The notes under the pieces: model-generated
Database searches by the model: none
Told to the model about the DNA's origin: nothing
Seen by the model: the letters and a program-made list of their open reading frames with translations, nothing else
NCBI GenBank assembly: GCA_006503535.1
Contig: QYRS01000001.1
Location: 3,596,001 to 3,660,000 of the forward strand
Origin: Arthrinium phaeospermum
Lineage: Eukaryota; Ascomycota; Sordariomycetes; Amphisphaeriales; Apiosporaceae
Direction of reading: 5' to 3'
Length of the DNA stretch: 64,000 nucleotides
Shown: positions 1 through 64,000 of the stretch, piece after piece
Layout of the letters: every line of letters begins with the position of its first letter
Numbering within the stretch: position 1 is the first letter of the stretch
Made by a program: the position numbers and the translations under genes

Positions 1-2
1 CC

Positions 3-461
3 AAGTCGGCCGTCCTGGAAGTACCCGACGAGGCATGGGATATCATGGACCGTCCAAGTGCCTCGCACACGAGCCTGCGTCTTCCGCCACGAATCGTCGT
101 GGAGGGCGCGGCGGTTGCAGCCAAGTGCCGCTGCATCGCAACGACTACCCGAACGATGTCGACAGGGACATCGACAAGCCGCGAATGGAAACTTTTGGGC
201 GTTCTGAGCGGCGGTCATGGCAGTCATGCAGTGCAGCTCGATATAGAGCGACGCGATGACATCACGGAGATCAGTGTGGTTTGCGTAGAGATAGCCCAAA
301 GCACGTGGGGTGTTAGCACGCGTAACACGCGCTATCATGGGTTGCTGCTCGAGCCATCGGCCTCGTTTCCAGGCTACTACATGCGATTGGGAACCATGGA
401 GGCGACATCTGACTGGTTTCAAGCTAACGGGGCGATTGGGGGCAAGTACAGCATCATCTAG
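3..461 (+). CDS. 3' end of a HET-like (heterokaryon incompatibility) protein, partial
   Basis: A reading frame is open from the first bases of the window to a TAG stop at 459-461, about 152 codons, so the gene must begin outside the window. The C-terminal part carries a Gly-Leu-Leu-Leu-Glu-Pro stretch followed by Gly-Tyr-Tyr-Met-Arg-Leu-Gly. This resembles the tail of many fungal HET-domain proteins, where a 'GL-L-P ... Y-R-G' strand pair ends the protein. The diagnostic HET domain itself would lie upstream and is not visible. It is followed after about 290 nt by the convergent ubiquitin-like-domain gene. The HET assignment is an inference from this weak tail similarity; it could equally be an unrelated hypothetical protein. 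Confidence 0.35.
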   Translation, partial: KSAVLEVPDEAWDIMDRPSASHTSLRLPPRIVVEGAAVAAKCRCIATTTRTMSTGTSTSREWKLLGVLSGGHGSHAVQLDIERRDDITEISVVCVEIAQSTWGVSTRNTRYHGLLLEPSASFPGYYMRLGTMEATSDWFQANGAIGGKYSII

Positions 462-749
462 TAAAGGTACCCACCGGGACTGCTGTAAGGGGGCATGCAT
501 GATCTTATCAGATGCTCAAAGAGCCCAGCAACACCGAAGTTGTTGCTAGGGATACCAAACATCTGACGATGATGGTCTTGTTGTATTAGGAGAGACCAGT
601 CATGGGAACGCACCTACATAGTCTGTCTCACCTTCTATCCGACGTAGGGCCTCCGCTGGTTGCGAGGATACAAGAGTGACCACTAAATATTAACTTTTGA
701 CAAGCTGCAATGGTCTAGCATGGAGATAGACATGTTGTGCCGGGAGGGG

Positions 750-2666
750 CTACATCAGGTCCGCCGAGTTTGAGCTTCTACAACTGTACCAACTGTCTGG
801 TGAGCCCTTGAGTTGGTTCTCGACCCTTGGATCCACAAGCTCTGCGTCTGCGTGGGGTTCAATCATGAAATCAACCGGGCTGTCCTCATCCCTAAATGCG
901 TCTATGTCTAGGAATCCTTTCTCAGATTCCCCTGGAGCAGATTGGCTGCCGTTATCTCCATTTCTGCCTGGAGAGTCATACGCTTTTCGTAGCTGCGTCG
1001 CGGTTGTCAAAGGTAGCGCGCCCATTTCCTTTGATGATTCAGACTGGAACTTTGGAAACTCCAGACTCGTGGATATTGGAGACGTATCGGGGCTCTGGGT
1101 GTGTTCTTCTGATTCCGAGGCTTCTGAAGATATTGAGGGACTCTGAGGTTCCGGGGAGTCTGTGGCTTCCGAAGAAACTGATGAGCTTCGAGACTCGGAA
1201 TAACGCGACGGTATCGGGGGCAATGGGGGTCTGTACGGTTGCTGATGGCGGTTCTGAGGAACACGATGCGCTGGGAGTCCTTGATTTCCCCATGGCCCTC
1301 GGTATGCATGCTGTCCTTCGTGCCCCCTTGGTACATGATAGGCCTGTGCTCCCTGGTATTCTGGAGGTCCTTGGTAACCTTGCGGAGGCTGGTTTCCTTG
1401 TGGCCTCTGATATCCTGGTGTTCCTTCAAAACCCCGTGGCCCAGGATATCCTTGTGGTGCCTGACTTCCCGATGGCTGTCGTGGAATCATCCGTGGTCGG
1501 TGAAGGCTGAGTTTACTGTCCATTGACCACATACGCATCGTTATAGCCCACCCCGGTTGGATGACTGATGGCCAAACCGGTGGAAGTATGAGTTCACCGT
1601 CGGGGCCGTAAACATCGTAATGCCCTGCGTCTACGTGTGGTCCTATTATGTTCACTTGTACGAACGCAAGCTTGATGAGTTCTTCCATACCCTTGTATTA
1701 CCTGTCAGTGGCTGGACATTACGGCTTGATTGGTTGTGGCGGCTCACCTGCCAGGTAGTACACCTTTCAAAGGGGAATGAGTACTTCCTTCCTACCGCAT
1801 CTTTGAAATTGATCGGCTGTTTCACCTCCTTCGCTTTGGCTTCGGCCAGCTCCTTTGCCTTCTCTCTGGCCGAGATGGATGCCAGCTTCTCCTCGAGTGA
1901 CTCAAGTATAGACTTGAGTCGAGCCGTCTCACGGGCATCACCAGGCGCTGTAGATAATTGGTTTTGGCTGGCCTTGACCATGGCCGTTTCGTCGAAGTTC
2001 GGGTCATGGCTTGAAGGATGACTTGCATCATCTTCTGCTTCTTGTTTCTTTTCAATTCTCGAGTCAATGAGGCCCAAGTCGTGTTCGCCAGATGTGCAGC
2101 TGGCCTCCCCATGGAGGTCCCTGCCCTGCGTCTCCTGATATTGTGCAATATTTGATGATAGATTACTTGGGCTTCCCAAAGTAGGTCAGCAATAAATATC
2201 AGACCATAATCTCACGGGAAACCTACTATGAAGCCATTCCCAACAGCACGTGGATCGATGTCAAACGCTCATGCAGCTGCGTCTTCATCGCCCGGAGCTC
2301 CTCCTTCTTGAAAAGAGTCCAGCCAACTTTGCACCAACTGGACTCGAGACTAGCCGCGGATTTACCATGTTTCGATCTCCTCTCGCCCAGCATCTGTTGG
2401 TATTGCCTGCTCCGTTCGTAGAACTTGTCGATTATATCAACTGTCGACAAGACGATGCAGGCGATCCCGTTCTTGATGTCCCGTGAGTGGAGCTTACTAT
2501 TCACCAGATTGCCGGCTTCCAGAAAGACCTGCTCCATGGCTCTTAACTCGACCATGGCTTCTTGGTATTCGATACTTGCCCCACGAGACTCGGCAAGGAT
2601 TCGAACCAGCCGGTATGTGACATTATACCCAGTAACGAAGTCACCGATGGAATAACCAAAGGACAT
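750..2666 (-). CDS. MSFGFSVGDF-type helical domain protein with ubiquitin-like domain and Gly/Pro-rich tail
   Basis: Three exons (2666-2227, 2171-1748, 1691-750) joined at a GTAGGT donor and a GTGAGC donor give 601 residues; the exon lengths sum to a multiple of three. The protein opens with MSFGYSIGDF, the hallmark start of a large fungal family of helical proteins. The middle (about residues 150-285) is charged and coiled-coil-like. A ubiquitin-like fold spans exons 2-3: an 'INFKDAVGRKYSFPF' strand, then TWQ, the splice junction, 'MEELIKLAF', and a 'GHYDVYGPDGE ... VIQPGWAITM' end. A Gly/Pro/Gln-rich repetitive stretch and a Ser/Glu/Pro-rich acidic tail follow. Members of this family are mostly uncharacterised, and some share N-terminal domains with fungal NLR-type immune proteins. 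The acceptor of the first intron is uncertain, since a second in-frame AAG lies 6 nt downstream. No enzymatic motif is seen. Confidence 0.75.
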
Positions 2667-3508
2667 GACGAATTTGAAAGTCGAGTAGATGGATGGGAGG
2701 CGAGATGGGACATTGAATGAAGGAATATCTGGTGAAGTGAGAGCAGGGCGGTTATGAGATGGCTAGCCTAGTTACTTTGGGGTAGCTACGTGGCTATGTG
2801 GTCTGATCTGACAAAGCCGCACCCCCCCTCTCTCGAGGGCCCAGTCCAAAGTCCGTCCCACCTCTTAATTGTCTACTATTGGCCCAGGTCAAGGAAAAAG
2901 GAGGAGTACTGCGCCACTCAATCAATGCATGCTAAGCCTTTGGCGCCTATCTTCCACATATTCCATCATATGTTTTATCGCCGGCTATTACGCCCACTAG
3001 GCATACTCGTATCAGTCTTTCCAAATAAAGGGGGGTAGCGGGCTTCCCCGTATTTTCGCACTTATGACAGCCAGCAGGCATGGACATGCGGTACCACTGA
3101 TTCCAACTCGTGTCAGATTTAATGTCTGTGAACCTGCATATTGCTATCATCTGTGTGGATGTAAGAGCCCAGTGGCAAAATTGCCGGCGTTATAGAAAAG
3201 ACCCCAAGGAAATGCAACATCTCACATCACGGTAGTACTGATAGCGAGCACCATAGAGATCGGAATAACATTTTTCAAACTCCTCGGTTGGCAAGCTCTA
3301 CTCGTTTCTCGTGTAAATAAAGCAGGCAGTAACTGGAACTCAACAGCATGTTCTATATTCGTATCTCGTAAGTCCACCGGAAAAGAGACTTGTTAACTGA
3401 AAAGAAAAAGCACAAATCAACAGCGAGCCACTCCATGTCAAGCAAACTTGGTAAAATCCGAAGACAATATTCAACGTAGATAACATGAATGATCCCGTAA
3501 ACCAAGTT
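2667..3508. other. Intergenic region, promoter side of the ubiquitin-like-domain gene
   Basis: No convincing coding frame on either strand. The stretch separates two minus-strand genes and must hold the promoter of the left one and the 3' end of the right one. I see no repeat or structured element. Confidence 0.5.
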
Positions 3509-4559
3509 TCATAACTCCCTCACAGCAATGCCAAACCACTCAAAGTTCTGAATCTCGTGCCAGTTACCTCCCACGGGCAAATTTCCCTCGCCGTCAGGTC
3601 TCTCATGGGCGATCTCGACCACAACGCCCCGTGGTTCGTCGTTGTCATACGGCCCTGGGAAAGATTAGATTGCGTGTCTGTGGATGCATATCAGGAATAT
3701 CAATTACAGCCAGGGGGGTTCCTCCTCCCAGTCCACCGGTTGTTATGCCACCTCGGCTCGGTGAACGCCCTGTCACAGTTCCCCCGGACCTGGGCGAGCG
3801 CCATGAGGCCGATGAGCAGGCAGAACTCGCCCCCGAGGCCCGTGGAGACCTGGGCGGTCCTTCGGTCGTTGTAGTTGTCCGGCACCAGCGACCCGACCCA
3901 GGTGGGGTTGTTTCCGGCCACCTTTCTGATCCCCCCGTTGGTGATGGCCCTGCTTACGCCGCCTTCGTTGGTGAAATGCATCATGCGGAAGATATACTCG
4001 GATGCCATGAGGTCGCTTGGGTCACTCGCGTCTCCGGGCTTGAAGAGACAGGGGGCAAAGGGGCCGCAGTTATACATGGTGGCCGTGGAGTAGCACTGCA
4101 GTGGCAGCCAAGTCCTCTCGCTCAGCCTCACGACTTGGCCATCGTCTTTGAGCATCCGATCGGTGTCATAACCTATCGTGCTGGGACGACAGGATGCTTC
4201 GTCGTCGAGGTCGTAGTACGGTCTCCCCGGGCTAACCGTAAACCCGCTGGCCACGCTGATATCGCCGTTATTGTAACGAAATACCTTGCCAGGAATCTTC
4301 TGACCAAACTCGGTGTAGTCCTGAGGCGGCAGTTGATTATTCAACATGTCAAAGCAGGGTGCAGCAGTTGGGGCGTAAGTAAGTTCGGTCACGGTGAAGA
4401 GAAACCGGCACGGGTAGCTTCCGGACGGTTTGGAGCTGCCTGAGCCCTTTGAGCCGTGAGACCGGTGGCTATGCCTGTCGCTCCTTGGAGATCGGTGCTA
4501 CTCAACAGGCTTAGTGTTAAAATTTCGACGAGAAAGACTTGGCATACATGATGAGCCAT
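3509..4559 (-). CDS. Unrecognised fungal protein, three exons
   Basis: The core is one long minus-strand exon (4497-3708) continued in a clean last exon (3654-3509). The joining intron (3707-3655) has a GTAATT donor and CCCAG acceptor; the last exon ends in a Trp/Phe-rich segment before TGA. At the 5' side I place a GTATGC...TAG intron (4547-4498) behind a 12-nt first exon starting at ATG 4559. That gives 315 residues with exon lengths summing to a multiple of three, but so short a first exon is only a proposal. The N-terminus is rich in His, Arg and Ser; the rest is globular with about nine cysteines. I do not recognise the family and see no signal peptide or membrane segment in this model. 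A 270-codon frame on the opposite strand (3631-4443) is judged to be a shadow, because the minus strand splices coherently. Confidence 0.5.
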
Positions 4560-7500
4560 GGCTTAGCTAATATGGCACCTCCCCGGATATATCACATGCC
4601 CCAAGAGTTAGTGATTGTTGTTGGGTCTGTTTCCAGTTCTTCTATCTCTCTGGCAGGATTCTCGAGGGCTGAAGTGACTCACACTTCAGCAGGGCTCCGA
4701 GCCTAATATATGCCGAGAATGGCTTGTCAATGATGCGGTGATAGTTTCGCACACCCCCTATATTCCCCCATGTTCTCGACAATGCCGGTGTATCACAGAG
4801 AGGTCCTGAACGGTTCCTTCCATCCGGCCTTCGCTTCTCCTGTCACCATTTGGGCTGAATATGGTTGGGCATTGAAGGAGAAAAGGCGGTCAAAACAATT
4901 GGCATCTCTGCAAATGAATTCGCCATTATTGTTCGACGGCTAGAACGCCAAGCTCTTTAGGTTTTTCGAACGGTCCAGACTATTTGCAAATCGCTGGGTG
5001 GACGAGACGGTTGGTCATCGATGAAAAAGTGGTGTCGAGTCTCTCGCCCTGGGACATATGCCGTCGTCGAGATGATGGCTATGATACAAAATCGCACCAT
5101 GGCAACTGTCGACTGTGACATCACCGTAGCCGTTTCCAAGTTTTACAGATCTTCACGGCGCAAGACACGCGACAGGAACCATTGCCCATTGGTGACACGT
5201 TTATTTCTCTACCGTGCATCTGGATCGAATCTTGGTAACCGACCGGTCTGCATGAAGGAAGCTGGAGCTCCCGGGGATACCGTTGCAACTGTTGCTTCAG
5301 GGACCAATGAGAATCTGCACCCAGACGATCCCCGCGCAGATAATCGCTGCAGATTTGCCGTACTCCGCTCTCCTTGTATCGGCCACGTCTTATCGTATTA
5401 GCCTGAGAGACGCCGGTGAGGCCCAGCGCATGGTGCAGTGGGGGTTCTGCTGTGCGGATGGGCACGATTGGGGAAGCCGCTCGAATTTTCGGCCAGGGAG
5501 AGAGGCTCTTGTTGGTGGCCCACGTTGAGGCTATCCGAGGCCGTGTCCAATGCCCGGGTAGAGCCCAAAGTCAGCATGGCGTCAAACAGTCCTGCCAGTG
5601 TAACGTCACCTGTGCTTTGGCAAGCGGCCTAAACCGGATGGAGTTGCTTGATCAGTTTGGTGCAAGAGACGAGCGCCGCCGAGGCGAACATGCTGTAAGG
5701 TGCTTATCACGGCGACGTAAATTGCAGCCAGTCAGCTCGCGCGCTATTGAGCCGGGTTGACTCGGCATTGCTGATCCCGCGACGGAGGGCGGGGACGAAG
5801 CGACCAACAGTGGAAGGGGAATCGTTGGCGGAGGGCGTGGGATAATGTGTAGCACAAGACATGGCCTTGCCTTCTAGTTGGTCGTCTCATTCAGTTTACC
5901 ATATCCCGTTGCCTAACTCGGTCGGAAGGGAGGAGGGGGGCTCAAGAGGAACTTCAGAAGAGACTTCCCCTCGTGAAGCTGCGTCGGGGATGTTTATATA
6001 GGAAGCCCAGACACATCTCAACAGTTCCGACGAGACAATCTGGCATTATGTAAGTCGATACGGCGGCTGCAAGCGTACGTTTTAAGTGTGAGAGAATCTG
6101 TTGTGTTCGGGGCTGTTTGCTCATGAACAATATAATAGCGACGTTGGGGGCCAATCGGATGCAGTCTTCCGGGTTATCGTAGGCAAGCCATCTTCATCAT
6201 TTTGGCATCATTGTGCGCCAGGATAGAACGACAGCGCTCGATTGGTTTTGAGACTGGGTAAGCGAGCTTGACGATGGCCCGCCCGAGGCTTGTTGGCGCA
6301 AGCCACGGCGCAGGTATGTGAAGCAGAGGGTTACAGGCATCGCTATCCGATGGAGACAGGCACGATTGGCCTCTCAAGATCCGATGATGAAAGTGTGACA
6401 TCCTAAGTCTAGTTGGAAGAGGTATGCTGATCCGACTTCCGATCAATGTGATGTGCAGTTGCCAGATTGGCTGGCAGGAAGATGTCCAAAGTGTGATGCG
6501 CCTGCAATGCGTCAGTCAATGTGAGTGGTCGAAATTGGCAATGGCCCAAGCGGGGCAGGCAACGAATGCCGCTGGACAGCAAGAACGGGCAAGAGCAAGC
6601 GCCCTCTGCCCAGCCTAAGCCCAGCCCAACCCCGCCCCAAAGGAAAGTCAAGCACAGATTTGGCGTCCCCCCGTCCGGCTCCTGGGATGTTAGGGTCTTC
6701 TCCTTACTTGTATTCGCAAAAGCTTATTCCTCGTCCATGCCGATTTTGTTTCTATTGATAGGCGCGGTTTGGTTTTTCGGACTCAGCACTTCCTTGACTG
6801 TCGGCCTTGATGATGCGGGGACGCGATCGTCTAATATTTGATGAAGATATACATGCAAACGAGCCACGATGCTACGGAGAGAAACACAGCATCAATGCTC
6901 GGTCGGGTCGCATCGGTAAGCGCATCTATGCTATTACAACTGCCCTCCGTTTAAGAGCCGAAACCTGAGCACTTCACCCGACCACGACCACGAGTCCTGT
7001 CACCTGTTTCAGTGCAGGCCTTTGTGCCCAGCGCGAAATGAAAGGGCCCAAGATCCATCATGCCATCCCCGGCCTACCACACTCACATTGACTGGCCGGC
7101 CTCAAGGAACGACAGGCACGTGTGCCATTCTCGGACTATTGTCGGCAAAAGCAAAGTCTTGTTCGCATCCAACTAAATCAAGCATTTCAAAGCCACAGTC
7201 CAGGCTGGCTTGATGACTCTTTTTTCAGGATGTCGGTGAAAGTCAAACATTGCTAAAAGTAGCGCGGCTGCTCTCCTGGCCAGTCAAGCCAAAATCTACT
7301 GCCCGGATCCACTGACGAGAGATCGCCAGCGACTGGATCTTGGATGGACCCAACCGTCATCAGCACCCAGGTTAAGGGTTCAGATGCAAATCTTCCAAGG
7401 CTCAAGGGCTCTCACATCCAGTCTTTACGTCAAGCGTCGTTAGCCAAGACGGGTCTGGGGTCGTGTAGAATTCCCCTTGGTCGATCCAGCCCATCAAATG

Positions 7501-8285
7501 CAGGGTAGGCAGTGGCGGGAGACCGGGGTACAATGCCTCAAACGCGTGCAGTTTCACGATCCTAGCGTCTGTTATGCGCGGCCACCTCCGCTTCCCGTCC
7601 AGCTAATTTAGGCGAACGAATCACGTACCGCAGAGCGCCTCTGACCTTCCAGAACCGGGCTTCGCTGCCAGGTACCCGCCGGCCAACGGTGCGCTATGCT
7701 GACTATGCTAAGGCACTTCCACCACTGCACCTTTGCGACTGGATGAAACCTGCCGGCTCTTGAGACGACCGTTGCTTTCTTGTTCATGGTCCATTCAGTC
7801 CGCCCCATGATCATCATCTTAATCACGCACCACGGAACGCCTCTTGGTCTGGTCACTGCCGAGCTGTCCCCTCCGTGATGGAGAAAGCGCCCGAGTAAGT
7901 CGATCCATGACTTCTGCCAGGAGATCCCCCTGGAATCGTCCCATCATGATGCCTGCCACGCATCCATTCTGTTCAAGCATCCCCCTTCCCCTCCTCCTTC
8001 ACTGCCCCATCGGCCCACCAGTCAGTCTCCCGTGCTCTGCGCAAACCAAACATCCCATGTTGTCTGGATGACTGTTGGCGCCCTGGACTGAACTGCCCAG
8101 TATCTGCCCGCAAAGTTTCTGCCAAGATCATGCATTGCTAGGGTATCAGGGATTCGAAAACAATGTTTCCGTCCCTTAATTCTGTTTGCCAAGTCCCTGG
8201 AAACACAAGCCTGGCAACACCCTGTGACCATGAAAGGCCATCGACTGGTTCCTAGCCATCCTGCAATGACGGCGGCACGGTGGGG
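4560..8285. other. Long region without a recognisable gene
   Basis: About 3.7 kb of ordinary base composition. Only short frames (up to about 115 codons) occur. None has a recognisable motif, signal peptide or conserved splice pattern, and they overlap each other on both strands. There is no AT-rich RIP signature and no repeat. It may hold untranslated regions or genes too fragmented to see by eye. Confidence 0.5.
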
Positions 8286-8295
8286 TTGACGTCAA
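8286..8295. promoter_or_regulatory. CRE-type (ATF/CREB bZIP) palindrome
   Basis: A perfect 10-bp palindrome, TTGACGTCAA, lies 360 bp before the start codon of the HsbA-type gene. TGACGTCA is the known binding site of fungal ATF/CREB bZIP factors involved in stress responses. Use by this gene is inferred from position only. Confidence 0.35.
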
Positions 8296-8449
8296 GGGTG
8301 CGGTCACCCTTCATGCACCGCCCAGCCAGCTAAGATCGCGGTCGGCATATCATCGTGCAAGCCAAGATGGCATCGCATCGGAGGCCGTGTGGCTCGGCGC
8401 ACCTACCCTGCCCCTCTCCCTCCCTCCTTCGGCCCACGCCTCACGATTC

Positions 8450-8455
8450 TATAAA
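8450..8455 (+). promoter_or_regulatory. TATA box of the HsbA-type gene
   Basis: TATAAA, 200 bp upstream of the ATG at 8655. It is followed by a pyrimidine-rich leader typical of highly expressed fungal genes. Confidence 0.45.
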
Positions 8456-8654
8456 GAAAGCAGAGCCGCTTTCGACTGCCAAAAGCTTATCCCATTGCTT
8501 CTCTCACCACAGTAACTTGCCAGTCCACCAACCAGCCTCTACTTGCTCGTGTAAGTGCTACCAAGTCTATTCAGTCACTCGTTCGACAGAAACATCCGAT
8601 ACAACATCTACATTCGTTATACCTACCCACCTACCTAAGTCCTAAGTCATAATC

Positions 8655-9620
8655 ATGAGGGCCTCTACTCTTTTCTCCGTCGTGGCCATGGCCACCGGCA
8701 CCATCGCCACCTTTGGCGATGCTGGCCCTCCCACCAAGACACCCCAGGGCGACGCCTCGTCCGTCTCGGACCTCATCACCTCGGTCTCGGGCGCCATGTC
8801 GCAGCTCGACACGTCCATCAAGGCCTACGACGGCAAGGACGCGTCCAAGGTCAAGACCGACACGGAGCACCTCGTCTCCACCATCAAGTCGTGCGCTTCC
8901 TCGCTCAAGGAGTCCGGCAAGGAGATCACTCTCCAGGAGATCTCGGGCCTGCAGCCGCTCATGTCCGGCATCAACACTATCGGCCAGGGCCTGGCCAGCG
9001 ACTTTGAGAAGAAGAAGACGGAGTTTGAGCAGTCGGAGCTCTGCAACGTTATCCAGGGCGGCCTCCAGAGCATCGGCAAGGAGACCAAGAAGCTCATGGA
9101 TGGCGTCGTCGGCAACTGCCCCCAGGAGGCCAAGACAGCCGCCGCCAGCCTCGGCGATGGCGTTGTCAGCACCCTCACCAAGGGCGCCGACCTGTTCAAG
9201 GCATTCCACTGCATGCCCTCGCCCCCCAACGGCGGCTCCAAGCACAACAACCCCCCGGCTCAATCCTCGGCCGTCGCCTCTGCCTCGGCCTCGGTCCCCG
9301 CCGCCCCGGCCACTCCCCCTAAGCAGTCGGTCGTCGCGCCCCCGCCCGCGGCTGCCCCTGTCACTGTGACCGCTACCGTCACCGCGCCCTGCCTTTGCTC
9401 TTCCAGCGCGGCGCCCCCGCCCGCGGCTCCCGTTCCCGGCACGACCAAGTCGACCCCTGCCGCTCCCTTCCCTACTGGTCCCTCCAAGACCACTGTCGCT
9501 GGCAGCACGGGCGGCATCAAGCCCACAGCCACTGGCACTCCCATCGTCACCGCCGCTGCCGTGCCCAACGCCCTGGCACCCATGGGTGTTGTGGCCGGTC
9601 TCTTTGCTTTGATGCTTTAA
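8655..9620 (+). CDS. HsbA-family (hydrophobic surface-binding / galactomannoprotein-like) cell-wall protein, GPI-anchored
   Basis: Single exon, 321 residues. Residues 1 to about 20 form a signal peptide with a hydrophobic Ala/Thr/Val core. Residues about 33-185 make an all-helical domain with regularly spaced hydrophobics, the pattern 'L-S-L-D-I-Y-G-D' near its start and paired cysteines (one in KSCASSLK, one in SELCNV). This matches the HsbA family, whose founding member binds hydrophobic surfaces and helps recruit degradative enzymes. Residues about 205-300 are Pro/Ala/Ser/Thr-rich, as expected of an O-glycosylated wall-spanning stalk. The C-terminus ends in a short hydrophobic segment preceded by small residues, a likely GPI-attachment signal. 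It probably sits at the cell surface. Third-codon positions are strongly C/G-biased, suggesting high expression. Confidence 0.88.
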   Translation: MRASTLFSVVAMATGTIATFGDAGPPTKTPQGDASSVSDLITSVSGAMSQLDTSIKAYDGKDASKVKTDTEHLVSTIKSCASSLKESGKEITLQEISGLQPLMSGINTIGQGLASDFEKKKTEFEQSELCNVIQGGLQSIGKETKKLMDGVVGNCPQEAKTAAASLGDGVVSTLTKGADLFKAFHCMPSPPNGGSKHNNPPAQSSAVASASASVPAAPATPPKQSVVAPPPAAAPVTVTATVTAPCLCSSSAAPPPAAPVPGTTKSTPAAPFPTGPSKTTVAGSTGGIKPTATGTPIVTAAAVPNALAPMGVVAGLFALML

Positions 9621-10280
9621 GAGAACCTACTTTGTCACGCTTTGACCCCACTACGCGGATGGGACCCATTCAATTGTGGTCCGTTCCCATGTGGGGAAAC
9701 GAATTATGAAAACGAAATCAACAACAGTGTACATACAAGAAAAAAACAAAAGCAACATCCATGAGAGGCACCTGGTCCTACATATTTCTTAGAATTGTCT
9801 GGGGCTCGAAGCGGCTGGGATACCCGCAGTGGCCTCTGTTACGAGGCCCATGGCGTTTTTGATTTTTGGGGGATGCTTTAGCAATGATATCCTAGATCCG
9901 CGTTTTGATTTAAAATATCAATTTTTATCAACTTTACTGAAACCTCCCTGTTCTGAATGTGACTGAATGTGACTGAATGTGTCGGCAGAGGAGTGTCATA
10001 GGTCTTGTACCCGAAATATTTCGGTGCATTACGCGACTAGCATGAGGCAGGTTGCTGATGAGTGAGTGTGCATTGGATGTGGCATTAATCATGATACTAT
10101 GTGGCTTATATGTACAGGGATAACTTTTGGCACTAGCTGCATGCTGGCGTTTTGCTACACCGGGAACGCATCCGGCAACGCATCGCATGGCGGAAGAACT
10201 ACCGACACGCAGAGACCTGAACGGGATGCACGGGGTTGGAGAAGTCCATCGTCCATTGAGCGAGCATAGCTTGATCCCGC
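9621..10280. other. Convergent intergenic region with a decamer tandem repeat
   Basis: The 3' ends of the HsbA-type gene and of the cysteine-repeat gene face each other here. The only clear structure is the threefold decamer at 9952-9980; no gene is seen. Confidence 0.5.
9952..9980. repeat. Tandem repeat, unit TCTGAATGTG/ACTGAATGTG
   Basis: Three consecutive copies of CTGAATGTGA-type decamers, nearly perfect, in the convergent intergenic space. Confidence 0.8.
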
Positions 10281-10964
10281 TCATGCCGTGGGCGTAGGGC
10301 ACGGCGGCGCCGAGAAGGTCGGGCTGGGCGAGCAAGCAGGCCAGCAACTGATGGTGGTCACGTATAGGTCAGCATGATCAATCCACGCTGAGAACGAGTA
10401 TAGTATGAAGACGAAGGATGGTTCGACGACTCACCCTCCAAAGGTCAGCACGGTCGAGGTGCCGCACGTCCTCAACGAGTCCTGGCAGGCGGTGGTGCCG
10501 CCGCAGGGCGCGCTGGCGGCGGGCGGCGGGGTGACGCCCGGCTCGAGCGGCGCGCCGGCCGTGGGGCAGGGCGGCGCCGTGTAGAGGGGGCTCGGGGAGC
10601 AGGCCGGGTAGCAGCCGCCGAAGGTGAGGACGGCGGTGGTGCCGCAGGTGCGGACGTGGTCGGCGCAGAGGCGGCTGCCGTCGCAGGGCAGACCGCTCGT
10701 CGTGGCATCTGCTGCTGCGGTGGATACGGATGCGGGGGCCGACGTGATGGTGCCGGTGGTGCTGACGCTGATGGTGTCGAGGGTGCAGGGCGGCGGCGTG
10801 AAGCTCGGCCAGGGTGTACAGGCCGAGAAGCAGCCGCCGTACATCTGGCCGCAGTCGTTGACGTAGTCGGCGCAGACCGTCTGGGTGCTGCAGGAGCCTT
10901 CGTTGCTCACGGCGGCGGCGGCCGCGGCGCTGGCGAAGAGGGCGAGGACGGTGGGGGACAGCAT
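10281..10964 (-). CDS. Small secreted cysteine-rich protein with three internal repeats
   Basis: Two exons, 10964-10435 and 10347-10281, joined by an 87-nt intron (GTGAGT donor, CATCAG acceptor); 198 residues. A signal peptide with a poly-Ala core covers about residues 1-18. The mature protein is built from three copies of a roughly 38-residue unit: C-x(4-6)-C-A-D/Q-x(4)-C-G-x(5-6)-F/Y-G-G-C-x-x-A-C-x-P-x-P-x-F/Y-x-x-P-P-C. The copies are separated by Ser/Thr/Ala and Pro/Gly linkers. Copy 3 is only complete after splicing, which restores the GGC-W-PAC and final APPC motifs; this strongly supports the intron. Each unit has six cysteines, suggesting three disulfides. No enzyme signature is seen; an apoplastic or wall protein, possibly effector-like, is the most I can say. 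Confidence 0.8.
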
Positions 10965-12110
10965 CTTTTCCGGGGTGTTTACAGTAAGTACTATTACGAT
11001 GTGTGTGGACGCGACGTGGCCTCCAATGGTATTATATCGGCTTTAAAGGGTATACGTGGAGTGTAACGCGTCCGTTGGTTTGACACCGAGCTGTGTGACA
11101 ATGACGTGGTGACAAAGACCGAACCAAACCGCTTTGTAGGACGAGGAGGAATCCCGAACTATATAAGTACTCGGCACGTAACTCGCTCGACCGCCTACCG
11201 CTTGCTTGGCGGAGAAGACGACGGCGGGCGGGCGAGCGGGCGATCAATATCCAGGAACTTAAAATACGAGGTGTGATTGCTTGGCGTGACGACATATGGA
11301 CGGCAGAACCTCCTCGGCCCTCTACATACTAAAGCCAACGAACGATCCATCGGCCAGCAGCAGTGCAACCTGGTAGATGGGGCGTCGAACCACCATCTCC
11401 CAGGAATGGAGTGATTCTTCGGGAGGGGGCAAAGGCCAGACATGAGATACTTTGAGGTGGCTGGCGAGTCTCGCGCGCGGTCTGGAGATGTGGAATTCGA
11501 ATGGGTGGTTTGGCTGACTACTGGACCTGCAGAACCCCCGCCGCCTAATTACCCAACGAGGTGACATGGCGCGGATGGCATGTGCCGTTTACCAGACTTG
11601 GCCATATCCCCATGGAGCGAGGCGATGGAAAATCTTCGTTCTGGCGATGCACTGGGATACGAGATCAAGAGTCGAGAGCTTCCAGATGCGATGCATAATT
11701 AATTGATCGACTGAGCCACCCATTGGAATTGGGTTTGGTCGTCAATTTAGGGAGTAATGCACGCAGCTAAATAAAGAGGCTTGGAGAGCTCTAATGGGCG
11801 CGGCACTGAATGGCATGGCCTGTAGGTACCCGCTGTCATGGATTGGCGTTGGGTGGTTTTTGGGGACGGTTTGGGGTAGCTTACCGCTCAAGTGGTCGAA
11901 ATTGGGGTGATTGAATGGGGTGACAACGAGGATGATCATCTAGCCGCATACTGCTACGGCGGTGGAAATAAAAGCTCTTACTCACGCATTGTCGAGATAC
12001 AAAATAAGAGAAGATTTGATTACACAATTTCAATACGAACACTCGGCAAAAAAGAAATAGGATAGATGATACTAAGTTGGCAAAAACTTGAAAAAAGAGC
12101 AAAAGTTTAT
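10965..12110. other. Intergenic region upstream of the cysteine-repeat gene
   Basis: No gene recognised. It contains a minus-strand TATAAT box at 11031-11036, 67 bp before the start of the cysteine-repeat gene. The rest contains only short overlapping frames without motifs, and it becomes more AT-rich toward the tRNA. Confidence 0.5.
11031..11036 (-). promoter_or_regulatory. TATA-like box of the cysteine-repeat gene
   Basis: TATAAT on the minus strand, 67 bp upstream of the ATG at 10964. Confidence 0.35.
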
Positions 12111-12214
12111 TCCGATGCGGGGAATCGAACCCCGGGCTAGTCGGATCAGATCACGACTTCTAGAACGAACTCAGGAATGAGAGCGACTAATGTTAACCAC
12201 TACACCACATCGGA
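12111..12214 (-). tRNA. tRNA-Glu (anticodon CUC) with a 33-nt intron
   Basis: On the minus strand a complete cloverleaf is visible. The acceptor arms TCCGATG and CATCGGA pair perfectly. The D arm contains GTGTAGTGGTTAACA, and the T arm contains CCGGGGTTCGAATCCCCG. The anticodon stem AGTCG/CGACT closes a 7-nt loop with CTC at positions 34-36, decoding GAG. A 33-nt intron (12145-12177) lies one nucleotide 3' of the anticodon, the canonical site for nuclear tRNA introns. A TGAG inside the intron can pair with the anticodon, as tRNA splicing endonuclease substrates require. Sequence identity elements match fungal tRNA-Glu. Confidence 0.95.
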
Positions 12215-12675
12215 TTACTGGAGGATCATGTTTTGTTGGGAAATGACTCAGTTATCATTGATTGTATAGTATGAGCAAAGCCTAGCCTGCCGGATACCTA
12301 AGGCTTCTTTGACAAAGAACTTTCAATGGGTTGGCGACGAGAAAGCTGGCGCGAAACGGGGCGACGTCGAGCAATTCCCCGTCACTCATAAATTCATGAC
12401 CCCTATTCAATACCTACATCTCAAACGCCGTCGAGCAAGTATAATTATAATAATTTGAAATTTGGAATTTGAAAAAGGATAGAAAACAAGATTGGCAGAA
12501 GCATTCCCAACACCCAATACACCACAATCCAAACGCCATAAGCTTCCCATCCCACAAAGGAGACATTTGATATTTGAAACCCCAACCAACATAGATGTAT
12601 CCCAGTATCCGACTCCCACCTATTCTTCCTCCTTTACAGAAGGAAAACCTCGCAATATGTATCAATAAATATCCA
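12215..12675. other. Spacer between tRNA-Glu and the NRPS 3' end
   Basis: AT-rich non-coding stretch holding the 3' untranslated region of the NRPS. No further gene or repeat seen. Confidence 0.5.
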
Positions 12676-15600
12676 TCAAATAGCCAATTGCGCCACGACC
12701 TCGGCACACGTCACTTCGTTCTCCCGTCCCATCAGGCCCAGCACGCTCTTCAGGCAATCTAGCGCGCGCCGGGCGTCCCGCTCGTACACGACCGAGCTCC
12801 AGAACGAGAGCGTGACATCCAGTGTCCCGCCGCCCAGTTCCGAGACGGCGACCACGACATCGTACTGTAGGAAGGTAGGTAATTAGCAAAAGCACAAATA
12901 AGTAATAAGTGATGCCATGTATCCAAACAGGAAATGATTGACTTACTGCCATGGGGTCGGGCGAAGAGAATGCCTCAAACGTGATTTGGTGCTGCTGCTG
13001 TTGACGCTTAACACACGTTACAGCAGAAGCATCGCGACCGTCTTTTCCTTCATTGGCATCATCGCCATGGAAAGCCGCGAGAATATCCGCATCGTCAAAC
13101 TTGCGCATATTGACTAGCGTGCTGATCCGCCGATCGAGCCCGAGCCCGAGCTCCGACGGCGCGACGTGCGAGTGCGGCAGCGCCTCCAAGACGGACGCGT
13201 GGATGCCGCGCACGAAGCGCGGCAGCGACGCCGCCGCCAGGTCCGCCGCGCGGATACGCTGGGGCACGATGTTGACGAGGAAGCCCAGCGCCTCCGAGGG
13301 GATGATGGCGCGGGCGCTCGAGAGGTAGGCAAAGACGGTGTCTTGGTTGTTGGCGATGGCCCCGTCATGTGGGCACATGGCTTGGAGGACGAGACCCCAA
13401 GCCGCGTACACCGAGGAGGGCACCGTCGTCTCGTTGGCCTGGCAGAAATCGAGCAGCTTGTCGCAGCTGATCTGGCAGTGGAGTTCCTGTAAATCGGCAC
13501 GCGCCGCGGTGTTGCTGCCATCCGCAAAGGATCTGGTGAGCGGGAAGGGCCGAGGTTGGATAACGTCCATCTCAGTCTTCCAATAAGCGGTGGAGAGCTT
13601 GCGGTCCAATGACTCAATCTGAGAGACGTAATCTTGCAGCGAAGGGCCCGGTCCGAAATCGAGCGTTCCAGAGTACGCGCTGGCCAGCTCTTCGAACATG
13701 GTCATCAGTGAGAACCCGTCGGTGATGGCATGGTGTATGTCTATACGGCACAGGACTCTACCAGACGGTGTCTTGGCAATGGTGACTTGGTGCATTGGGC
13801 TGAGTTCAGTCCAAACTGACGCATGCCCCTGGTGATGGTTTTGTAAATCATCCGATTCTTCCACCTCAATGTGCGAGACTTTGGCGATGTGGTGCTTGAG
13901 GATCACTTGTCTCATGGTGTCAATGAAGACGGTGCGAAGGGCAGGGTGGCGGTCGACGACCTGTTGCCAAGCTCCATGAAGTAGCTCGGTGTCTACCTTG
14001 CGTCCTCCTACTTGTTGCGGAAGAATCTCGATAATCTGAGAAATATTATAGTAGCCGGAGCTCGGGCTGTCTTTGCAGGCTTGGAGCAGCTCTCTCTGGG
14101 AGCTAGTCGTGGGTAGGCTGACCTCCACCTCATTAGGGTCGAAGGGCGCAGGCATCTCGTCCAAGAAAGACGACTTGCCCAACGTTTCTCCGCTTCTCTC
14201 GGAGCTGGTCACGCTCTGGGTGGCGTAGGCCTCGTCCACCTTGGTCTCAGCCAGCGCAGCGATCTTGGCAATGGTTTTGTGTGTCAAGATATCTAGAACA
14301 GAGACCTGCAGGCCACTCTTGGTCGCAGCGGTGGCAAGTCTCATGGCCGAGATGGAGTCGCCGCCCAGCTTGAAGAAGCTGTCGTCGACCCCGATGTCCG
14401 TCTCTTTCACGCGGAGCACCTTGGACCAGACCCCGCGCAGGTTGCGCTCAATTGCCGTCGAGGGCTCTCGTTTGGTGGCGACGTCGTCGGCAAGAGAAAA
14501 GGTGCGAATCATCTCAGTCGGCAGGGCCGATACGAGGTCTCGGAGCGCCCTGCGGTCTCGTTTTCCAGCCAGACTAAGCGGGATCTCGCGAAGGGGAACG
14601 AAGATGGACGGCATCATGTAGGATGGTACGGACGCGGCCAAGCTGGCCCTCATGTTGCGGAGAGTCGCGTGTAGCTCCGGAGGAAACCCGGTTTCCATGC
14701 ATGCATCAGGCTCGGAGCCGACTGCCACGAACATGGCCAGTGCCAAGCCACTTCTCCCCGGCAGGGTCACGGCCTCCACTGCGAGCTGGGAGATGGAAGG
14801 AGGACAGCAGAGGCTGGCGTGGTGTTCGATCTCGCCAGTCTCGACACGCTGGCCTCTGATCTTGACTTGCGTGTCCTTTCTCCCCAGATAGTCCAAGCTC
14901 CCGTCCGGATTGTATCTCACGAGATCGCCCGTTCGGTACAGGCGCTTAGGCGCACTGAAACCGGGCCATGTGACGTTCTCCAAGAAGGCATCCGACGTGT
15001 TCTCGGGAAGCTTCAGGTAGCCTTCTGCAAGAAGTGGCCCTTCGAGCACGAGTTCACCAACAGTCCCAAGAGGCACGAGCTTGTTGGCATTGGAGGCCTC
15101 GACCACCCATGTCAGAGCGCCGCATCCGACTCCGATGTTAGCAGCCAAGTCGGTGGACTTGAGATTGGATCGCCCGACGCAGGCGACGGAGCATTCGGAG
15201 GGGCCGTAGTAGTTGTGCAGGGCCACATGATCAGCCCACACAGCGAGGTTGTCTTGCTTGACCGCTTCGCCTCCCAGGCATATCGTTTCCAAGGTTGGAA
15301 CTGCCTCGGGATACAATGTTGCTTCGAGGACCGACGGCGTCAAGTCGGCCGTGTTGACCTCCAACCTGTTGATGAAATCGGCGAGGTCGTTGAGCTTCTC
15401 GTCTTCAGTGGGCACGCAGACAGCCCCACCCCGCATTAACGAGAAGAAAATGTCGCTGAGACTGACGTCGAAAGTGTAGGATGAGAATTGTATGACGCGC
15501 GAGCCGGGACCGTATCCCATTGCGGCGCCGTAGTAGGATGCGCTGGTGCACAGCGACTGGTGTTCGAGCAGGATTCCTTTGGGCTTGCCGGTGCTGCCGC

Positions 15601-17400
15601 TGGTGAACTGGACAACAGCGACGTCACTTGGATGGGCGATTGGCAGCGCACTTAGCCTTCTTGATGCGGTCTTGCCAATGCGTGTGATTTCCTCTGGGCC
15701 GAGCGCCAGCACGGCTGCCATAGGGAGGAACTTGGGTGCGTGACGCGACGATGTGATGACAATGTCGGCATCGACATCGTCGATGATACTGTGCAAGCGG
15801 TCGATGGGGTGCTTGGGGTCCAAAGCCACGCAGGCTCCTCCGGATTTGAGGATGGCCATCATGACCACGACAGTCCAAGGAGAGGCCGCGAAGCAGTACG
15901 GGACCTTAGTACCGGGTCCAATGCCCAGAATGGCGAGGCGATGTGCCAAACGCGTCGAGAGCTCGTCGAGCTGACTGTAGGTCCAGCTGATCTCGGTGGA
16001 GCACACGGCCATGGCGTCGGGACGCGCCTTGACTTGGTCCTCGAATATCTGGTGAATGCAGCCTTGAACGGCATTAGGCTCAGTTTCATTCCACTGTTGG
16101 ATCGTGGAGATGCCAGCATCGCTGAGGATAGGTATGTTGCGCGCCGGCAGATCCAGTGCGGCTTCGGTAAAACCACCAAGCGCTTTCTCAAAACTGGTAG
16201 CCATGCTCTGGGCTTGGAAGTCCGAAACCATGTCCGTGTAGTAGCTAAGCGTGACGAATATTGACTTGTCGGACACTGCGACGCTGAGACTCAGCGGGTA
16301 CTCAGTGGGGTCATGAGCGCTGACTTGGTTGAAGTTGAGACTCCCAGATGACTCCTCGGGCGCGGACGAGGCGACCTGGTAGGACATGATGCTGTTGAAT
16401 AATGGCTGGCCAGCGAGCCGTTGCATGTCGGCCAGTGAGCAGTTCTGGTTGTCGAGGGCGTCGATGTAGTCGTTGTGGACCTGCTTGACCAAATCGGCCG
16501 TGGTGAGGCTATCCGTGAAGTCAACACGGCTTACGAGCATGTTGACGAAAAGACCAACCGCGTCGCGAATCCCGTCGACGGGTGAGTCGCGACCGGCGTT
16601 GAGGTATCCGTAGCAGACTTGGTCTGTCCCAGCGAAGTTGCGAAGCACCAGGGCCCACGCCGCCTGGAACACGTTGGCGAGAGTGACGGATCTCGCAGCG
16701 GAAAAGGCTCTCAATTGGTCAGTATGCGGGATCTCCATTTCAAGATCGCGGAGCTCTTTGATATCTCCCGAGCGTACGTCGCCGTTGACCATGCAAGGTT
16801 CAAGGCCGCCCAAGTATCCTCCCCAGTAGTCGAGGCTTGCTTGCCTATCTCGGCTCTGGAGGTATGCGACATATTGACTGTACAGTGGCCCACGCTCCGC
16901 GGAAAGGAGGCCTTCATAGGCCAGCTCCATGTCTCGAATTAGAATGCCGTTAGATGCACCATCGCCGACCGCATGATTGATAGCAATCTTGCAGTAAGTG
17001 GTGCTCGATTCTGTGGCATGGCAAATGATAAGCTGTGCTGGCGCTGTGACTTCCCATGCAAGACTGGGGTTCAGTGTCTTCGACTTGTCGAGCATTTCCA
17101 GGGCTTGCGAATTGGTCTCGCAAGTGAGCTCCACTGTCGTGTTGGGCATCGTCTTCAATACGACTTGGTTGAGGGCACTGTAATCGGACACAACAGCGAC
17201 GAACACGGTCCTCAAACTTTGATGACGGTTAACGACCGAGTTCCAGGCGGCCTTGAGCTTCTCAGTATCCACCACCTGGTTGTCGCTGCAGCTGAGTTGG
17301 TAAATGGCGTGGACGGTGTACAGTCCCGAGTCGATACTGCGGGACATCATCAAGGCCTCCTGGAGTGGCGTGGCGGGGTATATGTCTTCAACGTCCCCTA
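12676..17400 (-). other. NRPS module 6 and release domain: C6-A6-T6-C7
   Basis: C6 has INHAVGDGAS (first His is Asn). A6 has FTSGSTGKPKG and pocket residues D-V-S-L-C-G-Y-V-A-(K). T6 is KLGGDSISAM. C7, the last domain, has IHHAITDGFS with a complete catalytic motif; fungal terminal C domains of this position are known to cyclise peptides. An 82-nt intron (12946-12865, GTAAGT...CTACAG) lies near the end, after which the frame runs to the stop at 12676-12678. Confidence 0.87.
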
Positions 17401-20400
17401 CGGCGATGTGGTGCTTGGGTAGGGAGTCCTCAACAAAGCTGACAAACTCCTCATCCGCCATAGACAGGAGAGGGAAGTCGCTAACGGTCAACTCTCTAGA
17501 GTGACCTTGCAGGTCCTTGATGGCTTCCACTAGAGAATGTTCGGTGCTTGCTAGCCATTGTCGTATCTGGCTTTGATTGCGAAGACTGCGCGGCCACATC
17601 ATTGAGAAATTCAAGCGGCCATTCATCACGCCCGACGAGATCTCGAAGATCGACGAGCGCTCCAGATCAGAGCTGATATCGAGCGTGTCTGCGCCAAACT
17701 CGTCGCGGGGGACCATTTCGAAGAGCCCTTCAGCTCGTTCAAGTTGCTGGTACTGCCCGACGAAGTTCAACGTGATTTCCATGGGCCCGCTCTGGGCGAA
17801 ACGCTCTCTCCCATCGGGGTTCAAGAAGCGGGAGGCGAAGTAGGACCATCCATTCATCGGGGTGTTGCGGCGGCAGTCCTTCACCTTCCTGACGAAAGGC
17901 TTGACACCATCGTCATGATGGCTGGTAATATGCACAGGGGCCAGAGTGGTGAACCACCCCACGGTGGAGGAGATGTCAATCGAATCATCCCAGGATTCGC
18001 GACCGTGGTATTCTGTGAAGATGCTGGGCAGGTCCCGATCCCGGAAGGTGTGCGAGAAGGCATGGGTTAGAGCACCGATGAGGATATCAACAGTGTCAGT
18101 GCCCAGGACTTGGCTGCAGTTTGTCAGGAGCTGTGCCGTCAGCTCAGCACTGAGAGTAAATGAGTGTTCCTCTACCGCGCTGAATGTGTTGGCTTCAGTG
18201 AGCGGTCCCCAGTAATCCAGGGGCGGTTGTGGTGGGGTGAACGGGATCGCAGTTTCGGGTCGGATTTCCTCCGCTTTCTTCTGTTGCAGCGAAAGCCATG
18301 TCTGGAACGACAACGGCTTGCTTCTTTCTTTAAAGTTATCAGTCGTCAGATACTCCTCAAGATCGCTGAGAATTATTCGCCATGACACTAGATCGACGGC
18401 AAGATGGTGCGCGACCATGAATAAAACTTGTTTTCCGTCTTGGTCGGTGCAGATGTCAGCGGCGAACACTGGCCCATGGAAAACATCCAGGCCACTTTGG
18501 CTATCCGCCATGATTTGACCCATATCAGAAGTGGCTCCGTGGAAGGAGATTCTGCACGCCTCATCGGAATGAGGCATGATTGTCTGGACCCAGCGACCAT
18601 CTGACTTTTTCTCGAAGCGAGCCCTCAGCATGGAATGTCGAGACACCAGGTAGGAGAAAGCATCTCGCAGCTTTTCGGCATCCACCTCGCGGCTCAGGCG
18701 GACGAGGAAGCTCTGGTTAAACCGCCTGGGATCCATGGCGTCGGGGCAGATGGTGTCAATGAGCATTGTCTGAATTGGCGACAGGTCAAACGGAACGCCG
18801 ATCATCTCGTCAGCCAGTTCTGCCCGCTGACCTTCGGGCTGCGCAAGCGAGGCCAGGTGCCTGATCGTATGGCTCTGGAGCAGCTGTCTCACACTCAATA
18901 CAATGCTAGACGATTGAAGTCGGGATACCAGCTGCATTCCCGTAATTGAGTCACCTCCCAGGGCCATGAAGGTCTTGTCCAGTGGGATGTCCTCTGGTGT
19001 CAGGTTGAGAACCCGACCAATAGCTTGTTGTACAATACTCTCTGTCTTCGTCGTAGGTATCGTAGCGGCAGCGTCGTGCTTGAGAGAAAGCGCTTCAATC
19101 CTTGCGACGTCAGGATCAAGATCTTCCAGCCAGCGCTGAAGGATCTTGCGGTCGACTTTCCCAGACGAGGTGAGAGGAAGCCTGCTGATCGCAAACCAAA
19201 TGCGCGGGACCATGTACTTGGGAACCCGCGAAGGCATGGCTTCGCGCACTTCAGTGACGGCTTTGCTCATAGCTTCTTTGGTAGAGACATCTTCGATGAA
19301 CTCAAGTCTCTTTACCGAATCTGCAGTCGTGCCCGCCACGAGCGCTATGAGGGTGTTCTTGCAGGGCCCAGCTTTCGGGACAAGGGTAACGGACTGGGAC
19401 GACGGCAACATATTGAACAGATGGTTTTCGATCTCGCCCAGCTCAACCCTTTGACCATTGATCTTGACCTGGGCGTCCTTGCGACCAATGAACAGGAACG
19501 AACCATCGTCGGCATAGCGAACCAAATCACCCGTCTTGTAGAATCTCCGTGGCTCGCCGTGGCACCAAGCTGGGCCTGTAATGAACGCCGCAGCCGTCTT
19601 TTCTTCGTCATCCAGGTACCCGTTAGCTAGGATAGGCCCCTCGATCAGCATCTCGCCAACCATGCCAATAGGAGTCAGCTTGTCATGGTTGTCGGGATCC
19701 ACCACCCAAAGTCGGGCTCTTCTCGCAGGCCCGACATTCTGGGGCGTGCCCTGGGGTGTGATTTCGGTCCATGTGACAAACACCGTGGCTTCGGCTGGGC
19801 CGTAACCTTGCACCATCCGGACCTTTGAAGCCCACTTGTCGACGTCCTCCTGGAAAACGGCATCACCTCCGAGCTTGAGAGTGCGTAATGTCGGCACATC
19901 TTCCGGTTGGATCAATCGACTGACGGTCGGCGTCATGATTGTGAGTGTTACTTCAGCGTCCCGCATGGATCTCGCAAAATTGGCACCGAGTTTGTCTTCA
20001 TCAGAAGGCACCACTAATGTGGCCCCCACGGTCAGGGTCGCAAAGATGTTGTAGATTGATGCGTCAAACACATAGGACGGGAACTGGTAGACTCTGGAGT
20101 CCCGGTAAAGCCGATGCCCTCCAAGTCTAGCATCTGGGCGCTCGAACAGACTGCCCGGTGAGACATCATGACTCCTTTGCTGCGGCCAGTGCTGCCACTG
20201 GTGAAGATGACGTAGGCAAGTCTGTTGGGGTCTTTGGGAGGCAGTTGTGTCGTCTGCGTAGCTGATTGGTAGCTGGATAGTGTTTCGGCAGAGACAACCA
20301 GGGTTTGCCGGACCGATAGAGCTGGGGCTGTTTTGGAAGCCAACATGACTTTGGCGCTGGTCTGATCAACAATGTCCTGTCGGCGGTTCTCTGGGTGCTC

Positions 20401-23400
20401 GGGCTCAATTGACACAAATGCAGCCCCGGATTTCATCACTGCCAGCATGGAAACCACGGCCCATGCCGACTTCTCGAAGCATAGCGGAACAATATCCCCA
20501 GGACTGACGCCGGTGTCGATGAGCTTGTAAGCGAGATGTGTTGACAGCGACTCCAGATCAGCATATGTCATCGAGGCATCCCAGGAGTGAATCGCCTGCT
20601 TGTCTGGGTGTTCACGAGCATTCAGCTCGAATGCATCGTTCAGGGACGCCTCAACCGTGCCCGGGATATCAGCATTCCATTGATCGCAGATGGTGACGCG
20701 GTCCTCTGGGGTGAAGAAGTCCATATCGGACAGCTGACTCTCAGATTTGGCCTCGGAAAGCTGACGGATAACATGACTGAATTGGAAGAGGATGCGCTCA
20801 ACCTGGAACTTGGAGAGCAGGTGCGAGTCGAGATGTGCCAGGAGCTCCACACGACCTTCGTTTCCGATGGCGCACTCGACACTGAGTGGGAAATTATCGA
20901 ACTTGGTCAGCTCTCCGGACACGGGCACCAGCCACGGGTCGTTCTCCGATTCGCTCTTGGGCTGGATGACGAGTAGGTTGTTGAAATCGCAAGCATCTTC
21001 TGCCCCTTGGTTTAGAGTGCGAATGTTCTGGAGCCCGGCTTGCTCATATGGGATGGAATCAGCAGCTTGCTGCTGAACTTCTTGCAGGTACTTGGATATA
21101 GTCGTTGAGTTGTCGAGCTGGACCCTTACGGGGACTGTCGCAATAGTTGGTCCTACAATATGTTCGATGCCTGCGACAGGTGTGTTGCGCCCGTTCTGCG
21201 TCATCCCGAACACGACATCAGCGGTTCCGCTCAGCTTTCCAACCACCAACGCCCAAGCGGCTCGAACTATGGTAGCTTGGGTAATATCGTTATTTTGTCT
21301 GGCGGCTGGTAGTTCGATGGAATGTGACACTGATTGATCACTACTGGCTCGGTAGTCTGGGTGGGGAATTGATGGGAAGTCGGTTCGAGTATAACCATCC
21401 AGAGAGGTGCTCCAGTACTCGTCACTATCATTGACGTTCGAATTTGAGATATACCGGATGAAGTTGCTGTAAGGAGGCGTTCGAGTAGGTGCACCAGTCT
21501 GATAGGCTGCTTGCACCAAGTCGAAGAGCATGCCAGCCGACCAGCCGTCGTATGCCGCATGATGAGCAGTCCAAACGAACCAGTTCGCGGACCCATCATG
21601 GACAATGGCATATCTGGTAAGGACATCGCCTTCCGAGATGGACACTTGAGAGTCCTTCTCTAGGTAGCTTGCCAGGCTGGATTCGGCCTCGAACCAAGAT
21701 AGAGGTCGCTTGTATACGACTTGGCAGGTGCCGTTTAGCTCAGTATTGACAAGCGCTGTGCGGAGGATGGGCGTTACGGCATAAACGGCTTCCCAGGCTT
21801 GTTTGAAACGTGCCATATCGATATGGGAAGGAATTTGGAACGCCATGCGATTGACATAGGCAGTGTCGCTTGTCTGCGTGATGGCAATCAGCGCCTCCTG
21901 GAGGGGTGTTGCTGGATACGCATCTTCAACAGTATGTGTGAGCATTCCATTGATTTTCTCGACCTTGTCGATGACGCTTTGCTTGTTCGCCAGAAGCTCG
22001 AAGGGTGCCATCTCGCTTTCGGATTCAGCTGGCGCTGTTCCTGTCTTGATCTCCACCAGTGCGGCCAGCACGGAGAGCACTGGATGCGAGAACAACTGAG
22101 TCACTGAGATAGAGACGTTCTCACTGCGCATTAGCGATGCGACTCTCATCGCGGATAACGAGTCGCCTCCCAACTTGAAGAAATGGTCATCCGACGAGAT
22201 GGCGTCAGTGGGGATTCCTAGTATGGCGGCCCAGACTCCTTGCACGAACTTCTCGGCCTCGGTCGAGACTTGCTTTCCACCGGATCCTCGCAGTGAGTAC
22301 ATATCGACCCTCTCTTGAGAGAGTGACTCGGCGACCAGCAACATGGCTTTCCGGTCGGCTTTACCAGCTGCAGACTTTGGCAGGGATGTCATGGGGATGT
22401 ATAATGAGGGCACCATGTACGTCGAGACTCTTTCCGACAAATCTTTCTGTAACTTTGAGAGAGTATCTCTCAGACCGTCAGAAAAGACCGCAAGCTGCGG
22501 AGATGATGCATGGTTCTTTTCAAAGTCCGGAATACTGATGAAGGCCACCAAGCGCTGTACTGACGTCTTGTCGGTTTTGAGCACAGCAACAGCCGCCTCC
22601 GCATGCGCCGGCAGGCACTCGAGGATCTGGTGCTCGACCTCCCCGACTTCCATGCGCTGGCCGTGGATCTTGACCTGGCCGTCCTTGCGGCCGGCGTACA
22701 TGAGGTTGCCATCGTCGCGGTAGTACACCAGATCGCCGGTCTTGTAGATGCGATCGATTGCCCCAGGGGTGGTGGACCAGGCCGGCGTGGACTTGAAGGC
22801 CTCTTCCGTCTTGTCGGGGCTGTTCAGGTACCCCCTGGCTAGCGCGGGGCCGCTAAGAACGAGCTCGCCCAGTGAGCCGATGGGCGCCAGCAGGTCGTGG
22901 TTGGTGGGGTCAACCACCCAGGTCTGAGTGCCAATGGCTTTGCCAATCAACCCAGCGTCATTCGGGTTCTGTAATTTTCCAATCGAAGCAAACACTGCCG
23001 TTTCTGTTGGTCCGTAGCCGACAAGGAGATTGAGTTTATCAGACCATTTCACAATCAAGCTCTTTGGTACAGCCTCTCCCACAAGTGCCAGTGTATCCAG
23101 AGACGGGAGGTTCTCGGGCGACAAGAGCTGTACCACGGAAGGCGTGAGCATCGAGAAGTTCACCCTCATTCGTCGCATTGCGCCTTCAATGTCGGCCGAC
23201 TTTTCCTCCTCCGACGGGACGCAAACGCAGCCTCCCGACACCAACGTCGCCAGCGTCTCCGTGATGGACGCATCGAAAGAGTATGACGCGAATTGAAGAG
23301 CACGCGTCGAACTGTTCAGGCCAAGACCGGGCGCGTGTTCGGCAATGTTACTGGCAAGGGATCGGTGCTCAATGACAACACCCTTGGGCTTGCCGGTCGA

Positions 23401-26400
23401 GCCTGACGTGAACAGAATGTAGGCAACATTAGTTGGGTCGAGGTTTGGTAGTTCATCATCCTTGTTTGCTGGCAATGCGTTGACGAAAGACTCGGAAATA
23501 ACGAGGGTAGCAGCAACACCATCGAATCTTCGAGCTTGGGTAGGTGAAGTAAGAACTAAATGGGCATCGGCCTCTTGAATCAGAGATCTAACTCGGTCTT
23601 CAGGGTCGTTAATATTCAAGGGAAGGAATGCAGCGCCTGACTTCAGGATGGACAATATCGCCACGGTCGTCCAAAGCGACTTCTCGAAACAGAACGGCAG
23701 AATGGTCCCAGACTTGACGCCCATGCGCATCAAATGCCCGGAGAGACGGTTGGTGTACTTATCCAGTTCTTGGTAGGATAGCTCTCCGTCCCACGCGGAT
23801 ACCGCAGGGGCATAGGGCTGAGAGAGTGCACGTTGCTTGATGCTTTCCGGAACACACTGATCAACGGCTGCTGGCGCATGGGCATTCCGTTGATTGATAA
23901 TAGCCCGGTCATGGCCACTGAGCAGATCGGCCTCCCGAAGTGGCTGGTCCGGGTTGCTGAGGAGTGCACTCAGAGCTGCTCGGAAGGTGTGCGCAATACT
24001 CTTCGCCCTGGAGATTGAGACGCCGTTTTCGGGGGAGTATCTCACCACGAAGCCCAGATTGTCTGCCGAGTAAGCAGCATTGAGAGTGAGTGTGAACTCA
24101 GTTGGGTCGTGGCTGTGTAGGAGGTTCATCTGGAGCCCGCTCGGGGAGCTCATAGCCGAGTCGTCAAACCGCTGGATGGACACCACCGTGTCGAACAGGG
24201 CGCGGGTGGGGAGCTGCAACTCATGTTGCATCTCGGCGAGCGAGGTGTGCTGGAAGGGGAGGCTTTCGAAGAAGTCGCGTTGCACCGTGTCGGCCAAGCT
24301 ACGAATACCTATCGTATCGTCGCTCATGTCGAGCCGGCACGGGAGGACATTAATGAACGGGCCGACCGTCTTTTCGATGCCCTCAAGCGGCAGGTTCCGG
24401 CCTGCGACTGCGTATCCGAATGAGACGTCTTCGGACTGGGTGTATCGACGCAAGACCATCGCCCAGGCTGCCTGGATTACCGAGGCGTGGGTGACTCCGT
24501 GGGTATTGACGAAGCTGTCGAGCGCCTGTGCAGTCCCATTGGGGATAGGTACATCGACAGAAGGCACCTCTTTTATCTCACCGGACTGCGCAGCAGGGCT
24601 AATTGGGGATACGAGGCAGGGGGTGACGCCCTTGAGATAGCTCATCCAATGGGTCAAGGCGTCTTTGGGGTCCTTTTCTTGGAGATAGGCGATATAACCG
24701 TGGTAAGATGGGCTCGGCTCGTCGGTCAGAGTGTCTTCCAAAGCGGCAACGAGGTCGCCGAAAAGCAAGTCCATCGATGCACCATCCATAAGGGCATGGC
24801 TGATCTCAAGCTTGCACAGTACTCCGGCTGATGTTGGGATAACCGTCAAAACATGCGGGGATCCACGCGACCAGTCCGCCGGAGCTCGATCCTTCAAAGC
24901 AGCCAGGGCGTACTCGCCATGTTCCTCAAGGACGTTGATATGCGGATGCAGACTCTTGAAGATGACTTGATCGAACGCCCCGTTGGACGCCTGGGTCTCG
25001 ATGAAGACCGTCCGCAATGAGGGATGACGGGCAACAACCTTGGCCCAACCAGCGCTTAGGGATTCAGCACTGATCATGACAGGAGAAAGCATGTTAAAGA
25101 TGACGCATGTGCGGTATTGCTCGGCATCCATGGAGCTGTTGAGGAGCATTGCAGTCTGGAGTGGAGAGCAAGGGAACATGTCCTCTATTTCGGTCCAATC
25201 GGAAGCACCAAATCGGCCGCACACTTCAGCAATCTGCGCGTCGAGCTTGTCATGGGTGGTGTGCAAGAGCGGGAAGTCGCTTAATGTTGGTACCGAGGCT
25301 TGCCTCTGACCGCAAAGGCTGTTGATCAGAGCCTCGAGTGTGTATTGCACCGAAAGGACCCATTCTTCAAGACGTTCTATGTGCTTCATGTGGTCATTCA
25401 ATATGAAGGACATATGCAGTTGACCATTTCGAATGACGGCGGATACTTCGATCAAAGCGAACCGCGGCGTATCGGGGCCAACCTCGGAGGCGTTCTCTGG
25501 AAGCTCGCCGTTGAACTCCACAAGCAGTTGACCGTCACCCTCCAATTGTTGGAACTGCCCGGCGTAGTTGAAGATTATCTCGGTCGTCAAGTCATTCTGG
25601 AAGTCAGTTTGGCCCTCGGCATTCAGGTACTTCGAAGCAAAATATGGCCATCCGTTCTGAGGGATACTGCGACGCACGTCCTTGACCTCCCGCAGAGTAG
25701 CAAGAATAGGGCCTTGGGGCTTCGTAGACACTTGGACGGGGCATAGCGCAGTGAACCATCCGACAGTCGAGCCAATGTCGACGGTTTCATCCCAGGGCTC
25801 TCGACCATGTCCTTCGACAAACGCCGTGGGGCTATCCCGATCCCTGAAGATGTCGCTGAAGGCCCGGAATGCAGACGCTAGTAGAACATCTACCACATCG
25901 GTACGAAGAACTTCGTGACATTGACCGATCAGCATGGAGGTCAAGTCTTTGGTTAGGTCAAAGCTCATGGTCTTGGTCATGCCGTAAGTGTTCTCAGCAG
26001 GTGCCTTGATGCCCCAGTAAGACAGATCACTGGGTCGTAGGTCAAACGGTAGAGCCTTTCGAGGGTCCAGGTTGAGTCGAGCGTGGTCTGCTTGGAGCTT
26101 CGTCCAAGATTGAAAGCTCAGACCCGTCAGCTCAGGCAGAGGCTGTCCCCGAAGGCTCTGTTCCAGCTCCTCCAGCACGATCCGCCACGACACCAAGTCG
26201 ATCACGAGATGATGCGCAGTCAGGAAGAGCAGCTGCCCCTGATCTTCGATGTCGTTCGAGAAGAAGACCGCGCGGAAGACGGGGCCGTTGACCACGTCCA
26301 GGCTGTTGGCAGAGGCGAGTGTCGCGTAGGCTTCTTCCAGTGTGTGGGCATCGCTGACCCAGATGCAGTCGACGGCGCTCGGTGCCCTACCTAACGTCTG

Positions 26401-29400
26401 CTGCCACTTTCCTTTTAAGTCTTGTCCAAACGTGGCTTGCAGCATTGGGTGCCTCTCAACAAGGCCTCGGATGGTAACAGTGACATCTGAAGGGCTGGTT
26501 GTCCGTGTCAGCTTCATGAAGAAGCTCTGGTGAAATCGACGTCGGCCAGTAAACTCCGTGTCAAGATCAGGAGCCGGGCATTGGGCATGGAGATCCACAT
26601 AATGCTGTTGAATCGGGGTAAGATCGAATGGCTTCCCAATGTCGTCAGAGACAATTTCAACAGTCGCTTTTTGGTTTGCGGTTTCTGCACTCATGAGAGT
26701 CGCCAACTGCGACAGGCTGGCCCTACTCATCAACTTCTTGAGGCTTAATGCGATGCCTTGGCTTCTGCACTTCGCGATCAGGCGCATCGCACTAATGGAG
26801 TCACCACCCAAGCTCATGAACGACTGGTTGATGCCCGCCCGCATAGGGTCAATATTGAGCACCTCGGTGACAATGGCATGCAGTCTCTTCTCGTCCTCGG
26901 TCTTCGCGAACTCGATGGTGCTTGGGGCAAAGAGGTTGTCGATCTGTTCCTGCTGCTTGGGTTCGATTTCGGTTACCCATCGAGCGATGGCGGAGCGGTC
27001 CCTCTTCCCAGAGAGTGAAACTGAAAGGGCCGTGACGAGGATCCAGGCTTCCGGAACCATGTAGCTGGGCAGATTCTCCGACAGGGCGTCGCGCATCTGG
27101 TTCACCAAGATGCCAGCGAATTTCTGCTGCGTGGCGGATATGAGCTGTAACGGGGCGTCATCCCGTGCGGCAAACTCCTCAAGCACGACGACGGCGACGA
27201 CCTTCTTCTGGAACGGTCCCGACTTGGGGAACACGACGCACGACTGGCTGACAGCGCCAAGGGTGTCGATGTTCTCTTCGATTTCGCCAAGTTCGACTCT
27301 CTGTCCGCGCACCTTGACCTGCTGGTCCTTGCGCCCGAAACACTGGATTGATCCGTCGGGGCTGTATCGTACAATATCGCCAGTCTTGTAAAAGCGACCC
27401 TGGGGCGACCACTTCAGACCGGTGACGAACGCAGATGCCGTCTCCTCGGGTAGGTCGAGGTAGCCACGCGCAAGAATGGGGCCTTGCATGAGGAGCTCGC
27501 CGGGGCAGCCAATAGGCATGAGGACATTGGCGTTATTGGGATCCACGATCCAAGTAAGCCCGCCACTGCCGAACCCGGTGTTCGTGGCTTTGGTGTCAAT
27601 CGTCACGTTGGAGTTGATGAGACACAGGACTGCGCATTCCGTCGGGCCATATCCGTTCATCAGTTGTAGGTTCGCGGCCCACGTCTTGACATCCTCTTGG
27701 CTCAAAGGCTCCCCTACAAGCGCCAGGGTCTTCAGAGTCGGCACGTCTCGGGGTTGCACGAGTCTAGCCACCGAGGGCGTTAGAGATGCCCAGTTAGGTT
27801 TGGCCTCTTGGATCATGCTGGCGACTCCTGCCTCGTATGCTTGCTCGCTGGCGATACAGATGCAACCACCTACGGTGAGGACTGCAAGGGACTCCATCAA
27901 GCTGACGTCGAATGCGAATGAGGAGAACAGAAGGGCGCGGGTATCTGGGCCCATCTGCAGGAGCTTCGTGTAGCTTTCCGCGCTGCTCAAGAATGCAGCA
28001 TGCTCCACGACGCAGCCCTTGGGTGTTCCGGTACTGCCTGATGTATAGATGGCATACAACATGCTGTCGGGCTGGTAGCTCGGCGTAGGTGCTGCTTGGT
28101 CTGGCAACTGACTCAACGCATCTCTACTAACCTCGACGCTGCGCCATTGAGTGTGGTCCCAGCTAGCAAGGTTCTTGGCGGAACTGAGGACGAAACGCGA
28201 TTTTGTTGACGATACCACAAATCGCTGCCGAGCGGCCGGTAACTTATCGTCGAGGAAGACGAACGCACCCCCGGATTTCACAACCGCCAGCATCGCCACG
28301 ATTGCCCATGCCGACTTCTCGAAAGACAACGGGACAAGTGTCTCACATCTCACTCCAAAAGAATGGCAAAGGTGGGCGGCGAGACGAGTCGAATGCTTGT
28401 CGAGTTCCTCGTAGGTCATCTCGCCGTCCCAAGACGAGATGGCGATAGCAGATGGTGACTCTTGCGTCTGTCTCGCCACGACGTCCCAGACACACTTGTT
28501 GATCTTGGGCGGCTGCTCGGCATTCCATGAGCTCAAGTCGAGATTATCCTCGAGGCACACGAGGTCCATTTCACCCACAGCTGTCTCCATGCCCTTGCTC
28601 AGTTGGCGAATGAAGTGCTCGAGTTGAGCAAGCAAGCGTTCTACCTCAGCAGAGCTCAAGACGTGGTCGTCATAGGTTGCCGACAGCTTCACCTTGTCAC
28701 TTCCCAAGGTACACTCCAGAACCAAGGGCTGTGTGAAGAAGTTGCCCGTGTCGACGGGAACATTCTCGACTCCCGGGATGGCCAACATGTCCGCATCGTC
28801 CAGATCTCCCGGCTGAACGACCAGCAAGCTGCGCAATTGACAAGCGGCTTCGCATGAGGCGTCGAGGTGCCGGATGTTCTGCAGACCGAGATACTCATAG
28901 GGAACCATAGAGAGACCCCTGATGCACCTTGGAGACCATATCCTTGATCCGATCGGCTGAGTCGAAGCGCACCCGCACAGGTACTGTGGCGATGGTTGGG
29001 CCAATCATATCCGCAATGCCCGGCAACGGCAAGTTGCGACCGGCATTGGTTTCGCAAAGACGACATCCCGGGTGCCAGTGTACTGCCCTAGAAGAAGTGC
29101 CCAAGCGGATTTTATGATGGCTGCCAGTGGTATGTCCGATTGACCCGGTCGGAAGTCCATCGTACGAGCCGTGTTGAAACGGGCGTCGGCCTGGTAGGGC
29201 GACGGCAGGTGAGGAAAGTCGCATGTTGTAGCCCCCGCCAATTCAGCCGTCCAGAACTTCTCCGCAGTAATACGATCTTGATCGTAAACGTGCCAGGCAT
29301 ATTCGGAAAATGGCGGTGGCTTCTGCAGTGGCTTCCACTGGTAAGCCTGCGAGAGCTGATCCATGATGAGCGAGACAGACCACCCATCGTAGATCGAATG

Positions 29401-32400
29401 ATGCATGGTGCAGACCAAGTATTGTTTATCATCCTCGGCGATTAGCGAAAAACGCGCCAGTGCATCTCCGTATGCCATTGGCTTTTTCTTGTCGATAGCC
29501 AGATACTCATGGAGCGACTCCCCGCTCTTGATGTCCATCCGGTCGTTGTACACCACCTGGTACCGCTTACCCAATGCGCTGACAATTCTCGTTCGCAAGA
29601 TGTCGTTGTTCCTCCTTACAGCCTTCCAAGCGTCTATGTACGCCTCGATATCTGCGTCTTCGGAGATGGAGGTCACGAACTGCAAGACATAGGCACCAGG
29701 CTGGCCTAGAGTGATTGACAACATGGCGTCTTGCAGTTCGGTGCAAGGATACACATCCTGGATCTGGCCGGCCTTCATCTTGTGCGCCTCTACTGCGACG
29801 TTCGTAACTTCGGCTTTCATCTCTTTGACGAAGATATCATGAGTGTCGTTGCGCTCGGGGTCGTCGGATTGAGTGTTGATGAAGGAAGCCACATTGGCAA
29901 GTTCCTGGACGGTGGGGTGGTTAAAGACGTCCACCACAGTCATGTGTACATTTGCCTGTCGCGCCGCGGCTACGAGTCGAATGGCCTTAATTGAGTCGCC
30001 GCCACGGTGGAAGAAGTTGTCGGCGATTGACAGCGATGAAGGCTCCACGCCCAATGATGTAGCAAAGAGGTTATGTAGGGCCAGCTCGATGGGTGTTGTT
30101 GGGGGCAAGCCTCGGAAAGGCCAGTCAATGCGTAGCGGGCAACACTTGACTCGGGAATATGACAGGCCAGATCAATCAGAGCTTTTCGGTCGATCTTTGT
30201 CGAGGCGCTGAGTGGTATGCGGTTGACTGGTATGAACATGGAGGGTATCATGAATGAGGGGACCTTGGTCGCCATGGCCGCCGCCAACGCCTGAAGGCTC
30301 TTGAGCAAGTCGTCCGGCATGGGTAATGTTTGCGGCTTGCTCGTCAGGTCGGTAGAGTCGGACGTGTTGATGAAGGCGACGAGTTGCCTGTCCCCGGCCT
30401 GGCCCGAACGAGAGATCACGGCGGCCGCTACTTGCTTCAATGTGGACATGTTGGTCATGCACTGCTCAACCTCGCCCAGCTCCATCCGCTGGCCGCGCAG
30501 CTTCACTTGATCGCCATCCTTGCGCCCGAGGAAGTTGAGGGTCCCATCTGCATTGAGACGTACGAGATCGCCCGTGCAGTAGAACCGAGAGGTGAAGCCT
30601 TGCTGGCTCAGGACGCTGTTGGAAGTGAACCATGCGGGATTCGAGATGAATGCTGCTGCAGTCTTGGCAGGATCATTGATATAACCTCGCGCTACAGGAG
30701 GTCCGCCCAAGAGCAGTTCACCCGGTGAGCCCCTGGTGCGAGTCTCTGTGGATTTCTTGGGTCCACAACCCAAAGCGTTTGGCCTAAGCGATGTCCCAAG
30801 TTCGACCCGCTGCGAGCCGCGTCGATCCTGGGATGCATGAGGGCGACGATGGAGCACTCGCATGGCCCGTACGCGTTCTTGAGAACCACCGAGTCAGACC
30901 AGGTCGCCACGTCGTCGGCGGACATGGCCTCGCCACCCAGAAGTAATGTGCGGAGGTTCGGGACATCGGATGGTGTCAGGAGTCTCGCAAAAGACGGGGT
31001 GAACAGTGCCCACGTGCAATTGGCGCGTCTTATAAACTCAGCAGTATCGTAAGATCGCTCGCTGTCATTGGCGACGCAGATACATCCACCGGACATGAGA
31101 GGCATGATGGTTTCGCAGTAGAATGCGTCCCATGCATAGGAAGAGAACTGCAGGACTCGAGTCGTGTTGTTGATGTCTGCTGCTTTGGTCAAGGGCTCCA
31201 CGTTACTCGCGATGGCTTGGTGCTCGATGACCACGCCCTTCGGCTTGCCAGTGCCACTGGTGAAATTGATGTAAGCGGCATTGTGTGGCTGCACGGACGT
31301 GGTGTTGGGGCGGTCGTCAATCATCGCGCTCATGTTCATAGAGTCCACAACGATGAGCCTGACTTGTGCGTCGAGGCTGTCACGACACTTGTCAATGGTC
31401 GCCGGTGAGACCAGACCTATGCGGGCAGCCACATCGTCGGCTATACCCCTTAGACGGACTCGGGATGCGATGGGTCAAGGGCGACGACGCAGCCGCCGGC
31501 CTTCCAAACCGCCATCATGGAAACAATCGTCCAGGCCGACTTCTCGAAGCATAGAGCAACATTGGTCTCAGGGCCCACATCCATGCCCAAGAGCTCGTTG
31601 GCTAGCTTGGTAGACAGAAGATCCAACTCGGCATAAGTGAGACTCATGTCAGTCGAGAATACGGCGGGGGCAGTTGGCATCATCTGCACTCGTCGCCTGA
31701 ATGTGTCATGAAGACACTCGGACTTGGGAACGGGCGCCGGGGTGTTGATGTCGATGTAGTGAGTGTCTCGTGGCCAATGAGATCTATACTGCCGATCTTA
31801 ACGTCTGGTTGGCCATGATAGTCTGCAGAGCGAGAGAGAGCTCCGATTTCTGAACGTAGGATGGGCTTAACGCCGATGTCCATGAGCCATGTACGCAGAA
31901 AACGATGTACTTGTGCAGTGTCTCGTGGCCAATGAGATCTATACTGCCGATCTTAACGTCTGGTTGGGCCATGATAGTCTGCAGAGCGAGCACGAGAGCC
32001 TCTCCGATGTTCTGAACGTAGGATGGGCTTAACGCCGATGTCCAGTGAGCCATGTACGCACAGAAAACGACTTTTGGTTGAGCTCGAAATGGAGCGTGAG
32101 TGCGAACTCGGTAGGATCATGGAACTCCAGTGGCCGTAGAGATATGGATGCAGGGGAGTCCTCCTCCTCAGGGGTTCGTTGGAAGTCAATGACAGTGTTG
32201 AACAGTGGCTGACCACCAAGCTCCAAAGCATGTTGGATTTCCGTCAAGGAGCAGTACTGGTGATCCAGGCTTTCGGTCAGCATGTTGTGCATGGACTTCA
32301 CCGCATCGATTGCGGCTACGCCATAGTCAACCTTGGTATGGGCAACGAGCATGTTGACAAGAACGCCGGCAATCTCCTCGATCCCATCGATTGGTGCATT

Positions 32401-35400
32401 GCGTCGGATGTGAGGTACCGAAGGACACCTTCTCCATCGAGGTATAGGCACTGAGCACCCTGGCCCAGGCCACCTGAAGGATCGCAAAGGGGCTCACACT
32501 ATGCTGCTTGCAAAAGGCATGAACGATGTCGGCGGAAATTCCGAGTTCAAGAGGTTGTATCTCGAGAACATTTTCTTCGGGCGTATCGGAAAGATTCGGG
32601 AGACAGCATGACTCTGCACCAGTAAGTTCGGCCCCCAGAACTCCACGTCTGATTCCTGGCCACGCCCCTGCATATACTGCAGAACCTGGCTGAACCGCGG
32701 CACACTTCTGTTAGATCAAGCCCTTCAGCGTAAGCCCGACTCAGGTCTTTGAATAGGACGTGGCAAGAATTTGCATCAAGTATGCAATGGCTGAAGTCGA
32801 ATCTTATTAGAGCCCGACCTCCTGCGGTGCTGCAAATGCTGAGCCGGTGCAGGAGCTGCCCGGAGGGGTAGTCGTTCTTCCCTAAACCCTTCCACAGCAC
32901 GAGGGCTTCGTCGACCGACTGAGACGTGGAAATGTTGATTTCGGCACCACTCGAGGCAAGACAACTTGCACGTGGTACCCGGTGCTGGTAGGGTGGTCGA
33001 CAAAGACGGTCCGCAACACGGGGTGGCGGTTGACGACTTGCATCCAAGCTTCACGTAAACGCAACACATCGATGGGCGTTCCAGCAGCTGAGACGACCTC
33101 TAGTGTCTCATGGACTGCATAATTGCCCGACTGCTTCTCTTGCGCCAGCAGCAGGCCTTCCTGTATGCCTGTGCAGGGGTAGGCTTCTTCAATCTCAAAC
33201 GGGCGATCCCGTGGGCGCAGAGGTGCCAGTCGGGATTCCAGGGCGCTAATAAACGTTGCCAGGTTATCGTAATCTAGCTCAGGAGAGGAAGTCTGTTAAA
33301 CTGTACATCTTTGTCATGGCTGACGCCTCGGCGGCGAGGTTGGTCAAGGTAAGTTCAACCTTCTTGACCCACTCGCCAATTTGATCTTGACGGCCCGACT
33401 TAGAGTTGAATAGGAAGTCAAACACCACTTGGCCGCTCTTGACTGCCGTCGTGATCTCAAACAGTGCCATTCGCTTGACATCGGTTGCGAAATCAGGGGC
33501 TGGGAGGGGCAGCATTCGGAACAAGCCGTCTGAGCTCTCCAGCTGCTGATATTGCCCTTCATAGTTGAACATGACTTCCATTGACAAGTTGTCAGGAGAT
33601 CCTTGAGCCATGGCATTATCCAAGTAGCCTTTGCCGGGTCCCTCTTGGCGCCTCCTTGTGTCCTTGGTAGCTCGAATCGTCTGCATGAGGTCCACATGCT
33701 GACCGGCCCACGTAATGGGAACGGAAAGAGGCCAAATGGCTGTAAACCATCCAACAGTGCCAGTCGCGTCCATTTCGTGGAGGGCTTCGTGGTCTCGTCC
33801 ATGACCTTCGACGAAAACAGCAGGTACATCACGGTCCGTGAACACCTCAGCGAACGAATTGAGAATAGCCGCAACGAACAAATCGGTTGGTTCTGTCCTC
33901 AGTGTGTTGTTGCAGGCCCGAGAACAAGACCCGAAACATGTTGGTCCAGCGAAAAGCTAAGCTGACGGCTGTCTTGTTCAAGATTGAGGTTTTCCGTGAA
34001 GTCCCAGTAGCTCCAGTCCATGGTGGGATGCAAGTGTCGGATATGATCCTCGTTTGTAACTGCGTTATAGGACTTGGCAGCACGCTCTTTCGTGAGTTGC
34101 AGGTAGGGTGTTGTGAGGGTATTGCTGAGTCTAGTGCCTGACAGTTTATCTTCAAGGTCTTGAATGATAATCCGCCAGGAAACAAGGTCTATGACCAGGT
34201 GATGGGCAACCATGTACAGATACTGCTTCTCGCCCTGTATCATGAGGGATGCTGTGAAAACAGGTCCATCTTGAATGTTGAGTCGGCCCTGAACCGTGTT
34301 TGCATGTTCCTCCATTGAAGCATCATCCGACAGCTCAGCCTTGTCGAAGGTAAAGGATTGATGAATCAGAGCATCATTCGGCCTTGAGATTTGTTGCGTC
34401 CACTTTCCATCAGATGACTTCTGGAAGCGAGCACGCAACATGGAATGCCGGTTGACAAGAACTTCAAGCGCACCACGAAGGCAGTCAAACGAAATCGGCT
34501 TTCGCAACTCCAGCATGAAACTCTGGTTCCACCGGTTGGACGCGCCCTGGGTAGTGAAGAAAAGACTCTGGATCGGGCTGACCTCAACAGGCGTGTCATA
34601 TATCTCCTCGAGTTGGTCAGATGTCGAAGAGGAACCAATTGCCTTGACACAGGTTGCCAGGCTGGCGAGTGTCTGGTCACGCAGTACGTCCTGGACAGTG
34701 ACCAGAAGCTTTTCCGCCCTGCAAAGCGACATGACGCGCATGGCTGAGACTGAATCTCCGCCCACCGACAAGAATGTACTTGACCGAGCGATTGCATCGT
34801 TAGGAAGGTTGAGCACGCGGGCCCAAACCTTTTGGATCTTCCGTTCGGTCTCCGACATCTTCTTCTTTGCCTCTTCCTCTTCTTCGCTTCGCACTTCCAT
34901 GGACGACCGAGATACTCGAATGAAGTCTTCGGGGCTCATCCCATCGACCCACTGCTGGAGACCCTTGGTATAGACCTTGCCCGAGGTCGTGATGGGTAGC
35001 TCCTGCAAGACGGCCCAAAGGGTAGGAATCATGTAGATGGGTAGCGCATCTGCCAGCTTCTGTCGAATCTCGGAGACAACCAGAGCTGTAGCACTGCCAC
35101 AGTCGTCCTCTGCGAACTGTATCTGGGTCCCTATGGGCTTGATCTCTCCATGAAGAGATACGAGACCCACAAGCCGCTCCTTGCAGAGACCCTTGTACCC
35201 CTTGACGACCGTGCATTGCTTGACCTGTGCGTGGGAAGCGATCTGATACTCCACCTCGCCCAGTTCCAGCCGCTGACCACGTAGCTTGACTTGGTTGTCC
35301 TTCCGGCCCAGGATCTCAACGAAGCCATCACTGTTTAGGCGGCCCAGATCACCTGTACTGTAAAGTCGCGAGTAGGGCTCGAAAGCCTCGTGAGACCATG

Positions 35401-38400
35401 TCGGCCTGGCGAAAAACACCTCCGAGGTCTTCTCGTGTGCGTTGAGATAGCCCCGCGATACTCCTGGGCCTTGGACGCTAATCTCCCCAATACACCCAAT
35501 GGGCATCAGTTTATCGTGGTCCGACGTGCTCGTGATCCAAACAGGCCCCGTCATAGCTTTTCCTACCAAAGACGGTTGAGAATTGGCGGTGAGTTGTGGC
35601 GAGCATGTCGACATGATGGCACTCTCAGCCGGGCCATAAGCGTTGAAAACGGCAACAAACGGTGCCCATTCCTCAAGTACGGTCCGGGACAGTGGTTCTC
35701 CTCCTAGCACAAGGACCTCGAGGCTTGGTACCTGTCGTGGTGTGATCATGCTCATGACTGTCGAGGTAGCAAGAACCCAGTTGCAGCGTGTGCGCTCGAT
35801 GAAGCCAGCCAAGTCGTTCATCCTATCTTCTTCAGACGGAATGCACACGCAGCCTCCGAGTAAAAGGGCAGCAAACATGTCGAATATGCTGGCATCGAAA
35901 GTATGGGCGGCAAACTGGAGGACGCGGGATTTCTCGTTCATCTGCAGTGCGGTCCCATAGGCCTGGCAGTTCGTTGCAATCGCTCGATGAGCTGACACAA
36001 CTCCCTTGGGAACACCTTCTGCAAGTCAGCAAAAACAAATCTCGATTATGTTTGGATATATCTCACCAGTGCTACCCGATGTGTACACCACCAATGCTGC
36101 AGAATCAACCCCCACCTCGGCACACGGTACGTCCGAGACTTCTGGAAGACTGTCGAGAAATCTGCCATCTACAGGTACCACGGCTGCTGTCCGGTGCTGA
36201 AACAAGTGCTGGTGCTCCGTGGATGTGATGATGACAGTGGCTGTTGTGTCATCAAGGATGGTGTTGAGGCGATCTGAGGGGTGGTTGGGGTCTAGCGGGA
36301 CGGCGGCACCCCCTGCTTTCAGGATTCCGAGAACAGCCACGACGGTGTACAGCGACTTGGAAAAGCAGTAGGGCACAAAAGTCTCAGGCTTCACGCCAAC
36401 AGATAACAAGTGGTGAGATAGTTGTGTTGACAGTGTATCGAGTTCCCTATAAGTTAGTTGCCCATCGTGGGCTTCCACGGCGGGTGCCGTAGGACATAAT
36501 GATGCCCGTTCTTGGAAAATGCCGTGTATGGTTGACGTACCTTGAGAGAACCTACCGTGTTTTGAAGTCGACTCGATATTCCAGTCCACCATCTTTTTAT
36601 ATTGGTTTGCCGAAACAAAATCCAATTGCCCAATCTTGCAGTCGCTATGAGACACTACGGCCGTGATAACTTGAGCAAGTGTTTCGGCTAGTATCTCGGC
36701 CTGTCCTGGTGATATTCGGTGCGTCCAATAGTCCAGCTGCACTGAAGGGACATCGGATGCCGTGTCGACCACAACCGCTATGTCGTACTGTTTCCGAACA
36801 TTAGCCACCACAAGTGAAGGAACCCCAACTGTTTCTTGCATACCTCTGTAGGCGAGTACACGTTAAGCTCTTTAACCCCAAGGCCGGCTTGGGAGTCATC
36901 CGAGTCCAACGACAGTGCGTTCTGGAAGCCTATTACAGTATTGAAAACAAGATCTTTGGGAAGTTGGGCGGCCTTTTGTATATCGGCAAGAGAAAGATGT
37001 TGGAAGTCCAGACTCTCGGTGGTGCGGTCGGCTACCTCCTTGAGAAGTGACATGACCGATTTTGACTGGTCAAATTGGACCCGACACAACATCGTGCTCA
37101 CGAAGGCACCTGTGATGGACTCGATAGAATCGATCGGGGTATCCCGGCCGGACGCTGTGTATCCGAAGCAGACATCGTCTTTGTTCAAATACATGCGCAA
37201 AACGACCGCCCAGGAAACCTGGAACAGATGGAAGAGAGTGATCTCATGGCGGCGGCAGAAATCGGAGATATCGTGTGTGAGAGACAAAAGATGAACTTGC
37301 TGAGACATCAGGTCACTCTCTGGAGAAGCAGACATGTCTCCGTCTAGGAGAGTGGGGAATTGGCAAGGCTCTGCGCCGCGAAGATACTCGGCCCAGTACT
37401 GTAGACCGCTGGAAGAGGGTTGACGGAGAATGTTGTCAACAAACGATCGGTATACCGGCCCAGACCCAGAAGCCAGCTTGCCATCGTATGCAAGCTTCAG
37501 GTCGCGGATCATGATTTCGAGCGATCCACCGTCGGTGATGGCGTGGCTGATGTCCAATCGGGCGTAATGCTTGCCAGACGGCGTGGCAATGACGGTCAGG
37601 CGGTGGCCCAGTTCGCCGAACTCGACCAGCGTGTGGCCGTGATCACCGAGGAACTGGAGACGCTCCTCACTGGCATCGTCGGTCATGATGCGCAAAGCTC
37701 GAAAGTCCGCCTTGACACGCCGCAGGACAATTTGCTCAAATGGCGACTCGGCCGTGTTGCCTTCAACAAAGACGGTGCGCAGTGCAGCATGGCGGTCTAC
37801 CACTGCTTGCCATGCTTCCTGGAGGCGCCTCACGTCGATTCTGCCGTTCTGTTTGGAGGTGGACAGCTCGAACAGGATCCGCATCATGTAGGCGCCAGGC
37901 GTCTTTGCCTGGGCAATGAGGATGCCCAGCTGCGTTGGCGTGCAGGGGTACATATCTTCCACTTCGGTGCCGGCGCCATGTTTAAACGAAAGATGATCGA
38001 GACGATCATGGCGCTCATCCGCGATCTTCAGATTGTTGATTTTAGTCTCAATTGTCTCGGCAGGCGCGACTTCCTTCAACGAGTGTGGTTCTGGTTGGGG
38101 TTGAGGTTGTGGCTGCTGTGGTGAAGGTGAGGCGGCAGCTGTGGCTGGTGCTGCCACCTGCTTGGCGGCTGATGTGAGCCCTGAATGGTTGACCCGCGCA
38201 TGACATCCTTGACCAGCACTTTGATGCCGGCCCGCCCCAATAAGGACGCGACTTTCATGGCGGCCACGGAGTCTCCTCCGAGACTGGCGAACGATTGTGT
38301 TTGGCTGATTAGTTCCATCGGGATGCCTAGGGCTTTCGACCACACCTCGTGGATTTGCTGCCCCAGACTCGCAATTGCGGACGCCCCGAATTGCTCTTGG

Positions 38401-38597
38401 GCACTGGCGCTCGACCTGGCCCGCAGCCTGGCCTTCCCTGGAGAGTTCCCCGCGTTCATAGCGGGCGTCGTCTCCGCTGTCAGGTAGTTTGTATCGCTAG
38501 AGACTCCCATTGTTGCTAGGTAGTTTAAGTAGCAAGTGTCGGGACTAGACGGGGGGTCAGTCGTGTGCGTAAGCTGCAGTGGCTGGGTGTCTGTCAT
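12676..38597 (-). CDS. Giant six-module non-ribosomal peptide synthetase with N-terminal T-C and terminal C domain
   Basis: A cytosolic assembly-line enzyme of about 8,500 residues. The order read from motifs is T0-C1-A1-T1-E1-C2-A2-T2-C3-A3-T3-E2-C4-A4-T4-C5-A5-T5-E3-C6-A6-T6-C7. Six A domains imply a hexapeptide; E domains in modules 1, 3 and 5 imply alternating D and L residues. No thioesterase or reductase follows T6, so release by C7 (probable macrocyclisation) is expected. Start: ATG 38597; stop TGA 12676-12678. Introns supported by splice signals and restored motifs: 36843-36788, 36066-36016 and 12946-12865. The frame is interrupted by apparent single-base indels near 38180, 33916, 33282, 32950, 32704, 32634, 32415 (two), 32058, 31457, 30733, 30118, 29043, 28918 and 20118, and by a tandem duplication at 31752-32068. 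Each break falls between segments that continue the same domain, so it is one gene, either mis-sequenced or decayed. The product is unknown. The divergent ABCC transporter is its likely partner. Confidence 0.9.
17500..21940 (-). other. NRPS module 5: C5-A5-T5-E3
   Basis: C5 has the canonical AHHAAYDGWS. A5 has FTSGSTGRSKG, where the usual Pro of the A3 loop is Ser, and pocket residues D-A-Y-M-K-G-G-V-F-(K). T5 is ALGGDSITGM. E3 has VAHHLAVDLVSWR and EYHGRESWD instead of EGHGR. A single missing G near 20118 breaks A5 between A3 and A4 core motifs. Confidence 0.85.
22040..25210 (-). other. NRPS module 4: C4-A4-T4
   Basis: C4 (after an E domain, so DCL expected) has ISHALMDGAS. A4 has FTSGSTGKPKG and pocket residues D-A-T-L-A-V-G-V-F-(K). 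T4 is KLGGDSLSAM. No E domain. Confidence 0.87.
25290..29780 (-). other. NRPS module 3: C3-A3-T3-E2
   Basis: C3 has the canonical MHHSIYDGWS of an LCL-type domain. A3 has YTSGSTGTPKG and pocket residues D-V-M-L-A-V-G-V-L-(K). T3 is SLGGDSISAM. E2 has TAHHLVIDLVSWR and EGHGREPWD...STVGWFT. Two frame breaks near 29043 and 28918 lie in C3; from A3 onward the frame is clean. Confidence 0.85.
29880..33220 (-). other. NRPS module 2: C2-A2-T2 (most damaged part)
   Basis: C2 has SHCILDANS in place of HHxxxDG (the final Gly is Ala). A2 has a shortened A3 loop (TSGTGKPKG, one residue missing) and one extra residue in GRKDGDQVKLRGQR. Its pocket residues read D-A-C-F-L-G-A-I-V-(K). T2 is HRGGDSIKAI. There is no E domain. 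About nine frame breaks and a duplicated segment lie here. Confidence 0.75.
31752..32068. repeat. Imperfect tandem duplication inside the NRPS (two units of about 151 and 166 nt)
   Basis: Units 31752-31902 and 31903-32068 are the same sequence from the C2 tail/A2 linker. The left unit differs from the right almost only by missing bases (about ten, in small scattered gaps). In gene direction the right unit comes first and reads as a good C-domain tail; the second unit is broken. Excising one unit makes the C2-A2 linker continuous in frame. Confidence 0.9.
33290..36530 (-). other. NRPS module 1: A1-T1-E1
   Basis: In A1 the core A3 loop TSGSTGxPKG is split by an intron (36016-36066). Pocket residues read by eye in Stachelhaus order are D-A-F-A-V-G-A-I-M-(K). 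T1 is SVGGDSVSAM. E1 has VAHHLVIDLVSWR and EGHGRD with GTVGWFT, all the residues expected of an active epimerase. A one-base break near 33916 interrupts E1. Confidence 0.8.
36620..38470 (-). other. NRPS N-terminal loading-type segment T0-C1
   Basis: T0 carries the phosphopantetheine site in SFASLGGDSVAAM. Helix IV of T0 is crossed by a one-base break in the G run at 38179-38181. A Pro/Gln/Ala-rich linker follows, then C1 with the active-site motif ISHAITDGGS (first His replaced by Ser, catalytic second His and Asp present). No A domain precedes T0, so T0 must be charged in trans or by A1, or it may be vestigial. The 56-nt intron at 36788-36843 lies in the C1 tail and its removal restores the family's 'PTEYDI' strand. 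Confidence 0.8.
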
Positions 38598-40816
38598 GGC
38601 ATGACTTACAATATTGTTGCAATATTATGATGAATAGAAATGAGTGATCTTCTTCCAAGTTCGTGTATGATCTTCCAAAGACGTGAAAGAAACGCAGAGC
38701 CGGGTAGTTTCCTTGGTTATTCGAAAACAAACTGCAAGACGTCGTGCAGGAACGCTGCAGGTTGGGCAATAAGCTGTATGCTAGTGAGGATGAGATTGCC
38801 CGAGTGGAGTGATATGTATGTGTGTAACAAGCAGGTAATCCTGAGGTGGGGATTCTTCGAGCAAGAACGTTGACTATGTCGGGTTGATAACGAAGCTGAT
38901 CGTCCTCGGGGAGATATCAATAAGAAGTCGAGGTCGTCCCAGCTCAGCAAGGTCTGATGATGATCGTTTGGTCCAGACTTCTGTGGGTAGCCAGGGGAGG
39001 GAGAAACAGACGGAGATTAATGCAAGGTCAAGTAACAGTAGGCAGCTGCAATCTGTTTCTCGAACAAAGTCACGGTTGCACTCGGTTACATAATCGAACG
39101 GTCATATGCAGATGCTCTATACGAACTGAGCACCCAAAAGGGGCAAGCAAAGCAGGAATCCCACCCTCCTTCTAGCAGAACATGTAAGCCGGGCATCCGA
39201 CTCCGTCATGGGAAGGCATGGAACTGTGTGTTTGTGCGTGTGTATGCATGGTTCGACCAAGGGCGGCCACAGATGCCTCGGATCGAGACGCTTCTCTAAC
39301 CCCAGATTCGGTACTTTAGTGGGAATCTGCCCGCAGCGGAAAATCTCTTCCCTGTTCCCAGCCCGATGGGACCAGGGGCAAAAACGATTCGAGACCATTT
39401 GTCCAGACGCATTTTCAGCTGACCTCTGCCAAGATGCTATATGATGATGCGCGCATTTGTTTGTGCTATGCTCGCTTTTCCTTCCCCTTCAGGAGTATAG
39501 GGCCGATGTAGTCGAGCCCGGAAGCGAGGTATCCTGTACGGTCCACGGGCACTTACAGCGTATGGAATTGGCCCGCCTGGGCCCTCTGGGTCCCCGGAAG
39601 CTGAAGCAACGCAGGAAGGGATCGGCGATAGAGGTGTTGGTGCATTGGCCAGTCATGACAAATTCGCCCCGGATCATCGGTATCGGTTTTCACATGAGGC
39701 TTCCCAATCTCCCAGGCGCAAGTGACAGCCGATTAGGCCATGTGCAATGACGCCAGTGGCCAGGTCAGCCAATATATCTTCACACGTGCTGACAACGCCA
39801 CTGCTAAAACAAGTTTTCTGTTTTCCCAGAAAATGTCATGTACGCCGCAGCTCAACGTCGATGCAGGCGGCAGGGTGTGGTGGCTCCTCCCCGGGGTGGA
39901 CGAATCGGGGTTAAGCTCGCACCTATGCGCTTGTTCCTCGCTTGAGGGCTGAACAACCTAACCGGGCAAGCCACCGTCAATAGCCGGTAAAAAGAAGGTG
40001 GATGTCAGGTGTTTTAGCCGCATGCCGTCAACGTTGCAGGCAGCAATTGAAGCTATAAAAAGAAAAAAAAATACACAAAAGATGGAGCCCGATATATGCA
40101 GGCTCGTGGGTCGTGCCGTACTAACGGGGGCTGACCACATAACCTACTAAAAGGCCAAGTATAGGCGAGCCAATCATCTGCCCCCACCCTTCCGCCTGGG
40201 CCTACGGACTATCGAACCGGCGGCTGGGTCGACATGGAAATTACCTACAGAGCAGGAAAATTTGCGATTCCAGTAATGTCTGACCATGCAGTTGCAGCAT
40301 AAGACCCAGAACGACGAAGCACGCAATCCCCACTTCGCCTTGCACACTCACACACAAGTTGCCTCTGGCTGTAATACGCGATAATCAGGTTCCACGGCGT
40401 CTCGGCTCTTGTGCTGGTCGTCATCCCCATTGTACTCGATATAGCTGAAGTCCATAACCGGGGGGGTTCTAGCCCGTCGGCCAGCCCCGCCCCTGCTGCC
40501 AAGTCCTGCGGGTCTTGGGACGGCCATCTGAACATCGCCGATGCGGTGACAGACCAAACAGGGACCGACCCAGGTAGACCTCAAAGGGGGTGAAGACGGC
40601 TGAAAGTGGCCTTGCGGCTCAGTATATGGTTCAATCTCGCTCGCGGTCGCTGGTTGGGTCTTCTGTCACCAGCTGGCATTGACGATCGATCTCACCCTCA
40701 CTGCTGGGTCCCCCTCCAACCCCTTGCATATGCGTTCAAAGGAGTCGGATCTGCTCAAAATCTGCAAGTTAGATGCTTCACAGATTCGTTGCAAGTGACC
40801 AGATCGACCCATTACC
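38598..40816. promoter_or_regulatory. Divergent promoter region shared by the NRPS and the ABCC transporter
   Basis: About 2.2 kb between two genes transcribed away from each other, with no credible coding frame. This arrangement would allow co-regulation. A 17-bp inverted repeat lies at 38610-38626, just upstream of the NRPS start. I cannot identify a pathway-specific regulator gene in the window. Confidence 0.6.
38610..38626. repeat. Short inverted repeat upstream of the NRPS start codon
   Basis: AATATTG, a 3-nt spacer, then CAATATT: perfect 7-bp arms ending 13 bp before the ATG, probably in the 5' leader. Confidence 0.6.
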
Positions 40817-43800
40817 ATGGCCTCCAACGCTGGCAGCAACGCGTCCGCATGGATCTGCCCCCAAGCCGTGGACGACGTCTTCGGGCCGGCCGTGGACGAG
40901 TGTGCTCGAACTTTTGACTTCACATTGCTATTCGAAGAGACTATCTTGTCCATCCTACCATCAGCGGTATTTCTGATACTGGGAGCAATTCGCTTAGCAA
41001 CCTTGTTTACCAGAAAGTCACGGGTCGGAGGCGTAATTCTTCGCACAGTTAAACTGGTATGGTCTTCTCACAATTCTGTCACAAACAAATCAGGGGCTAA
41101 CTGCTCTATAGCTGGTCATCGGAGTGCTCTTAGCCTCCTCTGTTGCCTTACTCGCCCTATGGGCTGTTGATGATGGATCGTCTTCGCAGCGAACCAGGGC
41201 CACTGTCCCGGCTGCTGCCCTGAGCATGGTAGACTGCTTTGCCTTCATGGCCCTGTCGTACATGGAACATGGGAAGTCCCTGGGGCCACCGCTGCTCATG
41301 GACACCTATCTCCTGATATCGATTGTACTCGATATCGTGCGCATCAGGACCATGTGGGTTTCCGAAATGTCCGCCACCATCTCCGCCCTTTTCACCGTGA
41401 CTTTGGCGTTGAAGATCGGGCTTTTGGCGCTCGAGGAGATTCGCAAAGACCGATGGCTAGGCCCAGAGATCAAGCAATGCGGCAACGAGATAACCGGTGG
41501 GATCTTCGCGCGGACCCTGTTTTCGTGGGTCAACCGGATGTTGTGGAGAGGCTATTCCACCGCATTGTCGGTCCCATCGCTTCAGCATGTCGACCCAAAC
41601 CTCCTATCTCCAGCACTGTGGAACAAAGTGCGCCAGCCTGTCGAAAAGTGTAAGCAAGCTCCCAGAACATCTCCTGTTCGCCAAACTGACACTTTTACAG
41701 TAATATCAGGGGATCAGAGATCCCTCTTGGTGGCGGTATTTTGGGCGCTCAGATGGCAGCTTTTTGCGCCAGTCTTCCCCTATTTGATAGTGGTGGCGTC
41801 CCAGCTCGCTCAGCCCTATCTCATCCGTACCATCCTTGACTACTTGGGCAAACCTTACGATGGAACCGAGTATCAGGACAACATCGGTTACGGGCTCATT
41901 GCAGCTTATGGCCTCATCTATATTTGCATTGCAGTAAGTAGAATTCACATCCGAATTCATGAGCCCTACTAATTGGTCGCAGGTTGCTACTGCATGGGGC
42001 CAACACCTCTCCTATCGATTTACTGTGATGCTGCGAGGTGTTCTTGTTGCCACCATCTATAGAAGGACGCTCTCTATGAGTCTCTCTGTCGCCGAGGATG
42101 CCACAGCGCTCAGTCTGATGAGCACAGATGTCGAAAGAATTGTCATGGGAATGGTCCATATTCACGATTGTTGGTCGACCATCGTGCAGGTCGGCATCGC
42201 GATGTGGATCCTCTACACTGAAGTTGGAGCAATCTTTGTTGCCCCTATAGTGCTTGCTCTAGGTAGACATACCTGTCGAAGCTCCTCACTTTGAGCACGA
42301 GGCTAACCCTGAGTGCGTAGTATGCACATTTGCCGCAGTTGGGCTGTCCAGCTTTGCCGGTGCCTTCCAGGCGTCGTGGATGAAAGTGCTCGAAAAGAGA
42401 GTTGGTGAGTGGACATTACGACAAGATCGAGACTATCACTGACACCCGATTACAGCGATAACCTCCTCCTTGCTCGGCTCCGTCAAGTCAGTGAAAATGC
42501 TGGGCTGGGCGAAACGATCCACCGAGCTCATCCAGCAGCTGCGACTAGCCGAAATACTATCAGCCCGCAAGTTCAGACTGATGCTCCTCGGAGTGGTCAC
42601 TGTTTGTAAGTCACCATTAAGCTCCAAACCATCAACAAGCTCTAACATGATGTGTTTGTTAGCCTTTTTGCCGGTGACTCTCGCGCCGGTTCTCACTTTT
42701 GGTGTCGTGGCAGCGCAGTCTCATCGCGGCGACGGCAACACCATCTTGGGATCCAACCGCATCTTTACCACGCTTTCACTGTTGGCCCTCATCACGCAGC
42801 CACTTGACCTCATTTTCGCCTTTGTCCCAGAGATCTTGGCCGCCGTGGCCTGCTTCCAGCGGATCGAGGACTACTTGAGGCAAACGCCGTCTGCTTCGGA
42901 AGGGGCGATCCCGGCAGCCTCGCATGAGACACTGTCTCACAAGTCCTCGGGTGAGGGCTCTAACGCGGAGGGATGGGGCATCCACAGCCACAGCGAGAAG
43001 CCGCTGCCAGCAGGGGAAGCCATCCGGCTGCAGGACGCCGCATTCGGCTGGTCCAAGGACGCAGGTCCCGTGCTACGCTCGCTCGACCTCCACATGCCAG
43101 CCGGCGGCCTGACCATGGTCATCGGGCCAATCGCGTCGGGCAAGTCGACCCTCCTCAAGGGGATCCTGGGCGAGACCCCGCTGCGCCACGGCCTGGTCCA
43201 GCTGGCGGCCTGCAGCGGCGGCCGCCCCCGGGCGCAGCAGCAAACCGATAGTCATGCTGCTACTCCACCCAGCAGCAGCAGTAGCGTCGCATTCTGCGAC
43301 CAGAAGCCTTGGCTGGCGAATGAGACGCTGCGCGCTAATGTGATAGGGTTTTCGCACTTCGACGCAGCTTGGTACGCCGCCGTGATTCGCGCGTGCGCCC
43401 TGGAGGAGGACTTCCAGCAGTTCCCCGAAGGCGACCAGATCGTCGTCGGCAGCAACGGCCTTAGTCTCAGTGGCGGGCAGAAGCAACGAGTCGTAAGTGT
43501 GGTCCACGTTATTTGTCAAGGGGAGAGGGAGAGAAGTATCCGCCCAGGCTAACGGAGCTAGGCAATCGCACGAGCTGTCTACTCCAAGCGGGATCTGGTC
43601 CTTTTCGACGACGTCTTTAGTGGCCTGGACATGCACACGCAGTCTCATATCGTTCGCGAAGTCTTTGGCCCCGAGGGCCTGCTCAAGGCCCAAGGCTCGA
43701 CATCCGTATTGGTGACACATGCAGGTATGCACCCCCCCACACACCCATCCTGCAAGACCTGATCCGAGAACCAGACTGACAGCCACATTAGTTCACCTTC

Positions 43801-46471
43801 TGGATCATGCTGACTTTATCATCGGGCTTGACTCAAATGGCTCCGTCGTGGAGAACGCACCTCGTGAAGATGTCACGAAGAAAAATGACTACTTGACCAG
43901 ACTCGGTATCAGTCCAGCAAAAGATGAAAGTACAACTGACGAAACGCAGACCAAAACCAAAGATGCTGAATTTGAGCCGGTGGCTCCTGTCAACGACTCG
44001 CTGCAGAGAACCGTGGACAAGGAGACCCAGCGTCTTGGAGACGGTTCCGTTTACAAGTACTACTTTGGGACGTTTGGCTGGCCCAAGACCTTCATTTTCT
44101 TCGCCCTGCAGACGATTCTTGTCTTCTGCCTCAAGTTTCCCGGTGGGTACTGCCCACAGCATACAAACTTTCGTGTGCATGGTGGTATGGTGATGCTAAC
44201 TGCCGTTCCTCGCAGAAATCATTCTATCCTGGTGGGGAGCAGCAAACGATGCCGAGCCCAACAAGTACAATGGCAAATACCTCGGCATCTTCACAGCCCT
44301 CGAGATGATGGCACTGGTTGCATTGGTCCTTACATGCGCGTACGTTAAAAATAACTTCTCACCAAACCCAAGCCGATGCAACGTTTGCTTGTTTGCTAAC
44401 TGATTCGCCAGGCATGTGTTGCTGAACCTGGCAGTCATATCCGGGGCCAAACTTCACTATACCTTACTGACCACCACCCTGAGGTAAGCTTGCATTATCA
44501 CCAGAGGCCGGGCGACCTATCCGCTAATGCGATCCCACGCCAGCGCCCCTATCACATTCTTTAGTGTGACAGACATTGGCTCCATCACCAATAGGTAGGC
44601 ACCCATCTCTGCAAAGGTCCCAGAGCCGCATGTGTGACTAACACCCCTCAACCAGGTTCAGCCAAGACATCAATCTGATAGATGCCGAACTCCCGTTCTC
44701 ATTAATCAATTTTGTCACAAGTGAGTTGTCTCGGAGAAAAGGGAAAACCCAAGCGAAATTCGTGTACCCGTTGAAAAAGAAGGTGTGTGTGTGCGTCAAG
44801 GCTAATAATCCCCGACCCGGCAGATGGATTGACAAGTCTTGCTCAAGCCCTGATGATTATCCCGGCCTCTACCTGGCTGCTGATTGGCTATCCGATTCTG
44901 TTTGGGGTGCTGTGGGTTCTGCAGAAGTTCTACCTCAGAACCTCCCGCCAGCTTCGGTTTCTGGACCTCGATGCAAAGAGCCCAATCTAGTAAGTGCTTC
45001 CGCCCATCCATCCGTGAGACATGCATGTTTGGTACGCCCAGGCAAGAAACAAGAAGCAAGAAAGCAAAGACAAGTATCCACCAGGTAGTCGTGTGGCCTG
45101 ACTAACCCCCTTGCAGCGGCCAGTTCCTCGAGACATTGGGTGGCCTGGCCACCATCCGGGCGTTCGGCTGGCAGGAGGACCTGATCGTCAGAGCCGACGA
45201 GCGGCTCGACGCCTCCCAGAAGCCGTTCTACCTGTTGTACAGCATCCAGCGCTGGCTGAACCTCGTGCTGGACCTCATCGTGGCCGTGGTGGCCATCGTG
45301 CTGGTGGCCATTGCCGTGTCGCTGCGCAACACGACGAGCGTGGGCTTCACCGGCGTGGCCCTGTTCAACATCATGACGCTCAGCGCCGCGCTCAAGTCGG
45401 CCATCAGCAGCTGGACTCTACTTGAGACGTCGATCGGCGCCGTGGCCCGCGTCAAGAGATTCGAGGAGTCGACCCCGAACGAGAACTCCGCCGACGAGAC
45501 CCAGCAGCCCCCTGCCCACTGGCCCACGACGGGCGCCATCGTCTTCGACAGGGTCACGGCCACGTACTACAAGGATGACGATGCAGATGAAAACAACGGC
45601 AGCAAGCCTGCGATCTCCGACCTGAGCCTGGTGGTCGCGCACGGGGAGAAGATTGGGATTTGTGGGCGGAGCGGAAGGTATGGTCCCCTGATCCCCGAAA
45701 CCCCTACCCTACTAGTGTGATGCTGTCAAACCTGTCAAACCACAAAACGATCGTGCATGGGACACACCAAGTATCCGAACTGATTACCCAAAACAGCGGG
45801 AAGAGCTCCACCCTCCTGGCCCTCTTCCACATGATCAACTACAAGGGGTCCATCGCCATCGACGGCCTGGACGTGGCACGCATGTCACGCGAAACCCTGC
45901 GGGAGCGGCTGACGGCCATCCCGCAGGACACCGTCTTCCTCGCCGGCGATGTGCGCTTGAACTGCGACCCGCGCAACCGCTCCTCGGATGCGGAAATCAT
46001 CCAGGCTCTGCGCGATGCCCAGCTCTGGGACGCCATCGAGGCCAAGGGCGGACTCGACGCAGAGCTGTCGGACTCGACCCTGTCCAAGGGCCAGCAGCAG
46101 CTCTTCAGTCTGGCCCGGGCGTTACTGGACCATTCCCAGATCGTGGTCATGGACGAGGCATCCAGCAGGTTAGTCAAATATCAAATTCATTCACATCGAA
46201 TGCAACGCAATAAGTCTTTTACGCGATTACTAATATTTGGTGATCGGCAAGTCTCGATGCTGAGTCCGAAGCACACATGATGGCGGTGATTCGCGACAAG
46301 TTCCGAGATGCAACGGTGATAGCCATTGCCCACCGCCTCGACACAATCACCGACTTCGACAAGGTGATTGTGCTGGACAGCGGCCGGGTCGTCGAAGTCG
46401 GCGTTCCGCGGGATCTGCTCAGCCAGCCGTCGTCCGCCTTTCGTGCATTGTACGAATCGTCGTCGCAGTAG
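40817..46471 (+). CDS. ABCC-type (MRP-like) full ABC transporter, 17 exons
   Basis: A plasma- or vacuolar-membrane efflux pump. Exons: 40817-41056, 41112-41649, 41701-41933, 41983-42262, 42321-42404, 42456-42605, 42663-43492, 43562-43724, 43792-44142, 44216-44339, 44412-44483, 44544-44594, 44656-44720, 44824-44989, 45117-45677, 45797-46168, 46252-46471. They total exactly 4,500 nt, 1,499 residues. The N-terminus has a TMD0-like hydrophobic region, followed by TMD1, NBD1, TMD2 and NBD2. NBD1: Walker A GPIASGKST (about 660), signature LSGGQKQR (about 778), Walker B LVLFDDVFSG with Asp in place of the catalytic Glu, as usual in ABCC NBD1. NBD2: Walker A CGRSGSGKSS (about 1301), signature LSKGQQQL, Walker B IVVMDEASS and H-loop AHRLDT (about 1452). 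The asymmetric sites are typical of subfamily C. The start has a good context (ACCATGG). It is divergent from the NRPS, so export of or protection from the peptide is the likely role (inference). Confidence 0.93.
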
Positions 46472-47162
46472 AGTTCGGTATTTTAAGAACGGCGAAAGGC
46501 AGAATGCTACGGTCGCAACGGGGAGGGGGACAATCCATCCATCGGAGTGACAGCCATCTGTCTGCCTGTTGTTTGCTGCTACTTGTACATCAAATACGAC
46601 GTTGGTGGGCCGCGGGGTATTGGCGCGTCGCATCCTGAGCGGGTTCAGATGGCCGACAGACCCCTGCCGCCTGCCCCCCAACCCAAAAATACAAATGACA
46701 GTGACAGTTGTGTCCCGCCGCTACCACACTAGATTGCATCCGAATCCTTCTCCCATCTTTCTCTGGTTCATGTGACGTGTTTCAATTTCCATTGCGACTC
46801 GGCTAGGTAACATTACATGCCGGATCTTTTCTTGCATGCATTCAGTACCGGCGCGTGCTCGACGTTGGGCTCAAAGTGTCAAGTTGCGACACATGTTGCT
46901 TGCATCTCAGTGCTCAATCCTCCCACGGAGAGTTGACAAGTTGCGATCAAGCGAGCAAGCGAGCGAGCTAGCTCGCTGTCTGTCGGCTGTCCATTCAAAC
47001 ATTGCATATCCTGGTCCCCATTATTATCAAAATACTGACTGTTTGCCGTTGGGACTTTTAAGACATGGCGCAACGGAATAATGCATGACGCGACTGGGTT
47101 TATCCATGACCGCCTCTTCGGTAGTTATTTATAGCCTCGAGCTAGCTCCGGGCGATACAGTA
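46472..47162. other. 3' flank of the transporter up to the transposon boundary
   Basis: Normal base composition with no gene seen; ends at the TA flanking the inverted-repeat element. Confidence 0.5.
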
Positions 47163-47189
47163 CGAACCACCTACAAGGGTCATTTATAC
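47163..47189 (+). repeat. Left terminal inverted repeat
   Basis: Begins CGAACCACCTA and includes GGGTCATTTATA. It pairs with the right end at 54195-54221 with only transition differences. Confidence 0.8.
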
Positions 47190-50100
47190 CATTCTCAAAA
47201 TTTTTACGTTATTATATACACGCCCCCAATAATATTGTACACACTAAGTTTATATATTATTAAAACAACGCACATTATTTATATAAAATTAATACACGCC
47301 GGCATATTTTTATTAATTTATTTCTTAAAAGAACTAAACGAATTTAAGGACGTAAAAACGCTTAAGTATAAACAATGTTTAAATTAAATTTAAATAAAGA
47401 ATAAAGAAAAAAGCTTACCTTTCGCGAGGAAGGTTCTTTTAATAAAGAATTATTATAGCTTCTAAAAATAATTAGTTATAATTAATATAATATTTAAATA
47501 ATAAATAAATTTATTTTATACTCTTAAGTAAAAATAAAATTCTATTTATTATATACACCAAAGATATAATTTATTAAAGAACGCTTATAATATTTAAATT
47601 AAGTTTAAATTATACGCTTATTTTATAATAGGTTATAATTAACCCGAAGTAGCGGTTTTATTAACGAAACGAGAAGCTATAATAATATTAATATAATATA
47701 AACTTTATATAAAGCGGGTATATTTATAGCGGCGAGTACCTTTAATACCCATAAGCGTTTTTTTAATTAATCAAATTATATAGAAATATATATAAAGTTT
47801 ATATAAGGTATATATAAAAATATACCGCGCTTATTAAATATCTTGTCCTTATTAGGGAGGGCGGGCGCTTTACGCTTTTATAAATAATTAGTAAATAAAA
47901 TTTATATATAATTTATATATTATAATATACCTTAGAAGTTAATAGGACGACGACAGCTTCGCGTTAAAAAAAAAAATATTAATAAAATATAAATAAAATA
48001 TAAATATAATATAAATAAAGTATAATTTTACTTTATTTAATTATAATAATTTATAAGTTATCAAAGCCACCGATAGGGATATAGTAATAGCTTTAATTAT
48101 ATATCGAGGGTTAAATTGAAACCTCCGGTATAATTATAATATATAATATAAATTTTATATATATTACGTTTGATAAGTTGGCAAGTAAGGTTATTAATAG
48201 AAAGTGTAGTGGCGATGTTACGTATATATTATTTAAATTTAATATATTTATAATAACGTTATTAAATAATAAATTTTTATTATTGTAAGTAATAAAATTA
48301 ATATTAGGTATATAATTAAAAAAATCGGTATTTATAATATATATATTAACGTAATATAGTATATAAATATCGTATAAGTTTTATATATATAAAGGGGGAT
48401 AGGAGGGGGTTAATTAATATTATACGAGCCGGATTAGGTTGTAGCGATTCGGAGATTTTAATTGAATAAAATTTGGAGTTTGTGTAAATAATATATATAC
48501 GTTTTTTGTAAAAAGGGGGTTATTTATATAGCGGTAATAATTTGATCGAATCGATATAATGTCGGAGGCGGGAGGTTAATATTAATATTAATATTAATGT
48601 TAATATTAAATAATTTGGACGTTATTTGGATATTATATAAACGTTATATTTGTTGTATTTGTTTATAATTAAACGAAAAGTATTTTAAATAAATAAATAA
48701 TTATTACTTATTAAATATAATAAATATATTATCGGTAGTGTATTTAATTATTTATATAATTAAATATATAAAGTTTGGATATTATATATATAAAATAAAT
48801 AAAGTAAAAAGGGTATTTACGCGTAAAAAATAAAAACTGAAACGGGCCTGGAAGGTAGGGTCGATATAGTTATATAATATTAATAATATATATAATATTT
48901 AAACTTAATATATATTTACGTAATGTCTTCGTACTCGTTAATGAATTTTGTAAAGGCGGCGCTATAGGAATTATTAAAAATATAAATAAACTATATATAA
49001 ATTATACATAAATAAAGTATATACCTGAGCTCGTTTTTAAAAATAACGTAGCGTTATTTATAAAATATAATAAAGCGGCAAAGGGCGCTGTTAAAATATT
49101 AATAAAGTATAAATATCGTTTAAATATTATATAAAGTATATATATAGTTTGGCGGCGGCGGTTTCGGGTTAGGAAATATTGTTACGGTTATTGGAGCGGA
49201 CGATTTATTTAAAATTAATATATATTATATTTATATATAGAGGAGGGTTATTTACTATTATATAAAACGATATATTAATTAAGTTTAGTATATTAATATA
49301 GGGTTTAAATATTATTTAAATAAAGACGATATATATAGAGTTCGAATTTTAAAAAACTTGGCCGTAACGAATTAAAAAATTAGAAGTAAACTCGGCTATA
49401 TAACTATAATTTAATATTAATATATATATATAAATATTATATAAATTTTATATAAAGATTATTTATATGTGAATACCGAAGCGGGAAACGGTAGTGTCGA
49501 TAGGGATAATATTTATAAAAAATTAATATATATATATTTATATTTTATACGAAAAGGGTATATACTAACCGTAAAGATAAAAAGGGGGCTTATTTAAGGC
49601 GAGCTGGTATAAGGTGTTAATTAATAGATATAAATAAGGCTTAAATAAAGTTTATATAATATGTATATAAGGTATATATTAAAGATAAAATTACTGTAAA
49701 CGGCACCTCGGGCCGAAAGATCGGGAATAGCGAAGGCGGCGGCGGGTATTAATATAATAATTAATTTAAATATAAAATTAATATAAATAATATAAAATTT
49801 TAAAAGGGGAAATTAATTATTTTATAAATAATTAATATTAATATTTAATTTAAATAGAGTGTAATTAATATTTACGTAATAAAATAACTTATGTTAAATA
49901 TTTTTTCGCGTAAAAAAAAACGTAATATATAATTATTATGATATTATATAAATAACGTATAAATAATATTTAAATAAGATATATATATTACGCGGGTAAG
50001 GGGTTAATTTATAAAATATTTATTTTTATTAAGGAAAGAAAAAAAGAAATTATGAAGCGGTACGCGTAAGATTTAATATTATAATTATTTCGTGTATATT

Positions 50101-53100
50101 TTATATTAATTTAAATTAGGTATAGTGTAAATAATATATATATATATATAAATTAATTAATTATAAACTTATTTAATTATTATGAACCTTATTAAAAATA
50201 AAATATAATATAAATAATATTTATATAATATTTATTTTTTTAAGGTATATAATAATTCTTCCTTTTTTTTATTTAACCGCTCGATCTTTTCCCTTTGTTT
50301 TTTTTTCGCCATTATTTCCTTTAATTTTATAACCTTTTATTACTTTATTTAAAATTTATACGTTATATTTATATTATTTAAATTAAAATATTTTATTTTT
50401 ATTTTTCACTTTATTACTCCTAATAGATGTATAACCTATAAGCTGTATATATACGGAATTTAATTTTAATTTAGACGCGGCGGTAAATTCTTATATTAGA
50501 AATAATTTTATAATTAGCTTTAATAGTATAACTTTAGCCGGATTAGATTGAATAAGGTAAATTCTTAATTTCGATATATCGACGGGGGGTTATTAAAGAG
50601 TTTAGGTAACGAAATTTATATAATATATAAATTTAATTTAAATTTTAATATATTTAGGTATATATTACTTTATTTAATATTAATAAAGTTATTAATATTT
50701 TTAATTTAATAACCCCTGTTTCGTAAGGTATATATAAAATTTAAATTTAATTTATATTTAAATATATTTTAACCGGTTAAAGGGTAATAATTACCGCTTA
50801 TATTCGAAATTTAAATAATATTTATATTTAACGCTATTTAAAAGTTATTAGGGTTATAATATGTTTTATTAGGGTTTTTAAGCTTACGTTTAGCTTCTTT
50901 TATATTATTACGAATTAAATTAATTAATATATATATATAAATATAATATAAATAACGTATATTATTTAAGGATAATTCGTCCGAACCTTATTATATTTAA
51001 TATATTTCGTTAACGAAATAGTATTTTAAATAATATAAAAAGGGAGTAGCGATAATAATATATAAAAATTAATATTCAAAACTTAAATTAAATTATAAAT
51101 AATTTAATATAAATATAATTTATATATAATATAAATATAATTTAAACTTATATATATATCGATATAAGAAGGTTTAATCGCCTACCAATAAAATTATTAA
51201 CTATAAAATATTCGCTTTTTAAAATACCTATATATTTTATAATATTAACGTAATTAATAAGTTCAATCTTTAAATATGTCTGGTTTAAACCTTCTATTAA
51301 TTATAAAGGAGATTTATATTAAAATTATTTAATAGTTTTTAATAAAAATTAATAAAAAAATAATATAATATATATATATATAAGAATAAATATATTTAAA
51401 TAAAGAGATACTATACTCTTAATTAATATATTTAATATTTATTTTAAATTTATATTAAATATAAAATCTAATAATTTACTAATTTGATAATTTGAATACT
51501 TAATTTAGAAATTCCATAAAAAATATACTTTATAAAATATAATAACGTATGATAAATATTTTTATTATATTTAAATTAGATCTATATTTAGTATATATTT
51601 AATATATATAAAATATATAAAGAAAAATATAATATATTATAAAAAAATTTTCTAAAACTATAAATTTATTTCTTATATATATCGACGGCGATTATAAAAA
51701 TAATATATTTAATACTATTTAAATTCATATAATATTTAAACCTAATCTTTTAATTGGAAATCTGTTTAAATTAATAGAATATATATATAATAATTAATAA
51801 TATATTTTAATAATATCTTAATTAATAAATATATATATAAAAATAATAATTTTTAAAAGGATAATTAATATATATATATATAAATAATATGTATATTTAT
51901 CTTATATATGATTGTTATACTTAATTATAAAATAAAAATTAATTTTCCTAATAATTATTTTAAATAATAAATCTATTTAGATATAAATATATTTTAAAAG
52001 TATATTTATTTAATACTTTATTATATAAATTATTATATAACGCTATATTTCGCTATACTCTCTAAATATATATATCTCTCAAATAAATTATTTATTCTTC
52101 GTTCGAGTATTATTTAGGCAGAGTTCACGCTAGTATTTAGTAAGGTTTATATTTTTAGAATATATTATTAATTGTTATTAGCGAATTAACTTATTTAATC
52201 GGTCTTCTAGGTTAAACCCGAGGTGGTATATATTAAGATATGATATACCCTATTTAGTATAGTATTATTTATAAAGTTATAAAGATTGTAATCGAATTAT
52301 ATATAGTTAATATAAATATTATATAAACAGACTTTATATATATCTTAGGTTAACTTTAATGGATTTTATTACCGTATAAGCTCGTTAAATTTTATTTTTA
52401 ACGGTAAAGGTAGTTTAATCGAAGTTAAAGGAATATATAAATGTAATCCGCGTATGATAATATATATACCCATTGTCGAGGTATATATATAGAATAAATA
52501 TATTTATACGTTAATCACACAGCTTTATATTAATATAACCTTCTCTTAATAAATAATTATATCCGTAGTATTTTCGAAATCCGGTCTTTATATATTTAAT
52601 ATACGTATATCGTATAATCTTTATTAAAAGGCTGTTTAAATATAACGACGTAAAATAATTAATAGAAATACGGTTAATATTATTTTTAATAGAAATCGCT
52701 TAATAATAAATTTAAATTTCGTTAACCCGGGGACAGTTAATAAATATAACCTAAACTATATTAATATATTATTCGAATATAAAATATATATATATATATT
52801 ATTTCATATAAAAACTTAAAGTAGTTTATTAAGGTATATATTTTTATACCTATTAAAAAAGTAATAATAGGCCCTTTTGATATAAACTTTTTAAATTATG
52901 TTATAAAAATTATATATATTTTTAATTTATAATTTATATAAAAAGGTAAAAAACTTACTTCGTAGTTCGATCGTTTAATTATTAATTTAGAGTTTAATCT
53001 TTACTCTATTAATAAATATTTTAATATAGTAATGGAAGTTTATTAAATCGAGGTTGATTAAACGTTATACTATTTATAAATATATTTAATATAAAGTATT

Positions 53101-54144
53101 CATAATAGCTAATATTGAAATAAGTATAGCGTTAGTAATATATTGTATTATTAATTCGAAATTTAAATATATTTAATTATATATAATATATACTTTAGAA
53201 TAAGGGGCGTACTTTAAAAACTTTAATATTATATTATAAGCTATATCATATTAAGTATAACACCATTAATTCTAAAAAAACTTAATATAATTAAAGTATA
53301 TATAAATAGAAATATATATATAAATTAATATTTTTATAAATATTTTTACATTTCTGGATACGGTATTTTAGATTCGAATACTATTTCTTTATATAAATTT
53401 CCTTTAAACTTAATTTATATTTAACAACGTGCAATATTTTTATAAGAGACGTATATATAAATGATAGTAGAATCGGATAATCCTAAATTTCGTTAATTTC
53501 AATAAATTAGTAATAGTTATTTAAAATAACTATACTAAAGAGTTTAATAATATCTTAATATTATTAATATATATAAAGTATATACAATATTTAAATATAA
53601 ATTATACCGTATATTAACGTAGCTTTTAATATAAATCCTTTATCTATTTATCGTTTTCTTCAACTAAAATTAAAATACACCTTTAAAGCTCGCTCGAATC
53701 ATCATTTTCAAAATTTAAGGAATACTTATACTCTATATAAACATTACTTAATATCGAGGGTATACTAAGCAGGGCGTTATTAAATATCTTTAATAAAGCG
53801 TTTAATATTAATGATACGCCAAAAAGGTAAGATATATAAAAAACGTTTAGATATTAAACGATATCTCGAATAGTTTTATATACAACAACACTACCATCGA
53901 GATCTGTATCATAAAACTCTATATCGAATAAAGTATATATTAAGTATAAACTTTATCTATATAAGGTATTTTTTTTATTAGAATGTTTTATATTGCCTCT
54001 ATTTTAAAGTTTATTTTAAATTATAGGACTTAGTTATTATAGAAACGGCGTAAGACTTTAGGGATTTACGTATACGCTTAATTAATATAATATAATTTTA
54101 AAGTTTAAACTTTATTCGAGCTTTATATATAATTATATATTTTA

Positions 54145-54205
54145 AGGGTAGTGTAAACTACCCGTTAGCGACGCTTTAACCAACTTTAAGGGTAATATAA
54201 ATAAC
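54145..54205. repeat. Two subterminal palindromic motifs at the right end
   Basis: Two copies of a TTTAAGGGTARTRTAAAYWACCC-type motif in direct order, about 50 bp apart, each roughly self-complementary (GGGT...ACCC). The GGGT-ATTTATA part also appears inside both terminal repeats. Subterminal repeats of this kind often bind transposases. Confidence 0.6.
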
Positions 54206-54221
54206 CCCTATAGGTGGTCCG
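54195..54221 (-). repeat. Right terminal inverted repeat
   Basis: The reverse complement begins CGGACCACCTA and includes GGGTTATTTATA, matching the left end. It sits exactly where base composition returns to normal. Confidence 0.8.
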
Positions 54222-56296
54222 TATCAGGAACCCCGCCGACGCCAGCCAAGAAAAGTCCGGGGATGTGTCTCATGGAAAAGTGCCTAATTCCAGCCATAGT
54301 ATTGGTGTTTCGACCAGCGCATTTGGGGTGTGGTGTGCAAGTGTGGTGCCAAAGTTGGGAAACGCTAAACATTTGACTTGAGCCTTACTTCAACGTCACT
54401 CAATTGATATAAACTAAATGGCAACAAAATACTAGACATCGCATGCTCCGCACATAGCTTCTTTCTGTCTGCCGCTGATTGATAATCTACACATGTTGAA
54501 GCACCACTGTGCCGCCCCCTAGGTCATCTCCCATTGCGTGACGACCAGGGCTGCTCTCCATTCGTCTCTGCACGCGCGCGTACGTGCGAGTTACAGACAG
54601 AGTCAATCACGCCCCCTGCTGCCTGCCTGCCAGCATTCGCTGCCAGATCACCGTCGCATCCGAGCTGCGCAATTCAAAACCAAAAAAGCACACCGCAAAC
54701 CAACGTAGCAGCAATCGCCGAGGATCAAATCGCCGAGGCTCAATTCAATGGGTCTCTGTTGGAATATGGGACGATGCGACGCGATGCGATGCGATGCGAT
54801 GACTCGACACCGCAGAAAGGAAATGGCAGGGCAGGGTAGGGCAGGGAGAACAGAGCGAAAAATTCGGCTAGCCAATGCCGATGCCCGATCCCATGCAGGT
54901 TGGCAGGGTACGCGACAGAAAAAACGAACGACGACAACGGGAGACAACGGGATTGCAACGTGGAGAAAACGTTACAGACAGACAAACGACAACTGACAAC
55001 TGACGTTTTTGGCATTCAGACAAGAACAGAACAGGAAAACAGGAAAGGTCCAGACCCAAAATCAGAACCAGAACCAGAACGCGACAGCCGGATGAGGGGT
55101 GGTCTCGCTTCGTTTGCCTACATACCCAGTCATCATCGTCATCATCATTCTCCTGCCTGCAGCTGACTCTGCAGTCCCCATCAGCTGGCATCGAAGCGAT
55201 ATGCAAGCGTCGTGTTGCCCATCGTCGAACAAATTGTCCTACAGCTAACTATCCTTCGGCGCGCGCGCAGCCCATCTATTTGCATGCGCCAAGGCGGCGA
55301 GGGGCTGATTCCTTTTTGACAAGTTGAGCCAAGATGAGCCCAGTGGCTCACAACTCAATAGCCCAAGCTGCACAAGGTGCAACCTCAAAAGGTGCCTGGA
55401 CCAGCCAAAGGCCCGGCCTGGTCTAGCGGTGGGCAGGGGGCAGGGGGGCCCCCCTGTTTTCCTGCCCGTTCCGCCGCCCAATCACCCACGGACAATATAA
55501 CAAACCCCTGTCCCATCTTTTCCACCAGGCAGTCCTGTCGGAAACGTCCTCGTAAAGGGAAAAATGATGTACACCAAAAAACCAGCCCAGTGGCCTGGAA
55601 GGTGGGAGGAAAATCAGGCCATTCTCGAAGACACAGGCTGCATCGCAGCCTGTCGTGTAGCCGTCCATTAAGGAAAAAGAAGGGACGAGAGGCATCAAAT
55701 ATCGTCACAGGCATGGCATGGCCCACTACGATGTCAGCCCAATTCCTGCCATTGGCACGAAAGGAGAGGGAAGAATAATGGGCGACAATGACGAGTGATC
55801 AGTGCAGTGATCACAGCTCATCGGAGATTACAGACAGCACGGCCTATTCCCCGCCCCTCCTCCACGCACACACACACACACCTCGAAGCGATCGGCGCCA
55901 AGTGGCCCAGTCCGTTTGCAGTATCGATAGCGGCATCAGAGAAAACTCGCTAACCTCGATGCCGGCTGAGTGCAAAGAACGAAGCCTAAGGTAAGCTAGG
56001 ACGAGGCGAGGGGTGATTAGGAGTCGATTGTTGCTGTGCTCACTACTGTAAAAAACTAACTAAGTTGGTATCAAGGCGCCAGAATCCCGGCACTGGCTGC
56101 CTGAATATCCGGCCATCCGGTCAGGAATCCGGCTGAAAAACGCACCACTGGGAAAGACAGACCAACGCCACGTTACCAGACCATTTATGCGCCCTTTACC
56201 CCTTCCGAGACCTCGCGTATCTATTTCGAGATGGGCACTATTGATGGCTCGCTCGGCTCGGCTCCCAAAGCAATTCCCAGAGACCCAATGTAAAAT
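54222..56296. other. Intergenic region with simple repeats
   Basis: About 2.1 kb of normal composition without a recognisable gene. It contains a GCGAT-type pentamer run near 54775-54800, a perfect 16-bp G/C palindrome at 55441-55456 and a CA run near 55866-55880. Confidence 0.5.
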
Positions 56297-57070
56297 CTAC
56301 CAATGATATCCTCCGTGGCCGTAGGGTGTCGTCGTGCTCATGCTGTAATCGATGTAGCCTACGCCGTGGTGGTGGTGGCCGACACCCCCCATGCTGCTGC
56401 TTATGCTGCTGATGCTGCTGCCGCTTGTTGTGCTGCTGCCGCTTATGCTGTTGCTTCTGACGTCGCAGTGTTCCTCGCCGCTGCTGGTACATCCACTGCT
56501 GCTGCTGGTGTCGCTGGGGCTGGTCATGCCGCCGCCGCCGCCGCCCATGCCGCAGTTCCGGGCCATCTCCTCGAGCATCTTCTGCTTGCGGTGGGCGTAG
56601 CGGGCCTTGAAGCGGCACTGCCAGCCCTCGCTCCACTTGGGCATGGGCATGCCGCGGTGGCACTCGAGCGTGTTCCAGAGCTCGGCGCCGCGCTCCCGCA
56701 GCATGGCGCCCGAGACGGCGCCCTCGCCCGCGATGCTCTCGTACATGAAGACCCACTTGATGAGCTCCTCCTCGAGCGTCTCCCACTTGGGCGGGCGCTG
56801 CCGCTTGCGCGTGCCCGTCTGGCAGTAGGCCGGGTCCGACGACGCCGCGTTGTCCAGCGGGTCGTACTTGTAGCTCAGGATCTCGCTGACCGTGCTCGAG
56901 TTGAGGTAGTACCCGTAGGCCTGCTGCCACCAGAGCGAGGCGTCGTTGTGCGTCTTGGGCCCGTCCTTGGTCGTCGGGTCGAAGAACCACTTGCGCAGGG
57001 CCCGGCGCTGCGTGTTGGTGATGGCCTTGCGGCTCTTCATCTTGCCCTCTCTCGGCTTGGGGACGGACAT
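56297..57070 (-). CDS. CENP-B / Abp1-like DNA-binding protein without a transposase domain
   Basis: Single exon, 257 residues. Residues about 11-68 form a helix-turn-helix of the kind seen at the start of fission yeast Abp1 and CENP-B: 'RKAIT...RRALRKWFF', ending in 'STVSEILSYKY'. Residues about 93-160 match the second, Tc5-transposase-type DNA-binding domain: 'RPPKWETLEEELIKWV', 'AVSGAMLRERGAELW', and 'SEGWQCRFKARY'. The DDE integrase-like domain that follows in transposases and in Abp1/CENP-B is absent. Instead there is a low-complexity Gly/Ser-rich and His-rich tail (about 175-257). It is probably a nuclear DNA-binding protein derived from a pogo/Tc5-like transposase. Long frames overlapping on both strands are shadows created by the biased composition. 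Confidence 0.82.
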   Translation of the reverse strand: MSVPKPREGKMKSRKAITNTQRRALRKWFFDPTTKDGPKTHNDASLWWQQAYGYYLNSSTVSEILSYKYDPLDNAASSDPAYCQTGTRKRQRPPKWETLEEELIKWVFMYESIAGEGAVSGAMLRERGAELWNTLECHRGMPMPKWSEGWQCRFKARYAHRKQKMLEEMARNCGMGGGGGGMTSPSDTSSSSGCTSSGEEHCDVRSNSISGSSTTSGSSISSISSSMGGVGHHHHGVGYIDYSMSTTTPYGHGGYHW

Positions 57071-58029
57071 GGTCTTGTTCTTGGTTGGAGGGATGGATGG
57101 TGGCGGTGGTGGTGGCTATGACATATGATATGATGATATCTCCTTTTTTTCTTGTTTGTTTATCTTGTGGCAGGCAAATGGTCACAGATTTAATGCCGTA
57201 GCTTCGATTCGGGTTGGTCTGATTTCTGGACAGCACCCGTGTCTGTGTGGCTGCGCAGTCAACTTGAGATATAGATAATGTATGTAGCTAAGATATGTGT
57301 GTAATACTGGTAAGCAGAAGCAAGGTCCCACACACCAACATCGAGATTTGTGGTCTTAGCGTTCGATGGACGATTCCGATTATCTCTATCCCATCGGCCA
57401 TAAGCACACGGCGAAGGCATGTCGCCTTTTAAATGCTGCTCCTTCACTTCGATCCGGTCTTCAACAAAAAAAATCCTTGTCACACGATAAAACGGCATGG
57501 CATCTATATCTTGCACGATATTGGCGGGCCCAAAGGGTCACTCGCGTTTCCCCATTCGACAGATCGATGGCGGCATGATGGATGCTACCGGTTAGTGTCC
57601 TTGTGGTCGTGCATATCTGTTGCGTGCGCATCTCTCTCGACCTTGTAAGGCATGTAAGACCCTGGTCAACCCTGGTCGCGCTGTCTCTGCTGCCCTGACT
57701 CCCTGAGAGCATCACTACAGATGGGTTGCAGATCCCTGCCCAATGCGGGCAGGGAAGGGGGCCTGCGATGGACCGGCGGCTTGACCCGAACTCCACAAAT
57801 TGCCCCATGCCTGTTTCTCACTCTGCTGGCTGTCGCGTGTGTGGGAGTGAGTGCGTGTGTGCTGCGTGTCTGTGTTCGAGACCGGTTGTGGCCTAGGTTA
57901 CTACTACATGGCCTTCAGCTGCTGCCCAATGAGTCTCTATCGAACGACAATTCAGCCTCACGTCGCGTATCCTTTTCCAAGAAACATTGTCTCTTTGGAG
58001 ATTCGTTGCCCCCTTCTCGATTCAGCTGA

Positions 58030-58037
58030 TGACGTCA
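58030..58037. promoter_or_regulatory. CRE-type palindrome TGACGTCA
   Basis: Perfect ATF/CREB consensus in the gene-poor region, about 960 bp upstream of the CENP-B-like gene. Function is inferred from the motif alone. Confidence 0.3.
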
Positions 58038-58565
58038 GGACTTGAAATTTTTCCTCCCGGGCGGGATTGGAGATTGGCAGCCCTCAGCGAGAGACACGGC
58101 TCTCGGGTAATTCCAATTGCTCTCAACCATGCTTGAACGCTTTTCCCTCCATCCCAATCCCAGCTCAGCCCTTTTCCAATGCGGGGCATTCTTTTTAATT
58201 GACCTGCAGATGGCGGACCCAGACAGAAGCTGAAATTGGTTGTGGAGTTCTTTTGGTCTTTTCCTCTGTGCCTCCCGCTGTACAAGTACTGTAGGTTAGG
58301 TATCTTTCTTTTCTTTTCGTTTGCTTGCTTGCTTTCCTGTCAGTCCTCGCGTGTCTGTGTGTCAGCGTCTCCCCTTTCGCCCTTTCGGGGTTGGGTGTTG
58401 AAGACAGGGATGTCGTGCAGGCCCAGCGGCAGAAATGGGGTAGCATTAGCAACTGGAACGGTTGACACCACGTAAGGAACCCCTAAAAAAGAAAAATCGG
58501 ATGAACTTCTTGTAACACAACTAAGACACTGTCAAAATGCGCCATGCAACGAGTGGATCTATCGC

Positions 58566-58584
58566 GCTCTCTCTCTCTCTCTGT
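58566..58584. repeat. CT dinucleotide microsatellite
   Basis: An uninterrupted run of CT units within the right-hand non-coding region. Confidence 0.8.
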
Positions 58585-61500
58585 CTTTCTGCCCGTGGCA
58601 TCCGCTCGACGGCACACGCACACACATCCATGAATCCATACGCGACCACGGCGTGATATCTTGCACGACCGTGGCTTGTTTTCTTCTGAGACACCACTAC
58701 AACATCCGTTGCCAGTCCGAGATTGGAATCATCAACGGCTGCCTGCATCGAGCCAACAGGATCCCAGCCCGCCTTGCGTTTTGCTGGCTGTGCTGCTGTC
58801 CCCCCTCCATACCTACCTAACCGTCACCCGTAAGCGCTATTGTATTGTATGATTAAGTGTTTTTCTTGCAGCAACCTTGGGTGGTCCAATGCGACTGGAC
58901 AATTCGATATTTCTTCTTGGTTAATATGCAGCCGCTGTGGACGCCACGATGTGACGGCGGCATGTAGGCATGTCTGAGTCTCTGTGTGTGAACGACAGGC
59001 AAGGGCCAATCTTCGGACAGCCATGAGGTCCAATGGTCAGTACAAGGTTTCCTTACCAAACAAGACAAAAAGGGCTGGAGGAGGGTCGTTGTTTGTCGGG
59101 GATCTACTAGATCCTGCCAGGGGCTTGGATCGATTCGTCCGGGGGTGGTGGTCGAGCCAAGCCTGATGGATGTACTTGCCCAAAAGAGACAAATCCCCGG
59201 GGGGGTCCCGCATGGCCATCTCTCGTCTTTGCAGCATGCCCGCCCAATCTTGTTAAGGTTTTTCCTCCCTATGTTTTGCTTTTTCCCGCCCTTCTTTAAC
59301 GGATAGCGACTTGCATCCCGTCCTGCGCGTAAGAGACAGTTTAGTTTTGTGTAAAACGCCTCGGGGCAGGGTGATGCTGGTTCTGACAGACGGGGAGGTA
59401 ACGTTATGTGTCAGGCCTGCTTGGCCTACTTAGGTACATTAGCCGGGATCACAGAAGGGGACAGAGAGAGAGACAGGGGGGTTAGTAGCGTGCAATGCGA
59501 GCGCGCGCAGCAGGCAAAAAAGCAAGCAAGTATGACCAAAACTCAACGCTCTTCTCTGCTCCTCTGCACTGCACACGATTGCCAATAAGCAATAAGCCGC
59601 CACGTTGCAGTGTCTCCGCATTCTTACGACCCTGTGGCGCTATGTTGCCAAATGCAAAGGACACTCTCGCGTGTCCGCCCCACGGCCCAATGGGAATTCG
59701 AGGAAAGTCGACTTTCTCTCGGACGCAACACCACCCGTTCGTTAGACTGGCCTAGTGGTTCTCGGTGAGACGAACAAATAAGGGACCCCTGGCAGGCATC
59801 CGCGTATATGTCGATCCTTATACGGTGTACTGGGAAGCCTAATAATAGAAGAAGAGAATATAGTGTCCACTTGGCTTCGTTATCGGCGAAAACAAAGACG
59901 TTTAATATCCAAAGTCCGCTCGCGCACCCAGCAAACACCCTATGAGGGGGCACGGGGGTGGGGGACCACGCACCACGGGATGGGGCACACACCTCTTTTT
60001 TTCCCAGAGGGCGGGCCCCCCTTCTCCGGTTTTTCCCTTTGCTTGTTAGTTCCAAAGTTACCGCGCGTTGCAGCAGCAGGCAATATGTAAGGAACTTGCT
60101 GCTGCAGCAGTGCCGGACTTTGATGCTCCCGTGTGGGCTGTGGGCTGTGGGCACAAATCGCGGCCTCTTCCCGGAGAGCGAGGATGGGGTGGCCCAGAGA
60201 AAGTCGCAAACTATGCCCTATACTGACCTTCCCGCTCCATTGTCTCGGGGCCACGCCAAGACATGTTCATATACCGATGTCAACCAACACGAGTCGCGTG
60301 CGTGAAGTGTTGAGACCGCGAGATATCCCGGTTTCCTCCTTTACGCGGGCAAAAGTTGGCAGGCGTTTCCACCCAGCCAGCGGAAATGGCCTGATGTCGA
60401 TGGTGTAGAAAACGACAAATCAGATGGCAGAGTCATGGCCGAGTCAAGGCGGGCGGCTGGTCCCGTCCGCTGCTCGTCATCTGGTCTTAGATATCGTCAT
60501 CATCCTGGCCACCTTCTTCAGAGCCGAGTCGGCTGCTGCTTAGCCAGACATAGACACAGCGATGATGGTGATGATGACCGAGACACCTCGGCTAAGCGTA
60601 ACGTTCACTGAGATGCCGCCACTCGGATGCCGGACGAATGGAATAGGACGCGCAAATGCAATATGCAGAGGAACCCCAGCCCGGATCGCTGTGTACTTCC
60701 TCGGCAACCTGCTTGCAGCGGCTGCTTGCACTTCTGGTCTGCTGATCCGGGTGAGCCACCCGGCCTCTGGGACAGACTGTAATATGCCATGCATGAGGAA
60801 TATGGCCCTACGCCTGTCCTGGGTGTCTAGGCCTTCATGCAAGTTCCAACATCGTACAGCCGCTGGGACCAGGACCGCTTCCCCGACGCCAAATCATAGG
60901 GCTCCCTTCAGCCTTTCCTCCTCTTGGCCTGGGTCCATCTGGGGCGTGGTGTGGTGGTGGATGAGGTCTCGACCGCATGCGCGCATATGTCTGTCTTTGC
61001 CTCCCCCTCGTCTCGCGCCTCGGGCTCCTCTCTTTTGTAAAAGCCGAACTGCCAGTAAGGTCCTGTATATGACGACGATCCTTTCCCGATCGACGTCACT
61101 GGAGACCATGCCGCTCGTCCTCGGCTCAACTCCTTTTTTTCTTTGTTTCTTCTCCTCCCTCTCCCGCAGCGGAAGTCTTGACGAGAAACTGCAAGAGCTA
61201 TTGTCAATCCCCTTCCCGTGCATCATCATCAATAATGGGTAAGAAGGGAGATGGACGAGGAGTGGACCTCAACCCACAACTAGACATGGTGGTCCCTCGA
61301 CGAATCGGAGATCGTGGGCGAGATCCGGCTTTCAGCTATATCGAGTGCCGATCCCGATGAATGATGGGCCTGGCCATGGCCCACGATGCGCTCGATACCC
61401 CATCTGCCGTCCACAATGATCGTCGTCGTCATCCACAGTGTATCGGCGGCGACAAGCCATTCTAGCGTGATCGACTCACGACCATGCAGTCGCTCCACCC

Positions 61501-64000
61501 CTGTCAACTCCAGAAGACGAGAAACGGGTGGTGTTCGGCGAACAGTGACTCGACTCAGTTGCCATCGCGCATGTCGATGTACTCTGGCAGGACAGCAATG
61601 TACCCGATACAATCCTCTCAACAACGGGATGCATCGTGACCAGCTCTGCTCCACACAACCTCGTATCCCCCAGGGGACACTCACGAGGTGTAACCACGAT
61701 ATCAAGACATCGCCTCGGGTCCAGAACAACCGAGGTGGGTTTGCTGTCACGAGTGTCCGTTTTGGCAGTGATCTGCCTCTCCTCAGGGGGACTTGTGATG
61801 ACCTCGCGGTAGCTCAGAGCTCGCTTGTGATAGAAGTGACTCTTACTCTTCATCTCGGGGCCTCCCGGGCTTGGCCATCAACTCCATGATTTCCACGATT
61901 CCCGCGATGTCCGCCATGCGTAGATTAAGACCGGGCCTCAATGGTCGACTGGCATGCCTGGTCAGCAATGAGTAAGGCAGGCCCAGGCTCGGTTAACGGA
62001 CAAAGAAAATCCTCCATAGACCTGACACGTGAGTGTTTTCTTTTGCTGTGACTTGGTAGACTCTCATGGCATCCAGCAGTACTCGATATACAAGCGCTTC
62101 CCCAGCAACTTGTCGCTCAAGTCCACGCTTCTTGCTTTTCCAATGAGGCCTCTGACACACGTGGGTGGGGGAGATGGTGATCATGTTGCTGTAAGGTAGA
62201 GCTTCGGTTATTACTGCCTTGTTTTGGATATTCGAACTTCGGCATGGTTCCTCCATGTCCCTCCATGCGTGTGGGATACTCCTGGCACTCTGGAACAGGG
62301 GCTCACATCAAACATGAGTCAGTGCCAGAAGTTGCAGCTGTAGAGCCCGAGCAATAGTAAACTGTCTCCCACAAACAAACAACAGAGTAACTTCTTCTTT
62401 TGTGTTGCTTCTGGCGTGAGCAAATCTGACAAGTTCGGCTGCAAACAACTTGGTTCGAGAAACTTAGTCGCTCGCAAGTGTTTCCCCTATATCTCCATGG
62501 GCAGCCAAGCACGTTACATGTGGCCCTTTCGTATGCGTTGCAATCGTACCCGACCAGGTCCAAGAAGCGAAGGATCTGTAAGCTTATAGACCCCTTTTGA
62601 TGTCACGAAACATGCGGAATTCTGACGTGTACCAGGACAGGATGCCAAAGTCGACCTGGGTGTTCCCATCCTCTCGCACAGTTGCGGCTGGCATCACTGG
62701 ACCGGGGATCTGTTCCTTTGCTGCGACAAGACCAGGCGGGTGTCGACCGCCACATTGTCGTGGGAAGCCCGCGCTGCATTTGGTCCCTCCTGAGCATAAT
62801 CCGTGTTTGTGCATTTCACAGAAAGGGCTCATGGTTGGATCCTCGCTTCCTCGTCTCCCTCTCGGCCTCTGGCAGAGTCGAAGTGCTGCTGGAGCCACAG
62901 TTGCTGTTGTAGATAGGAGCCACGACGCTCAACCCCTGAGACTGAGGCCGATACTCAACCACTGAAACAGCACCCTAGCTCCAGTGCATCCTCCCAACCC
63001 GACCGCTGACTCCCTCGATCGTTGGATCCTGCCTGGGCCCAGATGTCACTGCTTGTTCGCCAGTACGCCTCGTACCGCAGCACCAAACTGACACATTTGT
63101 CGCCAGCACAAGCAGAAGCCACGGTCCGAGAGTTCTGCGAGTTCGGCCAGCTTAGTCCGAGGACCAGGCGATAGCAGTGAACGGGCACTCGTGGTGTGCG
63201 TTGAGCCGCTGTTCGTGATGGTCAGCGTCAGTCCCTTGGGCCAAGTCAGCCCGGCATGAACGATAGACTCACATCGTGCAGGTAAGTCTTATATAGGCCA
63301 ACGGCGCTCAACAGAGAACCCCGACAGGAAGGACTCGTCAAGCAACCATGAGACGGGGTGTTTGAGCGAGCGCATTGCATGTGTGCGCCAACATGGCTCC
63401 CTTTAACCCCTGATTGCAACTCCAATCCGCTTATCGTCGGTTGCACTCGGGCCTATACATGCTGTGATGGTTATATAGGTCGGGTTCGGCTGCCGCCAAA
63501 ACTTGTTTGCGAAGATGATGGGAAAGCCTGCTCATGCAAAACCAAAAGTGAAGCAAAAGCTGAGGCCGTGTGTTGTTGTTTTATCGACCGGGATCGCTCG
63601 CTGTATTCTTCGTTGTTCGAACCGGTGTGGACAGCGGGAGGGGGCGTGTGGTATGTGTGGTAGGATTTTGTATGTAATAACGCGGCTGGCTATATGGCTT
63701 GGCGGGCGGTGGACAGAGATCCAAAGAGGCAGGCAGGCCAGGGATCGCCCGCGCCAGGGCGGTGGGTCGGTAGTATAGCTTCATGCGCGGCTATATGCGC
63801 CGTCGATCGAGGTTCGTGTCTCCATAAATCTTTTCTTTCTGGCTTTTCCTCTAGTCGCTCTCCCGCCCGCCCCCTGGGTTCCCGTGTCTCGGGCTAAATT
63901 AAGAAAACGTTGGACCGTGTAATTTGACGTTCTGTCAAGTTTTGCTCCAGAAATAGGCGGGCATATACGGAGTAAGTAGGGAGGGAAAAAATAGGCAACC

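What the first reader, a model, noticed from the sequence alone, without database searches (positions are those of the whole stretch)
12676..38597. Six-module NRPS with epimerases in every odd module and a terminal C domain
The motifs show E domains after T1, T3 and T5 only, predicting a strictly alternating D-L-D-L-D-L hexapeptide. C7 in place of a thioesterase is known in fungi to make macrocycles. I do not recognise a characterised fungal product with this exact layout, so an undescribed cyclic hexapeptide pathway is plausible.
Basis: partly seen in the sequence, partly recalled or inferred. Interest (0 to 1): 0.85.

Follow-up and report, generated by a model that had tools for sequence, protein, structure and literature searches.

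The report
Apiospora-type alternating D/L hexapeptide synthetase
A fungal genome, most likely from Apiospora or a close relative, carries a giant enzyme gene laid out to string six amino acids together in alternating mirror-image forms; its makeup differs from the known enzyme with the most similar layout, so the peptide it makes may be undescribed.

Summary
The observation largely holds. The frame is broken, mostly at 29-34 kb; a tandem duplicate there differs by indels only, which points to assembly error. Intact collinear relatives exist: Apiospora kogelbergensis has the same 23 domains, A. arundinis T0 into C5. The genome is thus Apiospora-like.

The nearest characterised layout is Fusarium NRPS4 (fusahexin, cyclic, alternating D/L). 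It has five A domains and ends C-T-C, as do 87 of the 101 proteins first listed. This gene does not look like its orthologue: 34% identity, no A code shared by position, E1 and E3 of other lineages. The terminal C does not join fungal cyclising C domains (AU p 0.003), and C1 is of the type that follows epimerases. The alternating core is well supported; cyclisation and starter are unproven. Orthologues are in databases; I found no product. Verdict: new variant of a known kind.

The parts
12662..38510 (-). NRPS gene, T0-C1-A1-T1-E1-C2-A2-T2-C3-A3-T3-E3-C4-A4-T4-C5-A5-T5-E5-C6-A6-T6-C7
   Evidence: Pfam, local HMMs, collinear relatives P0123, P0242, P0243
38181..38360 (-). T0, N-terminal carrier domain without an A domain (LGGDSVAAMK)
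   Evidence: Pfam PP-binding 1e-09; 77% identical to A. arundinis
36590..37959 (-). C1, entry condensation domain (SHAITDG), groups with post-epimerase C domains; interrupted by intron 1
36788..36843 (-). intron 1 (GTATGC...ACAG, 56 nt)
34931..36529 (-). A1 (code DAFAVGAIM); contains intron 2 (36066-36016, 51 nt)
34646..34852 (-). T1
33330..34591 (-). E1 (HHLVIDLVSW, VEGHGR, VGWFT); change of frame inside
32059..33190 (-). C2 (SHCILDA), frame broken
30150..31725 (-). A2 (code DACFLGAIV), frame broken; limits approximate
29890..30096 (-). T2
28645..29760 (-). C3 (HHSIYDG, LCL type), frame broken near 29.0 kb; lower limit by alignment to P0123
26959..28494 (-). A3 (code DVMLAVGVL)
26695..26901 (-). 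T3
25315..26634 (-). E3 (HHLVIDLVSW, VEGHGR, VGWFT)
24010..25185 (-). C4 (SHALMDG), post-epimerase type
22312..23856 (-). A4 (code DATLAVGVF)
22057..22263 (-). T4
20833..21927 (-). C5 (HHAAYDG, LCL type)
19115..20640 (-). A5 (code DAYMKGGVF), one change of frame near 20.1 kb
18845..19051 (-). T5
17510..18793 (-). E5 (HHLAVDLVSW, VGWFT)
16208..17389 (-). C6 (NHAVGDG), post-epimerase type
14513..16060 (-). A6 (code DVSLCGYVA), the A domain that NRPS4-type enzymes lack
14252..14458 (-). T6
13082..14113 (-). C7, terminal condensation domain (HHAITDG); does not group with fungal CT domains
31762..32070 (.). tandem duplicate in the C2-A2 linker: 144 of 144 aligned bases identical, ten gap positions, no mismatch; likely assembly artefact
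41112..46280 (+). divergent ABC transporter in pieces (TMD0_ABC weak and below its cut-off, ABC_tran, ABC_membrane, ABC_tran)

Best explanation
This is a large fungal NRPS of a lineage found so far in Apiospora and a few unnamed or distant relatives. Shown by sequence: six complete extension modules; epimerases in modules 1, 3 and 5; C domains of the post-epimerase (D-donor) type, C2, C4 and C6, exactly after each epimerase and of the L-donor type, C3 and C5, in between; no thioesterase; an ABC transporter transcribed divergently next door. Inferred: the enzyme assembles a D-L-D-L-D-L hexapeptide core that the terminal C7 releases, by cyclisation or by capture of another nucleophile, and that the transporter exports. 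T0-C1 is the remnant of an ancestral loading module (A0-T0-C1) whose A0 was lost. C1 is still conserved, so T0 either is charged by another enzyme with a small starter residue or is bypassed. The gene in this assembly is frame-broken, most likely through sequence error. Confidence is about 0.8 for identity and alternating core, about 0.5 for cyclisation.
For: Domain order and motifs. The careful C tree puts C2, C4 and C6 with post-E C domains and C3 and C5 with the LCL set. P0242 (A. kogelbergensis, 7908 aa) has the same 23-domain string; P0123 (A. arundinis) runs from T0 into C5; unnamed P0241 and P0243 cover A1-C7. The nine-letter A codes equal those of A. arundinis at 4 of 4 positions held, of Apx243 (P0243) at 5 of 6, and of the 47-71% identical relative P0122/P0040 at 3 of 6, with one letter changed in each of the others, which suggests a conserved product. 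A0-T0-C1 in P0122 and in the more distant P0167 suggests that A0 was lost. C1 identity (81-83%) is like that of other C domains (77-85%). The duplicated linker has 144 of 144 aligned bases identical and ten gap positions.
Against: The frame breaks could in part be real. T0 is the least conserved carrier domain of those compared (68-77% against 80-94% for T1, T3-T6; T2 not compared), which fits decay. C7 does not group with known cyclising domains, and its branch is long. No substrate can be read reliably from the codes. The comparison rests on proteins predicted from genomes; no expression or chemistry was seen.
Confidence: 0.78

Rival explanations
1. It is the Apiospora version of the widespread NRPS4/NPS4/Pes1 synthetase (fusahexin type), strongly diverged, doing the same job at the cell surface.
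For: Same E positions, a terminal C, and an adjacent ABC transporter; the genome's best match to FpNRPS4 C2-A2 is this gene's C6-A6 (39%), and no better NRPS4 candidate appeared for the two pieces searched. Pairing of E5 is not rejected (AU p 0.097).
Against: P0243 is 34% identical to FpNRPS4, which is 41-81% identical to six NRPS4-type proteins; 0 of 5 A codes shared by position; the 21 NRPS4-type E domains form one clade (97/92) without these, and E1 and E3 pairing is rejected (AU p 0.020, 0.027); A6 present, C-T-C end absent, another terminal C clade.
Confidence: 0.15
2. T0-C1 is a lipo-initiation unit as in echinocandin synthetase, so the product is an N-acylated hexapeptide.
For: The echinocandin-type proteins P0212 and P0211 also begin T-C and have six A domains; T0 serine and C1 motif intact in three Apiospora-type sequences.
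Against: C1 groups with post-epimerase C domains, and placing it with the LCL set that holds C1 of P0212 and P0211 is rejected (AU p 0.008). The nearest ketosynthase match on the contig is about 0.8 Mb away. No acyl ligase or acyltransferase was seen among the window ORFs scanned or the 20 of 49 flanking ORFs scanned; the search is not exhaustive.
Confidence: 0.15
3. The gene is a decayed pseudogene in this isolate and makes nothing.
For: At least eight changes of frame outside the duplication that introns do not explain, and a stop at 29005.
Against: Breaks are concentrated in about 5 kb; the two large ORFs (2990 and 2567 aa) have one break between them; the duplicate differs by indels only; all seven T cores and the E motifs are intact.
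Confidence: 0.12

Closest known systems
Apiospora kogelbergensis nonribosomal peptide synthase (P0242) and A. arundinis PG990_001714 (P0123)
   Same: Same domain string (P0242: all 23 domains; P0123: T0 into C5); aligned stretches 64-92% identical
   Different: No frame breaks in the predicted proteins; no product assigned in the listings or in the A. arundinis genome paper passages seen
Fusarium NRPS4, fusahexin synthetase (FpNRPS4 P0327; F. graminearum P0288)
   Same: E after T1, T3, T5; alternating D/L; terminal C; ABC transporter in the cluster
   Different: Five A domains, ends E-C-T-C without A6, no T0-C1; other A codes; E1, E3 and terminal C of other lineages
Pyrenophora teres f. maculata PTMSG1_02982 (P0310)
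   Same: Six A, three E after T1, T3, T5, terminal C
   Different: No T0-C1; its E3/E5, C3/C5 and C4/C6 are close copies of each other, and its terminal C is in the CT clade: apparently a separate origin
Echinocandin-type synthetases (P0212, named putative echinocandin B synthase; P0211, McfA)
   Same: Begin T-C, six A domains, end in C
   Different: No E domains; C1 in the LCL set; terminal C in the CT clade

Membership tests
NRPS4/NPS4/Pes1 (fusahexin) family | A-T-E-C-A-T-C-A-T-E-C-A-T-C-A-T-E-C-T-C(-T), five A domains | tested here: not met
   window has A6 and an extra T0-C1
NRPS4/NPS4/Pes1 (fusahexin) family | E1, E3, E5 each pair with NRPS4 E1, E3, E5 | tested here: not met
   E1 and E3 pairing rejected, AU p 0.020 and 0.027; E5 not rejected, p 0.097
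NRPS4/NPS4/Pes1 (fusahexin) family | A-domain codes of the fusahexin synthetase | tested here: not met
   0 of 5 positions share the nine-letter code with Fgram or FpNRPS4
NRPS4/NPS4/Pes1 (fusahexin) family | cluster with an ABC transporter | tested here: met
   ABC transporter in the NRPS4 cluster per PMC10967133 passage. Whether the transporters are orthologues was not tested
fungal cyclising C (CT) domain | terminal C groups with the terminal C of echinocandin-type and NRPS4-type synthetases | tested here: not met
   AU p 0.003 against one clade; long-branch caveat
fungal cyclising C (CT) domain | terminal C with intact HHxxxDG and no thioesterase | tested here: met
   HHAITDG; no thioesterase match
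fungal cyclising C (CT) domain | makes a macrocycle | not testable with these tools
   needs chemistry
fungal multimodular NRPS with alternating epimerases | E domains with HHxxxDxxSW followed by post-epimerase type C domains | tested here: met
   3 of 3 E motifs; C2, C4, C6 in the post-E clade (C2 through relatives)
echinocandin-type lipo-initiation | C1 in the LCL-like set with C1 of P0212 and P0211 | tested here: not met
   AU p 0.008
echinocandin-type lipo-initiation | acyl ligase or PKS in the cluster | tested here: inconclusive
   none seen among the ORFs scanned; not exhaustive, 20 of 49 flanking ORFs

The most novel reading that the evidence does not exclude
A family of assembly lines that reached the strictly alternating D/L hexamodular plan independently of NRPS4. 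It enters through a D-selective C1 on a carrier domain that has lost its own A domain, and exits through a terminal C domain that arose from D-donor C domains rather than from the fungal CT lineage. It would then use an unrecognised loading route (a D- or achiral unit supplied in trans, or re-entry of a finished chain onto T0) and a second type of C-domain chain release.
Probability: 0.22. Interest if true: 0.65.

Novelty: new variant of a known kind. Interest (0 to 1): 0.45.

Why it matters
If true, the same alternating D/L hexapeptide plan evolved at least twice in fungi (perhaps three times with the Pyrenophora protein), which suggests selection for such peptides; the fusahexin pathway is tied in a review to surface hydrophobicity (PMC10967133 passage). 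The six-A enzyme is also a natural comparison for the view that NRPS4 uses its last module twice: here module 6 has its own A6. The C7 lineage makes it testable whether fungal C domains gained chain release more than once. A. arundinis is reported to make an unassigned family of features predicted as NRPS peptides of seven, six or five residues, several at high levels (PMC10999098 passage): a possible product.

Tried and rejected
NRPS4 orthology was the first idea; it was set aside on architecture, identity, codes and trees, although E5 pairing was not rejected. Lipopeptide by analogy with echinocandins: weakened. A0 moved elsewhere in the genome: the A0-T0 stretch of P0122 gave 59 matches at 24-48% identity, those spanning 600 residues or more at 28-41%; none reaches over a comparable length the 47-71% seen between P0122/P0040 and the window elsewhere. 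No A0 match lies upstream of T0. A Clonostachys rosea 'NPS4' paper turned out to concern a peptaibol synthetase (PMC7513725, passages). NCBIfam gave generic NRPS and adenylate-forming enzyme matches. PDB sequence search for C7 gave 8 distant matches, PvdL best; for C1 29 matches, bacterial C domains best, TqaA among them. Searches for an Apiospora/Arthrinium peptide with a linked NRPS showed none in the listings; the library holds open-licence papers only. The FastTree run had weakly supported groupings; I rely on the careful trees for E and C and claim nothing from the A tree.

Dropped before counts: the C tree (47 rows) took 9 labels and left out seven echinocandin-type rows, Trichophyton C1, and the Fgram, Crosea, Diaporthe, Usnea, Conioch, Bzei, Apx241, Rel167 and Tricho rows; the E tree (41 rows) left out Fgram; truncated Aarun C5 and the A5 N-terminal piece were left out. 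Window E1, C2 and C3 are split by frame breaks and are represented in the trees by relatives. first aligned the duplicate with overlapping ends (165 identical, 24 gap positions), without overlap, gives 144 and ten and is the one to use. All three homologue lists show the best 120 only, with length limits (up to about 5232, 7303 and 9385 aa, worked out from the tool's stated factor).
Full report
What is there. The window is G000 contig C1:3596001-3660000 of a 48.4 Mb assembly in 19 contigs. Two large minus-strand ORFs (12662-20365, 2567 aa; 20032-29004, 2990 aa) and a chain of shorter ones up to 38624 carry NRPS domains. With local HMMs and motif scans the order is T0-C1-A1-T1-E1-C2-A2-T2-C3-A3-T3-E3-C4-A4-T4-C5-A5-T5-E5-C6-A6-T6-C7.

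Integrity. Two breaks are ordinary introns (36843-36788 and 36066-36016). Intact relatives aligned to the window change frame near 38.18 kb, six times between 33.9 and 30.1 kb plus twice inside a duplication, and near 20.1 kb; the aligned stretches abut or overlap there, leaving no room for introns. There is also a stop at 29005-29007 between two open stretches. The duplication is two adjacent copies, 32070-31917 and 31905-31762; 144 of 144 aligned bases are identical and ten positions are gaps (found). Evolved copies would be expected to show substitutions, so I read this as noise in a poorly resolved patch. A real lesion is not excluded.

Relatives. With the 2990-aa ORF as query only proteins up to about 5232 aa could appear; the closest by alignment were two collinear unnamed proteins, P0002 and P0040. 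Queries with P0002 and then P0123 reached longer ones. P0123 (A. arundinis PG990_001714, 5363 aa) runs from T0 into C5 and its aligned stretches match the window pieces at 66-92%. P0242 (A. kogelbergensis, 7908 aa) has all 23 domains in the same order. P0243 and P0241, unnamed, cover A1-C7; P0243 matches at 78-94%. The organism is therefore Apiospora or close kin; this is inferred from protein identity only. A0 thus looks ancestral and lost in the Apiospora-type sequences.

Nearest known layout. [quoted passage not shown] NRPS4 of F. graminearum is described with five modules, the fifth used twice, in a cluster of four genes with an ABC transporter (PMC10967133, passages); PMC11677700 speaks of a two-gene cluster (passages). 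The original report (Westphal 2021) was seen only as a reference. Of the 101 proteins first listed, 87 have five A domains, three E domains after T1, T3 and T5 and a C-T-C or C-T-C-T end; this count includes strings with a C or C fragment in front and five with a short A5 match. FpNRPS4 (P0327) and F. graminearum P0288 are A-T-E-C-A-T-C-A-T-E-C-A-T-C-A-T-E-C-T-C. Among all proteins then held, many of them partial, only P0241, P0242, P0243 and P0310 (Pyrenophora teres f. maculata) end E-C-A-T-C with at least five A domains.

Is it NRPS4? FpNRPS4 is 41-81% identical over most of its length to six NRPS4-type proteins, from F. graminearum to a lichen fungus and a dermatophyte, but 34% to P0243. 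In a careful E-domain tree of 41 rows, the 21 NRPS4-type E domains form one clade (97/92). The E1, E3 and E5 of this family are separate, and holding them with NRPS4 by position is rejected for E1 (p 0.020) and E3 (p 0.027) but not for E5 (p 0.097). These tests came after a first tree and are modest in strength. The A codes differ at all five comparable positions. In the genome, FpNRPS4 C2-A2 finds this gene best (39%) and FpNRPS4 C7 finds another NRPS best (34%), so no clear NRPS4 was seen with these two pieces. I conclude: works like NRPS4, probably not a member.

C domains. In a careful tree of 47 rows, C3 and C5 fall with the LCL set; C2, C4 and C6 with post-epimerase C domains; C1 falls there too, although T0 has no E; C7 falls there on a long branch, not with the terminal C of FpNRPS4, Trichophyton, P0212, P0211 or P0310. 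Holding C7 with those is rejected (p 0.003), as is C1 with the LCL set (p 0.008). The groups were suggested by earlier trees, so the p-values are somewhat optimistic. The terms LCL, DCL and CT, the label EcdA (mine, for P0212) and the reading of A codes by GrsA numbering are recalled, not from a call.

Starter. T0 keeps GGDS, and C1 keeps SHA[IV]TDG, in the window, P0123 and P0242; C1 is as conserved as other C domains, T0 less than the other T domains compared. A0-T0 of P0122 found no orthologue in the genome. The nearest ketosynthase match on the contig is about 0.8 Mb away. Of 49 flanking ORFs of 130 aa or more, within 30 kb on each side, 20 were scanned, none of them in the outermost 10 kb on the left; hits were ankyrin, tRNA synthetase, beta-lactamase family, HET, COG2, bZIP and DUF families. 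So T0 is charged in trans by an unknown enzyme or is bypassed. I cannot decide.

Cluster. An ABC transporter in pieces lies at 41112-46280 on the plus strand, divergent from the NRPS: two ABC_tran matches, one ABC_membrane match, and a TMD0 match below its cut-off.

Substrates. Codes: A1 DAFAVGAIM, A2 DACFLGAIV, A3 DVMLAVGVL, A4 DATLAVGVF, A5 DAYMKGGVF, A6 DVSLCGYVA. A. arundinis is the same at 4 of 4, Apx243 at 5 of 6 (one letter in A6), Rel122 at 3 of 6 (A2, A4, A6; one letter each in A1, A3, A5). I assign no residues.

In print. The searches listed no paper that I could tie to this gene family; most listed papers were seen as titles and abstract starts only. PMC10999098 (passages) reports for A. 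arundinis an unassigned family of features predicted as peptides of seven, six or five residues.

Noticed in passing
window 47000-54000: AT-rich block (GC 9-31% per 500 bases) with TpA/ApT 1.02-1.26 and (CpA+TpG)/(ApC+GpT) 0.10-0.77 against 0.51 and 1.27 in the NRPS: the mark of repeat-induced point mutation. At 48-50 kb the G-C skew is +0.37 to +0.48, as if one strand had been mutated more.
   Followed up: partly
window 8646-9620 (+): ORF with an HsbA (hydrophobic surface binding protein A) domain beyond the 3' end of the NRPS.
   Followed up: no
window 750-2185 (-): Gene with a ULD_2 ubiquitin-like domain in two pieces.
   Followed up: no
L019:5854-7872 (C1:3591854-3593872): Beta-lactamase-family (PF00144) hydrolase in two pieces, about 15 kb beyond the 3' end of the NRPS; no link to the NRPS tested.
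   Followed up: no
G000 C1:1326971-1342759: A 5474-aa open frame with several C and A domains, a second large NRPS on the same contig; its best C-A stretch is 37% identical to FpNRPS4 C2-A2.
   Followed up: no
P0310 (Pyrenophora teres f. maculata PTMSG1_02982): Same six-A, three-E layout from what look like internal duplications (E3/E5, C4/C6 and C3/C5 nearly alike); apparently a third origin of the layout.
   Followed up: partly
P0122 and P0167, N-terminus: Relatives with an extra A0-T0-C1 loading module without an E domain; C1 of P0122 groups with post-epimerase C domains.
   Followed up: partly
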